A stretch of DNA of 64,000 nucleotides, from assembly GCF_041242975.1 (NCBI RefSeq), contig NZ_CP162488.1, forward strand, positions 475,501-539,500, given 5' to 3'. The position numbers and the translations under genes are program-made. Shown one piece after another: positions 1 to 64,000 of the stretch; within the stretch, counting starts at the first letter, position 1, and every line of letters starts with the position of its first letter. The DNA comes from Xanthomonas sp. DAR 35659 (GTDB taxonomy: Bacteria > Pseudomonadota > Gammaproteobacteria > Xanthomonadales > Xanthomonadaceae). The notes beneath the pieces were generated by a model, which had not been told where the DNA came from, ran no database searches, and worked only from the letters and a program-made list of their open reading frames with translations.

Positions 1-143
1 AACATCAAGCATTAACCCGCACGTAGCGGGGCGAGGCGCCATGGCGCCGCGCCCACGTGGCGTGTTGTACCGTTGCCACGCGCCCTACCCGATGTCGCGC
101 GACGGCGCAGGGCGATGCCTTTCTTCTCCAGCAGACCCGATCG

Positions 144-1451
144 ATGATGTCTTCCACTACGTCCCCTGCCGCCCCCGATGCCGCGCCGCACGGCGCCGCC
201 GCCGTGTTCCGCGTGGTCACCGGCAACTTCCTCGAGATGTACGACTTCATGGTCTATGGCTTCTATGCCACGGCCATCGGCCATGCGTTCTTCCCGGCGA
301 AAAGCGCGTTCGCCTCGTTGATGCTGTCGCTGGCCACGTTCGGCGCCGGCTTCCTGATGCGCCCGATCGGCGCGCTGGTGCTGGGCGGCTACATCGACCG
401 GAACGGGCGCCGCAAAGGCCTGATCCTGACCCTGGGGCTGATGTCGGCCGGCGTGCTGTTGATCGCCTTCGTCCCCGGCTACGGCACCATCGGCGTGCTG
501 GCACCGTTGTTGGTGCTGCTGGGCCGCCTGCTGCAGGGCTTCTCCGCCGGCGCCGAACTGGGCGGCGTGTCGGTATACCTGGCCGAGATCGCCACGCCGG
601 GTCGGCGCGGTTTCTACGTGGCCTGGCAGTCGGCCAGCCAGCAGGTGGCGGTGGTGTTCGCCGCCGCGCTTGGCGTCGCCCTGCATGCGCTGCTGGCCGA
701 CAGCGTGATGGACGATTGGGGGTGGCGCGTTCCGTTCTTTATCGGCAGCCTGATCGTGCCGCTGATTTTCTTCATCCGCCGCTCGCTGCAGGAAACCCCG
801 GAGTTCGCCGCGCGGCAGGCGCCGGACCTGGCCGGCATCGCGCGCTCGCTGCGCGCCAATGTCGGGCTGATCCTGGCCGGCGTGGGCATGGTGATGATGA
901 CCACCGTGTCGTTCTACCTGATCACCGCCTACATGCCGACCTACGGCCGGACCGAGCTGCAGCTGAGCGAGTTGGACAGCCTGGTGGTGACCGGCTGCAT
1001 CGGCTTGTCCAATTTCGTGTGGCTGCCGGTGATGGGCGCGCTGAGCGACCGTATCGGTCGCAAACCGCTGCTGGTGTTCGCCAGTGTGGCGATGCTGCTG
1101 ACGGTGTGGCCGGCGCTGCAGTGGCTGGTCGACGCGCCGTCGTTCGTGCGGCTGCTGCTGGTCGGCGAATGGCTATCGCTGCTGTACGGCGCCTACAACG
1201 GTGCGATGGTGGTGGCGCTGACCGAGGTGATGCCGGCGGAGGTGCGTACCACCGGCTTCTCGCTGGCCTACAGCCTGGCCACCGCGACGATGGGCGGCTT
1301 CACCCCGGCGGTGTCCACCTGGCTGATCCACGCCACCCACAGCCGCGCCGCGCCGGCGCTGTGGCTGTCGCTGGCGGCGCTGATCGGGCTGGGCTGCACC
1401 TTGCTGCTGTTCCGCCGTCAGCGCGGCGGCGGCGCCCCTGTCGCCGCCTGA
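144..1451 (+). CDS. citA: MHS-family citrate:proton symporter (CitA-like)
   Basis: Inner-membrane major facilitator superfamily carrier of the metabolite:H+ symporter group, likely importing citrate or a related tricarboxylate with protons. The protein has about 12 hydrophobic segments. The loop between helices 2 and 3 has the MFS signature [12 protein letters not shown] and a second copy, [11 protein letters not shown], follows helix 8. Stretches such as [20 protein letters not shown] and the N-terminal [15 protein letters not shown] match enteric CitA as I remember it. I chose the ATG at 144 (a second ATG follows at 147) because the upstream in-frame extension is low-complexity and unlike the family. 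It converges with the phosphoesterase gene, with 32 bases between stop codons. Substrate could also be tricarballylate; the family call is firm. Confidence 0.82.
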
Positions 1452-1483
1452 GCGCGGCGCGGCGTCTGCGCGGTTCCCGCGCC

Positions 1484-3193
1484 TCAGCCCAGATCCAGTG
1501 CGGCCGTCAGGTCGCCTGGCACCACGCCGCTGGCGGCATGCATCGCCCGCTCGCGCTCGACCAGGCCCGGCAACGGCTCCAGGCCGAAGCGGCGGGTGAT
1601 GAAGCGCAGGATCGAGCCCGTGTCGTAAACGCTGTGGTCGACATGGCCGCGCCTGGCGTGCGGCGACACCACCAGCGCCGGGATGCGCGAACCCGGGCCC
1701 CAGCGGTCGGCCTTGGGCGGCGCCACGTGATCCCACCAGCCGCCGTTCTCGTCGAAGGTGATGAACACGACGGTCTTGTCCCATAGCGGGCTGTCGCGCA
1801 GCGCGTCCACCACCATCGCGATGTGGCGATCGCCGGCGGCGACGTCGGAATAGCCGGCGTGCATGTTGAGGTTGCCTTGCGGCTTGTAGAACGTCACCGG
1901 CGGCAGCGTGCCGGCCTGCACGTCGGAAAGGAAGCGGTTGTCCGGGGCACTGTCGCCCAGGCCGCCGTCGCGCAGGCGGCGCGCCCGCGCCGGCGTGCCC
2001 GGGGCGAGGTTGGCGAAGTAGTTGAACGGCTGGTGATGGATCTGGAAGTTGGGGCTGCCCGGGAACTCGCTGGTGTCGCCGGTGTCGCCCTTGCCCTGCA
2101 CCGCCAGCGCCCAGCCGCCGGCGTACCAGGCCCAGTCCACGCCCTTGGCGTCTAGCGCGTCGCCGATGTGGCGGTGGGTCTGCGCCGGCAGCGTGTTGGG
2201 GCTGTTGGGGTCGGCATGGTCCGGGCGCGCCGGGTCCTGGCTGGTGCTGGGCTGGAACGGCGGGCTCATCGTGTTGATCGCCCAGAAATCCGGAGTCAGC
2301 GCGCCGTTGCGCACGAAGCGCGGCCGACCATTGAGCGCGGTGTCCGGCGAATTGTCCTGCACTGCCAGGCGGATCTCGTCGGGACGCTTGCTGGCCAGCA
2401 CGCTGATCTGCGTCCGCGCCGGGCCGCTGTCGGCCTTGGGGTAGAACGGCGCCTGCGCGGCGATCAGGTACTGATGGTTGAGGAACGAGCCGCCGAACGC
2501 GCCCATGAAGAAGTTGTCGCACAGCGTGTAGTCGCGGGCCAGGCTCCACAGCCGCAACGTGGCCGGCGCATCGGCGTAGTGGCCCATCACCAGGCCGCCG
2601 GCGTCGCTCCACGCGGCGAAACCGTCGTTGCGGCCGCCGTTGATCTGCATCTGGTTCTCGTAGAAGCGATGCACCAGGTCGCGGGTCACGAGGCCGTGCG
2701 GCAGCAGTTGACCATCGGGCGTGCGCAGCGCGAACGGCGCGTTGGGCAGCGGCCCGATCGCGTCCTCGCCGATCTTGTAGCGGCGGTGCGCCACCACCTG
2801 TTCGTCCGGCGCCAGCCCGCCCCAGATCGGCGGCAGGATGTCGAGCAAGCTGCCGTCGCGGTCCACCTGCCGCGCCTGCGCCGGCGTCACCTTGGACAGC
2901 GGCCGCTGCAGTCCCGGGAACTCCGGGAATAGGTTGTTGAAGCTGCGGTTCTCGGCGTAGATCACCACGACGTGCTCGATCTTCTGCCGCAGTTGCCGGT
3001 CCAGTTCTGTCGGCGACAGCGCGCGCGCTTGCGTGCGGTTGGCGCTCTGGGTGCGGGCTTCGGCGGGGCCGCCGATCGCCAGCGCGCCGCCGGCCAGTGC
3101 GAGGCCACCGAGCAGGCGCCGGCGTTGCGGGTTTTCGGGGGCGGTGTCGGTGTCGGCGGGGACGAACGCGGGATCCTGGGGCGGCTTCTTCAC
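1484..3193 (-). CDS. Tat-exported phosphoesterase (acid phosphatase/phospholipase C family)
   Basis: Member of the phosphoesterase family (Pfam PF04185) that includes AcpA-type acid phosphatases and bacterial phospholipases C. The N-terminus carries a twin-arginine signal (RRRLLGGLALAGGALAIGG), so export in folded form is expected. The mature protein begins with the family's metal-binding motif IEHVVVIYAENRSFNNLFPEFPG, and the late FITFDENGGWWDHVAPP segment supplies further metal ligands. Length of about 569 residues is normal. The start is uncertain: GTG at 3193 leaves a sensible Tat n-region, while a GTG at 3301 adds 36 residues. Its product probably releases phosphate or hydrolyses phospholipid in the periplasm or outside the cell; the sequence does not settle which substrate. 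Confidence 0.8.
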   Translation of the reverse strand: MKKPPQDPAFVPADTDTAPENPQRRRLLGGLALAGGALAIGGPAEARTQSANRTQARALSPTELDRQLRQKIEHVVVIYAENRSFNNLFPEFPGLQRPLSKVTPAQARQVDRDGSLLDILPPIWGGLAPDEQVVAHRRYKIGEDAIGPLPNAPFALRTPDGQLLPHGLVTRDLVHRFYENQMQINGGRNDGFAAWSDAGGLVMGHYADAPATLRLWSLARDYTLCDNFFMGAFGGSFLNHQYLIAAQAPFYPKADSGPARTQISVLASKRPDEIRLAVQDNSPDTALNGRPRFVRNGALTPDFWAINTMSPPFQPSTSQDPARPDHADPNSPNTLPAQTHRHIGDALDAKGVDWAWYAGGWALAVQGKGDTGDTSEFPGSPNFQIHHQPFNYFANLAPGTPARARRLRDGGLGDSAPDNRFLSDVQAGTLPPVTFYKPQGNLNMHAGYSDVAAGDRHIAMVVDALRDSPLWDKTVVFITFDENGGWWDHVAPPKADRWGPGSRIPALVVSPHARRGHVDHSVYDTGSILRFITRRFGLEPLPGLVERERAMHAASGVVPGDLTAALDLG

Positions 3194-3427
3194 GGGGTCA
3201 TCGGAGGAGAAGGGAAAGGCACCCGCCAGTTTGGGCCGCGTGAATGACAAGTCATAGCCAGCCTGCCGCAGTGCGCACCCGGTGTTCAGCGGCCGTATCA
3301 CAGCCGGTGATGCAGTCGATCCAGGATGGGGAGGATTGGCGGTGTCGGCGGCAACTCAGTCGTGCGTTCGGCACGAGGCATAGAGCGCAGCGCGTGCGGC
3401 GTCGCCGTGCAGGCGACGCATCTGGCA

Positions 3428-4489
3428 TTACGCGGGCTTTCCGGCGTCTTCGGCGCCCTCGGCGTCACCCAGCGCGTGTTGGACGTACAGGCGCTTGACC
3501 AGCACGTAGAGCACCACGGTCAGCGGCGCCGCCAGCACCACGCCCATCGGCCCGAACAGCACGCCGATGCCGAACAGCGAGAACAGCAGCAGCGCAGGCG
3601 GCAGATCGACCGCGCGCGCCTGGATCAGCGGCTGCAACACGTGCCCCTCGAGCTGCTGCAGCACCACGAACAGCAGCAGCGCGCCCAGCGCGACCTGCGG
3701 GCTGACGGTGAAGCCCAGCAGGATCGCCGGGACCGCGGCCACGATCGGGCCGACGATGGGGATGAAGTCCAGCAGCGCGGTCAACAGGCCGATGCCCAGC
3801 GCCACCGGCACGCCCAGCAGCCACAGGCCGACGCCGGTCAGCGTGCCGATCACCGCCATCGCCAGCAACTGCCCGGTCAGCCAGGCGCGCAGGGCCTGGC
3901 CGCTGGCGGTCAGTGCCTCGTCGGCGACGCCGCGACGGTCGCGCGGCAGCAGATGCAGCAGCCCTTGCCGATACAGCCGAGGCTGCGCGGCTAGGTACAG
4001 CCCGCCGACCATCATCAGCACCGCATCGGTGACGCCGCCGCCGGCCGTTAGCACGATCGCGCCGGCGTGCGCGGCCAGGCTCGAGGCGCCGTCGCGCAAC
4101 TGGTCGGGGATGCGCTCGATTTGCGGCCCCAGCGGGCCGGACTGCAGCCAGGCATGGAACTTGTTCCAGGCCGCCGGCAAGGTGGCGCGGAAGGTGTCGA
4201 TCTGCGCGGCGACCTCGGCGCCGAACAGCAGCACGATCGCCGACAGCGCCAGCACCAGCAGCAGGATCACCAGTGCCAGCGCCGCCCACTCCGGCAGCGG
4301 CAACCACTTGCGCAACAGCGCGGCCAGCCCATGCAGCAACACGCCCACCACCACCGCGCCGAACACGATCAGCAGCAGCTCCGACAACTGCCAGGCCAGC
4401 AGCGCCAGCGCGCCCAGCGCCATGACCACCAGGACCCGCGCCACGAAGGGGCGCAGGGACGACGGGGAACCGGGGACGGAGGCATTCAT
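3428..4489 (-). CDS. AI-2E family transporter (PerM/YdiK-like)
   Basis: Polytopic inner-membrane protein of the AI-2E/PerM family (PF01594). It has two N-terminal helices (VLVVMALGALALLAWQLSELLLIVFGAVVVG), a soluble middle region and a C-terminal cluster of helices. The family's conserved core LLDFIPIVGPIVAAVPAILLGF lies about two-thirds along, followed by QQLEGHVLQPLIQAR, which matches the usual E(G)xxLxPxIxG motif. The ATG at 4489 gives 353 residues, typical for the family; an upstream in-frame start at 4522 is less likely. Members export autoinducer-2 or act as Na+/H+ antiporters, and nothing here separates these roles. The gene stands alone. Confidence 0.82.
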   Translation of the reverse strand: MNASVPGSPSSLRPFVARVLVVMALGALALLAWQLSELLLIVFGAVVVGVLLHGLAALLRKWLPLPEWAALALVILLLVLALSAIVLLFGAEVAAQIDTFRATLPAAWNKFHAWLQSGPLGPQIERIPDQLRDGASSLAAHAGAIVLTAGGGVTDAVLMMVGGLYLAAQPRLYRQGLLHLLPRDRRGVADEALTASGQALRAWLTGQLLAMAVIGTLTGVGLWLLGVPVALGIGLLTALLDFIPIVGPIVAAVPAILLGFTVSPQVALGALLLFVVLQQLEGHVLQPLIQARAVDLPPALLLFSLFGIGVLFGPMGVVLAAPLTVVLYVLVKRLYVQHALGDAEGAEDAGKPA

Positions 4490-4767
4490 CGGCGCGATCC
4501 GGATCAGGACATGAGCGCGCACAGTAGTGGCAGGGGGGGTGCAGGGCGGGCGAAGAGCGGCTACGGCTGGTTGGGGAAGCGCCCTACTCGGTCGGCTTAC
4601 GCCTGCGCCTGTCCGTGGTGCGTTCGGGCCCTAGTCGGATCGAGGCGGGTGGGCGGCGCTGCCGCATGGCGGCAGACGGCCAGTGTTGCACGTAGTAGCC
4701 GTGCGTCGTCGGGTGCGCTGTTGTCTACATGGTGAGTGATGCCGGCGTGCATGCGGGGCAGCCGCCA

Positions 4768-5091
4768 TTAGACCCCTCGGGTGGACTGCCGTCCGTTCTG
4801 GTTCCAGGCCTTGATGGCCACGTTGACCTGCTCACGGATATCGACATCCGCCTTGCGACCGAGATACGGCGACCGGCTGCCCAGTAATCCCGGCGCGGTC
4901 CATTGCACCTGTTCAGCGAGCTGCGCGATGAAATCGCGACCGAGCGCATGGAATTGCGCCACTTCCTAAGCAGTCAGCGCCATGGTCCACGCGTAGCCGA
5001 CCGCGCCATGGCTGCAGTTGACGTCGAGCAGCAGCGTGTCGCCGTCGCGCAGCAGGAACCAGGCGTGCGGTTCGTGGTCCACTACCTGCAT
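4768..5091 (-). pseudogene. small conserved-looking protein gene interrupted by an in-frame TAG
   Basis: Reading the minus strand from ATG at 5091 gives MQVVDHEPHAWFLLRDGDTL, then LLLDVNCSHGAVGYAWTMALTA, an in-frame TAG at 4966-4968, and the same frame continues as EVAQFHALGRDFIAQLAEQV to a TGA-type end near 4768. Amino-acid composition is protein-like on both sides of the stop, so one substitution appears to have split a gene of about 107 codons. I do not recognise the family. Either a recent pseudogene or a sequencing error. The remaining bases from 4490 to 4767 and 5092 to 5173 show no other supportable gene. Confidence 0.5.
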
Positions 5092-5173
5092 GGCCTGCCC
5101 CCATGACGCGCGAGGATGACGCCTCTCGCTCGATCACTCGGCATTGCCTGCATGACGGGACAGCGCCTGCCGA

Positions 5174-5407
5174 TCAGTGCGACGGCTTGTTCTTGCTGTA
5201 CACGATCTTCTTGGCGCCGGCCGCGCAGCTGCCGATGACCTTGCGATCCTTGACGTCGGCGTTGTCGACGATCTCCAGCGTGTAGTCCTTGACCCCGCGG
5301 GCATCGAGTTTCGCGGTGAGCTCGGCCTTCAACTCATCGCAATGCATGCGGGCAAAGGCTGGAGCGGAAACGAGGGTAAGCAACAGGACGGCGAGAGTGG
5401 ACTTCAT
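5174..5407 (-). CDS. DUF1161 periplasmic protein
   Basis: Small exported protein of 77 residues. A cleavable signal peptide (MKSTLAVLLLTLVSAPAFA) is followed by a compact domain with two cysteines (HCDEL and GSCAAG) and a lysine-rich tail (KKIVYSKNKP), the pattern of DUF1161 proteins (PF06649). The family is widespread in Xanthomonas and Pseudomonas; its function is unknown. The cysteine pair could form a disulphide in the periplasm. The gene is monocistronic, with 237 bases up to the next gene in which I see no feature. Confidence 0.82.
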   Translation of the reverse strand: MKSTLAVLLLTLVSAPAFARMHCDELKAELTAKLDARGVKDYTLEIVDNADVKDRKVIGSCAAGAKKIVYSKNKPSH

Positions 5408-5644
5408 GATCGTACCGATGATCGAGGAGAAGGGGCGAGTGCGTGGCAGGCCGGGTTCGACGCGTTCGAGACTTGGCCGCGAGGCCGTCCTGGCTGCCTG
5501 GCGGCTCTCGCCTGGCAGGCCGATTCGACGTGGATCGAGTGTAGCAAGCCGGACGCAGGAGCAACGGCGCCAGCGACGACCTGCGTGATCAGTGGGTGCT
5601 TGACGATGCGTCGCACGCGGGCGGGATGCTTGGAGAGGCGAGAT

Positions 5645-6169
5645 CTAGGGATCGATCCAGACGCCCGAGTCGTACATCAACCGCATCGTGTAGTTGAGTT
5701 GCAGCGTCTGATTGGGGCCGCACGCGATCTCCGTGGTCTTGCCCGACGACCCCGGACGCGACACCAGGATCGACGAGCCCGACCTGAGCGGGTCGACCAG
5801 GCTGTACTGATAGTCGCCATTGCTGAATTCGACCGACGCATTGCCGTTCAGAAACGAGCGGTAGGTGAACAGCCCCGTCGGCGGCTTCTTGTCGGCGGGG
5901 TACTGTAGGACCAGCTTTCCTGCCTCGGAGGCGCGGTACTGGATGTAGCCGCTCGTTCGATTGGCCACCTTCGACGAACACAGCGAAAAGACGCGCTTGC
6001 GGGTTTCGCACGTCCACAGCGTGATTTCTTCCTTGGCGCACAGCGGGCTGTGTTGGTACTCGCTCTCGGCGTCCTTCAGCGTCGCCTGGGTGATGGACGG
6101 AATCGGCTCGGAGGCTTGTGCTGTTGCGAGTCCTAGGCTCACCGAGATGGCGGTGGCGATAATTTTCAT
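5645..6169 (-). CDS. secreted protein of unknown function
   Basis: Predicted periplasmic or secreted protein of 174 residues. ATG at 6169 starts a standard signal peptide (MKIIATAISVSLGLATAQA) ending before SEPIPS. The mature part contains four cysteines (SPLCAKEE, WTCETRKR, FSLCSSK, EIACGPN), enough for two disulphides, and is otherwise unlike a family I can name. It lies just beyond the last recognisable degenerate attC, so it is either the first backbone gene or an old distal cassette whose attC has decayed. Confidence 0.6.
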   Translation of the reverse strand: MKIIATAISVSLGLATAQASEPIPSITQATLKDAESEYQHSPLCAKEEITLWTCETRKRVFSLCSSKVANRTSGYIQYRASEAGKLVLQYPADKKPPTGLFTYRSFLNGNASVEFSNGDYQYSLVDPLRSGSSILVSRPGSSGKTTEIACGPNQTLQLNYTMRLMYDSGVWIDP

Positions 6170-6190
6170 CCAGGTTTCAATCACTTTTGC

Positions 6191-6238
6191 GCCTAATCTG
6201 GCTTTAAGTAAGGGGCCGCGAGCACGACCCGGCTAGGC
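6191..6238 (-). repeat. degenerate attC site (distal end of array 1)
   Basis: Begins GCCTAAT and ends GCTAGGC, close to the two simple-site boxes, but only about 48 bp long and without the usual strong palindrome. The stop codon of the gene at 6233 lies in the right box, as for other cassettes in this array. Confidence 0.4.
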
Positions 6239-7096
6239 GGACTTTTCCCATGTGCGGCGAACAAAATTAGCCAACTTTGAGAAAATTTCCGCATTGGTGC
6301 TTATTGTTGCCGCATCGGTCGTAATGAGGAATTTCTTCGGATTGCGGGTAAACGAAATCTTTGCTTCATCTAGGAGTTGTTGTGCGTCGTCGGCGAGATG
6401 CGGGGCAATGCGAAAGCCTAAAAGCGACTTGCCGTTACTTCGCTTGTGGAGCCAGAAATAATTGTTGCGACCAACGCTAATGGAAACGTAGTTTTTCACA
6501 TAGCCGACCTGCGGTTCCTGAAGCTCATGGCCCACTACGGAAAGCAGTGTGTCAGCTGTCTCTGCAGTCCACCTCGCTTTCTTGCTCCAATAATCCCGGT
6601 TGACCTCAACGTCTTGTTCTGTGGCGCCATCGTCGATTTCTTCATAAGTGTCCAGAACCTTTGTGAAGTGCAGCGCTTTCTTCCCGCCGATGTCTACCAG
6701 CGCGACTTGGATGGCGATGATTGGGATGGAATGGCTCAGGATGTGAATGACATTAAAGAAGCGCCGCGTGATGCTTTCTGCGACCAAAACGGCGTAGTGC
6801 TGACGCTGAGGCCAACGGCGCTTTTCGTTATCCCAGTACTCGATTGTCCGAATGATGTGGGTTTCGTCTGTTTCACCCAGCATCACCTCGACTTCGTACA
6901 TGGAGTCGTCCTGGGGGTCCTTGAGCAGAATGTCGACTCGGCCACCAGAGCTCTGCCTCCGCTCCTTAATTAGTGCATCCAAGTCGCCCAGGCCGAGCGC
7001 CGCCGGATTGCTCCAAATCTGATCTTGAAGCCAATATTCATCATATCCAGCGTCCCTGAGTGCTACTGATTGCGCAAATGTGATTTCCTCAGCCAT
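6233..7096 (-). CDS. predicted PD-(D/E)XK-like nuclease-family protein, probable distal cassette
   Basis: Protein of 287 residues. Residues about 50-85 read GGRVDILLKD, a linker, then YEVEVMLGETDETHIIRTIE. The GRVDIL...(V/I)E pattern resembles the active-site strand pair of NucS/DUF91-like nucleases (D55, E68, E70), although the usual final lysine is replaced. The rest (QRQHYAVLVAESITRRFFNV, IPIIAIQVALVDI) resembles a widespread uncharacterised family often found on mobile DNA. Its stop lies in a degenerate attC box at 6233-6238, and another degenerate attC lies upstream at 7125, so it is likely the most distal gene cassette. Lower GC than the backbone supports transfer. Nuclease activity is inference only. 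Confidence 0.55.
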   Translation of the reverse strand: MAEEITFAQSVALRDAGYDEYWLQDQIWSNPAALGLGDLDALIKERRQSSGGRVDILLKDPQDDSMYEVEVMLGETDETHIIRTIEYWDNEKRRWPQRQHYAVLVAESITRRFFNVIHILSHSIPIIAIQVALVDIGGKKALHFTKVLDTYEEIDDGATEQDVEVNRDYWSKKARWTAETADTLLSVVGHELQEPQVGYVKNYVSISVGRNNYFWLHKRSNGKSLLGFRIAPHLADDAQQLLDEAKISFTRNPKKFLITTDAATISTNAEIFSKLANFVRRTWEKSA

Positions 7097-7124
7097 GATG
7101 ATTTGATGATCGAGTACTGAATGG

Positions 7125-7187
7125 GCCTAGCGTTTGCGCTGAGGGCGCAGGCATGCCTGAGCGCGTCCACTCGAGCGAAGGTCAGGC
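7125..7187 (-). repeat. degenerate attC site
   Basis: Starts GCCTAGC and ends GTCAGGC. Its right half CGCGTCCACTCGAGCGA resembles that of the 87-bp attC at 11319-11405 rather than the common 60-bp type. The stop codon of the next cassette lies in the right box. Confidence 0.45.
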
Positions 7188-7703
7188 ATCAGCGCGAGCG
7201 TAGAAGTTGCCTGCCTTTCGGATGGATGTGTACGCCGCGTTCAACTCCGCGCGATAGCCACGCCCCAGCGCGATGGGATTCAGAATGAGTCCATCGCAGA
7301 TGAAATGACCCTCGAACTCAAGCACTCCGGCCTCAAATATGAAGGGTGGTTCATCAAGAAGCTCGTTCAGTGGCGTTGTGAGAGCGCGAACGGCGTACGC
7401 GTTCTTGATCTCCTTGTCGAGGAAAACGGCGAATGTCTTGGTGTGGCGCAGGTACACCCATTGGCGAAACCTCAGTGTGCGCATGGCTGCGACGACGGTC
7501 GGTTCAATCGGGTCGCTTTCGGATGTGAGCCGCGTGACGGCGGCGTCGATCAAAGACGGGTTGGCGTGCACGAGAGCACGCGCAGTGGCGAGATCTTCGT
7601 TGATCGATCCGGTACGCGGTGCATCGGCGTCAGAGAGAACGCGGAACAGTATGGACTTGTAGCCTTCGATGAAGCGAAGCGCTTGTTCACGCGGAAGGAG
7701 CAT
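7182..7703 (-). CDS. integron cassette protein, unknown function
   Basis: Soluble protein of 173 residues with no signal peptide or membrane segment, beginning MLLPREQALRFIEGYKSIL. Helical content is suggested in the first half, and the end (LGRGYRAELNAAYTSIRKAG) is basic. I do not recognise the family. The TGA stop sits in the degenerate attC box at 7182-7187 and a full-length attC lies upstream at 7714, the layout of a cassette with one gene and almost no untranslated sequence. Confidence 0.6.
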   Translation of the reverse strand: MLLPREQALRFIEGYKSILFRVLSDADAPRTGSINEDLATARALVHANPSLIDAAVTRLTSESDPIEPTVVAAMRTLRFRQWVYLRHTKTFAVFLDKEIKNAYAVRALTTPLNELLDEPPFIFEAGVLEFEGHFICDGLILNPIALGRGYRAELNAAYTSIRKAGNFYARADA

Positions 7704-7713
7704 GTTCTATGAG

Positions 7714-7773
7714 GCCTGACGTCTGAATTAACCCGCGCCGCGAAGCGGCGTCGGCTTGATTGCATTTTTAGGG
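7714..7773 (-). repeat. attC site, 60 bp
   Basis: Left box GCCTGAC, central palindrome CGCGCCGCGAAGCGGCG, then TCGGCTTGATTGCA, and a decayed right box TTTAGGG in place of GTTAGGY. The stop codon of the HNH cassette gene lies within the right end. Confidence 0.7.
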
Positions 7774-8081
7774 TGCTGACCGACCAAGGTGCAGCTGCCA
7801 TTCAATGTAGCCATTGTACTCGTTTGCGATACATTGTTGAACGTGCCCACGGCGATCCGCAAATGTAGTGAGTGGGCCGCTACGCGACAGCAATCCGTTG
7901 CAGCCGGTGCAACATAGCTTCAGGTTACTAGGGTCATCGGTGCCACCAACGCAGCCACAACGTGGTCAACGGTAGCCGACCAGCAGGTAGAGAAAGAACT
8001 TGGCAAGTCTGAGTCGCAGTACTGGCAACTACCATTGTCACGCTCAAAGGCCTGCTGCCGAATTTTGTGATGAACCCTCAC
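7768..8081 (-). pseudogene. frameshifted HNH endonuclease cassette
   Basis: From a GTG at 8081 with a strong GGGGGAG ribosome site, the minus strand reads MRVHHKIRQQAFERDNGSCQ, YCDSDLPSSFSTCWSATVDHVV, then stops shortly in that frame. One frame over it continues VGGTDDPSNLKLCCTGCNGL and on to IEWQLHLGRSAP, ending in the attC at 7768-7770. CxYC, DHVV, NL(K)LCCxxCN is the zinc-binding HNH endonuclease layout. The total of 314 bases is not a multiple of three, which fits a single-base indel at about 7950-7960. HNH nucleases of this small size act on DNA in restriction or phage settings. Too short in either frame to be noticed by simple ORF calling. Confidence 0.65.
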
Positions 8082-8085
8082 GCTC

Positions 8086-8145
8086 CCCCAACGCTTGAGT
8101 TAAGCGCGCCGCGAAGTGGTCGTCGGCTTGGACGAATTGCTAGGC
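8086..8145 (-). repeat. attC site, 60 bp
   Basis: Left box CCCCAAC, palindromic centre GCGCGCCGCGAAGTGGTCG, right box GCTAGGC. The TAG stop of the cassette gene below lies in the right box. Confidence 0.75.
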
Positions 8146-8460
8146 TTTTGGCCGGCGCTCGATGGAAGCTGCCAACGCCTGGATGAGCTTGGCAGAATCC
8201 GCCGGCTCAATGAAGTCAGCGGCAGAACATGCCTCGATGACGTCGAGGACAGCCCAGTACGGCACCTCCGCGGAAGAAATAGGGGCGTACTTGCCCTCAG
8301 CGTTCCATCACGCAAGGCGAACGGCTCTTTCCTCGTAGCTGTGCTTCTCGCCAGAGATTGAGTTGCCTCCCGCAGAAGGATCAGGAAGTTCGATTCGGGC
8401 GGATCCGGTTTCGGGATCAGGCACGTAGCGGACAGTCGACGCTATAGACCTCAGACGCAC
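8140..8460 (-). pseudogene. cassette gene with one in-frame TGA, unknown product
   Basis: A GTG at 8460 preceded by GAAGGAG starts MRLRSIASTVRYVPDPETG and runs to EERAVRLA, where TGA occurs at 8308-8310. The same frame continues WNAEGKYAPISSAEVPYWAV and ends SIERRPKA with TAG inside the attC at 8140-8142. One substitution (for instance TGG to TGA) would restore 106 codons. The protein is soluble and not recognised. Placement of the final stop in the attC supports this as the true cassette gene. Confidence 0.55.
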
Positions 8461-8484
8461 TACAGTCACTCCTTCAAAGGTAAT

Positions 8485-8536
8485 GCCTAAATCCGTCACG
8501 CCGCGAAGCGGCGTCGGCTTGAATAAGTAGTTGGGC
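8485..8536 (-). repeat. attC site, 52 bp, partly degenerate
   Basis: Left box GCCTAAA is decayed, the centre CGCCGCGAAGCGGCGTCGG is intact and the right box is GTTGGGC. The cassette stretch 8537-8816 beyond it has no gene I can support; minus-strand reading frames there run straight through the attC. Confidence 0.65.
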
Positions 8537-8816
8537 GGTGGAGTCACGAGGTGGTAAAGCCCGGACCGTGCTCCACAGCGCCGCAGCCGAGAGCCGAGCA
8601 TGCCACACATCGCGGTCTTTGGGCTTGAACGAGGTACTGGCCGCTGGATGTGATCGAGACCGAAGGCGATGATCGCAGTGGGTAACGAGGCCGGGCGACA
8701 AAGCGGCGACGATCCGGCGACACATGCACTCACGCCAACGCATGATCCGCTCAAGAATAGGTGCGCCATGCGCAGCCTGCTAAACTCCTGGTGCACACGG
8801 GACGGCGCGGCACAGC

Positions 8817-9326
8817 GTGACAGAGCAACGGAAGGATCGAGGCGTCGATGAAGTCGGCGAAGGGGCTGGCACGGCACCTTCCCGGCACTCGCGCCGGAGC
8901 GAATGCCTGCGAGGCGCACTTGCAGTGCAGAAGAGTGACCTTGCCCGGGCAGAACGGGAGCAGGCGTCGGGCCGCGTCCGCAGCAGCTGGGCGCTGGGCG
9001 TGGTGATCGCTGTGGGTATGGCGTTCGCGGCTTGGCGACTGCACGTTGTCGTCCACGCACTCTATAGAGGTTATGTCCTGGCATGCCCACGCCTGTCGAC
9101 GGCGGGGTGCCGACGGATCCACGCCGATGATCTTGGATATTGGGCGAGCATGGGGGGCAATACGCTACTCGGCCTCCTGTTGCTTGCTGCTGCCGTGACG
9201 GCCGCCCTGGTCCTCGGGGCCATGTACCGGCGCCCATCACCGGTGCTGCAACTCATGCGCGACAGAGTGAAGCGCATCGAGGATGCGTTGCGCGCACTCC
9301 CGCTTGACGTAGACCGACGACGCTGA
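8817..9326 (+). CDS. putative two-helix membrane protein, opposite orientation to the cassettes
   Basis: Plus-strand frame of 169 codons from a GTG at 8817. It contains two clear hydrophobic segments, ALGVVIAVGMAFAAWRL (about residue 60) and LLGLLLLAAAVTAALVLGAM (about residue 120), separated by a periplasmic-sized loop with two cysteines, and a basic amphipathic tail (MRDRVKRIEDALRAL). This pattern is unlikely by chance. The start is uncertain because no good ribosome site precedes the GTG; a start nearer the first helix is possible. Orientation is opposite to every other cassette gene, so it may have its own promoter, as toxin-antitoxin and other self-expressed cassettes do. Function unknown. 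Confidence 0.45.
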   Translation: MTEQRKDRGVDEVGEGAGTAPSRHSRRSECLRGALAVQKSDLARAEREQASGRVRSSWALGVVIAVGMAFAAWRLHVVVHALYRGYVLACPRLSTAGCRRIHADDLGYWASMGGNTLLGLLLLAAAVTAALVLGAMYRRPSPVLQLMRDRVKRIEDALRALPLDVDRRR

Positions 9327-9382
9327 CGTAAGGGGTACGGCGTCATGCGCCCAGGGTTGAACGGAAGTCTCTTGCGGAACGT

Positions 9383-9676
9383 TTAAATGACGCCATGCAA
9401 TCTCCTGCGTACCAAACGCAAGACAATCATGCAAAGGAGAGCGGCTGCTGCAAAAGTGACTGGAAGAGCTAGAACTCCCCAGAGGATGCCTCCGGAAGTA
9501 ACATTGTTGCCGTCCGGCGTGATGCAGCTGGAGTTCGTTAGCTCATCGATGCAGTCGGCATGCGTATGGTACCGCTCGTAGTATGCCCACCAAAGCAGGG
9601 CTGCAAGCGCCGCGACACATGCAAACACCATTGCCGGGATGCGTATGCCTTGGCTTTGGCTGCGTCTCATGGACAT
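9383..9676 (-). CDS. small two-helix membrane protein, cassette
   Basis: Protein of 97 residues with a short basic N-terminus (MSMRRSQSQG), a first membrane segment IPAMVFACVAALAALLWWAYY, an outside loop of about 30 residues with two cysteines (HADCIDE, SSCITPD) and a second segment WGVLALPVTFAAAALLCMIV ending in RLVRRRLHG. N-in, C-in topology is expected. The start codon overlaps the attC at 9675. No family recognised. It and the gene at 8817 share the same architecture in opposite orientation. Confidence 0.6.
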   Translation of the reverse strand: MSMRRSQSQGIRIPAMVFACVAALAALLWWAYYERYHTHADCIDELTNSSCITPDGNNVTSGGILWGVLALPVTFAAAALLCMIVLRLVRRRLHGVI

Positions 9677-9734
9677 CTAACACCCGAGTTGCGCCGTGCC
9701 ATGAGGCGGCATCGGCTTGAATGAATAGTTAGCC
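9675..9734 (-). repeat. attC site, 60 bp
   Basis: Left box ATCTAAC, centre TGCGCCGTGCCATGAGGCGGC, right box GTTAGCC; contains the stop of the next cassette gene. Confidence 0.75.
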
Positions 9735-10085
9735 ACCTGGCCGCATCACTGGACAAGCCCCAACTAGCGCGTTCGAAACGAGAACACTCATAGGGTCTTT
9801 CCAGACATCTTTGTGGGCCAGTAGATAATTATCAACGACGTCTCGCAACGCTTCGCTGCTCATTTCAAAAGTACATGCATGAACCTTCCGTACCTCTTCC
9901 TTGGAGGCTCCGTAGAATCCAGAGCTCAGCAGCCCGTCTACAACGCCCATTACATAGGCTGATCGAGTGGCTGGTGACTGCGTCACATACGTTTCGCCTT
10001 TCAAGTACCCATCATAGACATGCACCGACTGCGCAGAACTAGTCGAGGTAACTAACAACAGGCCAGCTAATACTCCAAATCGCAT
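9729..10085 (-). CDS. exported cassette protein, possibly Rap1a/Tai-like
   Basis: Signal-peptide protein of 118 residues. ATG at 10085 has GGAG eight bases upstream and begins MRFGVLAGLLLVTSTSSAQS. The mature domain reads YLKGETYVTQSPATRSAYVM, GVVDGLL, then KVHACTFEMSSEALRDVVDN, and ends with GACPVMRPGG. The YVxGVVDG segment followed by a helical stretch and a cysteine pair recalls the periplasmic Rap1a/Tai immunity fold, but this is a weak resemblance. Its stop lies in the attC at 9729-9734. No toxin gene is adjacent, which argues against a simple immunity role. Confidence 0.55.
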   Translation of the reverse strand: MRFGVLAGLLLVTSTSSAQSVHVYDGYLKGETYVTQSPATRSAYVMGVVDGLLSSGFYGASKEEVRKVHACTFEMSSEALRDVVDNYLLAHKDVWKDPMSVLVSNALVGACPVMRPGG

Positions 10086-10101
10086 AAACAAATCTCCAAG
10101 G

Positions 10102-10161
10102 GGCTAATGCCAGAATTAAGCCGAACCGCGAAGCGGATTTGGATTGAATGAATTGTTAGGC
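10102..10161 (-). repeat. attC site, 60 bp
   Basis: Left box GGCTAAT is imperfect; centre CGAACCGCGAAGCGGATTTGG and right box GTTAGGC are typical. Confidence 0.72.
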
Positions 10162-10443
10162 CCCATCGCTGGGGCCCCAGTGCCTAAGCGTTGCCTCTAC
10201 CGCAGATCTTATCTGGGCCTCACCGATGCCGGAACATTCAAAAAAGGCATTGAATGAATCCGAGAGTCTATAAAAGTCACTGTCAGATAGGAAGCCCAGT
10301 GCGTCTAGCGTCAGAGGAGCGGGAACGATCTTGACGAATGCTGAGTACACCTCGTCACCTGTAGCGTCGTCGACAGCGCCACCAATTGAAGCGCACAGTT
10401 CGCGGTTGAGTGTTGTTACCAACAGTAGGTCATGCTCGCTCAT
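10156..10443 (-). CDS. small soluble cassette protein, unknown function
   Basis: Acidic soluble protein of 95 residues starting MSEHDLLLVTTLNRELCASI and ending EATLRHWGPSDGA, with the stop in the attC at 10156-10161. No signal peptide or membrane segment. Mostly predicted helical by eye. Not recognised. The start ATG is only four bases from the upstream attC, so translation probably depends on a ribosome site contributed by that attC or by coupling. Confidence 0.6.
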   Translation of the reverse strand: MSEHDLLLVTTLNRELCASIGGAVDDATGDEVYSAFVKIVPAPLTLDALGFLSDSDFYRLSDSFNAFFECSGIGEAQIRSAVEATLRHWGPSDGA

Positions 10444-10446
10444 GGG

Positions 10447-10506
10447 GCCTAACGCCTGAGTTAAGCCGCGCCGCGAAGCGGCGTCGGCTTGAATGAATTG
10501 TTGGGC
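10447..10506 (-). repeat. attC site, 60 bp (consensus form)
   Basis: GCCTAAC to GTTGGGC with centre CGCGCCGCGAAGCGGCGTCG; one of the best-conserved copies in the window. Confidence 0.85.
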
Positions 10507-10518
10507 GGCACTATTGCG

Positions 10519-10878
10519 CTAATAGAGCATGCCGCCAAATTTTAGTAGCACAGACTTGCCACGGAATAGGCCGAAGTAGTTGGCGCCACTCTTACAGTGA
10601 ACGTAACGCAGGTCGTCACCCACCTGCATCATGGAAATAGCCTCAGCCCATTCTGGCGAATCCGAGAGATTGGGATTGCCGATTAGATCAGCGTAGTCCA
10701 GGGTCTGATAGCGCCTCATAGGTTCGGTGACTGTGCAGAGGGGTAGTCCAAGTTCGCGCGCGACTCGCATTGGCTCGATGTTGGGGCCAAGTTGGTGCGC
10801 GCAGCTTGCAATGAACACGGCGCTGGCTATCGCAATTAGTTGCACCGAGGTTCGGATTTTAAAATTTCCAGAGTGCAT
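10519..10878 (-). CDS. predicted lipoprotein, cassette
   Basis: Protein of 119 residues from ATG at 10878. The N-terminus KIRTSVQLIAIASAVFIASC ends in a lipobox (IASC), so signal peptidase II cleavage and lipid attachment at the cysteine are expected. The mature part (HQLGPNIEPMRVARELGLPL, then YVHCKSGANYFGLFRGKSV) is soluble with two further cysteines. Family not recognised. An upstream in-frame TTG at 10893 is possible but lies in the attC. Confidence 0.62.
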   Translation of the reverse strand: MHSGNFKIRTSVQLIAIASAVFIASCAHQLGPNIEPMRVARELGLPLCTVTEPMRRYQTLDYADLIGNPNLSDSPEWAEAISMMQVGDDLRYVHCKSGANYFGLFRGKSVLLKFGGMLY

Positions 10879-10887
10879 GTCTATGCC

Positions 10888-10947
10888 GACCAACGCCTGA
10901 GTTAAGCCGTGCCGCCAAGCGGCGTCGGCTTGGACGAATTGTTAGGT
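10888..10947 (-). repeat. attC site, 60 bp
   Basis: Left box GACCAAC, centre GCCGTGCCGCCAAGCGGCG, right box GTTAGGT. Confidence 0.78.
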
Positions 10948-10953
10948 TGCAGC

Positions 10954-11313
10954 CTACCGCAGGTCAACGGCGTTGGATGGATCGAGCCCAACTTTCACTG
11001 GCAGATCCCTGACGTTCTCGGGAATGTCAGGGCCGCAGACTTGGTGGCACTCAAGGACTAGCTCGCCCTGGCCAAGAAACGCCACGAACCCGCACTCGGT
11101 CTCTTCGATGTGACCTGCTACGTATGGCTCGCTGAGGGTCTGGGGCTCAGTGGGTAAGCTGGCGTGAGCCACCGTGACGAAATACCCACAGCCAGTATGC
11201 TCGTAGCGGACTGGCTGTCCTGCGGCTGCGATGGCGTGTAGCTGCTCACTCGAGAGGATGCCCTCGGCGAGGAGGCGGATTGCTTCTAGCTCGAACTTGC
11301 GTAGTGCTGCCAT
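10954..11313 (-). CDS. soluble cassette protein, unknown function
   Basis: Protein of 119 residues from ATG at 11313 (MAALRKFELEAIRLLAEGIL). The frame is open further upstream, but that extension runs through an attC and is not expected to be translated. The first 35 residues look like a helical pair, followed by a beta-rich acidic half (YEHTGCGYFVTVAHASLP, CGFVAFLGQGELVLECHQVC). No family recognised. It belongs to the only cassette here bounded upstream by an 87-bp attC of a different type. Confidence 0.6.
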   Translation of the reverse strand: MAALRKFELEAIRLLAEGILSSEQLHAIAAAGQPVRYEHTGCGYFVTVAHASLPTEPQTLSEPYVAGHIEETECGFVAFLGQGELVLECHQVCGPDIPENVRDLPVKVGLDPSNAVDLR

Positions 11314-11318
11314 CTGCA

Positions 11319-11405
11319 ACCTAACCGTTGAGTTGAGCGGCGCGCGCGCCGGCGCATGAGCTTGGCACTTTATCCTCACGCGTCCGCTCGAACGATTTGT
11401 TAGGT
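11319..11405 (-). repeat. attC site, 87 bp, distinct type
   Basis: Boxes ACCTAAC and GTTAGGT are perfect complements, but the body (GTTGAGTTGAGCGGCGCGC through CACGCGTCCGCTCGAACGAT) is 27 bp longer than and unlike the common 60-bp sites. It suggests the cassette came from an integron lineage outside Xanthomonas. Confidence 0.78.
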
Positions 11406-11807
11406 GTCATTGGTATCCTCCAGCTGAACGTCGATTGTACTTGGGTCCTGGCGCAGCACCCGCTCCACATCTGCGAGGAGACAGTCCGCCAGCTGCTGCT
11501 TATCAGCCTTCGCGAACATACCAAGAAGCCCTCCTCCCTCCGCAAAGGTGAATGCCTGCCAAGAGTTGTCTCCATGGTGGCCATTCGCACACGCTACAAA
11601 CAGACGAAACTTCGGATCCTCGACCTCTACAAGGCGACCGAAGTCTTCGGCGATGCAACCCTTCACGCGCCACCCAAGTGCAGGTAGCTGCGTGGACAGC
11701 CATTGTGCGAACGCGCGGCCAAAGATTCCCGGGTTAGTCTCGTCGTCCTCGCCGGGCTCAATGACGAAGCGGGAGGACCGAGCATGAATCTGGCGAGTCG
11801 ACTGCAT
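11400..11807 (-). CDS. soluble cassette protein, unknown function
   Basis: Protein of 135 residues from ATG at 11807 (MQSTRQIHARSSRFVIEPGE). It has no signal or membrane segment. A motif-like stretch PALGWRVKGCIAEDFGRLVE is followed by FRLFVACANGHHGDNSWQAF and a helical C-terminus rich in D and Q. Not recognised. The stop TAA is in the 87-bp attC box and the start overlaps the attC at 11811, so the cassette is nearly all coding. Confidence 0.6.
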   Translation of the reverse strand: MQSTRQIHARSSRFVIEPGEDDETNPGIFGRAFAQWLSTQLPALGWRVKGCIAEDFGRLVEVEDPKFRLFVACANGHHGDNSWQAFTFAEGGGLLGMFAKADKQQLADCLLADVERVLRQDPSTIDVQLEDTNDT

Positions 11808-11810
11808 GAC

Positions 11811-11870
11811 GCCTAACACCTGAATTAAGCCGACCCGCGAAGCGGGTTCGGCTTGAATGAATGGTTAGGA
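11811..11870 (-). repeat. attC site, 60 bp
   Basis: GCCTAAC to GTTAGGA with centre CCGACCCGCGAAGCGGGTTCGG. Confidence 0.82.
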
Positions 11871-12164
11871 CCAGCCGCCAGCTTGGTGACTGATCCTGCC
11901 ATCGCCGCACACCCACACGACCAGCTGTGCATCAAACGCTAGCTCGTTTGGTAGCCACATGACCGACCAGCAGCTTTTCTCTGGGTGGCCTGGCTCCTCA
12001 TGCCACGAGATGCTAGCAAGGTAACGGTGGGTGTTTGAAATTTTATTGCTTGAGACACAAGTATCGGCCAAGCGTAGTGCTTCAGGAAGCTCAGTGCTGG
12101 GCTTGGCTAAGGATGCGCCGCTAGCTAGTAACAGTGTGCCGAGAAGACATGCGCGGTTGAGCAT
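11865..12164 (-). CDS. secreted small cassette protein, unknown function
   Basis: Protein of 99 residues with a signal peptide (MLNRACLLGTLLLASGASLA, cleaved before KPST). The mature part of about 79 residues has three cysteines (ADTCVSS, EKSCWSV, VWVCGDG) and several tryptophans near the C-terminus, ending HQAGGWS. Stop is in the attC at 11865-11870. Family not recognised; another member of the exported group in this array. Confidence 0.62.
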   Translation of the reverse strand: MLNRACLLGTLLLASGASLAKPSTELPEALRLADTCVSSNKISNTHRYLASISWHEEPGHPEKSCWSVMWLPNELAFDAQLVVWVCGDGRISHQAGGWS

Positions 12165-12190
12165 GATGGCCTTTGAGAATATCTGACTGG

Positions 12191-12250
12191 GCCTAACGCG
12201 TGAGTTAAGCCGACCGGCGAAGCCGGTTCGGCTTAAATGAATTGTTATGT
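12191..12250 (-). repeat. attC site, 60 bp
   Basis: GCCTAAC to GTTATGT with centre CCGACCGGCGAAGCCGGTTCGG. Confidence 0.8.
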
Positions 12251-12744
12251 TGCAACGACAGCCTGCCTGAGGATTCCATTGGCGCGCCAGCGCTTGCTGA
12301 ACTCGGACCGAAGCATTAGTCCTTCTGCGCTATATGGCAAGAGGATCTTGTTTGCTATAGCGCCTGCTAATGGAGAGAAGTGGCCATCCCCTCCCGGAGC
12401 GATGTAGCTCACAATTACACTCGCGCCGGTAGCAACATCCGCGACTAGCTTTGACAAGGGGGCCGCAGGTAGCACGGAGACTCGTTGATAGGCCGAGCGT
12501 TCTAAATCGTTTGGATCTGGATCTGGATCCGAATGAAGGCGAACACGCAACCCAAAGCTTTGCAGTGTCTCAGCCAAGCAGACGGCGAAAGATCCAAACG
12601 TTTCGCTGTAGTTGCAGCGGCGGATGATTTCGGCTGGCTCAGCTGCTATTCCGTGGCGTGTGAGCACAAGCCAGACTGAAATGGGGCCACATGACCTCCA
12701 AGTTTCGTTAGCTCAGCAGGCGCCTTCTCAACGTTTGCGTACAT
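12245..12744 (-). pseudogene. frameshifted papain-like peptidase, phytochelatin-synthase-like, cassette
   Basis: From ATG at 12744 the minus strand reads MYANVEKAPAELTKLGGH; near 12690 the reading frame must shift to continue as CGPISVWLVLTRHGIAAEP, then FGSFAVCLAETLQSFGL, and later ASVIVSYIAPGGDGHFSPLA. CGPxS at a helix start and GHFSPLAG in the second half are the nucleophile-Cys and catalytic-His regions of phytochelatin synthase and C39-like cysteine peptidases. An Asp further on is less certain because the protein ends AVVAT soon after. The 500-base span is not a multiple of three and there is no start codon in the second frame before the Cys. So it is either broken or misread by one base. 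Confidence 0.55.
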
Positions 12745-12756
12745 GCTTGCCTTGGA

Positions 12757-12816
12757 ACATAACGCCTGAATTAAGCCGAGCCGCGAAGCGGCTTCGGCTT
12801 GAATGAATTGTTAGGT
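12757..12816 (-). repeat. attC site, 60 bp
   Basis: ACATAAC to GTTAGGT with centre CCGAGCCGCGAAGCGGCTTCGG. It is the site of the attI-proximal cassette. Confidence 0.8.
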
Positions 12817-12832
12817 GCCATGCTGAAGCACT

Positions 12833-13273
12833 TTACGGCTCAATGTCCACGTTTAGCTCGGCGCGCTGATTGAGCGAGTTCTCCTCCCATTTGCCAGCGA
12901 TCGGGCGAGTGGACCCGTACTCGGTTAGAGCAATGACACAAAGCGGATCTACGCCAGCGGCTAGCATGAACCTGTATAGGAGAAGCGCTCGTCGTTGGGC
13001 GAGATAGCGGCACTCTTGCCCGGAACACTCATACTGATCCGTATGGCCCGCAATCTCGAACCTGACGTCCGGGTAGCGCTTGATTAGCTCGACAGAGCGA
13101 TTCAAGTTGGCAATTTGGTCTGCCCCAGTAACAGCCTCGTCGATCGTCTCGCCCTTGATGGGATGGCCGGCCTTGAAGAAAGCACCAGACAGGTCGAGTG
13201 AAGAACTGCATGCAGCGGCGGAATATCCACCGAGCAGAGCTGTCGATAGCAGGATTGAGAGGAGCTTGGACAT
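12833..13273 (-). CDS. OmpA-like peptidoglycan-binding protein, first cassette after attI
   Basis: Exported protein of 146 residues with an N-terminal signal (MSKLLSILLSTALLGGYSAA) and possibly a lipobox, GGYSAAAC. The mature part is a single OmpA/MotB C-terminal domain: DQIANLNRSVELIKRYPDVR, FEIAGHTDQYECSGQECRYL, AQRRALLLYRFMLAAGV and the closing NSLNQRAELNVDI. The domain normally binds meso-diaminopimelate of peptidoglycan via D and R residues (here D of GHTD and R of NQRAEL). Being next to attI, it is in the best expressed cassette position. Disulphide-capable cysteines in the GHTD loop are unusual. Confidence 0.75.
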   Translation of the reverse strand: MSKLLSILLSTALLGGYSAAACSSSLDLSGAFFKAGHPIKGETIDEAVTGADQIANLNRSVELIKRYPDVRFEIAGHTDQYECSGQECRYLAQRRALLLYRFMLAAGVDPLCVIALTEYGSTRPIAGKWEENSLNQRAELNVDIEP

Positions 13274-13320
13274 GGCACCTAACTACTATTGGACCGCCTA
13301 AAAGCGGTGATGCACCAAGT
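13274..13320 (-). other. attI recombination site of integron 1
   Basis: The array's last cassette joins here at GTTAGGT (minus strand), after which the sequence TACTATTGGACCGCCTAAAA is shared almost exactly with 46501-46540 beside the truncated second integrase. A short hairpin, ACCGC-N6-GCGGT at 13293-13308, lies inside. The region 13321-13442 is the leader between attI and intI and probably carries the cassette and integrase promoters, but I cannot place them. Confidence 0.7.
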
Positions 13321-13442
13321 ATCCTCCAACTTCAGACATCTGCAAAGCAGGGAATTCTTACCCCACATCAGTGACTTGCCGGATGGTAGCTGCGGCTCCG
13401 GACGTCGATGCTGGCAGCGTTATCCGACGTTCGAGCTGGCGT

Positions 13443-14458
13443 ATGAGTTACACCCATGAAGATGAAGGCGTAACGGCGCATGCACCGCCGAAGTTGCTGG
13501 AGCGGGTACGTGGCCGGTTGCGGCTTCGGCACTATAGCCTGCGCACCGAGCAAGCGTATGTTGGCTGGATACGGCGCTTCATCCTGGCCAACGACAAGCG
13601 GCATCCATCGCGGATGGGGCAGGCCGAGGTCGAAGCGTTCCTGACCAATCTGGCGACCCAGGGGCAGGTCTCGGCCGGCACGCAGAATCAGGCGCTGGCG
13701 GCGCTGTTTTCCTCTATCGTGATGTTCTGGGCGTGGAACTGCCCTGGATGGAGAATCTGGTGCGCGCCAAGCGGCCGCGGCGAATTCCGATGTTGCTCTC
13801 GGTCGAGGAGGTCGCACGCTTGCTGGTCGCCCTGGAGGGGCCTTGCTGGCTGATGGCCGGGCGGCTCTACGGCAGCGGCATGCGGTTGCTGGAATGTCTG
13901 CGGTTGCGGATCAAGGATGTGGACATGGAGCGCGGCGAGATCGTGGCGCGTGACGGCAAAGGCGGCAAGGAGCGGCGTGTGCCGTTGCCGGCGCGGCTGC
14001 GCGAGGCGCTGCTACGACAACGCGACAGGGCGCTGCTGCTGCACGCGGTGGATCTGGCCGAAGGTGCGGGGCGGGTGTATCTGCCGCACGCGCTAACGCG
14101 CAAGTACCCCAATGCCGAGATCGAACCGGGCTGGCAATACCTGGTCCCGGCGGCGCATCGGTCGGTGGATCCACGCAGCGGTCGGGTTGGCCGGCATCAC
14201 GTGTCCGAGGAAGTGCTGCAGCGTGCAGTGCGGGCGGCGCGGCACCGGGCCGGCATCGTCAAGCCGGCGACCTGTCACACGCTGCGCCATTCCTTCGCCA
14301 CGCACCTGTTGGAAGCCGGTCACGATATCCGCACGGTGCAGGAACTGTTGGGTCACAAGGATGTGGCTACCACGCAGATCTATACGCATGTGCTGGGGCG
14401 TGGTGCGTCTGCGGTGCGCAGTCCGCTGGACGGGTTGGGCGCCGGCGAGCGCCGCTAG
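13443..14458 (+). pseudogene. intI: integron integrase, inactivated by a one-base frameshift
   Basis: Integron tyrosine recombinase that would insert and excise cassettes between attI and attC. ATG at 13443 begins MSYTHEDEGV; the N-terminal SAM-like domain ([20 protein letters not shown]) is normal until QNQALAALF. There a T-run at 13707-13710 appears one T short; adding one T gives [20 protein letters not shown] and the frame runs on to 14458. The second part keeps the catalytic residues R (YGSGMRLLE), HxLRH ([17 protein letters not shown]), H and Y ([16 protein letters not shown]), plus the integrase-specific patch before the HTLRH box. Convergent with ilvD, as in other xanthomonads. A sequencing error in the homopolymer is the main alternative. 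Confidence 0.85.
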
Positions 14459-14510
14459 CATCGAGAAAGTCCCCGGCTGTGGTCGTTTGTGGTCTCGCGT
14501 CGGGACTAAA

Positions 14511-14607
14511 AGCACCTCCAATAGCCCCCAAAAGCTACACCTAAGCACTCGCAAGCGACTGATGTGCTTAGCGCGTAGCTTTCGAAGTCGAGGCTACTAG
14601 AGGTGCC
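14511..14607. mobile_element. 97-bp MITE-like element, copy 1
   Basis: Non-coding element with imperfect terminal inverted repeats (GCACCTCCAATAGCC at the left, GGCTACTAGAGGTGC at the right) and an internal hairpin (GCTACAC...CTAAGCAC...GTGCTTAGCGCGTAGC). A second copy with 8 differences lies at 44117-44213. No transposase is encoded, so it would be moved in trans. It sits between intI and ilvD. Confidence 0.7.
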
Positions 14608-14686
14608 ATGAAGTCCCTCCCACAGTGCAACGCCGCGACGCCATGCAGACCTTGGGAGTCCGGGGTCTTCATGGCATGGCAGCGCC

Positions 14687-16525
14687 TCACCCGTCCAACA
14701 TCGCCTTGTCCCGCACCGCGCCCTTGTCGGCGCTGGTCGCCAGCAGCGCGTATGCCTTCAATGCAGTGGTGACCTTACGCGGGCGCGCTTCCACCGGCTT
14801 CCAGCCTTGCGCGTCCTGCGCTGCGCGGCGGGCGGCCAGTTCGGCGTCGTCGACCAGCAGGTTGATGCTGCGGTTAGGGATGTCGATCAGGATGCGGTCG
14901 CCGTCGCGGACCAGGCCGATGGCGCCACCCGCCGCCGCTTCGGGCGAGGCGTGACCAATCGACAGGCCGGAAGTGCCGCCGGAGAAGCGGCCGTCGGTGA
15001 GCAGGGCGCATTGCTTGCCCAGGCCTTTGGACTTCAGGTACGAGGTGGGGTACAGCATCTCCTGCATGCCGGGGCCGCCCTTGGGGCCTTCGTAGCGGAT
15101 CACCACCACGTCGCCGGCCTTCACCTCGTCGGCGAGGATGCCCTTGACCGCGGTGTCCTGGCTCTCGAACACCTTGACGTTGCCTTCGAACACATGGATG
15201 GACTCGTCCACGCCCGCCGTCTTCACCACGCAGCCGTCCTCGGCGATGTTGCCGTACAGCACCGCCAGCCCGCCTTCCTGCGAGTAGGCATGGGCGACGT
15301 CGCGGATACAGCCCGTAGCGCGGTCAGCGTCCAGTGTCGGCCAACGCGTGGCCTGGCTGAAGGCGACCTGGGTGGGGATGCCGGCCGGCCCGGCCTGGTA
15401 GAAGGTCCGCACCGCGGCGTCGTCGCTCTGGGTGATGTCCCACTGCGCGATGGCCTCGGCCAGGCTGCGGCTGTGCACGGTGGCCTGATCGGTGTGCAGC
15501 AGGCCGCCGCGCGCCAGTTCGCCGAGGATGGCGACGATGCCGCCGGCGCGGTGCACGTCCTCGATGTGGTACTTCTGCGTGTTCGGCGCCACCTTGCACA
15601 GCTGCGGCACGCGCTTGGACAGGCGGTCGATGTCGCGCAGGGTGAAGGGCACCTCGCCCTCCTGCGCGGCGGCGAGCAGGTGCAGGATGGTGTTGGTGGA
15701 GCCGCCCATCGCGATGTCCAGGGTCATCGCGTTCTCGAACGCTTCGAAGGTGGCGATGCCGCGCGGCAGCGCGCGCGGGTCTTCGGCGCCGTACCAGCGG
15801 TGGCACAGTTCGACCGCGGTGCGCCCGGCCTTGAGGAACAGTTGCTCGCGGTCGGCATGGGTGGCGACCACGGTGCCGTTGCCGGGCAGGGCCAGGCCCA
15901 GCGCTTCGGTCAGGCAGTTCATCGAGTTGGCGGTGAACATGCCCGAACACGAGCCGCAGGTGGGACAGGCGCTGCGCTCGAACGCGGCGACCTTTTCGTC
16001 GGAGGCGGTGGGATCGGCGGCGATCACCATCGCGTCGATCAGGTCCAGGTTGTGGTCGGCGAGCTTGGTCTTGCCGGCTTCCATCGGCCCGCCGGAGACG
16101 AACACGGTGGGGATGTTGAGGCGCAGCGCGGCCATCAGCATGCCGGGGGTGATCTTGTCGCAGTTGGAGATGCACACCAGCGCGTCGGCGCAGTGCGCGT
16201 TGACCATGTACTCGACCGAGTCGGCGATGATCTCGCGGCTGGGCAGCGAGTACAGCATGCCGTCGTGGCCCATGGCGATGCCGTCGTCCACGGCGATGGT
16301 GTCGAATTCCTTGGCCACGCCGCCGACGCGCTCGATCTCGCGCGCGACCAGCTGGCCGAGATCCTTCAGGTGCACGTGGCCGGGCACGAACTGGGTGAAG
16401 GAATTGGCGATGGCGATGATCGGCTTGTGGAAGTCGGCGTCCTGCATGCCGGTGGCGCGCCACAGTGCGCGGGCGCCAGCCATGTTGCGGCCGTGGGTCG
16501 AGGTCTTGGAGCGATAGTCGGGCAT
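14687..16525 (-). CDS. ilvD: dihydroxy-acid dehydratase
   Basis: Cytosolic iron-sulphur enzyme of branched-chain amino acid synthesis; dehydrates 2,3-dihydroxy-isovalerate and -methylvalerate to the 2-keto acids. ATG at 16525 gives 612 residues starting [20 protein letters not shown], matching the E. coli length. Family motifs present are [34 protein letters not shown] with the cluster cysteines, and [19 protein letters not shown] sequence near the end ([20 protein letters not shown]). The frame stays open upstream of 16525, but that part is not family sequence. The 242 bases to the divergent glycosidase gene should hold both promoters. Position next to intI is diagnostic for Xanthomonas. Confidence 0.97.
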
Positions 16526-16768
16526 GGGAGCAGCGAACGTGCGGGCGGGGAGGCTGGCGATGGTGGCGCGATCGGATCGTTGCTGCTGCAACCGTCCTGG
16601 CGTCCACCGCTGGGCCGATCACGTTAGCACGCAGGCTGGCGCCGCCGCGCGCCGGGCGGGAGTGGGAAGCGGATCGCAGACCCGCCTGCCTGCGCTTGGC
16701 AGACTGGGTAGGCCGGTGCGTCAGGGGGCGTCGGCCCGGCCCGCCCATCATGACCACAGGAGGTGTCC

Positions 16769-18127
16769 ATGCTTCGGCATGCGCGTTTGCCGTCTTCCGC
16801 TGTTTCCTTCCCCACCCCATCCATCGCGTCCTCGCCGGCCGATCCGGGCCGCCGCAGCGTGCTGCGTGCCGGTGTCGGCCTGGCCGCCGGCGCCGCCCTG
16901 TGGGGCCTCGGCGGCCAGGCCCGCGCTGCGGGCAGGTTGCCCTTCGCCGGTCTCAATATGTCGGGGCTGGCGTCGAACAATTTCGTCGACAACGCCATCA
17001 TCGACCGCCACTACCGCGATATCCGCGACCAGCACATCGCCGCCGCCGGCGCCTGCCCGCTGTTCCGCCTGCCGACCACCGCCGCGCGCTTCAGCACCGG
17101 CCAGGGCATGCCGCTCAACGCCACGTATTGCGACCAGGTCGAGCAGGTGCTGAACCGGCTCGCGCAGCGCGGCAAGCTGGCGATCCTGGAACTGCACGAC
17201 TACATGCGCCTGCCGATCAAGGTCGCGAGCAAGTCCGGTTACCGGCGCGATAGCGCCGGCCAGTTGATCGGGCCGGACGGGCGTGTGGTCACCGATCCCG
17301 CCGCCGACGCGGTGTGGGCCGGCACCTACCGCAAGGGCAACTACCTGTACCTGGGCTACTTCGATCCTGCCGACAGCCTGCTCAAGCTCTACGAGTATCG
17401 GGTGATCGGCACGCCGGGCTGCACGCTGTACAACGCCGCCGGTCTGCCGGATCTGTGGAGCCGCATCGTGCAGCGTTTCCGTTCGCATCCGGCGATCTTC
17501 GGCTGGGGCCTGATGAACGAGCCCTACCAGGGGCCGGAGGTCAACGCCGACGGCAGCAAGCTGGTGATGGCCGACCACTGGCTGCGCACCGCCACCGCCA
17601 CCGCGGCGCGCATCTTCGATTTCGACCGGTCGCACTACGTGTTCGTCTGCGGCAACCAGTACGCCAGCGCCCGCCAATGGGAGGATCTGTCCGAAGGCCT
17701 GTACGCCATCCCCGATCCGTACGACCGCATCGTCTACGAGGCGCACAACTACCTGGACGAAGGCGGCCGCGGCGGCGGCAATTGGCGCAATCCCAACGAA
17801 ACCGTCGCCGCGGACACCGGCATCGAGATGGTCACGCCATTCCTGCGCTCGCTGGGCCGCGCCGGCAAGCGCGGCTTTCTCGGCGAGCACGGCTATCCGG
17901 CGGGCAATGCCAGCGCCGAGCTGGCGACCACGCGCATGCTTGCGCATCTGCAGGCCAACAATATCCCCAGCACGCAGTGGTGCTTCGGCCCGGGCTGGCC
18001 GGACAACGATGTGCTGGGCATGAGCCGCGACGTCGGCATGGACATCCAGGTCAAGTCCAACATCGCCGCGGTGCAGCCGTATTTCACGGCGCGTCTGTCC
18101 AGTTACGTGCCGCCGCCGCCGCGCTGA
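16769..18127 (+). CDS. GH5-family glycoside hydrolase (endoglucanase-like), Tat signal
   Basis: Exported retaining glycosidase, probably an endo-beta-1,4-glucanase acting on plant cell wall. A long n-region leads to a Tat-type signal (GRRSVLRAGVGLAAGAALWG) ending near ARAA. The catalytic domain fills the rest: the acid/base glutamate is E251 in FGWGLMNEPYQGPE and the nucleophile E373 in RGFLGEHGYPAG; ELHDY and YEAHNYLDEGG add conserved substrate-binding residues. At 452 residues it has no binding module. ATG at 16769 is preceded by AGGAGG with ideal spacing; an in-frame GTG at 16763 overlaps that site and is unlikely. GH5 has many specificities (cellulase, mannanase, glucosidase), so the exact substrate is inferred. 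Confidence 0.85.
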   Translation: MLRHARLPSSAVSFPTPSIASSPADPGRRSVLRAGVGLAAGAALWGLGGQARAAGRLPFAGLNMSGLASNNFVDNAIIDRHYRDIRDQHIAAAGACPLFRLPTTAARFSTGQGMPLNATYCDQVEQVLNRLAQRGKLAILELHDYMRLPIKVASKSGYRRDSAGQLIGPDGRVVTDPAADAVWAGTYRKGNYLYLGYFDPADSLLKLYEYRVIGTPGCTLYNAAGLPDLWSRIVQRFRSHPAIFGWGLMNEPYQGPEVNADGSKLVMADHWLRTATATAARIFDFDRSHYVFVCGNQYASARQWEDLSEGLYAIPDPYDRIVYEAHNYLDEGGRGGGNWRNPNETVAADTGIEMVTPFLRSLGRAGKRGFLGEHGYPAGNASAELATTRMLAHLQANNIPSTQWCFGPGWPDNDVLGMSRDVGMDIQVKSNIAAVQPYFTARLSSYVPPPPR

Positions 18128-18156
18128 TTGCGCCAGCGTTTACGTTTGCGAACGCA

Positions 18157-18190
18157 TTCGGCCGGCCGCGGGTTCCCGTGGCCGGCCGAA
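18157..18190 (+). terminator. GC-rich hairpin after the GH5 gene
   Basis: Near-perfect inverted repeat TTCGGCCGGCCGCGGG / CCCGTGGCCGGCCGAA located 30 bases past the stop codon. It lacks a T tract, so it is either a weak terminator or an mRNA-end stabiliser. Confidence 0.5.
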
Positions 18191-18228
18191 CCGGGCATCA
18201 TCGTGGCTGGACTCAGGAAGACGTTGCC

Positions 18229-18768
18229 ATGAAGAGGTCGAAGACGACCGCGCTGCTGCTGATGAGCGCCGCGCCGCTGCTGTTCACCGCCTGTGGGCGC
18301 GAGCCCGAGAGCAAGACCCAGGAAGGCCTGTACACCTCGGTGGATGCCTGCGTGGCGCAGACCCACGACATCGCCACCTGCCGCGAGGCGTTCGCGCGGG
18401 CGCAGAAGCAGGCCGCCGAGCAGGGCCCCAAGTACGCCAGCCGGGAGCAGTGCACGCAGGACTATTCCGCCGAACGCTGCGTGGAGCAGCGCGACAGCCA
18501 GGGCCATTCCTTCATCGGGCCGCTGATGACCGGCTTCTTCCTGTCGCAGATGCTCAACGGCAATCGCATGGCCGGGTTCAATGCCGCGCCGGCCTACCAG
18601 GACCGCCAGAACCAGTGGCAGCGTCCGGCCACTGGCGCGGGCGCCGGCACGGCCTTGCGCGGCAATCAGACCATGACCCATATCGGCGCCACGCCCAACC
18701 GCGCGGTCACCGTCAGCCGTGGCGGCTTCGGCGGTTCCAGCGGCGCGCGCGGCAGCGTCGGCGGTTGA
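18229..18768 (+). CDS. ygiB: DUF1190 lipoprotein (YgiB-like)
   Basis: Lipoprotein of 179 residues. The signal MKRSKTTALLLMSAAPLLFTAC ends in a lipobox (FTAC). Two cysteine-containing repeats follow (SVDACVAQTHDIATCREAFA and SREQCTQDYSAERCVEQRDS), the hallmark of the DUF1190/YgiB family, then a hydrophobic FIGPLMTGFFLSQML segment and a glycine/serine-rich C-terminus. Start ATG at 18229 has GGAAG upstream. It lies 31 bases before the YgiC-type gene, as in enterics where ygiB and ygiC are paired. Function unknown; the pairing suggests an envelope process linked to the ATP-grasp enzyme next door. Confidence 0.85.
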   Translation: MKRSKTTALLLMSAAPLLFTACGREPESKTQEGLYTSVDACVAQTHDIATCREAFARAQKQAAEQGPKYASREQCTQDYSAERCVEQRDSQGHSFIGPLMTGFFLSQMLNGNRMAGFNAAPAYQDRQNQWQRPATGAGAGTALRGNQTMTHIGATPNRAVTVSRGGFGGSSGARGSVGG

Positions 18769-18799
18769 TCCCGCCGCTCCGGAGCGAGGCACGCAACGC

Positions 18800-19981
18800 A
18801 TGAAACGCATCGCGATCGTCGAACGCGGCGACTGGCGCGCGCAGGCCGCCGAGTGCGGCTTCCGTTTCCACACCATCGACGGCGAACGCTATTGGGACGA
18901 ACGCGCCTACTACGCGTTCACCCTGCGCCAGATCGAGCGCGACCTGGAGGACCCCAGCGCCGAGTTGCACCAGATGGCGATGGGCCTGGTGGACGAGATC
19001 GTCGCCAGCGAGGCGTTGCTGCAGCGCCTGGCGATTCCGCCGGCGTTCCGCGACTGGATCGCCGAGAGCTGGCGGCGCCGCGATCCGCACCTGTACGGGC
19101 GGCTGGACCTGGCCTACGACGGCACCGGTCCGGCCAAGCTGTACGAGTTGAACTACGACACGCCGACCTCGCTGTTCGAATCGGCGTTCTTTCAATGGCA
19201 GTGGCTGGAAGACCAGCGCGCGCAGGGCCGCCTGGCGCAGGACGCCGACCAGTTCAACTCGATCCACGAAGCGCTGGTGGCGCGTTTCGCGGAGCTGGCG
19301 GCGCAGTTGCCGCCGCCGTTGTACTTCGCGGCGGTGCGCGATTCCGAGGAAGACCAGGGTACGGTCGCCTATCTGCGCGACTGCGCGGCGCAGGCCGGGC
19401 TGTTCGGCGAGGCGATCGCGATCGAGGACATCGGCCTGTCCGAGGACGGGCGCTACACCGACCTGGACGATGCGGTGATCGGCGCGCTGTTCAAGCTGTA
19501 TCCGCTGGAGGACCTGTTCGCCGAGCGCTTCGGCCAGGCCTTGCCGGGCTCGGGGCTGCGCTTGCTGGAGCCGCCGTGGAAGGCAGTGCTCAGCAACAAG
19601 GGCATCCTGCCGCTGCTGTGGGAACGCCATCGCGGCCATCCCAACCTGCTGCCGGCCACGTTCGACGACGGCAATGCGCTGTCGCCGGGTTGGGTGCGCA
19701 AGCCGCTGCATTCGCGCGAGGGCGCCAACATCGCCCTGCACCTGGCCGACGGCCGCAGATTCGAGAGCGACGGGCCCTACCAGGGGCCGTGCATCCTGCA
19801 GCAGGCGCATCCGTTGCCGGCGTTCGACGGGCGCTATCCGATGGTCGGCAGCTGGATCGTCGGCGATGCGGCGTGTGGCATCGGCATCCGCGAGGACGAC
19901 GGCCCGATCACCCGCGACAGCGCGCGCTTCGTGCCGCACGCCATCGTCGAAGCGGGGCGGCCGGGCGTGCTGTATGCCTGA
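18800..19981 (+). CDS. ygiC: glutathionylspermidine synthase-family ATP-grasp ligase (YgiC-like)
   Basis: Cytosolic ATP-grasp protein of 393 residues related to the C-terminal amidase/synthetase half of glutathionylspermidine synthase. It begins MKRIAIVERGDWRAQAAECG and carries YELNYDTPTSLFESAFFQWQ, LEPPWKAVLSNKGILPLLWE, WVRKPLHSREGANIALHL and MVGSWIVGDAACGIGIREDD, conserved stretches of the YgiC/YjfC group. These proteins are thought to ligate an unknown substrate to a peptide-like partner rather than glutathione to spermidine. The start has GGAGCGAGG upstream. The stop overlaps the next gene by eight bases (19974-19981). Two diverged fragments of a gene like this occur at 42425 and 43725. 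Confidence 0.88.
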   Translation: MKRIAIVERGDWRAQAAECGFRFHTIDGERYWDERAYYAFTLRQIERDLEDPSAELHQMAMGLVDEIVASEALLQRLAIPPAFRDWIAESWRRRDPHLYGRLDLAYDGTGPAKLYELNYDTPTSLFESAFFQWQWLEDQRAQGRLAQDADQFNSIHEALVARFAELAAQLPPPLYFAAVRDSEEDQGTVAYLRDCAAQAGLFGEAIAIEDIGLSEDGRYTDLDDAVIGALFKLYPLEDLFAERFGQALPGSGLRLLEPPWKAVLSNKGILPLLWERHRGHPNLLPATFDDGNALSPGWVRKPLHSREGANIALHLADGRRFESDGPYQGPCILQQAHPLPAFDGRYPMVGSWIVGDAACGIGIREDDGPITRDSARFVPHAIVEAGRPGVLYA

Positions 19982-20651
19982 GCGCACACCGTTGCCGGGC
20001 GCGCCATCGCCCGGCGCGCCGCGGCGGCATCGCAACGACGGGACGCCGTTGGCCGCCTATGCGGAGCGGGTGGCGGTGCGCTGCCATCGTTGCGACGCGC
20101 CGGGCTGGGTGCTGGCGCAGTGGCAGCCGTATCGCTGGCAGGCGCGCTTTCGCTGCGGGCAGTGCAGCGCGGCGCTGGACAGCGGCAACGGCGACTGGGT
20201 GGGCGCGGTGTGGCTGTCGGGGCGCCGTGCCTGCGGCCATTGCGGGCACCAGTGGGTGCAGGTCTGCGCGACCTCGACGGCGCGGATGCCGCCACCACCG
20301 ACCCTGCCGGGGCGATGCCCGCGTTGCCGCAAGGACAATGCGGTGGCCGTGCAGCCGCACCGCGTGCGCGACGCGCTTCCCTGCGACCCGCATTTCGGCA
20401 TGGCCCTGGCGCTGGTCGCCTCGACGCGCGTCGGCGTGGTGTGGGCCTACAACGCGCGTCAGCTGCAGGAGCTGCAGGACTATGTGGCGGCGACGCTGCG
20501 CGAGCGCCGCGGTGTGTTCGGGCGCTCGATGGTGGCGCGCCTGCCGGGGTGGATGAAGCTGGCGCGGCACCGGACGCTGATGGCGCGAGCGCTGCAACGG
20601 TTGCAGCACGCCTGCGCGGCATTGCCGCCGGTGCCTGCCGCCGCTCCGTGA
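19974..20651 (+). CDS. zinc-ribbon protein of unknown function
   Basis: Protein of 225 residues starting at the ATG inside the end of ygiC. Four CxxC knuckles occur in the first 120 residues (CHRCDAPG, CGQCSAA, CGHCGHQW, CPRCRKDN), enough for two zinc ribbons. The second half (GMALALVASTRVGVVWAYNA, QLQELQDYVAATLRERRGV) resembles a wHTH-like or helical TFIIB-type zinc-ribbon family seen in Xanthomonas. No membrane segment. The 8-base overlap implies coupled translation with ygiC, so it is probably an accessory of the YgiB/YgiC process; this is inference from position. Confidence 0.7.
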   Translation: MPERTPLPGAPSPGAPRRHRNDGTPLAAYAERVAVRCHRCDAPGWVLAQWQPYRWQARFRCGQCSAALDSGNGDWVGAVWLSGRRACGHCGHQWVQVCATSTARMPPPPTLPGRCPRCRKDNAVAVQPHRVRDALPCDPHFGMALALVASTRVGVVWAYNARQLQELQDYVAATLRERRGVFGRSMVARLPGWMKLARHRTLMARALQRLQHACAALPPVPAAAP

Positions 20652-20861
20652 GCTGGCCGCCCGGAATCGAAATGTCGGACCTGCGGTCGCCTGGGCCGCG
20701 GCGGCGGGATGGCGCGTCGCGTGCGGCGCGGTGCGGGCGCGTGCCACGCCAATCGCGATGGCGTGCGTCGCAAGGACGGCGCCGGAGCGGTACCGCATGC
20801 GAATCGAAGGCCACGGGTCGGTTGCCCAGCGACACGGTGGATCGGCGCTGAAGCCCCTGCA

Positions 20862-21000
20862 ATGCGTAGGGCGAAGGAGGACATCGTCCGCGACATCGCC
20901 GCGGTCGTCGGGCCTGTGCTGGAACGCAAGGGTTTCACGCACAAGACGCATCGATTCGATGCGGCGGACGGCTTCGGCAACAAACGTCCGCGCCCCCTGG
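20862..21000 (+). pseudogene. N-terminal fragment resembling DUF4304
   Basis: ATG at 20862 starts MRRAKEDIVRDIAAVVGPVL followed by ERKGFTHKTHRFD. This helix plus (K)GF pattern is like the start of DUF4304 proteins. After about 45 codons the sequence becomes low-complexity and merges with the convergent terminator region. Probably a truncated remnant. The rest of 20652-21033 shows nothing else. Confidence 0.35.
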
Positions 21001-21033
21001 CGCGAGCTCCTTCGTCATGCCGCGCCAGGCATG

Positions 21034-21066
21034 AAAAGACCGGCGGGCATCGCTGCCCGCCGGTCC
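21034..21066 (-). terminator. Rho-independent terminator of the PstS-like gene
   Basis: On the minus strand GACCGGCGGGCA-GCGA-TGCCCGCCGGTC forms a perfect 12-bp stem followed directly by TTTT, 26 bases after the stop codon at 21092. Confidence 0.9.
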
Positions 21067-21091
21067 ATTGCCGTCCTGGCGTGTCGCGCGC

Positions 21092-22402
21092 TTACTGCAC
21101 GCAGGTGCTGATGGTGTTCTGCACCGAGCTGCGGAACGCGGCGACGCCGTCCAGGTAGGCGAAGCCGGCCGGCAGCGCCGGGCGGGTGCTGCTGCTGTAG
21201 AAGATGCCGTACAGGTCCTTCACCGCCTGCACGTGCGCGGCGCTGCCGTTGCCGCTGGTGAAGCCGGCCAGGTAGGTGACCGCCGCGATCGGGTAGGCGT
21301 TGGTGATCGCAGCGCTCGGGTTGACCAGGCGCACGCAGTTCTTCACCGCGGTGCTGTTGTTGCCCGGCACCGCATTGACGGTCGCGCCGTCGAGCACGCG
21401 GCCGCTGAGCAGCGCGCCGGACGCCAGCGAGATCGGCGTCGCCTGGCCGGCGGAGTTCTTGCCGAACTGCGCCGGGTCGAAGCCGTTGACGGTGACGTAG
21501 CTGGCCGCCTGCAGCAGCACTTCGCCGATGTCGGCATAGCCCAGCGCGTTGCTGTTGGTGACGCGCACCGAGGTCACCACGCCGTTGTTGCCGCTGGCGT
21601 CGATCGCGCGCGAGCCGTACACGCCGCTGACCCCGCCCGGCAGCGCCGAGGTGAAGGTCTGGTTCGGGGTGAAGGCGAAGCCGGACGGCACGTTGCTGGT
21701 GCCGTTGCAGTTGGCGGCCAGGAAGCTGGTGAAGGCGAACGTGGTGCCGCTGCCGTCGGTGCGGTAGACGATCTTGATCGGGCCGGTGGTGCCGCTGCCG
21801 GACACGTTGCCCCAGTCGCTGACCAGGCCGGAGTAGATCTGGCAGACCTGGGCGGTGGTGAGGTTGAAGACGGTGGTCGGCGTGCTCTGCGGCAGCGCGA
21901 TGGCGCCGGCGAGGGTCGGGATCTGCACGATGCCCACGCGGCCGGCATTGTTGCCGCCCAGGAACGCGTTGTAGTCGTTGGTGCTGTACGGCGCATCGGT
22001 GCCGATGAAGTCCGGCGCGGCGTTGGCGCCGCTCAGGCCGGTGGGCGAGGTGCTGAAGTCGTTGCAGGACTGGTTGGCGGCGGTGGACACCAGGGTGTTC
22101 TTGCCGAAGCCACTGCCGGTCTGGCAGTACGAAACCTTGTTGGTGCTGTTGTTGCTGTAGGTCAGGAACACCGAGCCGGTGCCCAGGGTCGCAGTGCTGA
22201 AGCCGGCGCCGGCGGTGTTGCCGGCATTGGTCGACAGGCGCGCGTTCGGGGTCGTGCCGGTGTAGGTATTGCCGACGTACGGCTGCGCCGGGAAGGTGGC
22301 GCCGCCGCCGTACAGATTCTCGGCCGCCATGGCCGAACCGGTGGACAGGGACGCGATCGCAATGGCGATGGCGCTGATACGGGGGAAATGAAGATTGAGC
22401 AC
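21092..22402 (-). CDS. orphan PstS-like secreted substrate-binding protein
   Basis: Exported class II periplasmic-binding protein of 436 residues. A clear signal peptide (ISAIAIAIASLSTGSAMAA) precedes ENLYGGGATFPAQPY, the opening of PstS and DING-type phosphate binders; FIGTDAPYSTND, GLVSDWGNVSG and YRTDGSGTTFAFTSFLAANC correspond to the phosphate-contact loops (T-D-G-S-G-T). Four or more cysteines are unusual for PstS and suggest life outside the cytoplasm in oxidising conditions. The GTG start has AAGGAGAG upstream. No pstCAB permease genes are adjacent, so it may scavenge phosphate, act as a secreted or surface protein, or serve adhesion as DING homologues do. Confidence 0.8.
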   Translation of the reverse strand: MLNLHFPRISAIAIAIASLSTGSAMAAENLYGGGATFPAQPYVGNTYTGTTPNARLSTNAGNTAGAGFSTATLGTGSVFLTYSNNSTNKVSYCQTGSGFGKNTLVSTAANQSCNDFSTSPTGLSGANAAPDFIGTDAPYSTNDYNAFLGGNNAGRVGIVQIPTLAGAIALPQSTPTTVFNLTTAQVCQIYSGLVSDWGNVSGSGTTGPIKIVYRTDGSGTTFAFTSFLAANCNGTSNVPSGFAFTPNQTFTSALPGGVSGVYGSRAIDASGNNGVVTSVRVTNSNALGYADIGEVLLQAASYVTVNGFDPAQFGKNSAGQATPISLASGALLSGRVLDGATVNAVPGNNSTAVKNCVRLVNPSAAITNAYPIAAVTYLAGFTSGNGSAAHVQAVKDLYGIFYSSSTRPALPAGFAYLDGVAAFRSSVQNTISTCVQ

Positions 22403-22643
22403 TTGCCTCTCTCCTTGGTGAGAAAACGACGGAAGGGATCCGGGGGAATTCTTGACCTGTAGCGTGCTGGCGCCATCGACTGGCGCCGAGAAAGGTTGCG
22501 CTGGGCAGATGATGCTGCGACGACACGCGTCGGAATGTTTTTTTACCTGTGATGCAACGTCCGGAATCGGGTCGTGGTTAATCGCGTTGACATAATGGAT
22601 CGACCTGAAACTAACGATTAACTTCCGTATTTCGTTTCGACAT

Positions 22644-22661
22644 ATTCCGTGTCTACGGAAT
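22644..22661. promoter_or_regulatory. perfect inverted repeat upstream of the PstS-like gene
   Basis: ATTCCGT-GTCT-ACGGAAT is an exact 7-bp palindrome with a 4-base spacer in the 321-base gap between the TpsA stop and the PstS-like start. It looks like an operator for a dimeric regulator. No consensus Pho box was seen nearby. Confidence 0.45.
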
Positions 22662-22677
22662 GCACCGTTTGAAGCTT

Positions 22678-22709
22678 GCCGCGGCGCCCTGTTCGGCGCG
22701 CCGCGGCCT
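22678..22709 (-). terminator. GC-rich hairpin just past tpsA
   Basis: CCGCGGCGCC...GGCGCGCCGCGG forms a strong stem about 15 bases downstream of the tpsA stop (minus strand). There is no clear T tract; it may end or protect the long operon transcript. Confidence 0.45.
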
Positions 22710-22723
22710 GCGTCGCCGCACTG

Positions 22724-25700
22724 TCATGGCCCGGGCTGGCAGCGCGGATCGTCGACCTTGCAGTCGCCGAAGCCGAGCACCTGCACGGTGATGACCGAGG
22801 GCGCTTCGCGCGGGGTGGCGCCGGTGCGCGAGGCGAGGTCGCCGACCGCGTCGGAGACCGCGGCCGCGGCATTGGACGCCGCGCTCAACGCGCCGCTATC
22901 GACGTTGCGCGCGGTGCCCACGCCGACGGTGTCGCCCTGCACCTGGATGTTGTCGGCGTTGGCGACGAACTGCGCGGCCACGATCAGGTTGCCGCTGGCG
23001 CGAATGCCGGCGTCGCCCGCATCGACGGTACCGCGCGGGGCGACCAGCACCGCATTGCCGCGCGGATCGTCGGTGGTCAGGCGCAACGTGGCGATGCCGG
23101 CGCCGCTGACCTGGCCGCTGGCATCGAGCGTGCAGTACTGGTCCTGGTCGCACAGGTAGCGCGCCCGCGCGCGCTCGGCGCTGGTCTTGCTGCCCTTGCC
23201 GGCGTTGATGTCGCCGTTGGAACTCCACAGCAGCAGGTCGCCGCCGCGCTGGGTGAAGATGCGGCTCTGCGCCAGCAGCACGCTGGCATCGGTGAACACG
23301 CCGATGTCGCCGCGGCCCACCGCCAGGATGCCCTGCTGCGCCGGGCCGATCAGCACGTTGCCCTGGGAATCGGTGACCACCGGCGGCGCCAGCGCGCTGC
23401 CGACCTGCAGGCCGCCGCCCGGGCCGAGGATGCGGATATCGCCGCCGGCCTGGGTCTGCAGGGTGGAGCCGCGCATGTCCAGGGTGCCGGTGATGCTGCG
23501 GGTCGCCGCGCCGTTGACCCCGCCTTCCAGGTTGTTGCGGGTGTAGCCCAGGCGCGACGGGAACAGCGTCTCGATGGCGGCATAGCCGCGCGTGTATTTC
23601 TGGAAATCCGCGCTGGCCGGATCGGCATGGCCTTCGCCGACCTGCTTGAGCACGTCCAGGAACACGCGCTCGGCCAGCAGGCGGCGGGTGTCGGCCGGCA
23701 GTTGCTGGAAGCGCTGCCAGGCCGCGGCGGGGGTGAGCGCCTCCTGCGCCGCGGCGGCGTGCTGCGCGACCGGGACGGACGCGGACGCGTCGGGCGCGCG
23801 TTGCTGCACGAACTCGACCAGCCATTGCCGATAGGTGGCGCTGCTCTGCGCGCTGCCCGGATTCAGGTACAGCGCGCTGAGCGCGTCGGCCTCCTCGCCG
23901 TTGGCGACGCCATAGCGCACCACCAGGTCGGCGCCGGAGGTGGTGCGGATGCCACCCGCGTTGCGGTCGACCAGACTGATGCGCAGGCCCTTCATGGCCT
24001 CTTCCGCCGAGGTCAACGGACCGAGATTGCGCCCCGCCTGCACCTCGAACGTGCCCGGGCCGGCCAGCGTCATCCAGCCCCAGCGAATGGCCTCGTCCCC
24101 GAGCGGACCGCCCAGGATCGGGGTGTAGTAGAGGTCGCGCCCGGCCTGGACCCGGGTCACGTCCGAAGCCCGATGGTTCTGCGCGCGCAGGTCGAGATTG
24201 ACGATGTCGCGCCCGGCGCGGATGTCGGCGGGCTTCGGCAACTGCAGGGTCAGCGGATTGAGCATGAAGCCGTCTGCCGCATAGCCGCTGGCCACGTCGC
24301 CGTCGCGGCTGTAGAGGCGGACCGGTTGCGCGTCGTCCTGGTGCAGGCCGAGTGGGGTGCCGGCGCCGGCGGGATTGTCGTTGCCGTCGTAGTTGCCGGT
24401 TTCGTCCAGCATCGCCAGCTGCCGATTGCTCTTGCCGGCCACCAGCGTGTCGTTGAACAGGCGGATGTCGCCTTGCGCCAGCAGTTCCAGCTGTCCCTGC
24501 GCCGACGGCGCCAGGCGCCCGCTGGTCTCCACTTGCAGGCTGCCGCCATGGGCGACCGCTTCCACCGTGGCCGGCAGTACGTTGTCGAACACGCCCTCGT
24601 TGACGATGAGCGCGTCGGTGCCGCGGCTCGTGTCGCGCGCGCCGTTGCCGAACAGCACGCCGGGCAGCTTGAGCGTGCCGAGGCGGATGTCGCCGTTCAA
24701 GGCGTCGACCGCGATCGCCGAGCCGCTGCCGTAATCGGTGGTGGCGCGGGTGCTGTCGCCCATCAGCGCGGCGACGCCGCCGGTGGACAGGACGTAACCG
24801 GGATTGACGATGGCGCCGAGCGCGGCATCGCCGCCGGCGTGGATCGACCACTGGCCGTCCTGCACGGCGATCACCGGATCCACCGCGCTGACGACATCGC
24901 GCAACGCGCCGCTGCTGCCGTAGCCCTGGCCGCTGAGCGTGAACGCGCTGCCGAGGTTGCCGCCGGCGTCCAGGCGGCCTTGTCCGCGCGCCACGAAATA
25001 GTCGCCGCCGAGCACGTCGCGTCCGGCCTCCACCTGCAGGTCGCCGCCGCCGTAGGTCTGGCGGCCCTGCGCGGTCAGCCGGTAGCTGGTCGGCAGCGAC
25101 ACCGATAGCTCGCGCACATCGCGCCCGGCCTGCACCGCGACGTCGCCGCCGCTGCTGAGCACGCCCTGGGCGAAGCCGCCGTAGTTGATCAGCCCGGCGC
25201 TGGGCGTGACGCCATCGGCGCCGACCGGATTGCCGACCTGCAGCCACGGCCACCAGTACTGGCCGACGTAGTTGCCGGCCACGCCGGTGCGGCTGCCGTC
25301 GCCATCGAACACCTGGCGGTTGCCGAGGATGTCGCGCCCGGCCTGCAGCAGCAGGTCGCCGGCGGCCTCGGCATTGGCTTGCGCGCTGACCAGTTGGCCG
25401 GGAACGCTGCTGGCGACGCCGCCGGCGTCGATGCCGGCGCGCACGATGCGCACGTCGTCGCCGACGTCGCTGCCGCTGCCCGGCTGGCCGGCGCTGTAGA
25501 TGCTGGCCGGCGCATCGGCATCGGCGAAGCGCAGGTCGCGCGCGGCGGCGATCTGGATGCTGCCGGTGCCGGTGCGCACCACGGTCGGCAGCAGCACGTC
25601 GTTCTTGCCGGCTTCCTGGTAGCGCTGGTGGCCGTCGAGCACCACGTCGGCCTCGCTGCCGGTGCGCAGCGCATCGGGGCGGATGCTGGCGAAATCGGCG

Positions 25701-28700
25701 CCGGCGACGATGCGGTAGCGGCTGCTGTCGCCGCCGATCAGGCTGGTGGTGGCCAGCGGCAGCGGATTGCTGGCGTTGGCCTGCAGCGACGGCGTGTTGT
25801 GGGTGGCGGCCGGCAGCAATGCGCCGAGCACCGGCAGCGAGGGCAGGGTCAAGGTCGGCAGCGGGTATTCGCCGGAGGCGTTGTAGAACGCATACATGTC
25901 GAGCACATAGCGTTCGTAGTTGCTCACGTACTGCGCATAGTCGGCGGGCGAGGTGGGCGCGGCCGGCGCGGTGGGTTGGCCGGCATAGTCCTGGATGGGG
26001 TATCCGGCGTCCGGCGAGTAGTTGACCAGGAAGGCATTGAGCAGGTTGTCGTACGGCGGCAGCAGGCCGCCCGCGGTCAGTTCGTCCTGCGGCTTCTGCA
26101 GCATGTCCAGCAGTTGCAGGTACTGGCCGTAGTACTGCGCGGCTTCGCCCTGGTCGTCGCCGACGCTGGCCGGCGGCGACGGGATCAGGCCCTCGACGCT
26201 GACGAACGCGTTATCGTAGGCGTTCTGCAGCAGGCGTTGATAGGCCGTGCTGGCATTGCCGTAACTGGCCTGCGGGCCGCCGCCGCCGAACGGATTGCGC
26301 AACTGGTAGAAGCCGTCGCTGAGGCTGGCCTTGATGGCGACACCGCCTTCGGCGCGCAGGGTCAGCACCGGCGCGTTGCCGTTGTAGCGGAAGTCCAGCT
26401 GGTCGCGGTTGGCGCCGGCGCCGAGGTTCCAGTTGCTCATCACCCGGATCTCGCCGCCGTTGATGGCCGGATCCGGATTGCGCAGTTCGATGCCCGGCCG
26501 CGCGCGCAGGTTGGGCAGGTTGCCCAGGCGCGCCTCGAACGCGAAGCCCGGGCGCTGCACGAAGCCCATCAGCGTGCCGGGCGTGCCGGCGCTGTCGTCG
26601 GCATAGCCATAGAACTGGCGGTGCGCGGCGTTGGCGGCATCCGCGACGAACACGTAGCGGCCGAGGTAGTCGGCGACCTGCGCCGGCGTGGTCGGCGCGG
26701 CCACCGCGTTGCCGGCAAGGTCCGACCAGGTCCCGGCCAGCAGCGCGCCCTGCGCGTCGTACCAGCCGGCCGGATCGATGATGCCGTCGAAATGCTTGGC
26801 CGGGTCGGTGCTGGCGTCGGTGGTGCTCCACACCGCATACGCTTCCAGGCCCACTTCGCGCGCGCCGCGCACGCTGGCGCCGTTGGCCACGGTCACGTTG
26901 ACCTCGCCGTCGGCGAGCAGCGGCGTGCGGATGTCCACGCTGCCGCCGGACAGGCCGCCGGCGCTGCCGCCGGATACGTCCAGCACCGCGCCGGCGCCGA
27001 GGGCGATGCTGCCGGCCGCGCCGGCCTGCACGTTCTGGTAGCCGTAGTCGGCGTTGAGGGTGCCGTCGTCGCGGCCGCTGCTGCCCAGCGCGATGCTGCC
27101 GCCGCGTTTGTCGGCGGCGCTGCCGCGGGCCAGCAGCTGGCCGTCGATCGCCACGCCGTGGCGGCCCCACAGCGCGATGCTGCCGCCCTGGGTGCCGGAC
27201 GCGTCGATGCTGCCGGCGATGCGGATGTTGCCGTTGTCCGCGTCGCGGGCGATGGCGTCGGCGCCGCCGTCGGCGGTCAGCGTCACCGCGTCGGCGCGCA
27301 GCGTGGTGCCGGCCGACAGCAGCAGGTTGCCGCTGCGCGCATGCACGTCGATGGCGCCGTCGAAACCGCCGCCGGCCAGTTGCGACGCCAGCGGATCCAG
27401 AGCGATCGCGCTGCCCGCGTCGAGCGCGAAGCGCCCCCCGCGGCCTTGCGCGGCATGGCCGTCGAGGACGCCGGGCAGGGCCACGCGGCCTTGCGCCGCG
27501 GCCAGGCTCACGCTGCCGGCGTCGGCCGCGCCGGGCGCAGACACGTCGATGCGGGTGGAGGCATCGGCGAGCACGTCGCCGGCCAGGGCCTGCAAGGCGA
27601 CCGTGCCGCCCTGGGTCGGCTTGACGGTGTCGAAGAAGGGATTCGCCACCCCGGACGCGTCCAGCGTGGCGCCATCGTGCAGGCGCACCGCGCCGTCGGT
27701 GCTGCGCAGGGCGATGCCGCCGGAGTTGGCGCGGATCAGCCCGTCGCTGTCGATGCTGGCGGCGACCAGGCTGACCCGCCCGCCCAGCGGCTGCGCCGCG
27801 CTGCCGTTGCCGGCGCTGCGTTGCAGGCGCAGCGCGCCGGTGGTGCGCAGGGTCTGGTCGGCGCCGGCGTCGGCCAGCAGCAGCGGCGTGCGCAGGTCCA
27901 CCGCGCGGCCGCCGAAATCGAATTGGCCGCGGTCGCGCACGAATAGCGTCTGCGTCGCGTCCACCGCGACCGCGCCGAACCCGCTCAGCTGCTTGTCGCC
28001 ACCGGCGAAGGCGACCTCGCGCCCTTGCAGGTGCAGCAGGCCGCCGCCGCTCGCGTCGGCGTCGGCCGGCGCCGCGGTGGCGCCGAGGTTGGACAGGGTC
28101 AGCTGGTCGGCGCTCAGCGCAACGTCGCCGCCGTCGCCGACGAAGCGGCCGGCGCTGAGGGTCAGGGCGTTGCTCACGCGCAGGTCCAGGCCGCCGGCGA
28201 ATGCCATGTCGCCGTAGCTGTGCAGGCCGACCTGTCTGGCCTGCGCGAACTGCGCCAGGCTGCCGGCGCCCAGCACCAGGCCGTCGGCGTCGCCGCTGGC
28301 GGCCTGCGCGTCCAGGCGCACGTGGCCGGCGCTGGCGTCGATCCGCTGGCCGCGTAGCACCGCGCCGGCGGCGATGGCGCTGTCGCCGGTGGAGTCCAGG
28401 CTCAGCGCGGTGCCGCCATCCAGCACCGCGCCGCTGCCGATCTGCAGGCGCGCCTGCGCCTGTGCCGCGTCCGGCACGTTGGCGCGCACGAGCGTGGCGG
28501 CGCCGAGGCTGGACAGGCGCAGCAGCGCGCTATCGCCGCTGTCGCCGCCGTCCTTGCCGATCAGCAGCGGCGTCGTCGCGCGGTCGCCGCTACCGCCCTG
28601 CGCCTGCAACACACTGCTGGCATCCACGCGCAGGCCGCCGTCGGCATCGCTGCCGTCGCCGGCGGCGGCCAGCAGCAGTTCCGGCGCGCGCAGCGCGCTG

Positions 28701-31700
28701 TCGGCAGCGTTGCTGACCCGCACGCGCTCGGCACGCACGTGCAGGCGCATGCCGTCGCTGGTCTGCTCGCGGGTGCCGCCGAGCAACAGGCTGCCGGCGT
28801 TCATCGCGTTGAGCGCGGTCGCCTCCACGCCGACGTAGCCGGCCGCGGCCGTCTGGCCGCGGCCGAGCACCTGCAGCGCCTGTGCGGCGATGTCGATCTG
28901 CGCGGCATTGCCGCCGCTGGCGGCGGCGGTGGCCAGGCTCGCGCCCAGACCGAGCGCGCTGCCGGCGTCCAGGATCAGCTGGCCGCCGTCGCGCGGCAGT
29001 TGCGGCGTCGCGGTGCCGCGGCCGGCGGCCTGCGCGGCGAAGAACGCATTGGCGCCGGTGCGGGTGTATTCGGAGTACTGGCCCCAGGTCGCGGCCGACT
29101 GCACCTCGAACACCTGGCGACGCGCGCTGCGGGTCCCGCTCAAGGTGTCGACCAGATAGCCGGCGACCACCGCGGTGCCGTCGGCGGCGACCAGGTTCTG
29201 CGCGGCGGTGGCATCGCTGCTGCCGCTGCGCGCGACCACCCGGTAGGCGCCGGGCAAGGTGGCGTATTTGGCCGGCAACAGCGTGTAGTCGCCGTCGGCC
29301 AGGCCGGGCACGCCGCTCAGGTGCACGGCGCTGCCGAGCGCGGGCGTGCCGCCGTTGCGTTCGAACGCCGCATCGCTGGCGGCCACCGGCGCCTGCGCGC
29401 CGGGCACGATCGCGTAGACCGTGCGGCCGTCCGGGTACAACGGCACCTGGGTGGCGCTGCCGCCGGCATAGCTGGTGTTGGTGGAGGACAGCAGGTCGCG
29501 GCTGCCGCCGGTGCCGGGCACCCACTCGCTGGCCTGCAGGTCGCCACCGCCGGACAGGTCCACGCGCGCGCCAGGGGCCAGCGCGATGCGGTCGCCATCC
29601 AGCTGCACTTGCTTCTGTGGCGGCGCGGTCAGGGCCGCGTTGCCGCTTTGCGCGCTGCCGTCGTAGCGCCATTGCGCTCCGTCCACGGTGCTGCCGTACG
29701 GAAGCGTCGCGCCCTCCAGCGAGACCGAGGTCAGGCTGCCGGCGCCGAGGCTGACTTCCCGGGTCGGGGTCACGTTGCGGGTGCCGAACACCGCGCGCGC
29801 GGCCGCGTCGTCGGCCCCGCTCACGCCGAGCAGCAGTTGCCCGCTGGGCGCGCGCAGGCGCCCGTCCTGGGCGATGTAGGTCGCATCCAGCGCCAGCGTG
29901 CCGCCGGCCGACAGCGGCAGCGCCGGCGCATCGCCCTGGGCTTCGATGCGGATGCGGGTCTCGGCGCGGGTGCCGTCGCTGCCGAGCGCGCCGAGCGCGC
30001 GCACCAGGAAGGTCTCGCCGCTGGCCGGATACAGTTGCGCGGCGCTGAAGGTGAGATCGCCGGCGGTCAGCAGCTCGCCGGCGCGCGGCGTGGCGACGCC
30101 GTTGGCATCGACCAGATAGGCGTAGGCGGCGGGCGTGTGGAAGCGCACGGCGCCGCTGCTCGACAGGCGCGTGTGGCCGGCGCCATCCAGCGCGAACTGG
30201 CCGCCGAGGTCGATCTGCGTGGCGTTCACGTCCAGCGTGGCGCTGCCGGGCGCCTGCGGTTCGGCCAGCACGGCGGCCGGGCTGTTCGGCGCCTGCCAGC
30301 CGTTGAGGCCGACATAGGCCGCGCGCAGGCCGACATGGCCGCTGTCGGCGAGCTGGCCGAAGCCGGTCGCGCCGTCGGCCAGCAGCGCATAGCGCGGCGC
30401 GTTGAACACCAGCGCGCGGGCCAGCGCCAGGTCGACGTCGCCGGCGAAGCCGACCGGCAGCTGCGGGCGCGTGCTGCCGGCGGGCGACTGGTCGCCGACC
30501 AGCAAGGTGTCCATGCCGCTGCCGGCCAGGCGGTCGGCGGCGAAGTACAGCGGGCCGGGCGTGGCGCCGGCGCCGGGCAACGCCGCGCCGGGCTGCGCGC
30601 CCCGCGGCAGGCGGCTGTCGTGCTGGGTGAAGATCACTCCGCTGGGGCCGGGCAGCACCGGATTGCCGCCTTCGAACAGTTTGAGCGGCAGCAGCGCCAG
30701 CGTGCCGCCGCGGTCCTGTGCGCTGCCGCCGCCGGCGCGCAGGCTGCCGTCGAAGTACAGGCCGGTGCTGGCGGCCAGGTCCAGGCGCCCGCCGGCGCTG
30801 CCCACGGTCTGCGCCTGCAGCGTGGCGCCGCCGCCGATGATCGCGTTGCCGGTGGGCAGGTCCAGCACCGCGCGGGTGCCGGACAGGTCCAACTGCGCGC
30901 CGGCGGCGACCACGATCGCGCCGCTGTCGTTGCTGAGGGTGATCCGGCCGCCGTCGAGCACGCGACCGCTGCGCGGCCGCACCAGGCCGTTGGCGCCGGG
31001 CTGCAGGGCGGCCTGTGGATCGAGCAGGGCGATGCCGGAGACGTCCAGGCGGCTGTCCGCGCCCAGCCACAACGCCTTGCCGGGTGCCGCGTAGGCGCGG
31101 CCGCGGTCCACGTCCGGCGCCGCGGAAAGGCCCGAGTCGCGCGAGGTGTCGCCGGAGAGCGCGATGCTGCCGCCCTGCGCCTGGATGCCGCCCAGCACCG
31201 CGACCTCGCCACGCCCGCCGATGCGCACGTTGGCGCCCGGATCCAGCAGCAACTGCGTGCCTTCGTCGAGCAGCACGCGGCCGCTGGCGCCGCTCAGGCT
31301 GGGATTGCCGGCGATGCGGCCGAGGAAGTCGCCGCCGCGCAACGCGAAATCGGTGGCGGGGCGATAGAACGGATCCAACTGGCCGAGCGTGGCGAAGCCA
31401 TTGCCGCCGGCCTGCGCCGCGCCGCCGACCACATCGCGGCCGCTGGCGGCACCGCGCAGCGCCTGCAGGTTCGGCAGCAGGTTGCGCTGGCTCACCCGCA
31501 GTTGGGTACCGGCGACGAGGGTGGCGTCCTGTTCGGCGGCCAGGTCGTAGCCGCCGAAGCCGTTGCCGTCGAAGAAGCCCGCATCCAGGTGCAGCACGCG
31601 CGCATCGCCGGGTGCGTTGCCGCCGATCTGCACGCCGAAGGCGCGCAGGCTCAGCGTGCCGCCGCCGGCGAAGTTGTCCGCGTGCAGGCTGGCCGGGTCG

Positions 31701-34700
31701 AACTGCAGCAGCCCGGCGCCGTCGGCGACGGGGGCGTCGGCGGTGTAGGTGGGCGAGCCGGCACTCTCGCTGGAGGGACGCAAGTAGGTGCGCAGCGCGA
31801 TGTCGCCGCCGTGGCCGAGCGGGCGTCCGTCGCGCATGGCCAGTGCGCCGTTCGCGTCGACATAGCCGCCGCTGGAGGCGTCGAGCACCGCGCCGGGCGC
31901 GATCAGCAGCGATGCGCTTTGGTCCAGGCCGGCGAAAGCGGACTGCATCCCGTCGAGCGCGATGCTGCCGCCATCGACGAAGGCGCTGCCCTGCGCTTCG
32001 GTGCCGAAGCGGCGGTCGTCGTTGATCCAGCGTCCGCTCACGTCCAGTCGCGCGCCGGCGCCGAGCAGCAGGTCGCCGTGGCCGAGCGACTGCCGCGTGC
32101 CGGCGGTTTGCCTTGGATCGTCGACGAAAGCGAAGCCGCCGCTGCTCTGCAGCGCGATCTTCCCGGCGTGCGCGATGAGCGCGCCGTCGATCTGCAGGCG
32201 CTGGGCTTGCAGCGAAAGCGTGCCACCGTCGGCGAGCTGCAACGTCGCACCGGCCGCGATCTCGATCAACGGCGCATTGCCGATCGTCAGCGTCTGCAAA
32301 CCGTGGCCATTGATCATCCGCGTGGACAGTTGCGACCAGAAAAGCGGATTGTCCTGGTCTTGCGCCGCGCCTGCGCTGTCTGGCAGTTCGGCCGCGCGCG
32401 TTCCCCGCGCGAGCCCTTGCGGCAGCTCCACGGGGTCGTCCGTGATGCGCCAGTTGCGTTGATCGCGGTTGATGCCGTCCGCCAGGCCGATCATCGCGTT
32501 GTACAAACCGGTGTCGCTGTTGATGCGCAGCGCGCCGCCGTGCGGCGAGGTGTCCCGCGTCAGTTGGTAGCGCCCGGCCAGCGCCTGCGCGGAGAGATCG
32601 CCAGCGAGCACGGCCACGCCGGGTTGCGGTCCCTTGCCGTTGGCCTGGCGTCCAAGCTCGATGTTCAACGCACCGGCGTCGCCGCCTTGCAGATAGTCGC
32701 TCTCGTAATAGCGGCGGCTGCCCAGCAACGGATTGGCGAACTGTTCGCTCACGCCCCAGCGCGTGTGCGCGACGGTCTGCGTGCCGGCCACGCCCAGGTA
32801 GCGCATCGACGGGTCGGCGCTAGCCAGGTCGTACAGGCGGCCGTCGGCGCCGAGCAGGCGCGGCGTTTCGACCATGCCGCCGAGCATGTGCACGTAGCCG
32901 CCATCCATGGCGAGCTTCGCGCCGGGCGCGATCACCAGGTCGCGCGCGCCGATGTTCAGGGTGCCGCCGTCGAGCAGCATCTGGTCGATCGTGCGCGGCA
33001 CCTGGTCGACGTAGCCCTGCGCGTTGAGCAGCGGGCTGCCGACCCAGGCCTGGCCGTCGTCGCGCACGCCCTTGGCGCGGCGATCGAACTGCAGCGATTG
33101 GCGGAACAGCGCGCCGTCGCGTTGCAGCGGCGCATCGGCCAGTTCGTTCTGGCCCACGCGCGGGATCTGCACCAGGTTGCTGCTCATCGCTTGCCGCACG
33201 TCGGCGATGCCGGACACGTCGAGCTGCGCGCCGCTGTCGATCAGCAGCCGGCTGGTGAGGGCGGAGCGCCCCTGCAGGCGGGTGGCTTCGCTGTCCAGGC
33301 CGATCAGGTTGACGGTGCCGCCCGGGGCGAAGGTGAGCGATTGCCCCTGCAACTGCACCTGCGCGCCGGCCAGGACCATCTTCGGGCCGAGGAAGGCCAG
33401 GTCGGCGGCGGCGCTGGAAGTGGTGGTCTCGCCGTCGTGCTCGGGCAGGATCGCGGTGACCGAGCCGGACGCGAGATTCAGTGCGCCGCCGCGGTAGCTG
33501 GCCAGCGCGTCGCCGCCGACCACCGCTTCCTGGTCGATCGCCAGCAGCATCGCGCTACCCGGGCGGCTGATGCTGGTGGTGGCCTGGACCAGGCCGCGCT
33601 GCTGCACGCTGTAGCCGGCCAGGGTCACGTTGCCGCGGGTGGCCGCGACGATGCCGCTGTTGTCCAAGGTGCCGACCTTGGAACGGTCGCTGCCGGTCGG
33701 CGAGAAGAAGCTGCTGAACCCCAGCGGCAGGAGGTTGCCGCCGCTGGACTCCAGCAGCGTCCGCAACTCCTGCGACTGCCGCAGGCCCAGTACCGCCGCC
33801 AGCATCGTCTGTCCGTCCTGCGCGGTCACCGTGCCGGCGTTGCTGACGTTGGGCGCGGCGATCAGGCTGTAGCCCTGGCTGCCGCTGGCGATGCGCGCGC
33901 CGCTGTCGATGCGGATGTCGCCCGGGGTCTTCCCGGCGGCCAGGCTGTCCAGCCCGGTCAGCACGATGCCGGTCTGGCCGGTGGCGCCGAACAGGCCGCG
34001 GGCGAGGAAGGTCTGGTCGCTGAGCGCGCGGTTGCCGTCGAACAGGTCCAGCGAGGACACCAGCAGCGAATGCGCGTTGACCTGGCTGGCGCCGCCGAAC
34101 AGCACCCCGTTGCGGTTGAGCAGGTACACCTGGCCCGGCGCCTGGATGCTGCCGAGGATCCTGCTCGGCGCCGCGCTCGGATCGTTGACCCGGTTCAGCG
34201 CGATCCACTGCGCCGCGTCGCTGCCGCCGGCGGACTGGTCGAACTGCAGGCGCGTGCGGCTGCCGACGTTGAACGTCTCCCAGTTGAGGATCGCCTTCTT
34301 CTGGGTCTGCTGGATGGTGACCTGGGTATCGCCGCCCACCACCTGCTGGGTCGGCGCGCGCGCGCCCAGCCAGACGTTGCGCTGGCCCAGGCGCGGATCG
34401 TCGCTGCGCACCGCGCCGGGATCGACGATCGCGCCGTCCGGCAGCTGCAGGCCGCCCTTGCCGAGGCCGTCCGGCACCATCCCGACCTGCGCGGCCTGGG
34501 CCGCGGCGCGCGCGGCGGCCTGCGTCGCGTCCAGGCTCTGCCGCGCCTGCGCGGCGCGCTGGAACGCCTGCAGCGATTTCTGCGCCAGATTGCTCGCCGC
34601 CGCCGACTGCAGGCCCTGTTGCTGCGCGGTCGCCGCCGCCTGTGCGCCCGGATCGGCGCCACGGCGCACGAACGGGCTGGTCTGCGCCTGGCTGCGGCCG

Positions 34701-34783
34701 ACCAGGACGGCCGAGATCGCCATGCTGAGCACGAGTAGGCGAAGGGGACGGCGGGCGCGGTGGCGGCGGCGAGTGCGGGACAT
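22724..34783 (-). CDS. giant filamentous-haemagglutinin-like TpsA exoprotein
   Basis: Secreted or surface beta-helical adhesin-like protein of 4019 residues, cargo of the TpsB pore encoded at the other end of the operon. A basic n-region and signal (LRLLVLSMAISAVLVGRSQA) precede an alanine/glutamine-rich stretch to residue 100. The TPS secretion domain follows at about 130-330, with ILNWETFNVGSRTRLQFDQS (165-184) and the signature NRNGVLFGGASQVNAHSLLV (223-242). The remainder is thousands of residues of degenerate beta-helix repeats (GGxLxLxAxxxVxxxxGAxLDxSG). The region around residues 3400-3700 looks like DUF3739, typical of this subfamily. Two cysteines lie at 4008 and 4015, four residues from the end. 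It is translated last in an eight-gene operon. Host or surface attachment is the likely role; the ligand is unknown. Confidence 0.9.
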   Translation of the reverse strand: MSRTRRRHRARRPLRLLVLSMAISAVLVGRSQAQTSPFVRRGADPGAQAAATAQQQGLQSAAASNLAQKSLQAFQRAAQARQSLDATQAAARAAAQAAQVGMVPDGLGKGGLQLPDGAIVDPGAVRSDDPRLGQRNVWLGARAPTQQVVGGDTQVTIQQTQKKAILNWETFNVGSRTRLQFDQSAGGSDAAQWIALNRVNDPSAAPSRILGSIQAPGQVYLLNRNGVLFGGASQVNAHSLLVSSLDLFDGNRALSDQTFLARGLFGATGQTGIVLTGLDSLAAGKTPGDIRIDSGARIASGSQGYSLIAAPNVSNAGTVTAQDGQTMLAAVLGLRQSQELRTLLESSGGNLLPLGFSSFFSPTGSDRSKVGTLDNSGIVAATRGNVTLAGYSVQQRGLVQATTSISRPGSAMLLAIDQEAVVGGDALASYRGGALNLASGSVTAILPEHDGETTTSSAAADLAFLGPKMVLAGAQVQLQGQSLTFAPGGTVNLIGLDSEATRLQGRSALTSRLLIDSGAQLDVSGIADVRQAMSSNLVQIPRVGQNELADAPLQRDGALFRQSLQFDRRAKGVRDDGQAWVGSPLLNAQGYVDQVPRTIDQMLLDGGTLNIGARDLVIAPGAKLAMDGGYVHMLGGMVETPRLLGADGRLYDLASADPSMRYLGVAGTQTVAHTRWGVSEQFANPLLGSRRYYESDYLQGGDAGALNIELGRQANGKGPQPGVAVLAGDLSAQALAGRYQLTRDTSPHGGALRINSDTGLYNAMIGLADGINRDQRNWRITDDPVELPQGLARGTRAAELPDSAGAAQDQDNPLFWSQLSTRMINGHGLQTLTIGNAPLIEIAAGATLQLADGGTLSLQAQRLQIDGALIAHAGKIALQSSGGFAFVDDPRQTAGTRQSLGHGDLLLGAGARLDVSGRWINDDRRFGTEAQGSAFVDGGSIALDGMQSAFAGLDQSASLLIAPGAVLDASSGGYVDANGALAMRDGRPLGHGGDIALRTYLRPSSESAGSPTYTADAPVADGAGLLQFDPASLHADNFAGGGTLSLRAFGVQIGGNAPGDARVLHLDAGFFDGNGFGGYDLAAEQDATLVAGTQLRVSQRNLLPNLQALRGAASGRDVVGGAAQAGGNGFATLGQLDPFYRPATDFALRGGDFLGRIAGNPSLSGASGRVLLDEGTQLLLDPGANVRIGGRGEVAVLGGIQAQGGSIALSGDTSRDSGLSAAPDVDRGRAYAAPGKALWLGADSRLDVSGIALLDPQAALQPGANGLVRPRSGRVLDGGRITLSNDSGAIVVAAGAQLDLSGTRAVLDLPTGNAIIGGGATLQAQTVGSAGGRLDLAASTGLYFDGSLRAGGGSAQDRGGTLALLPLKLFEGGNPVLPGPSGVIFTQHDSRLPRGAQPGAALPGAGATPGPLYFAADRLAGSGMDTLLVGDQSPAGSTRPQLPVGFAGDVDLALARALVFNAPRYALLADGATGFGQLADSGHVGLRAAYVGLNGWQAPNSPAAVLAEPQAPGSATLDVNATQIDLGGQFALDGAGHTRLSSSGAVRFHTPAAYAYLVDANGVATPRAGELLTAGDLTFSAAQLYPASGETFLVRALGALGSDGTRAETRIRIEAQGDAPALPLSAGGTLALDATYIAQDGRLRAPSGQLLLGVSGADDAAARAVFGTRNVTPTREVSLGAGSLTSVSLEGATLPYGSTVDGAQWRYDGSAQSGNAALTAPPQKQVQLDGDRIALAPGARVDLSGGGDLQASEWVPGTGGSRDLLSSTNTSYAGGSATQVPLYPDGRTVYAIVPGAQAPVAASDAAFERNGGTPALGSAVHLSGVPGLADGDYTLLPAKYATLPGAYRVVARSGSSDATAAQNLVAADGTAVVAGYLVDTLSGTRSARRQVFEVQSAATWGQYSEYTRTGANAFFAAQAAGRGTATPQLPRDGGQLILDAGSALGLGASLATAAASGGNAAQIDIAAQALQVLGRGQTAAAGYVGVEATALNAMNAGSLLLGGTREQTSDGMRLHVRAERVRVSNAADSALRAPELLLAAAGDGSDADGGLRVDASSVLQAQGGSGDRATTPLLIGKDGGDSGDSALLRLSSLGAATLVRANVPDAAQAQARLQIGSGAVLDGGTALSLDSTGDSAIAAGAVLRGQRIDASAGHVRLDAQAASGDADGLVLGAGSLAQFAQARQVGLHSYGDMAFAGGLDLRVSNALTLSAGRFVGDGGDVALSADQLTLSNLGATAAPADADASGGGLLHLQGREVAFAGGDKQLSGFGAVAVDATQTLFVRDRGQFDFGGRAVDLRTPLLLADAGADQTLRTTGALRLQRSAGNGSAAQPLGGRVSLVAASIDSDGLIRANSGGIALRSTDGAVRLHDGATLDASGVANPFFDTVKPTQGGTVALQALAGDVLADASTRIDVSAPGAADAGSVSLAAAQGRVALPGVLDGHAAQGRGGRFALDAGSAIALDPLASQLAGGGFDGAIDVHARSGNLLLSAGTTLRADAVTLTADGGADAIARDADNGNIRIAGSIDASGTQGGSIALWGRHGVAIDGQLLARGSAADKRGGSIALGSSGRDDGTLNADYGYQNVQAGAAGSIALGAGAVLDVSGGSAGGLSGGSVDIRTPLLADGEVNVTVANGASVRGAREVGLEAYAVWSTTDASTDPAKHFDGIIDPAGWYDAQGALLAGTWSDLAGNAVAAPTTPAQVADYLGRYVFVADAANAAHRQFYGYADDSAGTPGTLMGFVQRPGFAFEARLGNLPNLRARPGIELRNPDPAINGGEIRVMSNWNLGAGANRDQLDFRYNGNAPVLTLRAEGGVAIKASLSDGFYQLRNPFGGGGPQASYGNASTAYQRLLQNAYDNAFVSVEGLIPSPPASVGDDQGEAAQYYGQYLQLLDMLQKPQDELTAGGLLPPYDNLLNAFLVNYSPDAGYPIQDYAGQPTAPAAPTSPADYAQYVSNYERYVLDMYAFYNASGEYPLPTLTLPSLPVLGALLPAATHNTPSLQANASNPLPLATTSLIGGDSSRYRIVAGADFASIRPDALRTGSEADVVLDGHQRYQEAGKNDVLLPTVVRTGTGSIQIAAARDLRFADADAPASIYSAGQPGSGSDVGDDVRIVRAGIDAGGVASSVPGQLVSAQANAEAAGDLLLQAGRDILGNRQVFDGDGSRTGVAGNYVGQYWWPWLQVGNPVGADGVTPSAGLINYGGFAQGVLSSGGDVAVQAGRDVRELSVSLPTSYRLTAQGRQTYGGGDLQVEAGRDVLGGDYFVARGQGRLDAGGNLGSAFTLSGQGYGSSGALRDVVSAVDPVIAVQDGQWSIHAGGDAALGAIVNPGYVLSTGGVAALMGDSTRATTDYGSGSAIAVDALNGDIRLGTLKLPGVLFGNGARDTSRGTDALIVNEGVFDNVLPATVEAVAHGGSLQVETSGRLAPSAQGQLELLAQGDIRLFNDTLVAGKSNRQLAMLDETGNYDGNDNPAGAGTPLGLHQDDAQPVRLYSRDGDVASGYAADGFMLNPLTLQLPKPADIRAGRDIVNLDLRAQNHRASDVTRVQAGRDLYYTPILGGPLGDEAIRWGWMTLAGPGTFEVQAGRNLGPLTSAEEAMKGLRISLVDRNAGGIRTTSGADLVVRYGVANGEEADALSALYLNPGSAQSSATYRQWLVEFVQQRAPDASASVPVAQHAAAAQEALTPAAAWQRFQQLPADTRRLLAERVFLDVLKQVGEGHADPASADFQKYTRGYAAIETLFPSRLGYTRNNLEGGVNGAATRSITGTLDMRGSTLQTQAGGDIRILGPGGGLQVGSALAPPVVTDSQGNVLIGPAQQGILAVGRGDIGVFTDASVLLAQSRIFTQRGGDLLLWSSNGDINAGKGSKTSAERARARYLCDQDQYCTLDASGQVSGAGIATLRLTTDDPRGNAVLVAPRGTVDAGDAGIRASGNLIVAAQFVANADNIQVQGDTVGVGTARNVDSGALSAASNAAAAVSDAVGDLASRTGATPREAPSVITVQVLGFGDCKVDDPRCQPGP

Positions 34784-34807
34784 GGCGGCGGTCTCGGTGG
34801 CGGCGCG

Positions 34808-35176
34808 TCAACGCGCCGGAGCGAAGGGAGTGGGGAGGTAGTGCGGCTGCGGCCGCTGCGGGGTCAGCGCGCGGCCGTACGCGCTGCCGTAGCGCTGGCG
34901 CAGCGCCGCCGGCGTCGGCTGCCCGCGGTGCAGCGGATCCAGCGCGGTGGCGGCCGTGGCCAGCGGCGGCGCGTCGGGGCGGGCGCGGGCGGCGGCGTCG
35001 CGCAGGACCTGGTTGAGGCAGTGCAACTGGCCGGCGACGTCCTCGCCGATCCGCACCTGCACGCAGGGCGCGCTCGCCGGCGGCGCTGGCGGCGCGGCGC
35101 GCGCGGCGCCGACGGATGCGGCGACGGCCGCGGCGGCCAGCGCCAGCCACCCCGCGGCGGCGCCGGCGCGGGTCAT
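34808..35176 (-). CDS. small exported protein in the TPS operon
   Basis: Protein of 122 residues. ATG at 35176 overlaps the previous stop (ATGA), giving coupled translation. A signal peptide (AAAGWLALAAAAVAASVGAARA) is followed by a short Pro/Ala linker, CVQVRIGEDVAGQLHCLNQV with two cysteines 14 apart, and a basic, proline-rich tail (YGRALTPQRPQPHYLPTPFA). Only 24 bases separate it from tpsA. Not a family I recognise. Its size, disulphide pair and position suggest a periplasmic helper of TpsA. Confidence 0.7.
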   Translation of the reverse strand: MTRAGAAAGWLALAAAAVAASVGAARAAPPAPPASAPCVQVRIGEDVAGQLHCLNQVLRDAAARARPDAPPLATAATALDPLHRGQPTPAALRQRYGSAYGRALTPQRPQPHYLPTPFAPAR

Positions 35177-35838
35177 GGCGCCGCGTCCTGCAGCATCGCC
35201 GTGGACGTGGACGTGGCGCCGCATGCCTGGGCCTGCGCGTGCTGCTCGGCCAGGCGGTCTTCCAGCGCACGCACCCGGTTCTCGCGGGTCACCCTGGCCA
35301 TGCCGAACAACTCGCGGCCGTGGCTGCGCACGAAGCGCACGAACGCCGGGTCGCGGTACAGCGCGGCCAGTTCGCGCGCGGTGGCGTACAGCGCCTCGCT
35401 GCCGCTGGCGCATTGCGCCATCCGCGCGCGCTGGCGCTGCAGTTCCGCGTCCAGCGCGGCGCGCGCCTGCGCCTGTTGCGTCGCCGTTTGCGTCGCCCTG
35501 GCCTGCGCCTGCTGCTGCTCGCGCTGTTGCGCGAGCGCCGCATCGCGTTCGCGGCGCGCCTGCTCGAGCTGGCGCTGCAATGCGGCCACGCGGCCGGAAT
35601 CGGCGCTGGCCGCGGGCGGCGCCGGTGCCGCCCGCAGCGCATCGCGCTCGCGTTCGGCGGCCGCGGTGGCCAGCTGCTGCTGGACCAGGTCCGCTTCGGC
35701 CTTGCGCAGCCGCGCGCTGGTGTCGCGCAAGGCATCGCGCAAGCGGGTCTGCGCGCTGTCCTGGGCGTGCAGCGGCGCGCCGGCGAGCAGCGCGGCGGCG
35801 AACAGGCCGCAGGCCAGGCGGGAAGGTCGCTGGCGCAT
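35173..35838 (-). CDS. periplasmic coiled-coil protein in the TPS operon
   Basis: Protein of 221 residues from ATG at 35838, two bases after the porin stop. Signal peptide LACGLFAAALLAGAPLHAQ, then a long alpha-helical coiled coil (ALRDTSARLRKAEADLVQQQ through RARMAQCASGSEALYATARE) of about 130 residues with heptad-like spacing and many Gln/Arg. The C-terminal third (YRDPAFVRFVRSHGRELFGM) is more globular. It could bridge inner and outer membrane components, as periplasmic adaptors do. No family name; the role is inferred from position and shape. Confidence 0.7.
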   Translation of the reverse strand: MRQRPSRLACGLFAAALLAGAPLHAQDSAQTRLRDALRDTSARLRKAEADLVQQQLATAAAERERDALRAAPAPPAASADSGRVAALQRQLEQARRERDAALAQQREQQQAQARATQTATQQAQARAALDAELQRQRARMAQCASGSEALYATARELAALYRDPAFVRFVRSHGRELFGMARVTRENRVRALEDRLAEQHAQAQACGATSTSTAMLQDAAP

Positions 35839-35840
35839 GC

Positions 35841-37553
35841 TCAGAACTCCGCGCCGAGATCGAGCTGCAGCAGGTCCACCGCGAACGGCGCGCCGGAGAT
35901 CTCGTTGGCGCTGAGCCAGCGCAGGCCGACCCAGGTGTTGCGCGCCAGCGCGTAGTTGCCGCCGACGATGAAGCCGCGCGCATTGGTGCCGCCGAGATGG
36001 AAATCCGAATCGGTGAACCCGTCCGGCACCGCGTCCGATTCCAGGTACTTGTAGCCGACGCTGACGTTCCAGTCGCCCGGCTGCGTCGGCTTGGGCTGGC
36101 CGACGGTGAAGTTCAGGTAGTAGCCCATGTCGCCGCCGTCGAACACGCCCTGGTCGCCGAGGTTGTTGACCGGGCCGAGCGAGCGCACGCGCGCGACGTT
36201 GTAGCGGGTGTTCTTGACCACGTCGGCCTCGATCAGCATCGCCACCGGTGCGAACTGGTCGAGCTGCAGCTGCGCGCGCAGGTCGGCGACGCCGAACTTG
36301 CTGGCGTAGCCGTAGTACTGCAGTTGCGGGCCGTTGGGATTGGCCGGATCGGCGACGATGTCGCGCAGCGCGAACAAGGTGTTGCCGAACTGCTGGAATT
36401 GCGGCCGCGATCCATCGGTGTCGCAGCTGTCGGCGGAGGTCGGCGCCAGGCACGGCGAGGAGCGCTTGCCCTCGAACTGGTCGTACTGGAAGTAGCCCAG
36501 GCCCACGCGCAGGGTGGTGGCGTCGGCCATGCGCCAGCGCACGCCCAGCTGCGCGCCGTACATCCACTTGTCGCGGCTGCGGGTCTTGCTGGTGCTGGTG
36601 GAACCGAAGTCGAAGTCGGTGTTGTAGACCGGGAACAGGCCGGCGCTGGCCCACGGCGCGAGATCGGCGTCGGCGTCGCTGTCGGCCAGGTCGTAGCGCG
36701 CGGCCACGCCGTCGAAGTTGAGGTCGTTGTCGAACACCAGCTCGCTGCTCCAGAACGGATTGGCGAAGCGGCCGAAGGACAGGGTCAGCGCGTCGAGCGG
36801 GGTCAGCTGCAGCGCGGCGCGGTCCAGCCACAGCGAATACTTGGACAGGTTGCCGTTGCCGCCGAGGGTCTGGTTGGTGGACACCGGGCTGCGGTCGCTG
36901 CCGGTGGCCAGGCGCAGGTCCGCGCTGACCCAGTCGGCGATCTGCGCGCTCACCCCGAGCCGCGCCCGCACGCGCATGCGGCTGCGGTTGCGCGTGGTGT
37001 TGAGGAACGGCGCGTTGGTGGTGCCCACCGTGTCGAAGCCGGAGCCGGCGTTGATGGCGCCGAAGTTGGGGAAGGACGCATAGTTGCCGTCGTCGTTGAA
37101 CACGCCTTCGCCGCGCACGCGCACATCGCCGTACACGCGCACGCGCTGGGTCCATTCGGGCAGCGCGCCGGGCGCGGCCCAGCCTTCGGCCTTGGCCTGC
37201 GCGGTGACTTCCGCGCGCAGTTCGTCCTTGATCTGCTGGCGCACCGGTTCGGGCACGTATTGCACCACCACCGCGCCGGGCTGGGTCGCGTACGGCGCCG
37301 CGGCCGCTGTCGGCGCGGCCTCCGCGGTGGCCGAGGCTTCGCGGATCAGGTCGTCGGCCTGGGCGCGGGTCATCACGCCCTTGGCGACCAGCAGGTCGAT
37401 CAGCCGCAGCGTGACCTGCGGATTGAGCTGCGCCGGCGCGGCCGTGGTCGTGGTCGCGGCGGACTGGGCCATGGCCGCGGCCGGTGCCAGCAGCAGCGCC
37501 AGCAGCGCCAGGCGCAACCGGGACGGACGGTGGAGAGGAGACGGAATGGTCAT
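35841..37553 (-). CDS. putative outer-membrane porin in the TPS operon
   Basis: Exported beta-barrel protein of 570 residues. Signal (LRLALLALLLAPAAAMAQ) is followed by a periplasmic N-domain with helix VTLRLIDLLVAKGVMTRAQADDLI and VRQQIKDELRAEV, then alternating amphipathic strands from WTQRVRVYGDVRVRGEGV to the terminal WVGLRWLSANEISG...LDLGAEF, ending in F as barrel proteins do. This is the layout of the 'putative porin' family PF16930. ATG at 37553 was preferred over 37577 because it starts the signal peptide. It sits between tonB and the coiled-coil gene; a TonB-linked barrel without an obvious plug suggests substrate passage rather than classical TonB-dependent uptake. Confidence 0.78.
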   Translation of the reverse strand: MTIPSPLHRPSRLRLALLALLLAPAAAMAQSAATTTTAAPAQLNPQVTLRLIDLLVAKGVMTRAQADDLIREASATAEAAPTAAAAPYATQPGAVVVQYVPEPVRQQIKDELRAEVTAQAKAEGWAAPGALPEWTQRVRVYGDVRVRGEGVFNDDGNYASFPNFGAINAGSGFDTVGTTNAPFLNTTRNRSRMRVRARLGVSAQIADWVSADLRLATGSDRSPVSTNQTLGGNGNLSKYSLWLDRAALQLTPLDALTLSFGRFANPFWSSELVFDNDLNFDGVAARYDLADSDADADLAPWASAGLFPVYNTDFDFGSTSTSKTRSRDKWMYGAQLGVRWRMADATTLRVGLGYFQYDQFEGKRSSPCLAPTSADSCDTDGSRPQFQQFGNTLFALRDIVADPANPNGPQLQYYGYASKFGVADLRAQLQLDQFAPVAMLIEADVVKNTRYNVARVRSLGPVNNLGDQGVFDGGDMGYYLNFTVGQPKPTQPGDWNVSVGYKYLESDAVPDGFTDSDFHLGGTNARGFIVGGNYALARNTWVGLRWLSANEISGAPFAVDLLQLDLGAEF

Positions 37554-37581
37554 GCGGGGGTCCTTGGTGCGAAACACGGCG

Positions 37582-38262
37582 TCAGCCCGGCGCCAGCGCG
37601 CCGATGCGCAACTGGATGGGCTGGGGAAGGGAGGCGGGCGGCGGTTGCGGCAGCGGCTGGTTCTGCAGCGCGCGCACGATCGCCGCGTCCAGGTCCGGCT
37701 TGCCGGCCGACTGCAGGATCTGCAGGCGGCCGATGCTGCCGTCCGGGTTCAGCCACAGCGCCACGGTGGCGCTGTAGCGGCCCTTGCGGGTGCGCTCGTC
37801 GCGCTGCAGCAACTGCTGCACCGCGCGCTGCACGCTGGCCGCGTAGCCGCCGAACGGACTGCCGCCGCCGCCCTTGCCGCCGATGCGGGTGCCGCCGCCC
37901 TCGCCGGCCTGCAGGCCGAAGGCGTTGTCGCCGGGGCCGGCCGGCGCGGTCAGCGGATCGCCCGGTGGCGTGGGCTCGGTGTCCGGTTTTGGCTGCGGCG
38001 TGGGCTCGGCGGCCTGCAGCGGCTGCGGCCGTTCCTGCGGCTTGGGCGGTTCCGGCGTGGGCTTGGGGGGCGGCGGAGGCGGGGGCGGCGGCAGCATCAC
38101 CTGGGTGATGCGCGGCGGCTGCGCGCGCGTGGGCGGCGCCTGCTGCGGGCGCAGCAGGAGCGAGACCAGGAAGCCGAGCAGCAGCAGCGCCAACAGCGCG
38201 GCGCCGACTTTCAGCCAGCGCCGCGGCGGCTCGGTGTCGTGCAGCGGATCCATCGCGTTCAC
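37582..38262 (-). CDS. tonB: TonB-family energy transducer
   Basis: Inner-membrane protein of 226 residues with one N-terminal helix (LKVGAALLALLLLGFLVSLL), a proline-rich periplasmic spacer (MLPPPPPPPPPKPTPEPPKP and on, residues about 55-105), a glycine-rich patch and a C-terminal TonB domain (YAASVQRAVQQLLQRDERTR, YSATVALWLNPDGSIGRLQI, DLDAAIVRALQNQPLPQPPP). TonB transmits proton-motive force from ExbB/ExbD to outer-membrane partners. GTG at 38262 abuts the exbD stop; ATG at 38253 is an alternative. Its location in the TPS operon suggests a dedicated partner, either the porin at 35841 or the TpsB pore. Confidence 0.9.
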   Translation of the reverse strand: MNAMDPLHDTEPPRRWLKVGAALLALLLLGFLVSLLLRPQQAPPTRAQPPRITQVMLPPPPPPPPPKPTPEPPKPQERPQPLQAAEPTPQPKPDTEPTPPGDPLTAPAGPGDNAFGLQAGEGGGTRIGGKGGGGSPFGGYAASVQRAVQQLLQRDERTRKGRYSATVALWLNPDGSIGRLQILQSAGKPDLDAAIVRALQNQPLPQPPPASLPQPIQLRIGALAPG

Positions 38263-38667
38263 TCAGCCGGCCGCCGGGCGTTGCGTGGCCAGACCGATCG
38301 AGGCGATGCCGAGCCGGCTGCACAGGTCCAGCACCGCCATCACCTTCTCGTACTGCACGGTGCGGTCGCCGCGCAGCATCACCGGCAACTCGGCGTCGCT
38401 GGCCAGCGCGTTGCGCAACTGCTGTTCCAGCTCGCTCATGCTCACCGGCACCGCGTCCAGGCTGACCTGGCCGTTGTTGTCGATCGCGATGACCTTGGTC
38501 TTGGGTTCGGACAGCGGCTTGGCCGCGCTGGCCTTGGGCAATTCCACCTTGATGCCCTGCACCGCGGCGGTGGTCATGATGATGAAGATCACCAACAGCA
38601 CGTACGCCAGGTCCAGCATCGGCGTGATGTTGATGTCGTCGTAGGGCTTTTTGCCTTGGACCTTCAT
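38263..38667 (-). CDS. exbD: ExbD/TolR-type proton-channel protein
   Basis: Inner-membrane protein of 134 residues. A short cytoplasmic N-terminus leads to one membrane helix, INITPMLDLAYVLLVIFIIM, containing the proton-carrying aspartate (D19), and a periplasmic domain (IKVELPKASAAKPLSEPKTK, VIAIDNNGQVSLD) of ExbD/TolR type. ATG at 38667 lies four bases after the exbB stop. The tandem exbB-exbD-tonB order is canonical for a TonB motor. Confidence 0.93.
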   Translation of the reverse strand: MKVQGKKPYDDINITPMLDLAYVLLVIFIIMTTAAVQGIKVELPKASAAKPLSEPKTKVIAIDNNGQVSLDAVPVSMSELEQQLRNALASDAELPVMLRGDRTVQYEKVMAVLDLCSRLGIASIGLATQRPAAG

Positions 38668-38671
38668 CGGC

Positions 38672-40441
38672 TCAGCCCCCGACCGCGCGCGCCGGCGCGT
38701 CGCCGGCATAGTCTTCGGCGATGCGCTTTTCCAGTTCGTCGACGAACACCTGCATGTCCGCCGAGACCGCCTCGGCCTGGCTGAGCAGGTAGTTGTAGCC
38801 GAACAGCGCGGGGATCGCGACGGCCAGGCCGGCGACCGTGGCCAGCAGCGCGGCGGCGATGCCGGGCGCGATCGCGTTGATGTTGACGTCGCCGGCGGCG
38901 GCGACCGCGGCGAAGGTGATCATGACCCCGACCACGGTGCCGAGCAGGCCCAGGAACGGGCCGCCGGAAATGGCGATGGTCAGCAGCACCATGCCCTTGT
39001 GGATGCGCTGGCCTTCGCGCACTGCGGCCGCGTCCAGGGCCGAGCGGATCGCCGCGATCGACTGCGTGCGGACCACATTGGTGCCGCTGGCCTGCAGGCG
39101 CTCGCGCAGTTCCTGTTGCCCCACCTGCAGCAGCCGTGCCAGGTTGGAGCGCACTCCGGCCGTGCTGCCGAGCTGTTGCCACTGCGGCGCGTGCAGCGGA
39201 TGCGCGGCCACCTGTTGCCGGTAGGCATCGAGGAAGCGCGCGTTGGCGCCGGCGGTGGCGTTGAGGTACAGGCCCTTGCGCACCATCACCCACCAGCTGA
39301 TCAGCGCCATCACCGCCAGGATGCCGATCACCGCCCACGCATCCGGGGTCAGCGCGGCGATCAGGATGCCGAAGTAGTTGTGGCCGCCGTCGCCCGCGCG
39401 CTGCTCCACCGGGTCGAAGCGCAGCAGCCGCGCGTCCACGCCCTGGCTGCGCGCCGCCGCCTCGATCGCGCCGACCGCGCGCGCGGTCTTGGCGACTTCG
39501 ACCTCGTCGAGCAGGCCGATGAAGTTCGGATGCGCTGCGCCGGGTTCGCCGCCGAGCAGCACGCCGCCGGTGCTGGGCGGCAGCGCCACCGCGGCGGTGC
39601 CGACCGGCTGGCCGTTGACGAACAGGGTCGCGCTCTTGCCATCGCTGCGCAGCGCCACGTGCGCCCAGGCATCGGCCGGCAGCGCGGCGGGCGCGGCGAT
39701 CTGCGCGGCCGTGCCGAACTCGGCCAGCACGCGGCCGCCGTCCAGGCGCAGGGTCAGCGCGCCGGGTAGTGCCAACAGCACGCCGGATGCGTCGGCGCCT
39801 GCCGGCTTGGCCCACAGCGACAGCGTCGCCGGCTGCGCCGCCGGCCAGGTCAACGAGGCCGAGGCCGGTACCGCCACCGGCGCGCGCCCGTCCAGGCGCA
39901 GGCCGGCGCCGATCAACGCCGCGTCGGCCAGGTTCGCCGGGGAGGTGGCGTTGTTGGCGTAGGCGGTGCTGTCGCTGCCGGCGGCCTGCGCGCTGGCGAA
40001 GTGGTAGACCGCGACGGTGTCGGCGTCGTAGCTGCCCTTGGCGTCGCTGCCGCCGCTGGCCTCGGGATTGCCGAAATACACGTACAGCGGCGTGCTCGCG
40101 TTGGCCGGCAGATCGGGCAGGTCGACCCAGGCCAGCGCCACCTGGTCGACCAGGCCGTCGTACTTCTCGAAGTGGTACTTCAGCGGCGTGCGGTCGTCGC
40201 CGGCGACGAAGCGCACATCGCTGCCGTCGGCCTTGGCATCGGCGAAGTTGAAGTTGCCCGAATGCAGGCGCACCAGCACCTGCGTGCGGCCGGACGGCTG
40301 GCTCAGCGCGGCTCCGGTGGAGGTGGTGTCGAGGGTGAGCTTGGCCCGGTAGTTCCACTTGCCGTCCCACCAGGTCGCGGCCGATGCCGGCAGCGCGAGC
40401 AGCAACAGGCCCAGGAACAAGAAAGTACGCAATCTGATCAC
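38672..40441 (-). CDS. DUF2341 / LamG-like / ExbB fusion protein
   Basis: Inner-membrane motor subunit with a large N-terminal periplasmic sensor, 589 residues. Signal peptide MIRLRTFLFLGLLLLALPASA; residues about 22-130 are DUF2341-like (WWDGKWNYRAKLTLDT, DVRFVAGDDRTPLKYHFEKY, STPLYVYFGNPEASGG); about 135-310 form a LamG/concanavalin-like beta sandwich (TLSLWAKPAG, WAHVALRSDGKSATLFVNGQ, FIGLLDEVEVAKTARA). The last 225 residues are MotA/TolQ/ExbB: helix AWAVIGILAVMALISWWVMV (about 366), then the paired helices GGPFLGLLGTVVGVMITFAA and IAAALLATVAGLAVAIPALF. GTG at 40441 begins the signal. Ordinary ExbB lacks the sensor. The fold suggests that glycan or surface ligand binding is coupled to the TonB motor, but this is inference. 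Confidence 0.85.
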   Translation of the reverse strand: MIRLRTFLFLGLLLLALPASAATWWDGKWNYRAKLTLDTTSTGAALSQPSGRTQVLVRLHSGNFNFADAKADGSDVRFVAGDDRTPLKYHFEKYDGLVDQVALAWVDLPDLPANASTPLYVYFGNPEASGGSDAKGSYDADTVAVYHFASAQAAGSDSTAYANNATSPANLADAALIGAGLRLDGRAPVAVPASASLTWPAAQPATLSLWAKPAGADASGVLLALPGALTLRLDGGRVLAEFGTAAQIAAPAALPADAWAHVALRSDGKSATLFVNGQPVGTAAVALPPSTGGVLLGGEPGAAHPNFIGLLDEVEVAKTARAVGAIEAAARSQGVDARLLRFDPVEQRAGDGGHNYFGILIAALTPDAWAVIGILAVMALISWWVMVRKGLYLNATAGANARFLDAYRQQVAAHPLHAPQWQQLGSTAGVRSNLARLLQVGQQELRERLQASGTNVVRTQSIAAIRSALDAAAVREGQRIHKGMVLLTIAISGGPFLGLLGTVVGVMITFAAVAAAGDVNINAIAPGIAAALLATVAGLAVAIPALFGYNYLLSQAEAVSADMQVFVDELEKRIAEDYAGDAPARAVGG

Positions 40442-40476
40442 GATCCACCCCGATTGATGTTTGAACGACGCCGGCT

Positions 40477-42039
40477 TCAGAACTCGCTCCATAGCCGGAA
40501 CAGCACGTTGATGTCCTTCTGTTTGCGCCCGCCGGGACTGGACAGCGGCGCGGCCACTTCCAGCGCGCCGTTGAGATGCGCGAACGCCTTGAACGCGGCG
40601 CCCACGCCGGTCGCGACCAGCGTTTCGCTCACCGTCTGCTCGGGCAGCGGATCGTGGATGCGCGTATAGCCGGCATCGAGGAACGCGTGCACGCGCGCCT
40701 CCTGCACCGTGCGTCCGGCCGCGGAGGCGAACGAGGGGCTGCGCAGTTCGAACTGGCCGGCGGCGCCGTAGTCGCCCAGGGCCTGGCTCTCGGGATAGCC
40801 GCGCACGCTGTCCATGCCGCCGATGCTGAATTGCTCGTTGCTGATCAGCGGTTCGGACGCCAACTGCGTCTGCAGCCGCGCGGACCACTGGTAGTCGCCG
40901 GCGAACGTGCGCATGCGCGAGGCGTCGGTGCGCAGGTGGAAGAAGTTGGAGCGCGCCTTGTAGCGCTTGATGTCGAAGTGCGCGCTGTCGTCGCCGACGC
41001 CACGCACGTTCAGCGTCGCGGTCGCTTCGAACGTGTCGATGCCGCGCGGCCGCATCCAGGTGGCGCTGTAGCTGGCGCTGAGCGGCAGGTAGCGGATCGG
41101 CGCGGAACTGCGGTCGCCGCCGAACAAGGTGTCCTCCTTGAAGTCCTTGTAGTCCGCGCCCACGCTCAGGGTGTGGAAGAAGCCTGCGTCGCCAGGCAGG
41201 GAGCGGATCAGGCGCAGCCCCAACAGGCTGCCGTTGCCGATCACGTTGAAGCCGCCGATCGCGGCGACCTCGCTGTCGCTGCGCACGCTGTAGCCGAGCA
41301 GCGACCACGGCGAGGCGCCGAAGCGCGCCAGGTACGACGCGGAGAACACCCGCGCATCGGACGGCCGCTGCGGCGCGGTCTGCGCCGAGAGCGTGATGCT
41401 GTGCCCGCGTTGCCAGAGATTCTCGTAGCGGACCGAACCGCCCAGCCGCAGTTCCGAGGTGTTGGCGCTGTTGCGGTTGTTGAGTTCCACGCTGCCGTGC
41501 AGCGGCAGCGTGTCCTCCACGTTCAAATCCACGTCCACCGTGTTCGGTTGCGCGCCGGCCTTGACGTCCGGCGTGACCCGGCGATCGGGCCACTGGTTCA
41601 GCGCGACGATGTCGCGTTGCACCGCGTTGAAGTCGGGCACGCCGCCTTCCTTCAAAGACGGCGCGCCGCGCTCGACCGCATCGGGAGAGAAATAGGTGGC
41701 GCCGTTGACGCGCAGCCGGCCGATGCGCTGTTCGCTCACCTGCAGGGTGACCAGGCCGTTGCCGGCATTCTGTTCGGGCACGCTCACCGCGACCGTGGCC
41801 AGGCCCCTGTCGGCGTACAGCGCCTGCAGTGCGGCGCGCGCCGCTTCCACATCGGCCTCGCTGCGCTGCGGGCCGAGAAACGGATACACCGCGCGCTCGA
41901 TGTCCGCCGCGCTCAATGCGCTGTTGCCGACCACTTGGTAGGCCATCACGTCGAACCGCGCCGCCGGCGCGTCCGCGGCGCAAGCGCATGGCACGCCGCA
42001 CACGGCCAGGCCGAGTGCCGCGAAGAGTCGCAACTCCAT
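40477..42039 (-). CDS. TpsB two-partner secretion pore (ShlB/FhaC/HecB family)
   Basis: Outer-membrane transporter of 520 residues that exports the TpsA protein. Signal peptide (LFAALGLAVCGVPCACA); POTRA 1 begins FDVMAYQVVGNSALSAADIE, followed by ALQALYADRGLATVAVSVPE, and POTRA 2 by QRIGRLRVNGATYFSPD. A 16-strand barrel follows; the conserved loop motif VRGYPES is at residues 412-418, and the chain ends NVLFRLWSEF with a C-terminal aromatic. It is the first gene of the operon and likely defines the export route of the 4019-residue protein. The 323 bases upstream hold the promoter region and a perfect inverted repeat at 42150. Confidence 0.92.
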   Translation of the reverse strand: MELRLFAALGLAVCGVPCACAADAPAARFDVMAYQVVGNSALSAADIERAVYPFLGPQRSEADVEAARAALQALYADRGLATVAVSVPEQNAGNGLVTLQVSEQRIGRLRVNGATYFSPDAVERGAPSLKEGGVPDFNAVQRDIVALNQWPDRRVTPDVKAGAQPNTVDVDLNVEDTLPLHGSVELNNRNSANTSELRLGGSVRYENLWQRGHSITLSAQTAPQRPSDARVFSASYLARFGASPWSLLGYSVRSDSEVAAIGGFNVIGNGSLLGLRLIRSLPGDAGFFHTLSVGADYKDFKEDTLFGGDRSSAPIRYLPLSASYSATWMRPRGIDTFEATATLNVRGVGDDSAHFDIKRYKARSNFFHLRTDASRMRTFAGDYQWSARLQTQLASEPLISNEQFSIGGMDSVRGYPESQALGDYGAAGQFELRSPSFASAAGRTVQEARVHAFLDAGYTRIHDPLPEQTVSETLVATGVGAAFKAFAHLNGALEVAAPLSSPGGRKQKDINVLFRLWSEF

Positions 42040-42149
42040 CTGAAAATGTCCCCTGACGTCGGCGCGCGGCGCGATGCCGCGAATGAAGGCCGCCGCAATG
42101 GGGGCAGGACGTTAGGGGCGATAAATGACTATTCGCGAACGCATTTGTG

Positions 42150-42166
42150 ACCGTGCATGTCACGGT
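42150..42166. promoter_or_regulatory. inverted repeat upstream of the TPS operon
   Basis: ACCGTG-CATGT-CACGGT, within the larger GTGAC-N7-GTCAC palindrome, lies about 111 bases before the tpsB start in an AT-richer stretch. It resembles a CRP/Clp-like half-site pair (TGTGA...TCAC) but with wrong spacing, so the regulator is unknown. No other feature was identified in 42040-42362. Confidence 0.45.
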
Positions 42167-42362
42167 TTTGCCATGCGGCCGGAGAAAATGCCGGCACCTG
42201 AAACATAAATGCGCGATGTGCCGCGGCACCGGTCCCGAAATGCGTGGTGCGGCGCGTTGCGCGCCGGTGTCAGTCGGTCGTGAATGGCTCAGCGGTGGCG
42301 ACGGAACCGACGCGCTCGCGCCCGCACTTGTCTACCGAATCGTCCGCGCCGCGCGCGCGGGA

Positions 42363-42422
42363 CTACAGCAACCCGTCGCGCTTGACCGCGAGATAGCGTT
42401 GCACCAGCGCGCCCGGCAGTTC
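42363..42422. repeat. 60-bp direct repeat, left copy (3' end of DUF58 gene)
   Basis: Identical except for two bases to 46869-46928, the last 20 codons and stop of the DUF58 gene; read on the minus strand it encodes LPGALVQRYLAVKRDGLL-stop. It marks the left junction of the 4.5-kb inserted block. Confidence 0.85.
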
Positions 42423-42424
42423 TA

Positions 42425-42518
42425 TCGCGGCCATCCCAATCTGCTGCCGGCCGCGTTCGACGACGGCAGCGCGTTGCCGCCGGGTTTGGTCCGCAAGCCG
42501 CTGCATTCGCGCGAGGGC
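42425..42518 (+). pseudogene. ygiC fragment (left of the IS)
   Basis: About 90% identical to 19628-19724 inside the intact ygiC; translates to YRGHPNLLPAAFDDGSALPP and LVRKPLHSREG. It breaks off where the insertion sequence begins and has no start, so it is a remnant of a second ygiC-like gene. Confidence 0.75.
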
Positions 42519-42579
42519 GACGTCCCCCCGGTTTTGAGTAGCATGGCGATTTGGAGTCCAATCCCCAACGAGACGGAGA

Positions 42580-42849
42580 TTGGACGTGAAGAAGCGCTTT
42601 TCCGAAGAGCAGATCATCGGCTTCCTGCGTGAGGCCGAAGCCGGCGTGGCGGTGAAGGACCTGTGCCGGCGGCACGGGTTCAGCGAGGCCTCCTACTACT
42701 TGTGGCGCAGCAAGTTCGGCGGCATGAGCGTGCCGGAGGCCAAGCGGCTCAAGGAGCTGGAGGCGGAGAACACGCGGCTGAAGAAGCTGCTGGCCGAGCA
42801 GATGTTCGAGAACGACGTCATCAAGGACGCCCTGCGAAAAAAGTGGTGA
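42580..42849 (+). CDS. IS3-family transposase OrfA
   Basis: DNA-binding part of the transposase, 89 residues: helix-turn-helix of the DUF1153/HTH_8 type ([40 protein letters not shown]) followed by a leucine zipper ([20 protein letters not shown]). Ends through the slippery heptamer A6G at 42837-42843, where a -1 shift would fuse it to OrfB. GGAGATTGGAC precedes the start. Confidence 0.9.
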
Positions 42850-43691
42850 CCGCACCGGCGCGCAGGACGCTGGTGCGGCACCTGGTAGAACGCGGGCTCA
42901 CTGAGCGCCGGGCGCTGGCCGTGGTGCGGATGAGCGCCAGCGCGCTGCGCTACGTCCCGCGTGCGGATCGCAACGTCGAGCTGCGCGAGCGGATCCTGGC
43001 GCTGGCGCAGCGGCACAAGCGCTACGGCGTCGGGATGATCTATCTGAAACTGCGGCAGGAGCAGTGGCCGGTGAACTACAAGCGGGTAGAACGGCTGTAT
43101 CAGCAGGCCAGGTTGCAGGTGCGCCGGCGCAAGCGGAAGAAGGTGCTGCTGGGCGAGCGGCAGCCGTTGCTTCGGCCTGAAGCCGCCAACCAGGTCTGGT
43201 CGATGGACTTCGTGTTCGACCGCACCGCCGAGGGCCGGGTGCTCAAGGCCCTGACCATCGTCGACGATGCCACGCACGAGGCGGTGGCGATCGAGGTGGA
43301 GCGGGCCATCTCCGGCCACGGCGTGGCCCGGGTGCTGGATCGGCTGGCGCTGACACGGGGTCTACCGCAGGTGATCCGCACAGACAACGGCAAGGAGTTC
43401 TGCGGCAAGACGATGGTGACGTGGGCCCACGAGCGCGGTGTGCAGCTGCGCTTGATCCAGCCAGGCAAGCCGAACCAGAACGCCTACATCGAGAGCTTCA
43501 ACGGCCGCCTGCGCGACGAATGCCTCAACGAACACTGGTTCCCGACGCTGCTGCACGCTCGTACCGAGATCGAGACCTGGCGACGGGAATATAACGAGGA
43601 TCGACCGAAGAAGATCTTGGGCGGCCTGACCCCGGCCGCCTATGCCCGCCAGCTAGCGGCCAAAGCCGCTACGATGGAACCCGGACTCTAA
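42843..43691 (+). CDS. IS3-family transposase OrfB (DDE integrase domain)
   Basis: Catalytic part of the transposase, about 282 residues, in the -1 frame relative to OrfA. An N-terminal HTH_21 helical region ([20 protein letters not shown]) precedes the rve integrase core with the DDE triad: D in [10 protein letters not shown] in [13 protein letters not shown] and E in [16 protein letters not shown]. Complete and apparently intact, so the element could still be active. It is expressed mainly as the OrfAB fusion by slippage at A6G. Confidence 0.9.
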
Positions 43692-43724
43692 AGAGCCCCG
43701 CTACTGAAAGCGGGGGGACGTCGC

Positions 43725-43865
43725 ATGGTCGGCAGCTGGATCGTCGGCGATGCGGCGTGCGGCATCGGCATCCGCGAGGACGATGGTCCGATCACCCGCG
43801 ACAGCGCGCGCTTCGTGCCGCACGCCATCGTCGAAGCGGGGCGGCCGGGCGTGCTGTATGCCTGA
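43725..43865 (+). pseudogene. ygiC 3' fragment (right of the IS)
   Basis: Near-identical (three or four differences) to 19840-19981, the last 46 codons and stop of ygiC: VGSWIVGDAACGIGIREDDG, ITRDSARFVPHAIVEAGRPG. Identity is higher than in the left fragment, so the two halves may have different histories. Confidence 0.8.
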
Positions 43866-43872
43866 ATGCCTG

Positions 43873-44077
43873 TCGCATCCGGAGCCCGCAGTGACGGTTC
43901 ATTGCCCGAACGTTCCACTCCGGGCCTAGGTAGCCAGCAAGTGTCTCTGGACCGACGTTCGCGTTGCCCCAGGCATTTTGAACGGCCTCCGGAATGCTGA
44001 TAGTCGTTGCCGTGCTCGAGCGGGTGCGCCTCCCAAGCGGAACGAAAGGAAGGACAGGCCTCAACGATGTAGAGCAT
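43873..44077 (-). pseudogene. frameshifted cassette gene remnant
   Basis: ATG at 44077 begins MLYIVEACPSFRSAWEAHPL, then a shift in frame gives ISIPEAVQNAWGNANVGPET and LAGYLGPEWNVRAMNRHC. The combination resembles small DUF7674-type proteins common in cassettes, but a central part is missing. It sits upstream of a truncated attC. Confidence 0.4.
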
Positions 44078-44098
44078 GGCTCGATCATGTTCGATGCG

Positions 44099-44116
44099 GC
44101 GAACGCTTGAATTAAG
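44099..44116 (-). repeat. attC fragment cut by the MITE
   Basis: Only the left part, GCGAACGCTTGAATTAAG, remains; the following bases are the MITE end at 44117. Confidence 0.6.
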
Positions 44117-44213
44117 GGCACCTCTAATAGCCCCCAAAAGCTACACATAAGCACTCGCAAGTGACGGATGTGCTTAGCGCGTAGCTTTCGAAATCGAGGT
44201 TACTAGAGGCGCC
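44117..44213. mobile_element. 97-bp MITE-like element, copy 2
   Basis: Same length as copy 1 at 14511-14607 with 8 substitutions. Ends are GGCACCTCTAATAGCC and GGTTACTAGAGGCGCC. Inserted in an attC site; the gene at 44216 starts its stop codon only three bases further on. Confidence 0.75.
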
Positions 44214-44215
44214 TA

Positions 44216-44527
44216 CTAGTCGCCGCCCGCGCCGCCACTGTACCCATCAACGCCGCTGCAACCACAGATGCCGATGCCCGGGCCGTCAGGAACGCCACCG
44301 TCGGATGGCAAGTAGAGTGGGTCAACTGTGCCGGGTGATGCGGGATCAGGTGCCTGAGTAGAAGCAAACACTGCACAGACGACTGCGCCAATGATTGGAA
44401 CGAGCCAGATAAGACCGAACTGCCACAGTCGTTGCGATGATGAGAAAACAGGGACACGTAGCACCACCACAGATGCAATGATGTTGACAATTGTAATAAC
44501 TACGATTGCTAGCAGCATCAGTTGCAT
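44216..44527 (-). CDS. small membrane protein, cassette of array 2
   Basis: Protein of 103 residues with two helices, MLLAIVVITIVNIIASVVVL and LWQFGLIWLVPIIGAVVCAV, separated by RVPVFSSSQR, and a glycine/proline-rich tail ending CGCSGVDGYSGGAGGD. The WxFxLIWLxPIIGA pattern resembles phospholipase-D-nuclease N-terminal type membrane segments. The stop abuts the MITE. Function unknown. Confidence 0.58.
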   Translation of the reverse strand: MQLMLLAIVVITIVNIIASVVVLRVPVFSSSQRLWQFGLIWLVPIIGAVVCAVFASTQAPDPASPGTVDPLYLPSDGGVPDGPGIGICGCSGVDGYSGGAGGD

Positions 44528-44543
44528 GGAAATATCCGAAACC

Positions 44544-44587
44544 GCCTAACGCCTGAATTAGTTCGACCCGCGAAGCGGGTTCGGCTT
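44544..44587 (-). repeat. attC site lacking its right end
   Basis: GCCTAAC and centre CGACCCGCGAAGCGGGTTCGG are intact, but the sequence after GGCTTGTG leaves the attC pattern, so the right box is lost. Confidence 0.65.
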
Positions 44588-44593
44588 GTGCCA

Positions 44594-44957
44594 TCACGCG
44601 TCACCGTTGAACACGACGCTTATGTACACCTTGTCGATGGGATCCCAGTACGCTTGGAAGTAGCAAGGATCCCCGTCAAAAACCACCACCATTTGTGCGG
44701 CGGCATACTGTGGAGGCGCGTCACAGAAAGCATTAACGAGAATGACTTGTCTGCCGTGGAGCTCCTGATCTTGGTACTGGAAGGTGTAGCTCCCCCAGTC
44801 TTGGAAGGATTTTGTGTGCTTGAGAAGCCTCGCGCGATACATAAGGCTCTATCTGCGATTTGGCCTCGGCTATAACTGGGTCACTCGGTCGCCATGATCC
44901 GCCGGGAACGGCCAGCCAGCTGCCGATTGCAATTGCTAAAGCTGCGAGATAATCCAT
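44594..44957 (-). pseudogene. frameshifted exported protein gene, cassette of array 2
   Basis: ATG at 44957 begins MDYLAALAIAIGSWLAVPGG and SDPVIAEAKSQIEPYVSRE. Near 44840 another frame takes over as ARLLKHTKSFQDWGSYTFQY, VILVNAFCDAPPQYAAAQMV, FQAYWDPIDKVYISVVFNGDA and stop at 44594. The two parts together resemble a small Xanthomonadaceae family ending in VNAFC...FNGxA. The span of 364 bases is one base off a multiple of three. If not joined, the 82-codon frame from 44842 alone might be expressed. Confidence 0.5.
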
Positions 44958-44962
44958 ATGGC

Positions 44963-45022
44963 ACTTAAAGCCTGAATTAAGCCGCGCCGCGAAGCGGCGT
45001 CGGCTTGAATGAATTGTTAGGT
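44963..45022 (-). repeat. attC site, 60 bp
   Basis: Left box ACTTAAA imperfect; centre GCGCCGCGAAGCGGCGTCGG and right box GTTAGGT typical. Confidence 0.78.
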
Positions 45023-45027
45023 TTCAA

Positions 45028-45363
45028 CTACTCATCCTGCCACGTGAGAGCTGGTGTGCGTTCCTGCCGTGGCAGCCAATACTCCAGTGCATCAAACGTC
45101 TGCTCAACCGAGACGCCAGAGATGTGGAAACCCCTATGTTCCAGCGCCCGCAGATTGCAAGAGCTTGGGCTGGTGGCTTCTATGATGAAGTTCCCGTAGT
45201 CCACGTCAGTTCCAAGGCATGCGATAACTATTGTGATGCCCGGTTGAAGATTGCTCTTTGCAAAAGCAAGAGCTTCGTCGGCCCTCACGGTGCGGAATGG
45301 TTCGCGGACGTGGGTTCCGTCTGCTGCCTCGATCTCGATTTCAAGGTGGGCTCCAGGATGCAT
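45028..45363 (-). CDS. soluble cassette protein of array 2, unknown function
   Basis: Protein of 111 residues from ATG at 45363 (MHPGAHLEIEIEAADGTHVR). Beta-rich by eye, with PGITIVIACLGTDVDYGNFI in the middle and a tail EYWLPRQERTPALTWQDE. No signal peptide or membrane segment. Not recognised. Starts 10 bases from the attC at 45373. Confidence 0.58.
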   Translation of the reverse strand: MHPGAHLEIEIEAADGTHVREPFRTVRADEALAFAKSNLQPGITIVIACLGTDVDYGNFIIEATSPSSCNLRALEHRGFHISGVSVEQTFDALEYWLPRQERTPALTWQDE

Positions 45364-45372
45364 GCTGTTGAA

Positions 45373-45432
45373 ACCTAACACCTGAGTTAAGCCGCGCCGC
45401 GAAGCGGCATCGGCTTGGACGAATTGTTAGGG
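45373..45432 (-). repeat. attC site, 60 bp
   Basis: ACCTAAC to GTTAGGG with centre GCGCCGCGAAGCGGCATCGG. Confidence 0.8.
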
Positions 45433-45448
45433 GCGTGAGTCATAAATG

Positions 45449-45793
45449 CTATAGCCCTAAGTAGTGGAAAGCGTTGTGATACCCGCCAACGTGCAGCGTG
45501 CTGTGGCTTGGCGCTCCCAGCACAAGCTTTGATCCGTCAATAGTGCCGACCCAACGGCCGCGTTCGTCTAATGCATCCGACGTTAGCGTTTGACGCGCAA
45601 CCTTGAATGGGATGACGTATGCATCGTTCTGGGTATGCGAGCCATTGATGATTAGGCAAAAGTCATCGCCATAGCGCTTGACGTAGTCGGTGACCTTGCC
45701 AGATGTGAAATCGAACCATCGGTTAGGCGCGGTAGCGTTGCGCAAGTAGTGGCGTCGGCGAAGCTTGGTCAGATGCTCATCTATGATTGCCAC
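45449..45793 (-). CDS. soluble cassette protein of array 2, unknown function
   Basis: Protein of 114 residues starting MAIIDEHLTKLRRRHYLRNA. The basic N-terminus is followed by FDFTSGKVTDYVKRYGDDFC, then DAYVIPFKVARQTLTSDALD, and the chain ends LHVGGYHNAFHYLGL. ATG at 45793 has GGAGA upstream. The DAYVIPFxxxxxx layout is seen in small restriction-like proteins, but no catalytic set is evident, so no function is claimed. Confidence 0.58.
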   Translation of the reverse strand: MAIIDEHLTKLRRRHYLRNATAPNRWFDFTSGKVTDYVKRYGDDFCLIINGSHTQNDAYVIPFKVARQTLTSDALDERGRWVGTIDGSKLVLGAPSHSTLHVGGYHNAFHYLGL

Positions 45794-45809
45794 AGAAATC
45801 TCCCCACAC

Positions 45810-45869
45810 CCCTAACGCTGGAAATAAGCCGCGTGCCGAAGGCACGTCGGCTTGATTGACTTGTTAGGC
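45810..45869 (-). repeat. attC site, 60 bp
   Basis: CCCTAAC to GTTAGGC with centre GCCGCGTGCCGAAGGCACGTCGG; contains the stop of the HEPN-like gene. Confidence 0.78.
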
Positions 45870-46487
45870 GGCGCCCGCCTGATGTGGCTCCTGCAGAAGT
45901 CGCTTTGCTTCTTCATGAATCCCCTGAAGGATAGTTGCAATAGAGTTGAATGATAGAGCGTGCTTTCCGATGCAGATGCTTTTCTGGTCATCCCCATAGC
46001 TCAAAACAACCATCTCGCCCCCTCCGAACTCGTTCTTGTTTATGGCGTCACCAACGTGCTCAAAAGAGTTCCTTATATCGATAAGCCACCCAGCGTGGGC
46101 ATCAATCAGTCGGCGCCTGATTCTATCTTGAGCAGGAGCGCTCAGATCTGCGCGCAAGTGCTGAAGCAAGTCCAAGGCTCGGCGTGTTGCGTTTAGACAG
46201 TTCTCCATATGGTCAGTGAATCCGAACAGATAGATGATTCTGCCACCGATCATTTCCTCGTAGCTGCGTCGCGACTCCGCGATCTGATCGAGCACTGCCT
46301 GCCTGGCCAATGAGTACTCATAGACAGCCTTATCGACTAGTCGAATGAGATTTCTTCGGATCAAGGCGGCATTCTGACTGAGTGTACCGTTGCCAATGAA
46401 AGCAGCTAGAAGAATGAGTCTGGGTTGCAGCCGCTCCAACTCCGGGTAGAGCGATGGCATGTGACATTCGGTGGGGACCATCGTCAT
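45864..46487 (-). CDS. all-helical cassette protein with a HEPN-like RX4H motif
   Basis: Protein of 207 residues, predicted almost wholly alpha-helical (LERLQPRLILLAAFIGNGTL, NLIRLVDKAVYEYSLARQAV, NCLNATRRALDLLQHLRADL). Residues 139-144 read RNSFEH, an R-x4-H motif placed at the start of a late helix, as in HEPN-fold RNases and HEPN-like antitoxin or defence proteins. The first cassette after attI2, so the best placed for expression in array 2. The stop lies in the attC box at 45864-45869. No partner such as a MNT nucleotidyltransferase is next to it. Fold assignment is tentative. Confidence 0.55.
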   Translation of the reverse strand: MTMVPTECHMPSLYPELERLQPRLILLAAFIGNGTLSQNAALIRRNLIRLVDKAVYEYSLARQAVLDQIAESRRSYEEMIGGRIIYLFGFTDHMENCLNATRRALDLLQHLRADLSAPAQDRIRRRLIDAHAGWLIDIRNSFEHVGDAINKNEFGGGEMVVLSYGDDQKSICIGKHALSFNSIATILQGIHEEAKRLLQEPHQAGAA

Positions 46488-46494
46488 GTGTGCC

Positions 46495-46540
46495 GCCTAA
46501 CTACTATTGGACCGCCTAAAAGCGGTGTTGCACCAAGTAT
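46495..46540 (-). other. attI site of integron 2
   Basis: GTTAGGC joined to TACTATTGGACCGCCTAAAA, the same sequence and hairpin as attI 1 at 13274-13320. The 120 bases that follow also parallel the intI 1 leader with scattered substitutions. Confidence 0.75.
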
Positions 46541-46660
46541 CGACTAACGCCGGAGGTCTGGAAAGGGGCGAATTCCTAACCCGTAACAATGACCTGTCAG
46601 ATGGTAGTCGCCGGTCTCGGGGTCGATGCTGGTTGTGTTATCCGACGTTTGAGCGGGCGT

Positions 46661-46828
46661 ATGAGTTACGCCCGTGACGATGCAGGCTTAACGGCGCGCC
46701 TGTCCTCCAAGCTGCTGGATCAGGTACGTGGTCGGCTGTGGCTTCGACATTGCAGCCTGCGCACCGAGCAGGCGTAGGTGGGCCGCATGCGGCGTTTCAT
46801 TCTGGCCAACGGCAAGCGGGATTCAATG
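46661..46828 (+). pseudogene. intI: truncated integron integrase
   Basis: ATG at 46661 begins MSYARDDAGLTARLSSKLLD, then QVRGRLWLRHCSLRTEQA, parallel to the start of intI 1. A TAG follows at once where intI 1 has TAT (tyrosine), the frame continues VGRMRRFILANGKRDS and then similarity ends. No catalytic region remains. It proves that an integron platform, not just loose cassettes, was brought to this locus. Confidence 0.85.
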
Positions 46829-46868
46829 CAGAGCGGCCGGAGACATCGCCATGGGCCGTGGCGTCGCG

Positions 46869-46928
46869 CTACAGCAACCCGTCGCGCTTGACCGCGAGAT
46901 AGCGCTGCACCAGCGCGCCGGGCAGTTC
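46869..46928. repeat. 60-bp direct repeat, right copy
   Basis: The original end of the DUF58 gene; 58 of 60 bases match 42363-42422. The similarity starts exactly at the stop codon. Confidence 0.85.
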
Positions 46929-48167
46929 CTCGGCGGTGACGTCGAGCACCATCACGCCGTGGCTGCGCAGCGCCTCGTGGGCGTCGCCGCGCTGCTGCAG
47001 GTAGCGGGCCACCGCGCCGGCCTGCACCGCTTGCTGCAGGTCGTCCACCTCCTGCGCCAGCACTTGGTCCAATTCGCGCTCGCGCAGGCTGGCCACGCAG
47101 ACCAGGTGGCGGCGTTGCAGCATCCGCACCGCGGCCAGCAGGTCCTCGATGTCCTCGTCGCGCACGTTGCTGACCAGCATCACCAGCGAGCGCCGGCGCT
47201 GGCGCAGCGACAGTTCGGTCGCCGCGGCCAGGTAGTCGGTGGCCACCGCCTGCGGCTGCAGGTCGTAGCTGGCGCGCAGCAGCGTATCGACGGTGCCCAT
47301 GCCGCGCTGCGGCGCCACCCAGCGCGCGTCGCCGCCGCTGGCCATCAGCCCGACCGCGTCGCCCTGGCGCAGCGCCAGGTACGACACCACCAGCGCGGCG
47401 TTGAGCACGTGGTCGAAATGCGACAGGCCGCTCTCGCTGGCCATCATCCGCCGCCCGGTGTCGATCAGCATCAGCAGTTGCTGGTTCTTCTCGTCCTGGT
47501 ACTCGCGCGAAATCAGCTTGCGCGCGCGCGAAGTGGCCTTCCAGTCGATCTGGCGCAGGCTGTCGCCGACCCGGTACTCGCGCATCTGGTGGAAATCGGT
47601 GCCTTCGCCGCGGCGCCGCTTCAGGTGCGCGCCGACCAGCCGCGAGGCCTGTTCGGCGCTGAACAGCGCGAAGCGGGTCAGCGGCGCGAAGTTCGGATAC
47701 ACGCGCACGGTCTGCACCGGGCCGGCCACGCGCCGCTGCCGCCACAGGCGCCAGGCCGAGTGCAGGCGCAGGTGGGTGCCGGCGAATTCGAAACGGCCGC
47801 GCGCGGTCGGGCGCAGCCGGTAGCTGAGGTGGGTCTCGGTGGCGGCGGGCAACAGCACCCGCCGCGGCAGGCCGTGCAGTTCCCAGCCGCTGGGCACCAG
47901 ATCGAACACGTCCACGGTCTGCCGCTGCGCGCTGTCGATGCGCAGCCCGACCTCGCGTTCGATGCCCAGCGGCAGCGCCTCGGGCAGTTCGCGGCGCAGC
48001 TGCGGCGTGGGCCGCCGCCACAGCCGCCATGCGTCCACCGCGGCGGCCACGCCGATCGCCCCGCCCAGCGCCTGCCACGACCACAGCGGCAGCGCCTCCA
48101 GCGCCGTGGCCAGGCCGTACAGCGCCCACAGGCCGAGCAGGGCCAGCAGTGGCGGGGCGGGTCTCAT
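46869..48167 (-). CDS. DUF58 protein of the MoxR operon
   Basis: Membrane-anchored protein of 432 residues. Two N-terminal helices (LLALLGLWALYGLATALEAL, ALGGAIGVAAAVDAW) precede the DUF58 region (GEGTDFHQMREYRVGDSLRQ, IDWKATSRARKLISREYQDE) and a von Willebrand A-like domain with a MIDAS-like LLMLIDTGRRMMAS. Such proteins work with MoxR AAA+ ATPases, perhaps as metal-dependent adaptors in chaperone-like assembly. ATG at 48167 was chosen because upstream in-frame codons fall in a repeat. Last gene of the operon on this strand order; a 158-bp repeat separates it from moxR. Confidence 0.85.
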   Translation of the reverse strand: MRPAPPLLALLGLWALYGLATALEALPLWSWQALGGAIGVAAAVDAWRLWRRPTPQLRRELPEALPLGIEREVGLRIDSAQRQTVDVFDLVPSGWELHGLPRRVLLPAATETHLSYRLRPTARGRFEFAGTHLRLHSAWRLWRQRRVAGPVQTVRVYPNFAPLTRFALFSAEQASRLVGAHLKRRRGEGTDFHQMREYRVGDSLRQIDWKATSRARKLISREYQDEKNQQLLMLIDTGRRMMASESGLSHFDHVLNAALVVSYLALRQGDAVGLMASGGDARWVAPQRGMGTVDTLLRASYDLQPQAVATDYLAAATELSLRQRRRSLVMLVSNVRDEDIEDLLAAVRMLQRRHLVCVASLRERELDQVLAQEVDDLQQAVQAGAVARYLQQRGDAHEALRSHGVMVLDVTAEELPGALVQRYLAVKRDGLL

Positions 48168-48176
48168 TGCTGGAGG

Positions 48177-48334
48177 GCCGGGATTGGGGAATGGGGAATG
48201 GGGAATCGCAACAGCGGGGCGCGTGCGTCTGAAGGCGTAATGGGAGCGATCTGGAGACGAGCAGGAAGCGCTTGCATTGCCGGCAATGCAGGCTTTTCCC
48301 ATTCCCGATTCCCCACTCCCGAATCCCGGCTCAT
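48177..48334. repeat. 158-bp inverted-repeat element with GGGAATGGGGAAT ends
   Basis: Left end CGGGATTGGGGAATGGGGAA and right end, read in reverse, CCGGGATTCGGGAGTGGGGA are imperfect inverted repeats. A perfect 16-bp palindrome GCATTGCCGGCAATGC lies at 48276-48291. Repeats of this type are frequent between genes in Xanthomonas and Stenotrophomonas. It overlaps the last bases of moxR. Confidence 0.6.
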
Positions 48335-49323
48335 TTCCGCGGCGCCTCCACCTTCGCCAGCAACGCGCCCAGCGCGTCGTCGGCGCTCTGGCCTTCGATC
48401 TGCAGTTCCGGCGCCAGGGCGATGCGGTGGCGCAGCGCCGGCTTGGCGATGTCGCGGATGTCGTCGGGGGTGACGAAGTCGCGGCCGGACAGCACCGCCT
48501 GCGCGCGCGCGGCGCGGATCAGCGCGATGCTGCCGCGCGGGCCGGCGCCGAGCGCGATGCCCGGCCAGCTGCGGGTGGCGGCGACGATGCGTACCGCGTA
48601 GTCGATCACCTGCGGGTCCACCACGATCGCCGCGGTGCCGCGCTGCATCGCCACCACGTCGTCGGCGCCGAGCACGCGCGGCACCTGCGACAGGTCGAAA
48701 TCGCCGGCGCTGCGTCCGGTGGTCACCGCTTCGACCATGCTCTTTTCGTCCTCCAGCTGCGGATAGTCGATCAGGACCTTCAGCAGGAAACGGTCCAGCT
48801 GCGCTTCCGGCAGCGGATAGGTGCCTTCCTGTTCGACCGGGTTCTGCGTGGCCAGGGCCAGGAACGGCGGCGCCAGCGGGAACGCCTTGCCTTCGATGGT
48901 GACCTGGCCTTCCTGCATCACTTCCAGCAGCGCCGACTGGGTCTTGGCCGGAGCGCGGTTGATCTCGTCGGCCAGCAGCAGGTGGGTGAACACCGGGCCG
49001 CGGCGGATCTTGAAGCTCTCGGTCTTGGGGTCGTACACGGCGTGACCGCTGACGTCGCTGGGCATCAGGTCGGGGGTGAACTGCACGCGCGCGTAGTTCA
49101 GCTCCAGCGCCTGCGCCAGCGCGCGCACCAGCAGGGTCTTGCCGAGGCCGGGCACGCCTTCGATCAGCACGTGGCCGCCGGCCAGCAGCGCGATCAGGAT
49201 CTGGTCGAGGACGTCGGGCTGGCCGATGAAGGCCTGGCCGACCGCGTTGCGGATCGCCTCGACGCGTTCGATCAGGCCGGGGCCGGCGAGCGGCGCGATG
49301 GAGTCGGCGGGTGCGGTGGTCAT
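48331..49323 (-). CDS. MoxR-family AAA+ ATPase
   Basis: Cytosolic AAA+ ATPase of 330 residues. Walker A at 56-63 (GVPGLGKT), Walker B LLLADEINR, sensor 1 FLALATQNPVEQEGTYPLPE, arginine finger region DRFLLK and the sensor 2 GPRGSIALIRAARAQAVLSG are all present. MoxR proteins act as chaperones that mature complexes together with VWA/DUF58 proteins. ATG at 49323 overlaps the stop of the gene before it (ATGA). Confidence 0.93.
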   Translation of the reverse strand: MTTAPADSIAPLAGPGLIERVEAIRNAVGQAFIGQPDVLDQILIALLAGGHVLIEGVPGLGKTLLVRALAQALELNYARVQFTPDLMPSDVSGHAVYDPKTESFKIRRGPVFTHLLLADEINRAPAKTQSALLEVMQEGQVTIEGKAFPLAPPFLALATQNPVEQEGTYPLPEAQLDRFLLKVLIDYPQLEDEKSMVEAVTTGRSAGDFDLSQVPRVLGADDVVAMQRGTAAIVVDPQVIDYAVRIVAATRSWPGIALGAGPRGSIALIRAARAQAVLSGRDFVTPDDIRDIAKPALRHRIALAPELQIEGQSADDALGALLAKVEAPRK

Positions 49324-50504
49324 AACTGGTTTCTCATCTGGACGAGGAGGCGAATGCGATCGCGGAAGGCGGCGTGTTGCTTGGGCGCCGGCATCTGCAG
49401 CGCCTGTTCGACCTGGGCCGGCGGCAGCCGCAGGCGTTCGGCGATGGCGGCGGCCTGGGCCGCTCCCTCCAGCGCGGCGGCGAGCGGCGCGCGCCGCCGC
49501 AGCCGGGTCAGGAACGCCTGGCGCACCGCCGTGTACAGCAGCGACGCCTTGCCGTAGCGGAACAGGTGCTCGCCGCTGGCGCGCACGTGCTCCAGCAGCG
49601 AGCGGCGGTCGGCCGCCGGCGCGGCCAGCAGCGGGCCGAAGCGTTGCTTGCGCGACCACAGCCAGGCCAGCAGCATCAGCAGCGCCGGCAACCACGCCGG
49701 CCAGCCACGGGTGAACAGGGTGCGCCACAGCGACGGCAGCTCGGCGGAATAGATCAGGTGGATGGTGCCGCGGCCGTAGTTGGGTTCCAGGATCTGCCGC
49801 GTCAGCAGGCGGTTGGCGTGGTCGCGCAAACCGCCATAGCGCAGTACCTCCGAGTCCTTCAGCGGCGAGTCCTTGCCGAACAGGGCGCGCAGGCTGCCAT
49901 CCTCGTTCTGCAGGAACTCCATGTCGGCCAGCACGTCCACGCTGCCGTCGCCATGCGGCAGGCGCGCGTACGCGTAGTCCTCGTCGCTGCCCCACCAGTT
50001 GAGCGCGGCGTCCTCGTCGATCTGGAAACGCCGGCCCTTGCAGAACAGCTTCGCGGGCTTCTCGCCGTCGGCCAGCGCCAGGCAATGGCCGGGCTTGCCG
50101 TCCTCCAGGGTGACGTCGAGCGCATCGAAGATCGGCAGCTTGGGCGCGTCCTCGCCGGCGGAGGGCGTGCGCAGGATCAGGTGCCCGCCCTGTTCGACCC
50201 AGGCCAGCAGCGCCTCGGTGTCGGGCTTGCTCAGCGCGCGCGGGTCGCCGAACAGCAGCACGCTGTCGTGGGGCTGCAGGCGCATCGCCGACAGGTCCAG
50301 GCGCTGCCGCGATTCGGCGCGCACGCCGTCGGCGCGCAGGGTCTGGCGCAAGGCGTACAACGGGTTGTACGCGGCCTCGCCGCGCGGCGGCAGCGCCAGT
50401 TCGCGTTCGGCGCGTTCGTAGCGGCCCAGGAACCAGGCGGTGAGCACGCCGACCACGACCACGCCGAGCAGGAAGATCAGCGCATTGCGGGTTCCGCTGT
50501 TCAT
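49320..50504 (-). CDS. DUF4350 membrane protein of the MoxR operon
   Basis: Protein of 394 residues with helix ALIFLLGVVVVGVLTAWFLG at the N-terminus, a DUF4350/GATase-like domain (AAYNPLYALRQTLRADGVRA, SVLLFGDPRALSKPDTEALL, WVEQGGHLILRTPSAGEDAP) facing the periplasm, and a second helix WLPALLMLLAWLWS at about 285 followed by a cytoplasmic helical tail. It overlaps both neighbours by four bases, so the operon is tightly coupled. Confidence 0.82.
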   Translation of the reverse strand: MNSGTRNALIFLLGVVVVGVLTAWFLGRYERAERELALPPRGEAAYNPLYALRQTLRADGVRAESRQRLDLSAMRLQPHDSVLLFGDPRALSKPDTEALLAWVEQGGHLILRTPSAGEDAPKLPIFDALDVTLEDGKPGHCLALADGEKPAKLFCKGRRFQIDEDAALNWWGSDEDYAYARLPHGDGSVDVLADMEFLQNEDGSLRALFGKDSPLKDSEVLRYGGLRDHANRLLTRQILEPNYGRGTIHLIYSAELPSLWRTLFTRGWPAWLPALLMLLAWLWSRKQRFGPLLAAPAADRRSLLEHVRASGEHLFRYGKASLLYTAVRQAFLTRLRRRAPLAAALEGAAQAAAIAERLRLPPAQVEQALQMPAPKQHAAFRDRIRLLVQMRNQL

Positions 50505-52207
50505 GCGCGCCACCGGTACTGCTGGTGCAGTTCGTCGAGCAGGGCGTCGAAGGCGGCATCGTCGGGCATGCGGCCGGCGTACGCGGCGTACTGCCAGGTG
50601 CGCACCATGCGCGCGAACAGGGTGCGGTCGGTGTCCTCGGGCAGGCGCCGGGAGGCGCGCAGGCACTGCGCTTCGGTGGCGCCAGGCGGCAGCACCAGGT
50701 TGGCGCGTTCGCACAGGGTCTGCACGCTGGCGCGGTACAGCAGCGCCAGCGCGTCGCGCTGGCGGCCTTCGCGCCACAGGCGCCGCGCGATGGTGGGCAC
50801 GTCGTCGGGCAGCGGTTCCGGGGCCAGCACCGGCGCATGCGCCACCGGCGCCGCCTCCGGCGCCCGACGCCGGCCGCTGCCGCGCATCCAGGGCAGCCAG
50901 CGCTTGACGGTCAGCAGCAGCACCACCACCAGGATCGCGGCCAGCAACCACAGGCCCCATTCGCCGATGAACGCGAACGCCTGGGCGATGCCGGCCAGCA
51001 GCGGCTTGCCCGCGTTCGACGCGTTCTTGGCGGCGTCGCCCTTGCGCTGCTCCTTCTCCTTTTCCTTCTTCTTCGCCTCTTCGGCGCGGTCGCGCTGCTT
51101 CCAGTAGCTGACGCTGCGCTTGCCCGACAGCAACGGATCGTCGTAGGCGCGGTCGGCGGCGCGGTCGAAGCGGGTGTCGGCGGCCGGCACGGTGTCGAAG
51201 ATGTCGTCCAGCGCGACCGGTTTTTCGTCGTCGCTGTCACCGTGGGCGTCGTCGTCCTCGCCATCGGCTTGGTGCGCGTGCGGATCGGCCATCGCCGCGC
51301 GGTCGTGGCCGGTCTCGGCCGTGTCGGGCGCCGATGCGTCGGCTGCCACCGCGCCATCGCCGTCCGCCGCGGCGGTTTGCGCGCGCAGCGCCGCCCCGGG
51401 CGCGGCAAGCAACACCACCGCCAGCAGCAACGCCAGCATCGGCGTCGCGCTGCTGAGCCGGTCGCGCAGCCGCCGCAGCGCCATCTCCACGTCCCAGGCT
51501 TCCAGTTCGGTGCGGCGGTTGAGGTACAGGCCGAAGCCGGCGCCGACGAAGAACGGTTCGATCAGGGTCATCGCCAGCCAGCCGAAGGCATTCAGGCCGA
51601 TGTCGGCCCAGGCCGGCGTCTCCTCGCCGATCAGCGCCCAGGCCGCGCGGGCGGTTTCCGGCAGCAGGTCCACCGGCACGAACATCGCGATCGCGGCGAT
51701 GCAGGCCAGGCACAGCATCAGTTCGAAGTGCCAGCACACCACGGCCAGCAGCAGCGCATGCCCGTAGACCGCGCCGCCCAGGGTGCGGCGGCGCTGCCGC
51801 TGCTGGTCGGCGCTGGCGCCCTCGAGCAGTTCCAACGGCAGGAACACGGTGCGTGCCGGACTCAGCCGGCGCCAGGTCAGGTAGCCGAACATTGGCGCCC
51901 AGCCCCACCGCCATTGCGCGCGCAGCGTCTCGCCGATGCGCGGCGCGTCGCCGAACACGCCGCGCGAGATCACGAACAGCGGGATCCGGTCCAGCGCCGG
52001 CTTCAGCCACCACAGCGCCAGCCCCGCCAGCCACAGGTGGCCGATCGCCCAGGCGCCGAGGTTGAGCAGCGCGAACAGCGGCAGGGTGCACAGCAGCCAC
52101 GGCTTCCAGATCGCGCCGGCATGGCGGCGCACCAGCGCGTTGCCCAGCTCCATCGCCTCCCAGGCCGAGCGCGCGCGCAGCACCACGTCCAGGCGTTCAA
52201 TCCGCAT
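50501..52207 (-). CDS. DUF4129-containing membrane protein of the MoxR operon
   Basis: Integral membrane protein of 568 residues. Several N-terminal helices (WLLCTLPLFALLNLGAWAIG, LLLAVVCWHFELMLCLACIA, MLALLLAVVLLAAPGAALRA), a long acidic periplasmic stretch (AHQADGEDDDAHGDSDDEKP), a lysine-rich coil (EEAKKKEKEKEQRKGD) and a last helix LLAAILVVVLLLTVKRWLPW leading to the DUF4129-like cytoplasmic end (RDALALLYRASVQTLCERAN, YAAYAGRMPDDAAFDALLDE). Start is uncertain between 52207 and nearby codons. The family is tied to MoxR clusters; function unknown. Confidence 0.78.
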   Translation of the reverse strand: MRIERLDVVLRARSAWEAMELGNALVRRHAGAIWKPWLLCTLPLFALLNLGAWAIGHLWLAGLALWWLKPALDRIPLFVISRGVFGDAPRIGETLRAQWRWGWAPMFGYLTWRRLSPARTVFLPLELLEGASADQQRQRRRTLGGAVYGHALLLAVVCWHFELMLCLACIAAIAMFVPVDLLPETARAAWALIGEETPAWADIGLNAFGWLAMTLIEPFFVGAGFGLYLNRRTELEAWDVEMALRRLRDRLSSATPMLALLLAVVLLAAPGAALRAQTAAADGDGAVAADASAPDTAETGHDRAAMADPHAHQADGEDDDAHGDSDDEKPVALDDIFDTVPAADTRFDRAADRAYDDPLLSGKRSVSYWKQRDRAEEAKKKEKEKEQRKGDAAKNASNAGKPLLAGIAQAFAFIGEWGLWLLAAILVVVLLLTVKRWLPWMRGSGRRRAPEAAPVAHAPVLAPEPLPDDVPTIARRLWREGRQRDALALLYRASVQTLCERANLVLPPGATEAQCLRASRRLPEDTDRTLFARMVRTWQYAAYAGRMPDDAAFDALLDELHQQYRWRA

Positions 52208-53207
52208 CGCCGGCCTCCGCCACGCCCCGCCCGCCGCGCCACAGCCACAGCAGCACCAGCGTCCACAACAAGCCGGACACGCCGTACTTCACCGGTGCCG
52301 GCAGCGAACCGATCGAGGACCAGAACGCTTCGATGAAGGCGGCGACCAGCAGCATGAAGGCCACGCCCAGGCACAGCTTGGCGCCGATCAGGCCGCCTTC
52401 GACCAGCGCGTCGATGCGCCGGCGCCGGCCCGGCGCCAGCAGCTTCAGGCCCAGTTGCAGGCCGGCGCCGCCGGCGATGACGATCGCGGTCAGCTCGAAC
52501 GGCGCGTGCCCGGCGACGAAGCGCCAGAAGGTGACGCCGTAGCCGATCTGGTGCAGGTGCCCGGCCACCGCGCCGATGGTGATGCCGTTGAACAGCAGCA
52601 CCAGCACCGTGCCGAGCCCGGCCAGCAGGCCGCTGGCGAAGGTGCGCAGGCCGATGCTGATGTTGTTCATGATGTAGTGGCCGAACATCTCCCAGTCGCC
52701 GCCGCTGTCGCGGCCGAGCTTCTGAAAGGTGGAGGCGGGATCGTACATCCGCTCCATCTGCGCGACCTGCAGCGGATCCATCAGCCCGTTGATCAGCTCC
52801 GGACGGTACTGCAGCAGCACGAAGATGGTGACCAGCGGCACCACGAACAGCGCGGTGGCCGCGGCCATGCACCAGGCCTGGCTGCGCACCAGTTGCGGGA
52901 AGTCGGCAAACAGGAATTCGACCGCGCGCCGCCAGCGCGGCCGCGGCGGCCGGTACAGCGCGATATGGCCCTGCTGCATCAGTTGCTGCAGGCGCGCGGT
53001 GACCAGCGGGCTGTAGCCGCGCTTGCGCGCCAGCGCCAGCTGTTGGCACAGCCGCCGGTAGCGCGCCGGCACGTCCTCGTCGGCGAGCGGCGCCGGGCCG
53101 CCGGTGGCGTCGGTCGCGGCGTCGCGCTTGCGGCCGTGGGTCTGCAACCAGGTGTCGAAGGCCTGCCACTCGTGCTCGTAGCGGGCGATGAACTGTTCCT
53201 GCTTCAT
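52197..53207 (-). CDS. SpoIIM-family (stage II sporulation protein M) membrane protein
   Basis: Membrane protein of 336 residues. Soluble helical N-terminus (FIARYEHEWQAFDTWLQTHG), then helices AWCMAAATALFVVPLVTIFV and the core of the SpoIIM/DUF95 family: MNNISIGLRTFASGLLAGLG, NGITIGAVAGHLHQIGYGVT, AGHAPFELTAIVIAGGAGLQ, LCLGVAFMLLVAAFIEAFWS. Not a sporulation gene here; the family is common next to RDD and MoxR genes. Overlaps the DUF4129 gene by 11 bases. Confidence 0.86.
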   Translation of the reverse strand: MKQEQFIARYEHEWQAFDTWLQTHGRKRDAATDATGGPAPLADEDVPARYRRLCQQLALARKRGYSPLVTARLQQLMQQGHIALYRPPRPRWRRAVEFLFADFPQLVRSQAWCMAAATALFVVPLVTIFVLLQYRPELINGLMDPLQVAQMERMYDPASTFQKLGRDSGGDWEMFGHYIMNNISIGLRTFASGLLAGLGTVLVLLFNGITIGAVAGHLHQIGYGVTFWRFVAGHAPFELTAIVIAGGAGLQLGLKLLAPGRRRRIDALVEGGLIGAKLCLGVAFMLLVAAFIEAFWSSIGSLPAPVKYGVSGLLWTLVLLWLWRGGRGVAEAGDAD

Positions 53208-53890
53208 CGCCGCCCCAGCAGCCAGTTGGCCATCGCGTACAGCCGCAGCACGCCGGCCTGGCCGGGCGTCTGGGTCAGCGGCAGCGCCAGCGTGGCCAGT
53301 TCCAGCTGCCGCGCCGGAGGCAGCCGCGGCACGCGCTCGGCGAAGGCGATCAGGGCGGCCTGTTCGGCCGGCAGCAGGCCCAGCGGCGGCGCGACCGCGC
53401 TGGCGATCGGCGGCAGGGCCGCGTCGTGGCGCGGCGCCTGGTGGATCACCAGGGTGCCGGCGACCATGTCGCCCAGGCGCCGCGCATGCGCGTCGAACAG
53501 GCAGGCGATCAGGCCGACGGCGTAGCCGAACGGCAGCATGTCCACGGTGCGCAGCAGGTTGCGGGTGATCGCCGCCATCCAGCCGGCCGGCGCGCCGTCG
53601 CGCGCGACCACGCGCAGGCCCAGCGCCTTCTTGCCCAGGGTCTGCCCCAGCCAGCCTTCGAGCACGATCGGGTAGGCCCAGAACACCAGGAACATCGCCA
53701 CCAGGTACAGGCCCTGGCCGAAGCCGCCGAGCAGGCCGAGCAGCATGCCCATCACGGTGAGCACGCTGAACCGCACCGCCAGGTCGATCAACCAGGCCAG
53801 CGCGCGCGGTACCGCGCCGGCGGCCGGCAGGTGCAACGGCACGCCTTCGGGCGTGATCACTTCACGGTAGGTGTCGAGCATGCCGCTCAT
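53204..53890 (-). CDS. RDD-family membrane protein, first gene of the MoxR operon
   Basis: Protein of 228 residues starting MSGMLDTYREVITPEGVPLH. The RDD signature appears as PRALAWLIDLAVRFSVLTVM (R, D, and later D), with helices FGQGLYLVAMFLVFWAYPIV and TLGKKALGLRVVARDG, plus RLGDMVAGTLV. It begins the operon RDD - SpoIIM - DUF4129 - DUF4350 - MoxR - DUF58, all coupled by overlaps. The 228 bases upstream to 54118 show no gene. Confidence 0.88.
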   Translation of the reverse strand: MSGMLDTYREVITPEGVPLHLPAAGAVPRALAWLIDLAVRFSVLTVMGMLLGLLGGFGQGLYLVAMFLVFWAYPIVLEGWLGQTLGKKALGLRVVARDGAPAGWMAAITRNLLRTVDMLPFGYAVGLIACLFDAHARRLGDMVAGTLVIHQAPRHDAALPPIASAVAPPLGLLPAEQAALIAFAERVPRLPPARQLELATLALPLTQTPGQAGVLRLYAMANWLLGRR

Positions 53891-54118
53891 CGCCGGGTCC
53901 CGGCGCGGCGCGCGTGCGCGCCTGCGATGTAAGGAGGCCGTCCTTGCGTCCGGCCGGCTGCCTGTGGCGGCATGCGTGCTCTCGATTGCGTCCTGCTCCG
54001 ACCCGCGACTTTAGCCGGCGCGGCGGCAATTGCCCAGCCGCGCGGCCATTGCGCCATCGCCGCGCGCGCAGCGCTGTCGGCGTGGCGGCGGCGCCGGCCG
54101 GGGCCGCCGCGGCGGTGG

Positions 54119-55033
54119 TCAGCGCACCGTGCCGCCGTCGCGCTTGCGCCCGGAGAACAGCTTGCCGATGCCGCCGACCAGCGCCATCAGGCCCAGCGCC
54201 ACCAGCTTCCAGGCCTTGGCCAGGATCAGGCCGAGCTTGGCGAACAGGCCGGCCTTGGCCGCCAGGCCGCCGCCGATCAGCGTGGCCAGGCCGTAGCTGG
54301 CGATCTTGTCGGTGGACGGGTTGTGATCGGCGTAACGCGCGCCGCTGTCGAATTCGGCCATCGGCAGCAAGCGCTGCATGCCCTCGCGCACCTGCGGCAG
54401 TTCGTCCATGCCGGCGATCGCGTTGAGGCTCAGGTAGCCGTGGCGGCCGAGCACGCGGATGTCGTAGTTGAGGGTGTGGCCGTCGTTGCCCTGGAACGCC
54501 AGTTCGCGCGCCCAGTACAGCTTCTTGCTGGCGGCGTCGTAGCGCGGCGGCACCGCCCAGCCGATCAGGTCCACGGTCTCGTAGCCGGCTTCCTTGCGCT
54601 GGGCGTTCTCCTCGCGGGTTTCCTTCTGCATGTCCGCGAGCATGTCCTTGTAGTCGATCTTGCTGGCGTCCTCGTCGGACACGTAGCCGTCGTCGGCATA
54701 GGTGACCACCACGGCCCAGCTGCCGTCCTCATCGAGCGCGGGCTGGCGCGGCACGATCAGGCCCAGCACGCTGTCGTCGGGCGGATTGCCCCACATGTCC
54801 TCCAGCACGCGGCGCGCGTCGGCCTTGGCCAGAAAGCGGAAATCCTGGGTCAGGTCGAAATGCACCTTGGCCGGCGGGATCTCGATATGCCCGTCCTGGA
54901 AATGCAGCGAGGCGACGAACTGTTCGGCGGTCATGCCGTCCTCGCCATCCTCGGCCATGGCCGGGGCGGCGCTGGCGCACAGCGCGAGCAGGAAGGCGGC
55001 CAGCAGGCCGCGCAGCGAAAGCGTCTTGATCAT
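54119..55033 (-). CDS. DUF2167 exported membrane-anchored protein
   Basis: Protein of 304 residues with signal LRGLLAAFLLALCASAAPAM followed by the DUF2167 domain (ADARRVLEDMWGNPPDDSVL, GLIVPRQP, WAVVVTYADDGYVSDEDASK, GWAVPPRYDAASKKLYWARE, LNYDIRVLGRHGYLSLNAIA) and a C-terminal hydrophobic part (LGLILAKAWKLVALGLMALV) ending in a basic tail. Member of a widely distributed family of unknown function that often sits near envelope stress genes. Own promoter is likely in 55034-55131. Confidence 0.85.
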   Translation of the reverse strand: MIKTLSLRGLLAAFLLALCASAAPAMAEDGEDGMTAEQFVASLHFQDGHIEIPPAKVHFDLTQDFRFLAKADARRVLEDMWGNPPDDSVLGLIVPRQPALDEDGSWAVVVTYADDGYVSDEDASKIDYKDMLADMQKETREENAQRKEAGYETVDLIGWAVPPRYDAASKKLYWARELAFQGNDGHTLNYDIRVLGRHGYLSLNAIAGMDELPQVREGMQRLLPMAEFDSGARYADHNPSTDKIASYGLATLIGGGLAAKAGLFAKLGLILAKAWKLVALGLMALVGGIGKLFSGRKRDGGTVR

Positions 55034-55131
55034 GTTCGAGTCCGTTCGGTGGCGTCCCCACGCCAGAGGGCGATAGTTTCGCGCAAAGCGCCACGCGGTG
55101 CCAGTCGCCGCGCGCGCGTGGCCGGCGCAGG

Positions 55132-55677
55132 CTACTGCGGCGCCGGCATGCCCAGGTACTGGTCCTTCAGCCGCACGTAGTGCTGCGCGGAGTAGTGCAG
55201 GCTCTCGATCTCCTTGTCGCTGAGCCTGCGCGCCGGCCGCGCCGGATTGCCCAGCCACAGCTCGGCCTCGCCCACCGTCTTGCCCGGCCCGACCACCGCG
55301 CCGGCGCCGACGAAGCCGTAGCGCTTGACCGTGGCGCCGTCGAGCACGCGCGAGCCCATGCCGATCATGCACAGGTCCTCGACCGTGCAGGCATGCAGGA
55401 TCGCGCCGTGGCCGATGGTGACGTCGGTGCCGACCAGGGTCGGATAGCCGGCGTTGTTGTACGGGCTGTGGTGGCTGACGTGGATGATGCTGCCGTCCTG
55501 GATGTTGCTGCGCGCGCCGATGCGCACGTGGTTGACGTCGCCGCGGATCACCGTGCCCGGCCATACCGACACGTCGTCGTCCAGCACCACGTCGCCAATG
55601 AGCGTGCAGGCCGGGTCCACGTAGACGCGCGCGCCCAGGTGCGGCGTCTTGTCCAGGTACGGGCGGATCGGATGCAC
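55132..55677 (-). CDS. gamma-carbonic anhydrase-family protein (YrdA/PaaY-like)
   Basis: Left-handed beta-helix hexapeptide-repeat enzyme of 181 residues, starting at a GTG with AGGAGA upstream: MHPIRPYLDKTPHLGARVYV. Metal ligands of the gamma-class fit HVSHH (pattern NIQDGSIIHVSHHSPY) and the later GHGAILHACTVEDLCMIGMG. Homologues include YrdA and PaaY, which hydrolyse CoA thioesters or CO2. A short stretch with AT-rich DNA separates it from the MarR gene. Confidence 0.86.
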   Translation of the reverse strand: MHPIRPYLDKTPHLGARVYVDPACTLIGDVVLDDDVSVWPGTVIRGDVNHVRIGARSNIQDGSIIHVSHHSPYNNAGYPTLVGTDVTIGHGAILHACTVEDLCMIGMGSRVLDGATVKRYGFVGAGAVVGPGKTVGEAELWLGNPARPARRLSDKEIESLHYSAQHYVRLKDQYLGMPAPQ

Positions 55678-55852
55678 GGCGTTTCTCCTGCGAAGCCAGC
55701 GGGGCGGCGCCGGATAGCGGCGCGGCTGCCGATGATAGCGCCTGCCTGCCGGAGCCTTCCTGCCACCGCCCGGTGCGCGCCGCGCCACGGGGCGGACGCG
55801 CGAGTCCGCGTCCATGCCGAACCCGGGCCGAGCGCCGATGCTGCAATGCAAC

Positions 55853-55925
55853 TTGCCATAATGATTATTGTAAATAACTATTAATACAGGTAACGGATAT
55901 GCGCGGTGCCCGCTTCGGGCACCGC
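55853..55925. promoter_or_regulatory. AT-rich promoter region and leader hairpin before the MarR operon
   Basis: TTGCCATAATGATTATTGTA with a later TAACTATTAATAC gives a plausible -35/-10 pair. It is followed at 55903-55925 by a perfect hairpin GCGGTGCCCG-CTT-CGGGCACCGC. The AT tract could be the MarR operator. The rest of 55678-56113 shows no gene. Confidence 0.45.
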
Positions 55926-56113
55926 GCGCGGGGCGAAGCGGACCAGGGCGATGCACCGCCGGTCCGGCGCCACGTCTCCATGGCATGTGGTCGGATCCGG
56001 GAGGATGCGGATGCAGCAGCAAGGCAGTGCATGGTGGGTGCCGGCCGTGGGCGTCGTCGCGGCGCGATGCGTCCGTGCGGCGCACGTCGCCGGGGCTCGC
56101 CTGCGCCTGCGCT

Positions 56114-56629
56114 ATGCTGTGCGCACCACCTTCCCGTCATGGCGCGACGCCCTTGAGCACCACCGAACTCCCCGACAGCAGCGCCCCGGCCGATGCGATC
56201 GACCAGGCCCGGCTGACGCGGCTGCTCGGCTTCCGGCTGACCCGCGGCGAATTGCAGATCCGGCGCATGTTCCTGGAGTGCATGCGCGCCTACGATCTCA
56301 AGCCGGTCGACTTCTCGGTGCTGGTGCTGGTGGATGCGAACAGCGGCGCCAACCAGCGCCAGTTGGCCGAAGTGCTGGATGTCTCCCCGCCGAACCTGGC
56401 GATCGTGATCGCGCGCCTGATCAAGCGCCGGCTGCTGCGCCAGGTGCGCGGACGCCAGGACCGGCGCATGCAGCATCTGCATCTGACCGCGGCCGGCAAG
56501 ACGCTGCTGGACGACGCCGAGGCCGCGGTGCAGCGCATGGAGGCGCAGTTGCTGCAGGCGTTGGGCGCACCGGCGGGACGCGCGTTGCTGCGCGCGCTCG
56601 ACCTGCTCGCCAAGATCGAACCCACCTGA
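56114..56629 (+). CDS. MarR-family regulator of the hydroxycinnamate cluster
   Basis: DNA-binding repressor of about 171 residues. The winged helix is at LSVLVLVDANSGANQRQLAE, VLDVSPPNLAIVIARLIKRR, LLRQVRGRQDRRMQHLHLTA, AAGKTLLDDAEAAVQRMEAQ; RDRRMQHLHLTxxG is the wing of MarR proteins. ATG at 56114 or TTG at 56153 are both possible. It lies upstream of, and in the same direction as, the aromatic genes. FerR/HcaR-type MarR proteins release DNA when bound to hydroxycinnamoyl-CoA, so this is a good guess for the effector. Confidence 0.85.
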   Translation: MLCAPPSRHGATPLSTTELPDSSAPADAIDQARLTRLLGFRLTRGELQIRRMFLECMRAYDLKPVDFSVLVLVDANSGANQRQLAEVLDVSPPNLAIVIARLIKRRLLRQVRGRQDRRMQHLHLTAAGKTLLDDAEAAVQRMEAQLLQALGAPAGRALLRALDLLAKIEPT

Positions 56630-56765
56630 TTCCCGCGGCGCTCGCGCGCCGCCTCGCCGCGACCCGTTCCACGCCGCCATCCGCATGGCCGGCGCGGGCG
56701 ACCATGCGCGGCGTTCGTCTCCCCCCGCGCTCGGCCGTTCCATCCCCGCCAGGAGAACCCTCGCC

Positions 56766-57773
56766 GTGAGTCGCATGCCCGCCGCTGTCCCCGCCACGCC
56801 GCGTCCGCGTCACCTCGCCTTCGCCCTGCTGCTGTCGCTCGCCGCCATCCCGGCCTGGGCGCAGCAGGTGCCGCAGACGGTCCAGCTCACCAATGGACTG
56901 AACACCGGCGGCACCAGTTTTCTGGATGGTTTCACCAGTACCGAGCCCGGCTGGGCGATCGTGCAGTACGCGCGCTACTCGCACCTGGATGCGATCAACG
57001 ATGCGCATGGCGACGACGTGCCCGCCTTCCGCGATCCGCGGATCGACTCCAGCCTGCTGCTGACCCAGTTCGTCTATGCCACCCGCTACAAGCCCTTCGG
57101 CGGCGTGCTCGGCTTCACCGCGCTGCTGCCGTTCGTGAACCTGGACGCCTCGTTCGCCGCCGAAAGTCCGGTGCACCTGCGCGACAACGGCTTCGGCCTG
57201 GGCGATGTCACCTTCGGCCCGTATCTGCAGATGCTGCCGACGATGCGCGATGGCCGCCCGGTGTTCGTGCAGCGCTTCGAGTTCGACGCGATCGCGCCGG
57301 TCGGCAAGTTCGACCGCGACCGCGATCTCAATCAGAGTTCGGGCTATTGGTCGTTGGTGCCGAGCTGGGCGTTCACCGTGCTGCCCACGCCGGAGTGGGA
57401 GATCAGCGCGCGCCTGAATTACGTCTACAACTTCCGCGCCGACAAGGCCGCCAACGTGCCGCCGCTGGAGGGCTTCCGCTTCCGCAACGGCCAGGCCGGC
57501 GACGCGGCCTGGATCAACTTCGCCACGTCCTATGCGCTGACCCCGGCGTTCCGGTTGGGCGTGAACGGCTACTACCTGACCCAGCTGCGCGACAACCGCA
57601 CCAACGGCGAGCGCGTGGCCGACAGCAAGCAGAGCCAGTTCTATCTCGGCCCGGGCGTGTCCTGGCGGATCGATGCGCACAACCTGTTCAACGCCAATCT
57701 GTACCTGCCGGTGGAGGTGAAGAACGCCGCCTCCGGCAACAACATCAACTTCATGTTCGTCCACGTGTTCTGA
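56766..57773 (+). CDS. outer-membrane protein of the MetA-pathway phenol-degradation family
   Basis: Exported beta-barrel protein of 335 residues. GTG at 56766 has AGGAGA upstream; signal LAFALLLSLAAIPAWAQQ. The body carries the PF13557-type layout (EPGWAIVQYARYSHLDAIND, LGFTALLPFVNLDASFAAES, GFGLGDVTFGPYLQMLPTMR, FDAIAPVGKFDRDRDLNQSS) and ends in NINFMFVHVF, a C-terminal phenylalanine. Members are thought to let hydrophobic aromatics cross the outer membrane. Fits the following catabolic genes. Confidence 0.82.
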   Translation: MSRMPAAVPATPRPRHLAFALLLSLAAIPAWAQQVPQTVQLTNGLNTGGTSFLDGFTSTEPGWAIVQYARYSHLDAINDAHGDDVPAFRDPRIDSSLLLTQFVYATRYKPFGGVLGFTALLPFVNLDASFAAESPVHLRDNGFGLGDVTFGPYLQMLPTMRDGRPVFVQRFEFDAIAPVGKFDRDRDLNQSSGYWSLVPSWAFTVLPTPEWEISARLNYVYNFRADKAANVPPLEGFRFRNGQAGDAAWINFATSYALTPAFRLGVNGYYLTQLRDNRTNGERVADSKQSQFYLGPGVSWRIDAHNLFNANLYLPVEVKNAASGNNINFMFVHVF

Positions 57774-57790
57774 CTCGGATGCCTCAACCT

Positions 57791-58558
57791 ATGAACCTGC
57801 ACAACAAGACCCTGGTGGTGACCGGCGTGGCCTCGGGCATCGGCGGCGAGGTGGCGCGGCTGGCGCGCTTCCACGGCGCGCGCGTGATCGGCGTGGACCG
57901 CAACCCTGTCAACATGACCCTGGACGGCTTCCACCAGGCCGACCTCGGCGATCCGGCAGCCATCGACGCGCTGGTCGCGCAGCTGCCCGCGCGTATCGAT
58001 GCGCTGGCCAACATCGCCGGCGTGCCCGGCACCGCGCCGGTGCAGCTGGTGGCGAAGGTCAACTATCTGGGCCTGCGTCATCTCAGTCAGGCGCTGCTGC
58101 CACGCATCGCCGCCGGTGGCAGCATCGTCAATGTCGCTTCGATCCTCGGCGCGGAATGGCCGCAACGCGTGGAGCTGCATCGCGCACTGGCGCAAACGCC
58201 GGACTATGCAGCCGGCGAACGCTGGCTGCAGGCGCATCCGGTGGCGCAGGCGACCTGCTACCAGTACTTCAAGGAGGCGCTGATCGTGTGGAGCGCGCTG
58301 CGCTCGCAGGACTGGTTCGCGCGCCACGACGTGCGCGTCAACAGCGTCGCGCCGGGTCCGGTGTTCACTCCGATCCTGGGCGACTTCGTGACCATGCTCG
58401 GACCGGAGCGGGTGCAGGCCGATGCCGGCAAGATGAAGCGCCCGGCCTACGCCGACGAGGTCGCCGAGGCGATCGTGTTCCTCGTCTCCGATGCCGCGCG
58501 CTGGATCAATGGTGTCAATCTGCCGGTCGATGGCGGCCTGGCCGCCACCGCGATCTGA
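57791..58558 (+). CDS. calA: coniferyl-alcohol dehydrogenase, SDR family
   Basis: NAD(P)-dependent short-chain dehydrogenase of 255 residues that oxidises coniferyl alcohol to coniferyl aldehyde. Start MNLHNKTLVVTGVASGIGGE, with the TGxxxGxG cofactor motif; catalytic Y157 and K161 in CYQYFKEALIVW; NVASILGAEWPQRVELH holds the serine region. The sequence follows Pseudomonas CalA closely in memory (VPGTAPVxLVAKVNYLGLRH, GPVFTPILGDFVTMLGPERV). An alternative ATG at 57779 adds four residues. Downstream enzymes handle the aldehyde and acid. Confidence 0.85.
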   Translation: MNLHNKTLVVTGVASGIGGEVARLARFHGARVIGVDRNPVNMTLDGFHQADLGDPAAIDALVAQLPARIDALANIAGVPGTAPVQLVAKVNYLGLRHLSQALLPRIAAGGSIVNVASILGAEWPQRVELHRALAQTPDYAAGERWLQAHPVAQATCYQYFKEALIVWSALRSQDWFARHDVRVNSVAPGPVFTPILGDFVTMLGPERVQADAGKMKRPAYADEVAEAIVFLVSDAARWINGVNLPVDGGLAATAI

Positions 58559-58597
58559 CACCCCGTTCTCCCGTCCCTCTTTTCGAGACCACGCACC

Positions 58598-60067
58598 ATG
58601 AATGTCCCCAGCACTCCCCTGGCCCATGCCGCCACCTGGCAAGGCACGCTGTTCGACGGCGACTGGATCGCCGCGGCCGACACCATCGAGGTGATCGAAC
58701 CGGGGTCCGGCCAGCCGCTGCACACGGTCGGCAAGGCCGGGCCGGCCGAGGTCGCGACGGCGGTGGCGAAGGCCCGCGCCGCACAGCGCGCCTGGGCGGC
58801 GACGCCGCCGCGCGAGCGCGCCGCGGTGTTCCATCGCGCCGCGGCGATCCTGCAGGAGCAGGCGCCCGCCGCGGCGGCGCTGATCGCGCGCGAGACTGGC
58901 GGCATCCTCGCCAAGGGCGAGCACGAGGTGCGCGAGGCGATCGTGCTGCTGCAGCGCGCCGCGGCGATGCCGCTGCAGTCCAGCGGGCAGGTGCTGCCGA
59001 GCGCGCCGGGCTGCCTGAGCCTTGCGCGGCAATTGCCGCTGGGCGTGATCGGGGTGATCTCGCCGTTCAATTTCCCGCTGGTGCTGTCGTTGCGCTCGGT
59101 GGCGCCGGCGCTGGCGGTCGGCAATGCGGTGGTGCTCAAGCCCGATCCGCGCACGCCGTACGCCGGTGGCTTCGTCATCGCCGAGGTGCTGGCCGCCGCG
59201 GGCTTGCCCAAGGGCCTGCTGCACGTGCTGCCCGGCGGCGCCGATGCCGGCCAGGCGCTGGTCGAGGCGCCGGGCGTGCCGATGATCGCGTTCACCGGCT
59301 CCACCGCCGCGGGCCGCAAGATCGGCGAACTGGCCGGCAGGCACCTGAAGAAGGTGTCGCTGGAACTGGGCGGCAAGAACGCGCTGATCGTGCTGGAGGA
59401 CGCCGACCTCGACCGCGCGGTGTCGGCGATCGCCTTCGGCGCCTACTTCCACCAGGGCCAGATCTGCATGGCCACCGGCCGCGTGCTGGTCCAGCGCGGC
59501 ATTGCCGTCGAACTGACGCGGCGCCTGGCCGAGAAGGCGCGGCACCTGCCGGTCGGCGACCCGGCCAGCGGCCAGGTGGCGCTCGGGCCGATCATCGACC
59601 AGCGCCAGTTGCAGAACGTGGTGGACATCGTCGACGCATCGGTTGCCGCCGGTGCGGTGGTCGAGGCCGGCGGTCGCCATGACGGCCTGTTCTATGCGCC
59701 GACGGTGCTGTCCAACGTGCAGCCGGGCATGCGCGCGTTCGACGAGGAAGTGTTCGGCCCGGTGGCCAACATCATCGTCTTCGACAGCGACGACGAGGCG
59801 GTGGAACTGGCCAACCGTACCGAGTACGGGCTGTCGGCCGGCGTGATCTCGGCCTCGGTGGGCCGCGCGCTGGCGATCGGCGAACGCCTGCATACCGGCC
59901 TGCTGCACATCAACGACCAGACAGTGGCCGACGAGGTGGTCAACCCGTTCGGCGGCACCGGCGCCTCCGGCAACGGCACCAGCGTCGGCGGCCCGGCCGA
60001 CTGGGAGCAGTACACCCACTGGCAGTGGGTCACGGTCAAGGATGCGGTGCCGCAGTACCCGTACTGA
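58598..60067 (+). CDS. vdh: vanillin/benzaldehyde-type aldehyde dehydrogenase
   Basis: NAD(P)-dependent aldehyde dehydrogenase of 489 residues. Catalytic E256 in VSLELGGKNALIVL and C290 in YFHQGQICMATGR; GVIGVISPFNFPLVLSLRSV and FTGSTAAGRKIGELAG form the cofactor site. The QGQICM sequence and overall resemblance match vanillin and coniferyl-aldehyde dehydrogenases. It could oxidise vanillin to vanillate or coniferyl aldehyde to ferulate; position next to calA and a feruloyl-CoA lyase fits either. Spacing to calA is 39 bases. Confidence 0.85.
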   Translation: MNVPSTPLAHAATWQGTLFDGDWIAAADTIEVIEPGSGQPLHTVGKAGPAEVATAVAKARAAQRAWAATPPRERAAVFHRAAAILQEQAPAAAALIARETGGILAKGEHEVREAIVLLQRAAAMPLQSSGQVLPSAPGCLSLARQLPLGVIGVISPFNFPLVLSLRSVAPALAVGNAVVLKPDPRTPYAGGFVIAEVLAAAGLPKGLLHVLPGGADAGQALVEAPGVPMIAFTGSTAAGRKIGELAGRHLKKVSLELGGKNALIVLEDADLDRAVSAIAFGAYFHQGQICMATGRVLVQRGIAVELTRRLAEKARHLPVGDPASGQVALGPIIDQRQLQNVVDIVDASVAAGAVVEAGGRHDGLFYAPTVLSNVQPGMRAFDEEVFGPVANIIVFDSDDEAVELANRTEYGLSAGVISASVGRALAIGERLHTGLLHINDQTVADEVVNPFGGTGASGNGTSVGGPADWEQYTHWQWVTVKDAVPQYPY

Positions 60068-60072
60068 TCTTA

Positions 60073-60213
60073 AGCCCCTCTCCCTCCGGGAGAGGGGTTG
60101 GGGTGAGGGTACGGCGCGAAAGCGACGCGCGGATTCAATTGCACGAGGCTGCGCCCGTACCCTCATCCGCCCCTTCGGGGCACCTTCTCCCGAAGGGAGA
60201 AGGGAGCCCCCAT
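60073..60213. repeat. intergenic inverted-repeat element
   Basis: CCCCTCTCCCTCCGGGAGAG and GGTTGGGGTGAGGGTACGGC are mirrored by GTACCCTCATCCGCCCCTTC and CTTCTCCCGAAGGGAGAAGG, giving nested hairpins. This is a very common gammaproteobacterial and betaproteobacterial intergenic repeat. It interrupts the aromatic operon and may set relative expression. Confidence 0.65.
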
Positions 60214-60238
60214 TCTTCCCCCACTGAGGTCGATTCCC

Positions 60239-61081
60239 ATGAGCAGCAACCCCGAACACGACACCGTCGCCTACGCCGTCGAGGACGGCGTGGCCTGGGT
60301 GAAATTCAACCGCCCGGAGAAGCGCAACGCGATGAGTCCGGCGCTCAACCGCAGGATGATGGAGGTGCTGGACGCGCTGGAGTTCCACGACGACGTGCGC
60401 GTGCTGGTGCTGAGCGGCGAAGGCAGCGCCTGGACCGCCGGCATGGACCTGCAGGAATACTTCCGCGACACCGAGGCGCACGGCCTGGCCGGCACGCGCA
60501 AGGCGCAGCGCGAGAGCTACGGCTGGTGGCGGCGCCTGCGCTGGTACCAGAAGCCGACCATCGCGATGGTCAACGGCTGGTGCTTCGGCGGCGGCTACGG
60601 ACCGCTGTTCGCCTGCGACCTGGCCTTCGCCGCCGAGGAGGCCAAGTTCGGCCTGTCGGAGATCAACTGGGGCATCCTGCCCGGCGGCGGCGCCTCCAAG
60701 GTGGCGGCCGAACTGCTCTCGTTCCGGCGCGCGATGTACCACGCCATGCTCGGCGAGCCGATCGATGGCCGCACCGCGGCCGAGTGGGGCCTGGTCAACG
60801 AGGCGCTGCCCGGCGCCGGCCTGCGCGCGCGCGTGGCGGAGGTGGCGCAGGCGCTGTCGAAGAAGAATCCGGTGGCGCTGAAGGCGACCAAGGACGCGAT
60901 CCGGCGCGTGCGCGAGATGACCTACGAGAACGCCGAGGACTACCTGGTGCGCGCGCAGGAGGCGGCCAACAGCTACGACAACGAGGGGCGCAAGGAAGGG
61001 CTGAAGCAGTTCCTGGACGAGAAGACCTACAAGCCCGGCCTGGGCGCCTACGACCTGTCGCGGCAAGGCCGCGGCGCCTGA
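60239..61081 (+). CDS. ech: p-hydroxycinnamoyl-CoA hydratase/lyase (feruloyl-CoA)
   Basis: Crotonase-fold enzyme of 280 residues that hydrates feruloyl- or coumaroyl-CoA and cleaves it to the aromatic aldehyde and acetyl-CoA. Oxyanion-hole sequences are LSGEGSAWTAGMDLQEYF and VNGWCFGGGYGPLFACDLAF; FGLSEINWGILPGGGASKVA carries the active-site glutamate. The AGMDLQEYFR and YGWWRRLRWYQKPT segments match Ech/Fca-type lyases rather than fatty-acid hydratases. ATG at 60239 follows the repeat. Confidence 0.92.
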   Translation: MSSNPEHDTVAYAVEDGVAWVKFNRPEKRNAMSPALNRRMMEVLDALEFHDDVRVLVLSGEGSAWTAGMDLQEYFRDTEAHGLAGTRKAQRESYGWWRRLRWYQKPTIAMVNGWCFGGGYGPLFACDLAFAAEEAKFGLSEINWGILPGGGASKVAAELLSFRRAMYHAMLGEPIDGRTAAEWGLVNEALPGAGLRARVAEVAQALSKKNPVALKATKDAIRRVREMTYENAEDYLVRAQEAANSYDNEGRKEGLKQFLDEKTYKPGLGAYDLSRQGRGA

Positions 61082-61097
61082 CGCGCGCGAGGGCACG

Positions 61098-63251
61098 ATG
61101 GACATGAGCACGACTTCCGCCGCGCCGACGCCCGGCGCGGTCCGCACGCCGGTGCAGCGCCTGCTGGAACCGGCCTCGATCGCCATCGTCGGCGCCTCGC
61201 CGACGCCCGGCGCGCTCGGCGCCTCGGTGCTGCACAACCTGGAGCGCAACCACTATGCCGGGCAGATCCACCTGATCAATCCCAAGCGCGAGGAGATCGG
61301 CGGGCGCCCGTGCCTGGCCTCGATCGCGCAGCTGCCCGACGGCGTGGACGTGGCGGTGCTGGCGATTCCGCAAGCGGCGGTGCTCGACGCGGTGCGCGCG
61401 CTGGCCGCGCGCGGCGTCGGCGCGGTGGTGATCTTCTCCGCCGGCTTCGCCGAGGCCGGCGCCGAAGGGCAGGCGCAGCAGCGCGAGATCGCACGCATCG
61501 CGGCCGCGTCCGGCATGCTGGTGGAAGGGCCGAACTGCCTGGGCTGCATCAATTATCTGGAACGCATCCCGTTGACCTTCATCGCCGCCCAGGTCGGCGT
61601 CGAACAGGCCGCGCGCAACCGCGCGACGCCGGCGATCGGCATCCTCTCGCAGAGCGGGGCGATGATGACCGTGCTCAACACGACGCTGGCCAGCCGCGAC
61701 CTGCCGTTGTCCTACGCGATCTCCACCGGCAACGAGGCCGCCAGCCACATCGAGGACTACGTCGAGTTCATGCTCGACCACGCGGGCACGCGGGTGATCG
61801 CGATGATCGCCGAGCAGTTCCGCCAGCCGCGGCGGCTGCTGGCGCTGGCGCGGCGCGCACGCGCCGCCGGCACGCGCCTGGTGCTGCTGCATCCGGGCAA
61901 GAGCAGCGCCGCGCGCGCATCGGCGGCCACCCACACCGGCGCGCTCGCCGGCGACTACCAGGTGATGCGCACGCTGGTCGAACGCGCCGGCGTGATCCTG
62001 GCCGAGACCCTGGAAGAACTGGGCGACATCGCCGAGATCGCGCTGCGTTGCGCGGCGCCGGCGGCGGCCGGTACCGCGATCCTGGGCGAGTCCGGCGCGT
62101 TCAAGGCGCTATGCCTGGACCTGTGCGAGGACCTGGGCCTGGCCCTGCCGCCGATGGACGACGCCGATGCGCCGGCGCTGCGCGCGGCGCTGCCGCCGTT
62201 CGTGGCGGTCAGCAATCCGCTCGATCTCACCGCGCAGGGCCTGGTCGATCCGGATCTGTACTACCGCACGCTGGCGGCGCTGTTCGAGGACCCGCGCTGC
62301 GCCTCGATCGTGATCGGCATGATCCAGACCGATCCGGGCACCTGCGCGATCAAGCTGCCGCCGGTGCTGCGCGCGGTGCGCGACCTGCGGCCGCGCAAGG
62401 CGGTGATCTTCGCCGGGCTGGACGAAGGCGCGCCGCTGCCGGCCGAGTACCTGGCGCAACTGCGCGACCTGGGCGTGCCGTACTTCCCCAGCACCGAGCG
62501 CGCGCTGCGCGCGCTCGCGCGCCTGACCGCGCGCACGGCGGGCGACGCCGATGCCAGCGCGGCGACGCCGGTGCCGCTGGCATTGCCGGACCAGGGCGGG
62601 GTGATTCCCGAGTACCGCGCCAAGGCGCTGCTGGCCCCGCTGGGGTTGCCGTTCGCGCGCGGCGAGCTGGCCACCACCCTGGCGCAGGCGCAGGACGCCG
62701 CGGATCGGATCGGCTACCCGGTGGCGCTGAAGGTGCAGTCGGCCACGCTGGGCCACAAGAGCGATGTCGGTGGCGTGATCCTCGGCCTGGCCGACGCGCA
62801 GGCGCTGGCGCAGGGCTGGGAGCGGCTGCACGCCAATCTCGCCGTGCATGCGCCGGACGCGACGCTGGACGGCGTGCTGGTCGAGGCGATGGCCGAGCGC
62901 GGCCTGGAGATGATCGTCGGCGCGCGCCACGACCCGCAGTGGGGGCCGGTGCTGCTGGTCGGCTTCGGCGGCGTGACCGCCGAGGTCCTGCGCGACGTGC
63001 GCCTGCTCGCGCCGGATCTGTCGGCGGCCGCGGTGATCGACGAACTGGAGCGGCTCAAGGGCGCGGCACTGCTGCACGGCCATCGCGGCGCGCCGGCGCT
63101 GGACGTGGCCGCGCTGGCGGATCTGGTGGTGCGGCTGGGCGCGCTGCTGCGCGCGCAACCGCGCATCCGCGAGATCGACCTCAATCCCGTGATCGTCTAT
63201 CCGCGGGGCCAGGGCGTGCGCGCGCTGGACGCGCTGATGCTGATCGACTGA
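61098..63251 (+). CDS. acyl-CoA synthetase of the NDP-forming superfamily, probable feruloyl-CoA synthetase
   Basis: Cytosolic ligase of 717 residues with a CoA-binding domain (LLEPASIAIVGASPTPGALG, GVGAVVIFSAGFAEAG, VEGPNCLGCINYLERIPLTF), a succinyl-CoA ligase-like domain (PAIGILSQSGAMMTVLNTTL, ISTGNEAASHIEDYVEFMLD with the phospho-transfer His region) and a C-terminal ATP-grasp domain (YRAKALLAPLGLPFARGELA, GYPVALKVQSATLGHKSDVG, GVLVEAMAERGLEMIVGARH). Sphingobium FerA has this architecture, unlike the AMP-forming Fcs of Pseudomonas. Following the lyase, it should charge ferulate or coumarate with CoA. Confidence 0.82.
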   Translation: MDMSTTSAAPTPGAVRTPVQRLLEPASIAIVGASPTPGALGASVLHNLERNHYAGQIHLINPKREEIGGRPCLASIAQLPDGVDVAVLAIPQAAVLDAVRALAARGVGAVVIFSAGFAEAGAEGQAQQREIARIAAASGMLVEGPNCLGCINYLERIPLTFIAAQVGVEQAARNRATPAIGILSQSGAMMTVLNTTLASRDLPLSYAISTGNEAASHIEDYVEFMLDHAGTRVIAMIAEQFRQPRRLLALARRARAAGTRLVLLHPGKSSAARASAATHTGALAGDYQVMRTLVERAGVILAETLEELGDIAEIALRCAAPAAAGTAILGESGAFKALCLDLCEDLGLALPPMDDADAPALRAALPPFVAVSNPLDLTAQGLVDPDLYYRTLAALFEDPRCASIVIGMIQTDPGTCAIKLPPVLRAVRDLRPRKAVIFAGLDEGAPLPAEYLAQLRDLGVPYFPSTERALRALARLTARTAGDADASAATPVPLALPDQGGVIPEYRAKALLAPLGLPFARGELATTLAQAQDAADRIGYPVALKVQSATLGHKSDVGGVILGLADAQALAQGWERLHANLAVHAPDATLDGVLVEAMAERGLEMIVGARHDPQWGPVLLVGFGGVTAEVLRDVRLLAPDLSAAAVIDELERLKGAALLHGHRGAPALDVAALADLVVRLGALLRAQPRIREIDLNPVIVYPRGQGVRALDALMLID

Positions 63252-63298
63252 GCCGGCGCGACGCCGGTGTTCCCACCACGCACGCAGACACGGAGCGC

Positions 63299-64000
63299 AT
63301 GATGCAAGCAGACCCCTTCGATCCCACCCGGCTGACGCCCGACGCCCTGCATGCGCTGAGCATCGGCGCCGCCGCGGCCGCCGACGCACCGCCGATGCAC
63401 ACCTTGCCGATGCCGGTGATGCGCCAGGCCTACAAGGAGGCCACCCGCGCGCTCGGCGGCGAGGCATGGCTGATGCGGGACGTGCGCGATTTCCAGGCCG
63501 ACGGCCCGCTGGGGCCGATCCCGTTGCGGCGCTACGTGCCTGATGGGGCGGCGGCGCCGTACCCGACCATCGTGTACCTGCACGGCGGCGGCTGGAGCCT
63601 GGGCGACCTGGACAGCCACGACAAGGTGTGCCGTCGCCTGGCGCAGGCCGCCGGCTGTGCAGTGGTCGCCGTGGACTACCGGCTGGCGCCGGAGCATCCG
63701 GCGCCGGCCGGTCCCGACGATGTGCTGGCGGCGATCCGCTGGCTGGCCGCGCACGGCGACACGTTGGAGCTGGACACGGCGCGCCTGGCGGTGGCCGGCG
63801 ACAGCGCCGGCGGCGGCCTGGCGGCGATGGCCTGCCAGTTGCTGCGCGGCCAGGTGCCGCTGCGCGCGCAGGTGCTGTTCTACCCGGGCACCGACCTGTC
63901 GCCGGATGGCGACGCGCTGCCCTCGCGGCGCCGCAATGGCGCGGTGCCGCCGCTGACGCTGGAGCTGATGCAGGCCATGGCCGGGCCCTTCCTGCATCCG
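63299..64000 (+). CDS. alpha/beta hydrolase, hormone-sensitive-lipase family (partial, runs off the window)
   Basis: First 234 codons of a carboxylesterase. HGGGWSLGDLD is the oxyanion motif, GDSAGGGLAAMACQLLRGQ carries the nucleophile serine; the catalytic Asp and His lie beyond the end. LAPEHPAPAGPDDVLAAIRW is typical of the group. As part of the aromatic operon, it may free hydroxycinnamic acids from their esters, the first step of the pathway. Two ATG codons (63299, 63302) are available. Confidence 0.85.
   Translation, partial: MMQADPFDPTRLTPDALHALSIGAAAAADAPPMHTLPMPVMRQAYKEATRALGGEAWLMRDVRDFQADGPLGPIPLRRYVPDGAAAPYPTIVYLHGGGWSLGDLDSHDKVCRRLAQAAGCAVVAVDYRLAPEHPAPAGPDDVLAAIRWLAAHGDTLELDTARLAVAGDSAGGGLAAMACQLLRGQVPLRAQVLFYPGTDLSPDGDALPSRRRNGAVPPLTLELMQAMAGPFLHP

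Follow-up and report, generated by a model that had tools for sequence, protein, structure and literature searches.

A two-partner secretion locus with a predicted ExbB-ExbD-TonB motor and a conserved strand at the exoprotein C-terminus

Why should a two-partner secretion (TPS) locus encode an ExbB-ExbD-TonB motor of its own, when TPS is usually said to require no energy input at the outer membrane? This premise of the first-pass annotation is in agreement with the accessible part of a review of these systems (PMC5422565). The locus lies in a 64-kb window, the whole stretch of DNA analysed here, and is considered below in terms of its gene content, the distribution of its components across genomes and the structure of the exoprotein tail.

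Gene order and domain composition

All eight same-strand genes claimed for this run were recovered in the expected order and at matching coordinates, with strong Pfam domains and a maximum gap of 35 bases. The run, on the minus strand, begins with tpsB (42039-40477), which codes for a 520-aa outer-membrane Omp85-type TPS transporter (ShlB, PF03865, 1.1e-24; POTRA_2, 2.5e-14). It proceeds through an exbB fusion (40441-38672), exbD (38667-38263), tonB (38262-37582), an outer-membrane Porin_5 porin (37553-35841; PF16930, 3.2e-190), an exported coiled-coil protein of 221 aa without a significant Pfam family (35838-35173), and a small exported two-cysteine protein of 122 aa, also without a Pfam family, whose gene overlaps that of the coiled-coil protein by 4 bases (35176-34808). 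The last gene, tpsA (34783-22724), encodes a 4019-aa exoprotein with a TPS domain (PF05860, 1.5e-17; ~34354-33791) and a DUF3739 domain (PF12545, 2.7e-34; ~23245-22916). With the chosen starts, the successive intergenic distances from tpsB to tpsA are 35, 4, 0, 28, 2, -4 and 24 bases; the exbB fusion is read from a GTG, the alternative ATG at 40492 being one that would overlap tpsB, and an alternative ATG for tonB lies at 38253. A sequence scan of positions 34700-42700 found no promoter-like sites inside this interval, and the single terminator-like site on the operon strand is at 42225, upstream of tpsB. Because 73 of 80 named loci repeat the order exbB-fusion, exbD, tonB, porin, the run is, on comparative sequence grounds, real and far beyond chance. 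Long ORFs on the plus strand face the operon (e.g. 28739-34738, 1999 aa) and were not counted as genes; they look like frames kept open by the 69-76% G+C content.

TpsB combines POTRA_2 with the ShlB barrel and TpsA carries an N-terminal TPS domain (residues 144-331), as type Vb secretion implies, and TpsA is predicted to pass through its cognate TpsB. As regards a possible lack of the N-terminal plug helix in TpsB, the stretch preceding the POTRA domain varies among TpsB proteins; the motif could be located in 28 of 52 sequences, at a median position of 56, several sequences being mis-trimmed. The porin has a conserved N-terminal segment, vRVpYVPe followed by a helix in a 76-sequence consensus, which is predicted to be periplasmic. 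HMM searches recovered relatives of the coiled-coil protein in 66 of 80 related loci and of the small two-cysteine protein in 28 of the 80, some of the latter on odd frames.

The energiser set is complete, with the MotA_ExbB channel, ExbD and the TonB C-terminal domain encoded together and the channel residues retained, and is predicted to constitute a proton-driven motor. The ExbB fusion comprises a signal peptide, a DUF2341 domain (~40228-40031), a Laminin_G_3 domain (~39877-39479) and the channel itself (~39103-38750; 3.4e-27), in which T502 and T535 are invariant across a 24-member alignment. ExbD (134 aa; PF02472, 1.3e-29) bears the aspartate of an MLDL motif within its predicted membrane helix; the roles of this residue and of the channel threonines are presumed. 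TonB consists of a TM helix, a Pro-rich and Gly-rich spacer and a TonB_2 C-terminal domain (4e-13), and scores 138.6 bits against an operon-TonB HMM built without the window. The fused ExbB is closer to TolQ than to ExbB profiles (126 vs 80 bits), but the housekeeping ExbB behaves likewise (155.9 vs 102.7 bits). In a small tree of 29 sequences, 24 ExbB fusions group separately (support 0.80) from both TolQ and ExbB of the window genome and fall inside neither the housekeeping ExbB nor the TolQ clade, and a Tol-like motor was rejected.

Pairing of the motor with DUF3739 exoproteins

Among 249 Pseudomonadota genomes, a TPS domain is encoded in 96 and a DUF3739 TpsA in 10, and the fused-ExbB motor is found in all 10 of the latter. 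The DUF2341 marker occurs in 9 of the 249, all of them DUF3739 genomes, and full-length Porin_5 (E<1e-100) in exactly those 10; neither is found in the other 239. The contrast of 10/10 with 0/239 yields a Fisher p=4.8e-18, a value that ignores kinship (9 genera, 6 families). The tenth genome (G215) has no DUF2341 or ShlB match and no TpsB was found in it, but it is not a counter-example, given that its 3.8-kb contig C52 holds a fused ExbB cut by the contig edge together with ExbD, TonB and the porin. Another genome (G122) was set aside as a case of unlinked genes because both its tpsA and its motor are close to the end of a contig, so that the two could be adjacent. In a second sample of 377 genomes of the window's class, partly overlapping the first, the fusion is present in 23 of the 24 genomes with an above-cut-off DUF3739, the exception (G319) having its DUF3739 at a contig edge. 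Five genomes have DUF2341 without DUF3739; no ExbB match was found in these proteins, but the sequence available for four of the five stops at the edge of a locus or contig.

Besides the four-gene core in the 73 loci noted above, a TPS gene is present in 77 of the 80, with exbD in 80, tonB in 78 and the porin in 75. The proposed link between motor and TPS is strongly supported by these distributions. The eight-gene operon represents one of two layouts: the gene preceding exbB is tpsB in 49 of the 80 loci and tpsA in 26. The placement of tpsB immediately before the fused exbB in those 49 loci is what would be expected if export itself were energised, with TonB acting on the TpsB POTRA domains and opening the pore or shifting a plug for the 4019-aa TpsA. 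A precedent for TonB-dependent export is the requirement of PopC for Oar in Myxococcus xanthus, according to the available portion of PMC6434023. The 26 loci with tpsA in that position argue against this explanation, as do the 86 TPS genomes without DUF3739, in none of which was DUF2341 found, a test blind to unfused ExbB-ExbD beside other TPS systems. Since TpsA frames in several of these genomes reach 3000-5000 aa, a large exoprotein does not by itself require this motor. We regard energised export as unlikely.

The pairing could also reflect shared regulation alone, with independent TonB and TPS systems co-induced, for example under phosphate starvation, and making no physical contact. In P. 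aeruginosa one promoter under PhoB and sigma-VreI drives phdA, pdtB, exbB2D2, tonB4 and PA0696-PA0701, as stated in the accessible text of PMC4971064. The pairing nevertheless holds in a genome (G204) with the motor and tpsA on different contigs, at least ~49 kb apart, and spans alpha-, beta- and gammaproteobacteria and Verrucomicrobiota (taxa as given in the sequence records), which makes co-induction alone very improbable. Judged from these genomic distributions, TpsB, the fused ExbB, ExbD, TonB, Porin_5 and the DUF3739 TpsA are one closely paired functional set, and a functional coupling of motor and TPS is very probable. This operon type, which unites a giant surface protein, an outer-membrane exporter, a private motor and a porin, is widespread; the strictness of the pairing is what is new, the gene set itself being known in part from Pseudomonas.

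The exoprotein tail and the possible work of the motor

The DUF3739 TpsAs end in a flexible linker followed by a short conserved strand, S-[FIV]-[LI]-[TS]-V-E-V-L-G-F-G, here termed the tail box. In the window TpsA the 45-aa linker (22799..22933) leads from the last rung of the beta-helix (DNIQVQG) to the box SVITVQVLGFG (22766..22798; residues 3996-4006; 33.4 bits with the fitted profile), and a C-x6-C cysteine pair (22739..22762; residues 4008 and 4015), possibly a cysteine hook, follows. Removal of identical ends reduced 72 tails to 68; from the 26 tails of the class sample three had been omitted, namely a copy of the window (L041), a weak match with an in-frame stop (L050) and one running off its contig (L042). 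The linker was measurable in 43 of the 68 tails, with a length of 40-59 aa and a median of 50, and the box reaches at least 15 bits in 67 of the 68, the profile having been fitted to those same tails. A cut-off of 11.3 bits was set at the tenth percentile of the leave-one-out scores, and 62 of the 68 pass it by construction. It lets through 3 of 845 background ORFs, 32 of 3400 shuffled tails and none of 8 other TpsAs, 5 of these having complete C-termini and 3 being cut there. The box is variable, in that the strict seed pattern fits 34 of the 68 tails and one tail (L131) scores 4.7 bits. Three TpsA paralogues of a single genome (G159), in which one DUF2341 gene was found, share an identical box.

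In a profile comparison the box did not match a canonical TonB box. Of the 66 TonB-dependent receptors found in the window genome, 30 were used to build the profile, and some of their boxes look misplaced (e.g. L192). This profile does not single out the tail box, within which its best-scoring segment falls in only 19 of the 68 tails, against 5.9 expected from position. The top matches of this profile in the tails are to DNIxVxG, on the last beta-helix rung; DNIQVQG scores 18.5 bits, the receptors' own median being 18.8 on a profile that includes them, and the match probably reflects beta-helix sequence.

The cysteine pair, which follows the box in 19 of 68 tails, is not specific to motor-linked exoproteins, as both other TpsAs of the window genome also end in such a pair. 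These two lack the box, which therefore seems to contribute a feature particular to the motor-linked type. The same observation weakens a rival explanation, which we consider a minority possibility, under which the box merely anchors the chain end to TpsB, as a strand docking on the POTRA domain with or without a cysteine hook, and the motor is unrelated to it. This possibility finds some support in the presence of the pair in those box tails and in the C-terminus of CdrA, held in CdrB by a cysteine hook according to the accessible part of PMC7616799. Rather than on TonB, the box could dock on the porin, the coiled-coil protein or a TpsB POTRA domain; as all of these partners occur together, co-occurrence cannot tell them apart.

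A further correlation involves the VreA-like sensors (STN + TonB-CTD), which by HMM comparison share a TonB subfamily with the operon TonB: a VreA-CTD HMM scores the latter at 78.5 bits, as against 4.1 for the housekeeping TonB and -1.6 for TolA of the same genome. A second tail strand is present in 9 of 12 tails with VreA nearby and in 0 of 22 with none found, a comparison in which the pattern was picked after viewing the tails, the VreA-bearing TpsAs are mutually related and some flanks are cut short.

The above observations are consistent with a motor-equipped type Vb secretion system in which TonB grips the periplasmic tail of TpsA, a model to which, taken whole, we assign a probability of about 0.4. 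TpsB would export the beta-helical TpsA without the motor, as other TPS systems do, and export would halt at the linker, such that the tail box, sometimes with the cysteine pair, stays in the periplasm. The C-terminal domain of the operon TonB would then pair with the box through strand addition, a contact to which we give somewhat less than an even chance. ExbB-ExbD, powered by the proton gradient, would keep the surface fibre in place, put it under tension or let it go, with the porin and coiled-coil protein as constant partners of the set, and in VreA-bearing relatives VreA would read the same tail through the second strand and report to an ECF sigma factor. The fuller version, in which the dedicated motor acts on the fibre via this C-terminal handle through the TPS pore and VreA-like proteins read the same tail, is more tentative. 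Of the three roles suggested in the first-pass annotation, namely energised export, energised release of TpsA and a linked uptake function, cell anatomy makes the first appear the least probable, since TonB is an inner-membrane protein and would pull towards the cell interior. A motor that retains, tensions or frees the tail, or one that couples to the porin, would fit better. Counting against the model, TPS export runs without external energy in vitro (PMC5422565, in the part available), and an insertion in the tonB homologue PA0695 of P. aeruginosa left VreI-induced virulence undiminished in zebrafish embryos, the readout being virulence rather than secretion (accessible text of PMC2729926).

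Alternatively, TpsA might catch a ligand at the surface for a linked uptake system in which the motor energises Porin_5, perhaps via vRVpYVPe, and the ligand passes in through the porin, the box being a mere anchor. Full-length Porin_5 is tied to the DUF3739 genomes as strictly as the motor (10/10 vs 0/239), follows tonB in 73 of 80 loci and has a strongly conserved pre-barrel segment, and in HxuABC a TPS is already known to act in TonB-dependent uptake (PMC5422565, same portion). Conversely, a Plug domain (PF07715) was found in neither the porin nor any other of the eight operon proteins, none of the genes of the run was recognisable as an importer, and the correlation of VreA with the second strand stays unexplained; we consider uptake a minority possibility. 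Under the preferred reading, that of a tail gripped by TonB, the box makes the purpose of the motor testable by binding and deletion, and TonB motors would have a use beyond import and signalling.

Comparison with known systems

Because a large TPS subclass goes with a predicted proton-driven motor and a porin, either the textbook account of this subclass lacks something or the proteins it exports go on to perform work linked to the motor. Classical systems such as FhaC/FhaB and HMW1 share with the window the ShlB/POTRA_2 TpsB and the TPS-domain TpsA; to our knowledge they have no motor or porin genes. Likewise, CdrA is not known to have a tail box or a motor. The CdrA-CdrB pair of P. aeruginosa shows retention by a C-terminal cysteine hook (available part of PMC7616799), and the window TpsA has a C-terminal cysteine pair. 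By analogy, its tail may be held in the TpsB pore as CdrA is. The HxuC-HxuB-HxuA system of Haemophilus influenzae relies on the cell's TonB and carries a TonB-dependent receptor, whereas the window carries the motor itself and, with no receptor found, only Porin_5. In both, the TPS pair is tied to a TonB-dependent function (PMC5422565, as excerpted). Export in the Oar-PopC system of Myxococcus xanthus needs TonB-type machinery (PMC6434023, as excerpted), Oar being a TonB-dependent receptor, of which none was found in the window operon.

The closest relative is the pdt/PUMA3 locus of P. aeruginosa (pdtA, pdtB, exbB2, exbD2, tonB4, PA0696-PA0701, vreAIR), which shares the TpsB-ExbB-ExbD-TonB-porin order with the window (accessible text of PMC7035377). 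It includes a giant TpsA, and pdtB-exbB2-exbD2-tonB4-PA0696, the last a putative porin, lie behind one promoter; pdtA is transcribed from a separate promoter, and both are under the control of vreAIR (PMC4971064, in part), whereas tpsA is last in the window run. A search of the 64-kb window for VreA-like proteins found none, in contrast to the vreAIR genes of the pdt locus. The earlier remark that such neighbourhoods are annotated but mechanistically undescribed is borne out by this published locus, whose TonB system is termed uncharacterised in the accessible portions of PMC2729926, PMC7035377 and PMC4971064. The inducing signal of the VreA system is likewise called still unknown (PMC7035377, same portion); the tail box is a candidate ligand for VreA and, if the proposed reading is true, the TpsA tail would supply the missing inducing signal of PUMA3.

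The motor-equipped operon in the window

The two-partner secretion (TPS) operon with its own ExbB-ExbD-TonB motor, which the first-pass annotation had read from the sequence alone, is present as described: eight minus-strand genes (42039-22724) separated by intergenic gaps of -4 to 35 bases. Pfam assigns ShlB and POTRA_2 to the first product (TpsB), DUF2341, Laminin_G_3 and MotA_ExbB to the second (the ExbB fusion), ExbD, TonB_2 and Porin_5 respectively to the third to fifth, and TPS and DUF3739 to the 4019-aa TpsA; the coiled-coil and small exported proteins gave no significant Pfam match. A scan of 34700-42700 found no promoter-like sites and, on the strand that encodes the operon, a single terminator-like one, located upstream of tpsB.

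Also upstream of tpsB are an inverted repeat, GTGAC-N7-GTCAC (42147-42163), a possible operator, and, at about 620 bases, an IS3-type transposase (rve, HTH_21; 42663-43691, plus strand), which adjoins a lower-G+C stretch (0.54) at 44-46 kb. Elsewhere, G+C falls to 0.55-0.60 at 6000-14000, against about 0.66-0.70 in the surroundings, in a possibly foreign or degraded stretch that lacks any ORF of at least 150 aa at 9326-13371. Genes for DUF58, MoxR-type AAA ATPase and SpoIIM proteins are clustered at 46869-53207 (minus strand).

Pairing of the motor and porin with DUF3739 TpsAs

Phyletic patterns indicate, at the level of sequence, that a functional coupling of the motor with TPS is well supported. 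Among 249 Pseudomonadota genomes, the TPS domain is found in 96, the DUF3739 TpsA in 10 and DUF2341 in 9, all within those 10. In the tenth, G215, a short contig encodes the fused ExbB, ExbD, TonB and porin but ends before the DUF2341 part; TpsB was not found in the search of this genome. Counting G215 by that contig, the motor is present in 10/10 DUF3739 genomes, and its DUF2341 marker in none of the 86 other TPS genomes or the 153 genomes without TPS (10/10 versus 0/239; Fisher p=4.8e-18, ignoring kinship among 9 genera and 6 families), in a test that sees the DUF2341-type motor only and that an unfused ExbB-ExbD beside other TPS genes would escape. In one genome (G204) the motor lies on a different contig from tpsA, at least about 49 kb away. 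G122 does not count as a second such case, since its tpsA and its motor are each close to the end of a contig and may adjoin. The window's own genome, a single contig of 5.4 Mb, contains two other TPS pairs, at 1338024-1340076 (L174) and 5220885-5222848 (L175) of that contig, with no motor nearby: the 13.5 and 14.8 kb read hold tpsB and tpsA and no other family of the operon. Full-length Porin_5 (E < 1e-100) marks exactly the same 10 of the 249 genomes, four further ones giving weak partial matches only. Since the porin is paired as strictly as the motor, uptake through Porin_5 is the strongest rival to the grip of TonB on the TpsA tail proposed below.

Another sample, 377 genomes of the class that include some of the first set, yielded DUF3739 in 25 (24 above the cut-off) and DUF2341 in 29, with the ExbB fusion in 23 of the 24. 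The one without it, G319, encodes DUF2341 in a 1632-aa frame that shows no trace of ExbB, and a contig edge interrupts its DUF3739. The remaining genome of the 25, G415, has a weak DUF3739 match with an internal stop and is without DUF2341. Five genomes with DUF2341 alone gave no ExbB-domain match; for four of the five proteins, the sequence read stops at the edge of the locus or contig.

A scan with a 24-member alignment of ExbB fusions recovered at least 526 relatives, of which the best 80 were kept and their loci fetched with 10 kb per side. By record title these 80 belong to alpha-, beta- and gammaproteobacteria, eight Verrucomicrobiota and one Anaeromyxobacter MAG; the closest named relative among the matches listed is Lysobacter sp. 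yr284 (ExbB fusion 71% identical), although the scan may omit records very close to the window. A TPS gene occurs in 77/80 loci, exbD in 80, tonB in 78, the porin in 75, the coiled-coil gene in 66 and the small gene in 28, the short families also matching some odd frames. The gene-order search proposed in the first pass upheld the core, fused exbB, exbD, tonB and porin, in 73 of these best 80 loci; the run from tpsB to the coiled-coil gene with tpsA downstream is visible in 15. Any tpsA beyond the 10-kb flanks goes unseen. Of the seven loci departing from the core order, five are cut by contig ends, one (L135, Sphingobium quisquiliarum, 4404-16200) has tpsB between tonB and the porin, inside the motor cluster, and one (L145) has the porin on the opposite strand. 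The gene ahead of the fused exbB is tpsB in 49 of the 80, tpsA in 26, none in 4 and a contig edge in 1. Comparison across genomes shows both the gene set and its close pairing.

Two adjacent exbD-type ORFs follow the fused exbB in 13 of the 80 loci (L101, L117, L122, L128, L131, L137, L143, L147-L151 and L153), mostly in the tpsA-first layout. The eight Verrucomicrobiota records (L092, L117-L119, L121, L125, L131 and L158) have the cluster up to the limits of their contigs, and may represent interphylum transfer or mis-binned contigs.

The TpsA tail box and the TonB subfamily

A concrete new lead is provided by the C-terminus of the DUF3739 TpsAs, where the last β-helix rung gives way to a linker of low complexity (25% Ala; median length 50 aa and range 40-59 aa in the 43 of 68 tails where measurable) and then to a short strand-like box that lies 1-65 residues from the terminus and has the consensus S-[FIV]-[LI]-[TS]-V-[ED]-V-[LI]-G-[FY]-G. 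The strict seed pattern fits 34 of the 68 distinct tails, and 67 reach at least 15 bits on a profile fitted to those same tails; the 68th (L131), with a divergent box, scores 4.7 bits. With the cut-off set at the tenth percentile of the leave-one-out scores (11.3 bits), 62/68 tails pass by construction. It is also passed by 3 of 845 background ORFs (at least 400 aa, stop-to-stop frames and not all genes) and 32 of 3400 shuffled tails, and by none of eight TpsAs without DUF3739, of which only five have complete C-termini. Three TpsA paralogues share an identical box in one genome (G159), which has a single DUF2341 gene. Of the 68 tails, 19, among them the window's, have a Cys pair beyond the box, and Cys pairs also terminate both other TpsAs of its genome (L174 and L175).

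As a canonical TonB box the tail box was rejected: a profile built from 30 receptors of the window's genome places its best window there in just 19/68 tails (5.9 expected), favouring instead DNIxVxG in the last β-helix rung. In the window's TpsA this rung reads DNIQVQG (22934-22954, minus strand), with a TonB-box-like score of 18.5 bits against a receptor median of 18.8. DNIxVGG-type sequences are frequent in its relatives.

Proteins resembling VreA of PUMA3, which combine a signalling domain (STN) with a TonB-type domain, are encoded in 25 fetched loci and were not found in the window. Scored with an HMM built from the C-terminal domains of nine VreA proteins of other genomes, the operon TonB reaches 78.5 bits, against 4.1 for the housekeeping TonB of the window's genome and -1.6 for TolA, showing that by sequence the operon TonB and VreA belong to one TonB subfamily. 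A second, VQVLGxG-type strand follows the box in 9/12 tails whose fetched flanks encode a VreA-like protein, 0/22 with no such gene found and 0/34 with flanks incompletely seen (Fisher p=4e-6), which would fit one tail strand per TonB-type domain. The pattern was chosen post hoc from the tails, however, and the TpsAs that occur with VreA are related to one another; contig ends also truncate several flanks, and the genome of one of the 22 (G135 C4) has a VreA-like gene at another site. The box may instead dock on the POTRA part of TpsB, on the porin or on the coiled-coil protein, given that all of these co-occur with it as TonB does.

Proposed role of the motor and its precedents

From its anchor in the inner membrane TonB pulls inwards, and is therefore unlikely to push TpsA outward. 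The best use of the parts would be one in which TpsB exports TpsA unaided, the linker continues to span TpsB and the tail box, in the periplasm, is gripped by TonB, with proton-driven holding, tension or release of the surface fibre as the outcome; VreA, where present, would read the TpsA tail. Every contact here, like the part played by the proton gradient, is what we infer.

The motor-equipped TPS operon is real, widespread and partly known. The first-pass view that such neighbourhoods are annotated and their mechanism undescribed agrees with a search of open-licence PMC papers, which turned up neither a described role for the motor nor a TpsA tail box. The neighbourhood itself is not new, being known in part from P. 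aeruginosa, whose PUMA3 regulon includes tpsA, tpsB, exbB2 and exbD2, and whose PUMA3 locus contains the tonB homologue PA0695 (PMC2729926). One promoter lies ahead of phdA, pdtB, exbB2D2, tonB4 and PA0696-PA0701 (PMC4971064); PA0696 has been described as a putative porin of the outer membrane, and exbB2-exbD2-tonB4 as a putative TonB system, still uncharacterised (PMC7035377). TPS, ExbBD and PA0696 homologues were reported together in several genera in 2009, when VreA was modelled as a signalling domain joined to a TolA/TonB-like domain, which was speculated to bind an outer-membrane partner (PMC2729926).
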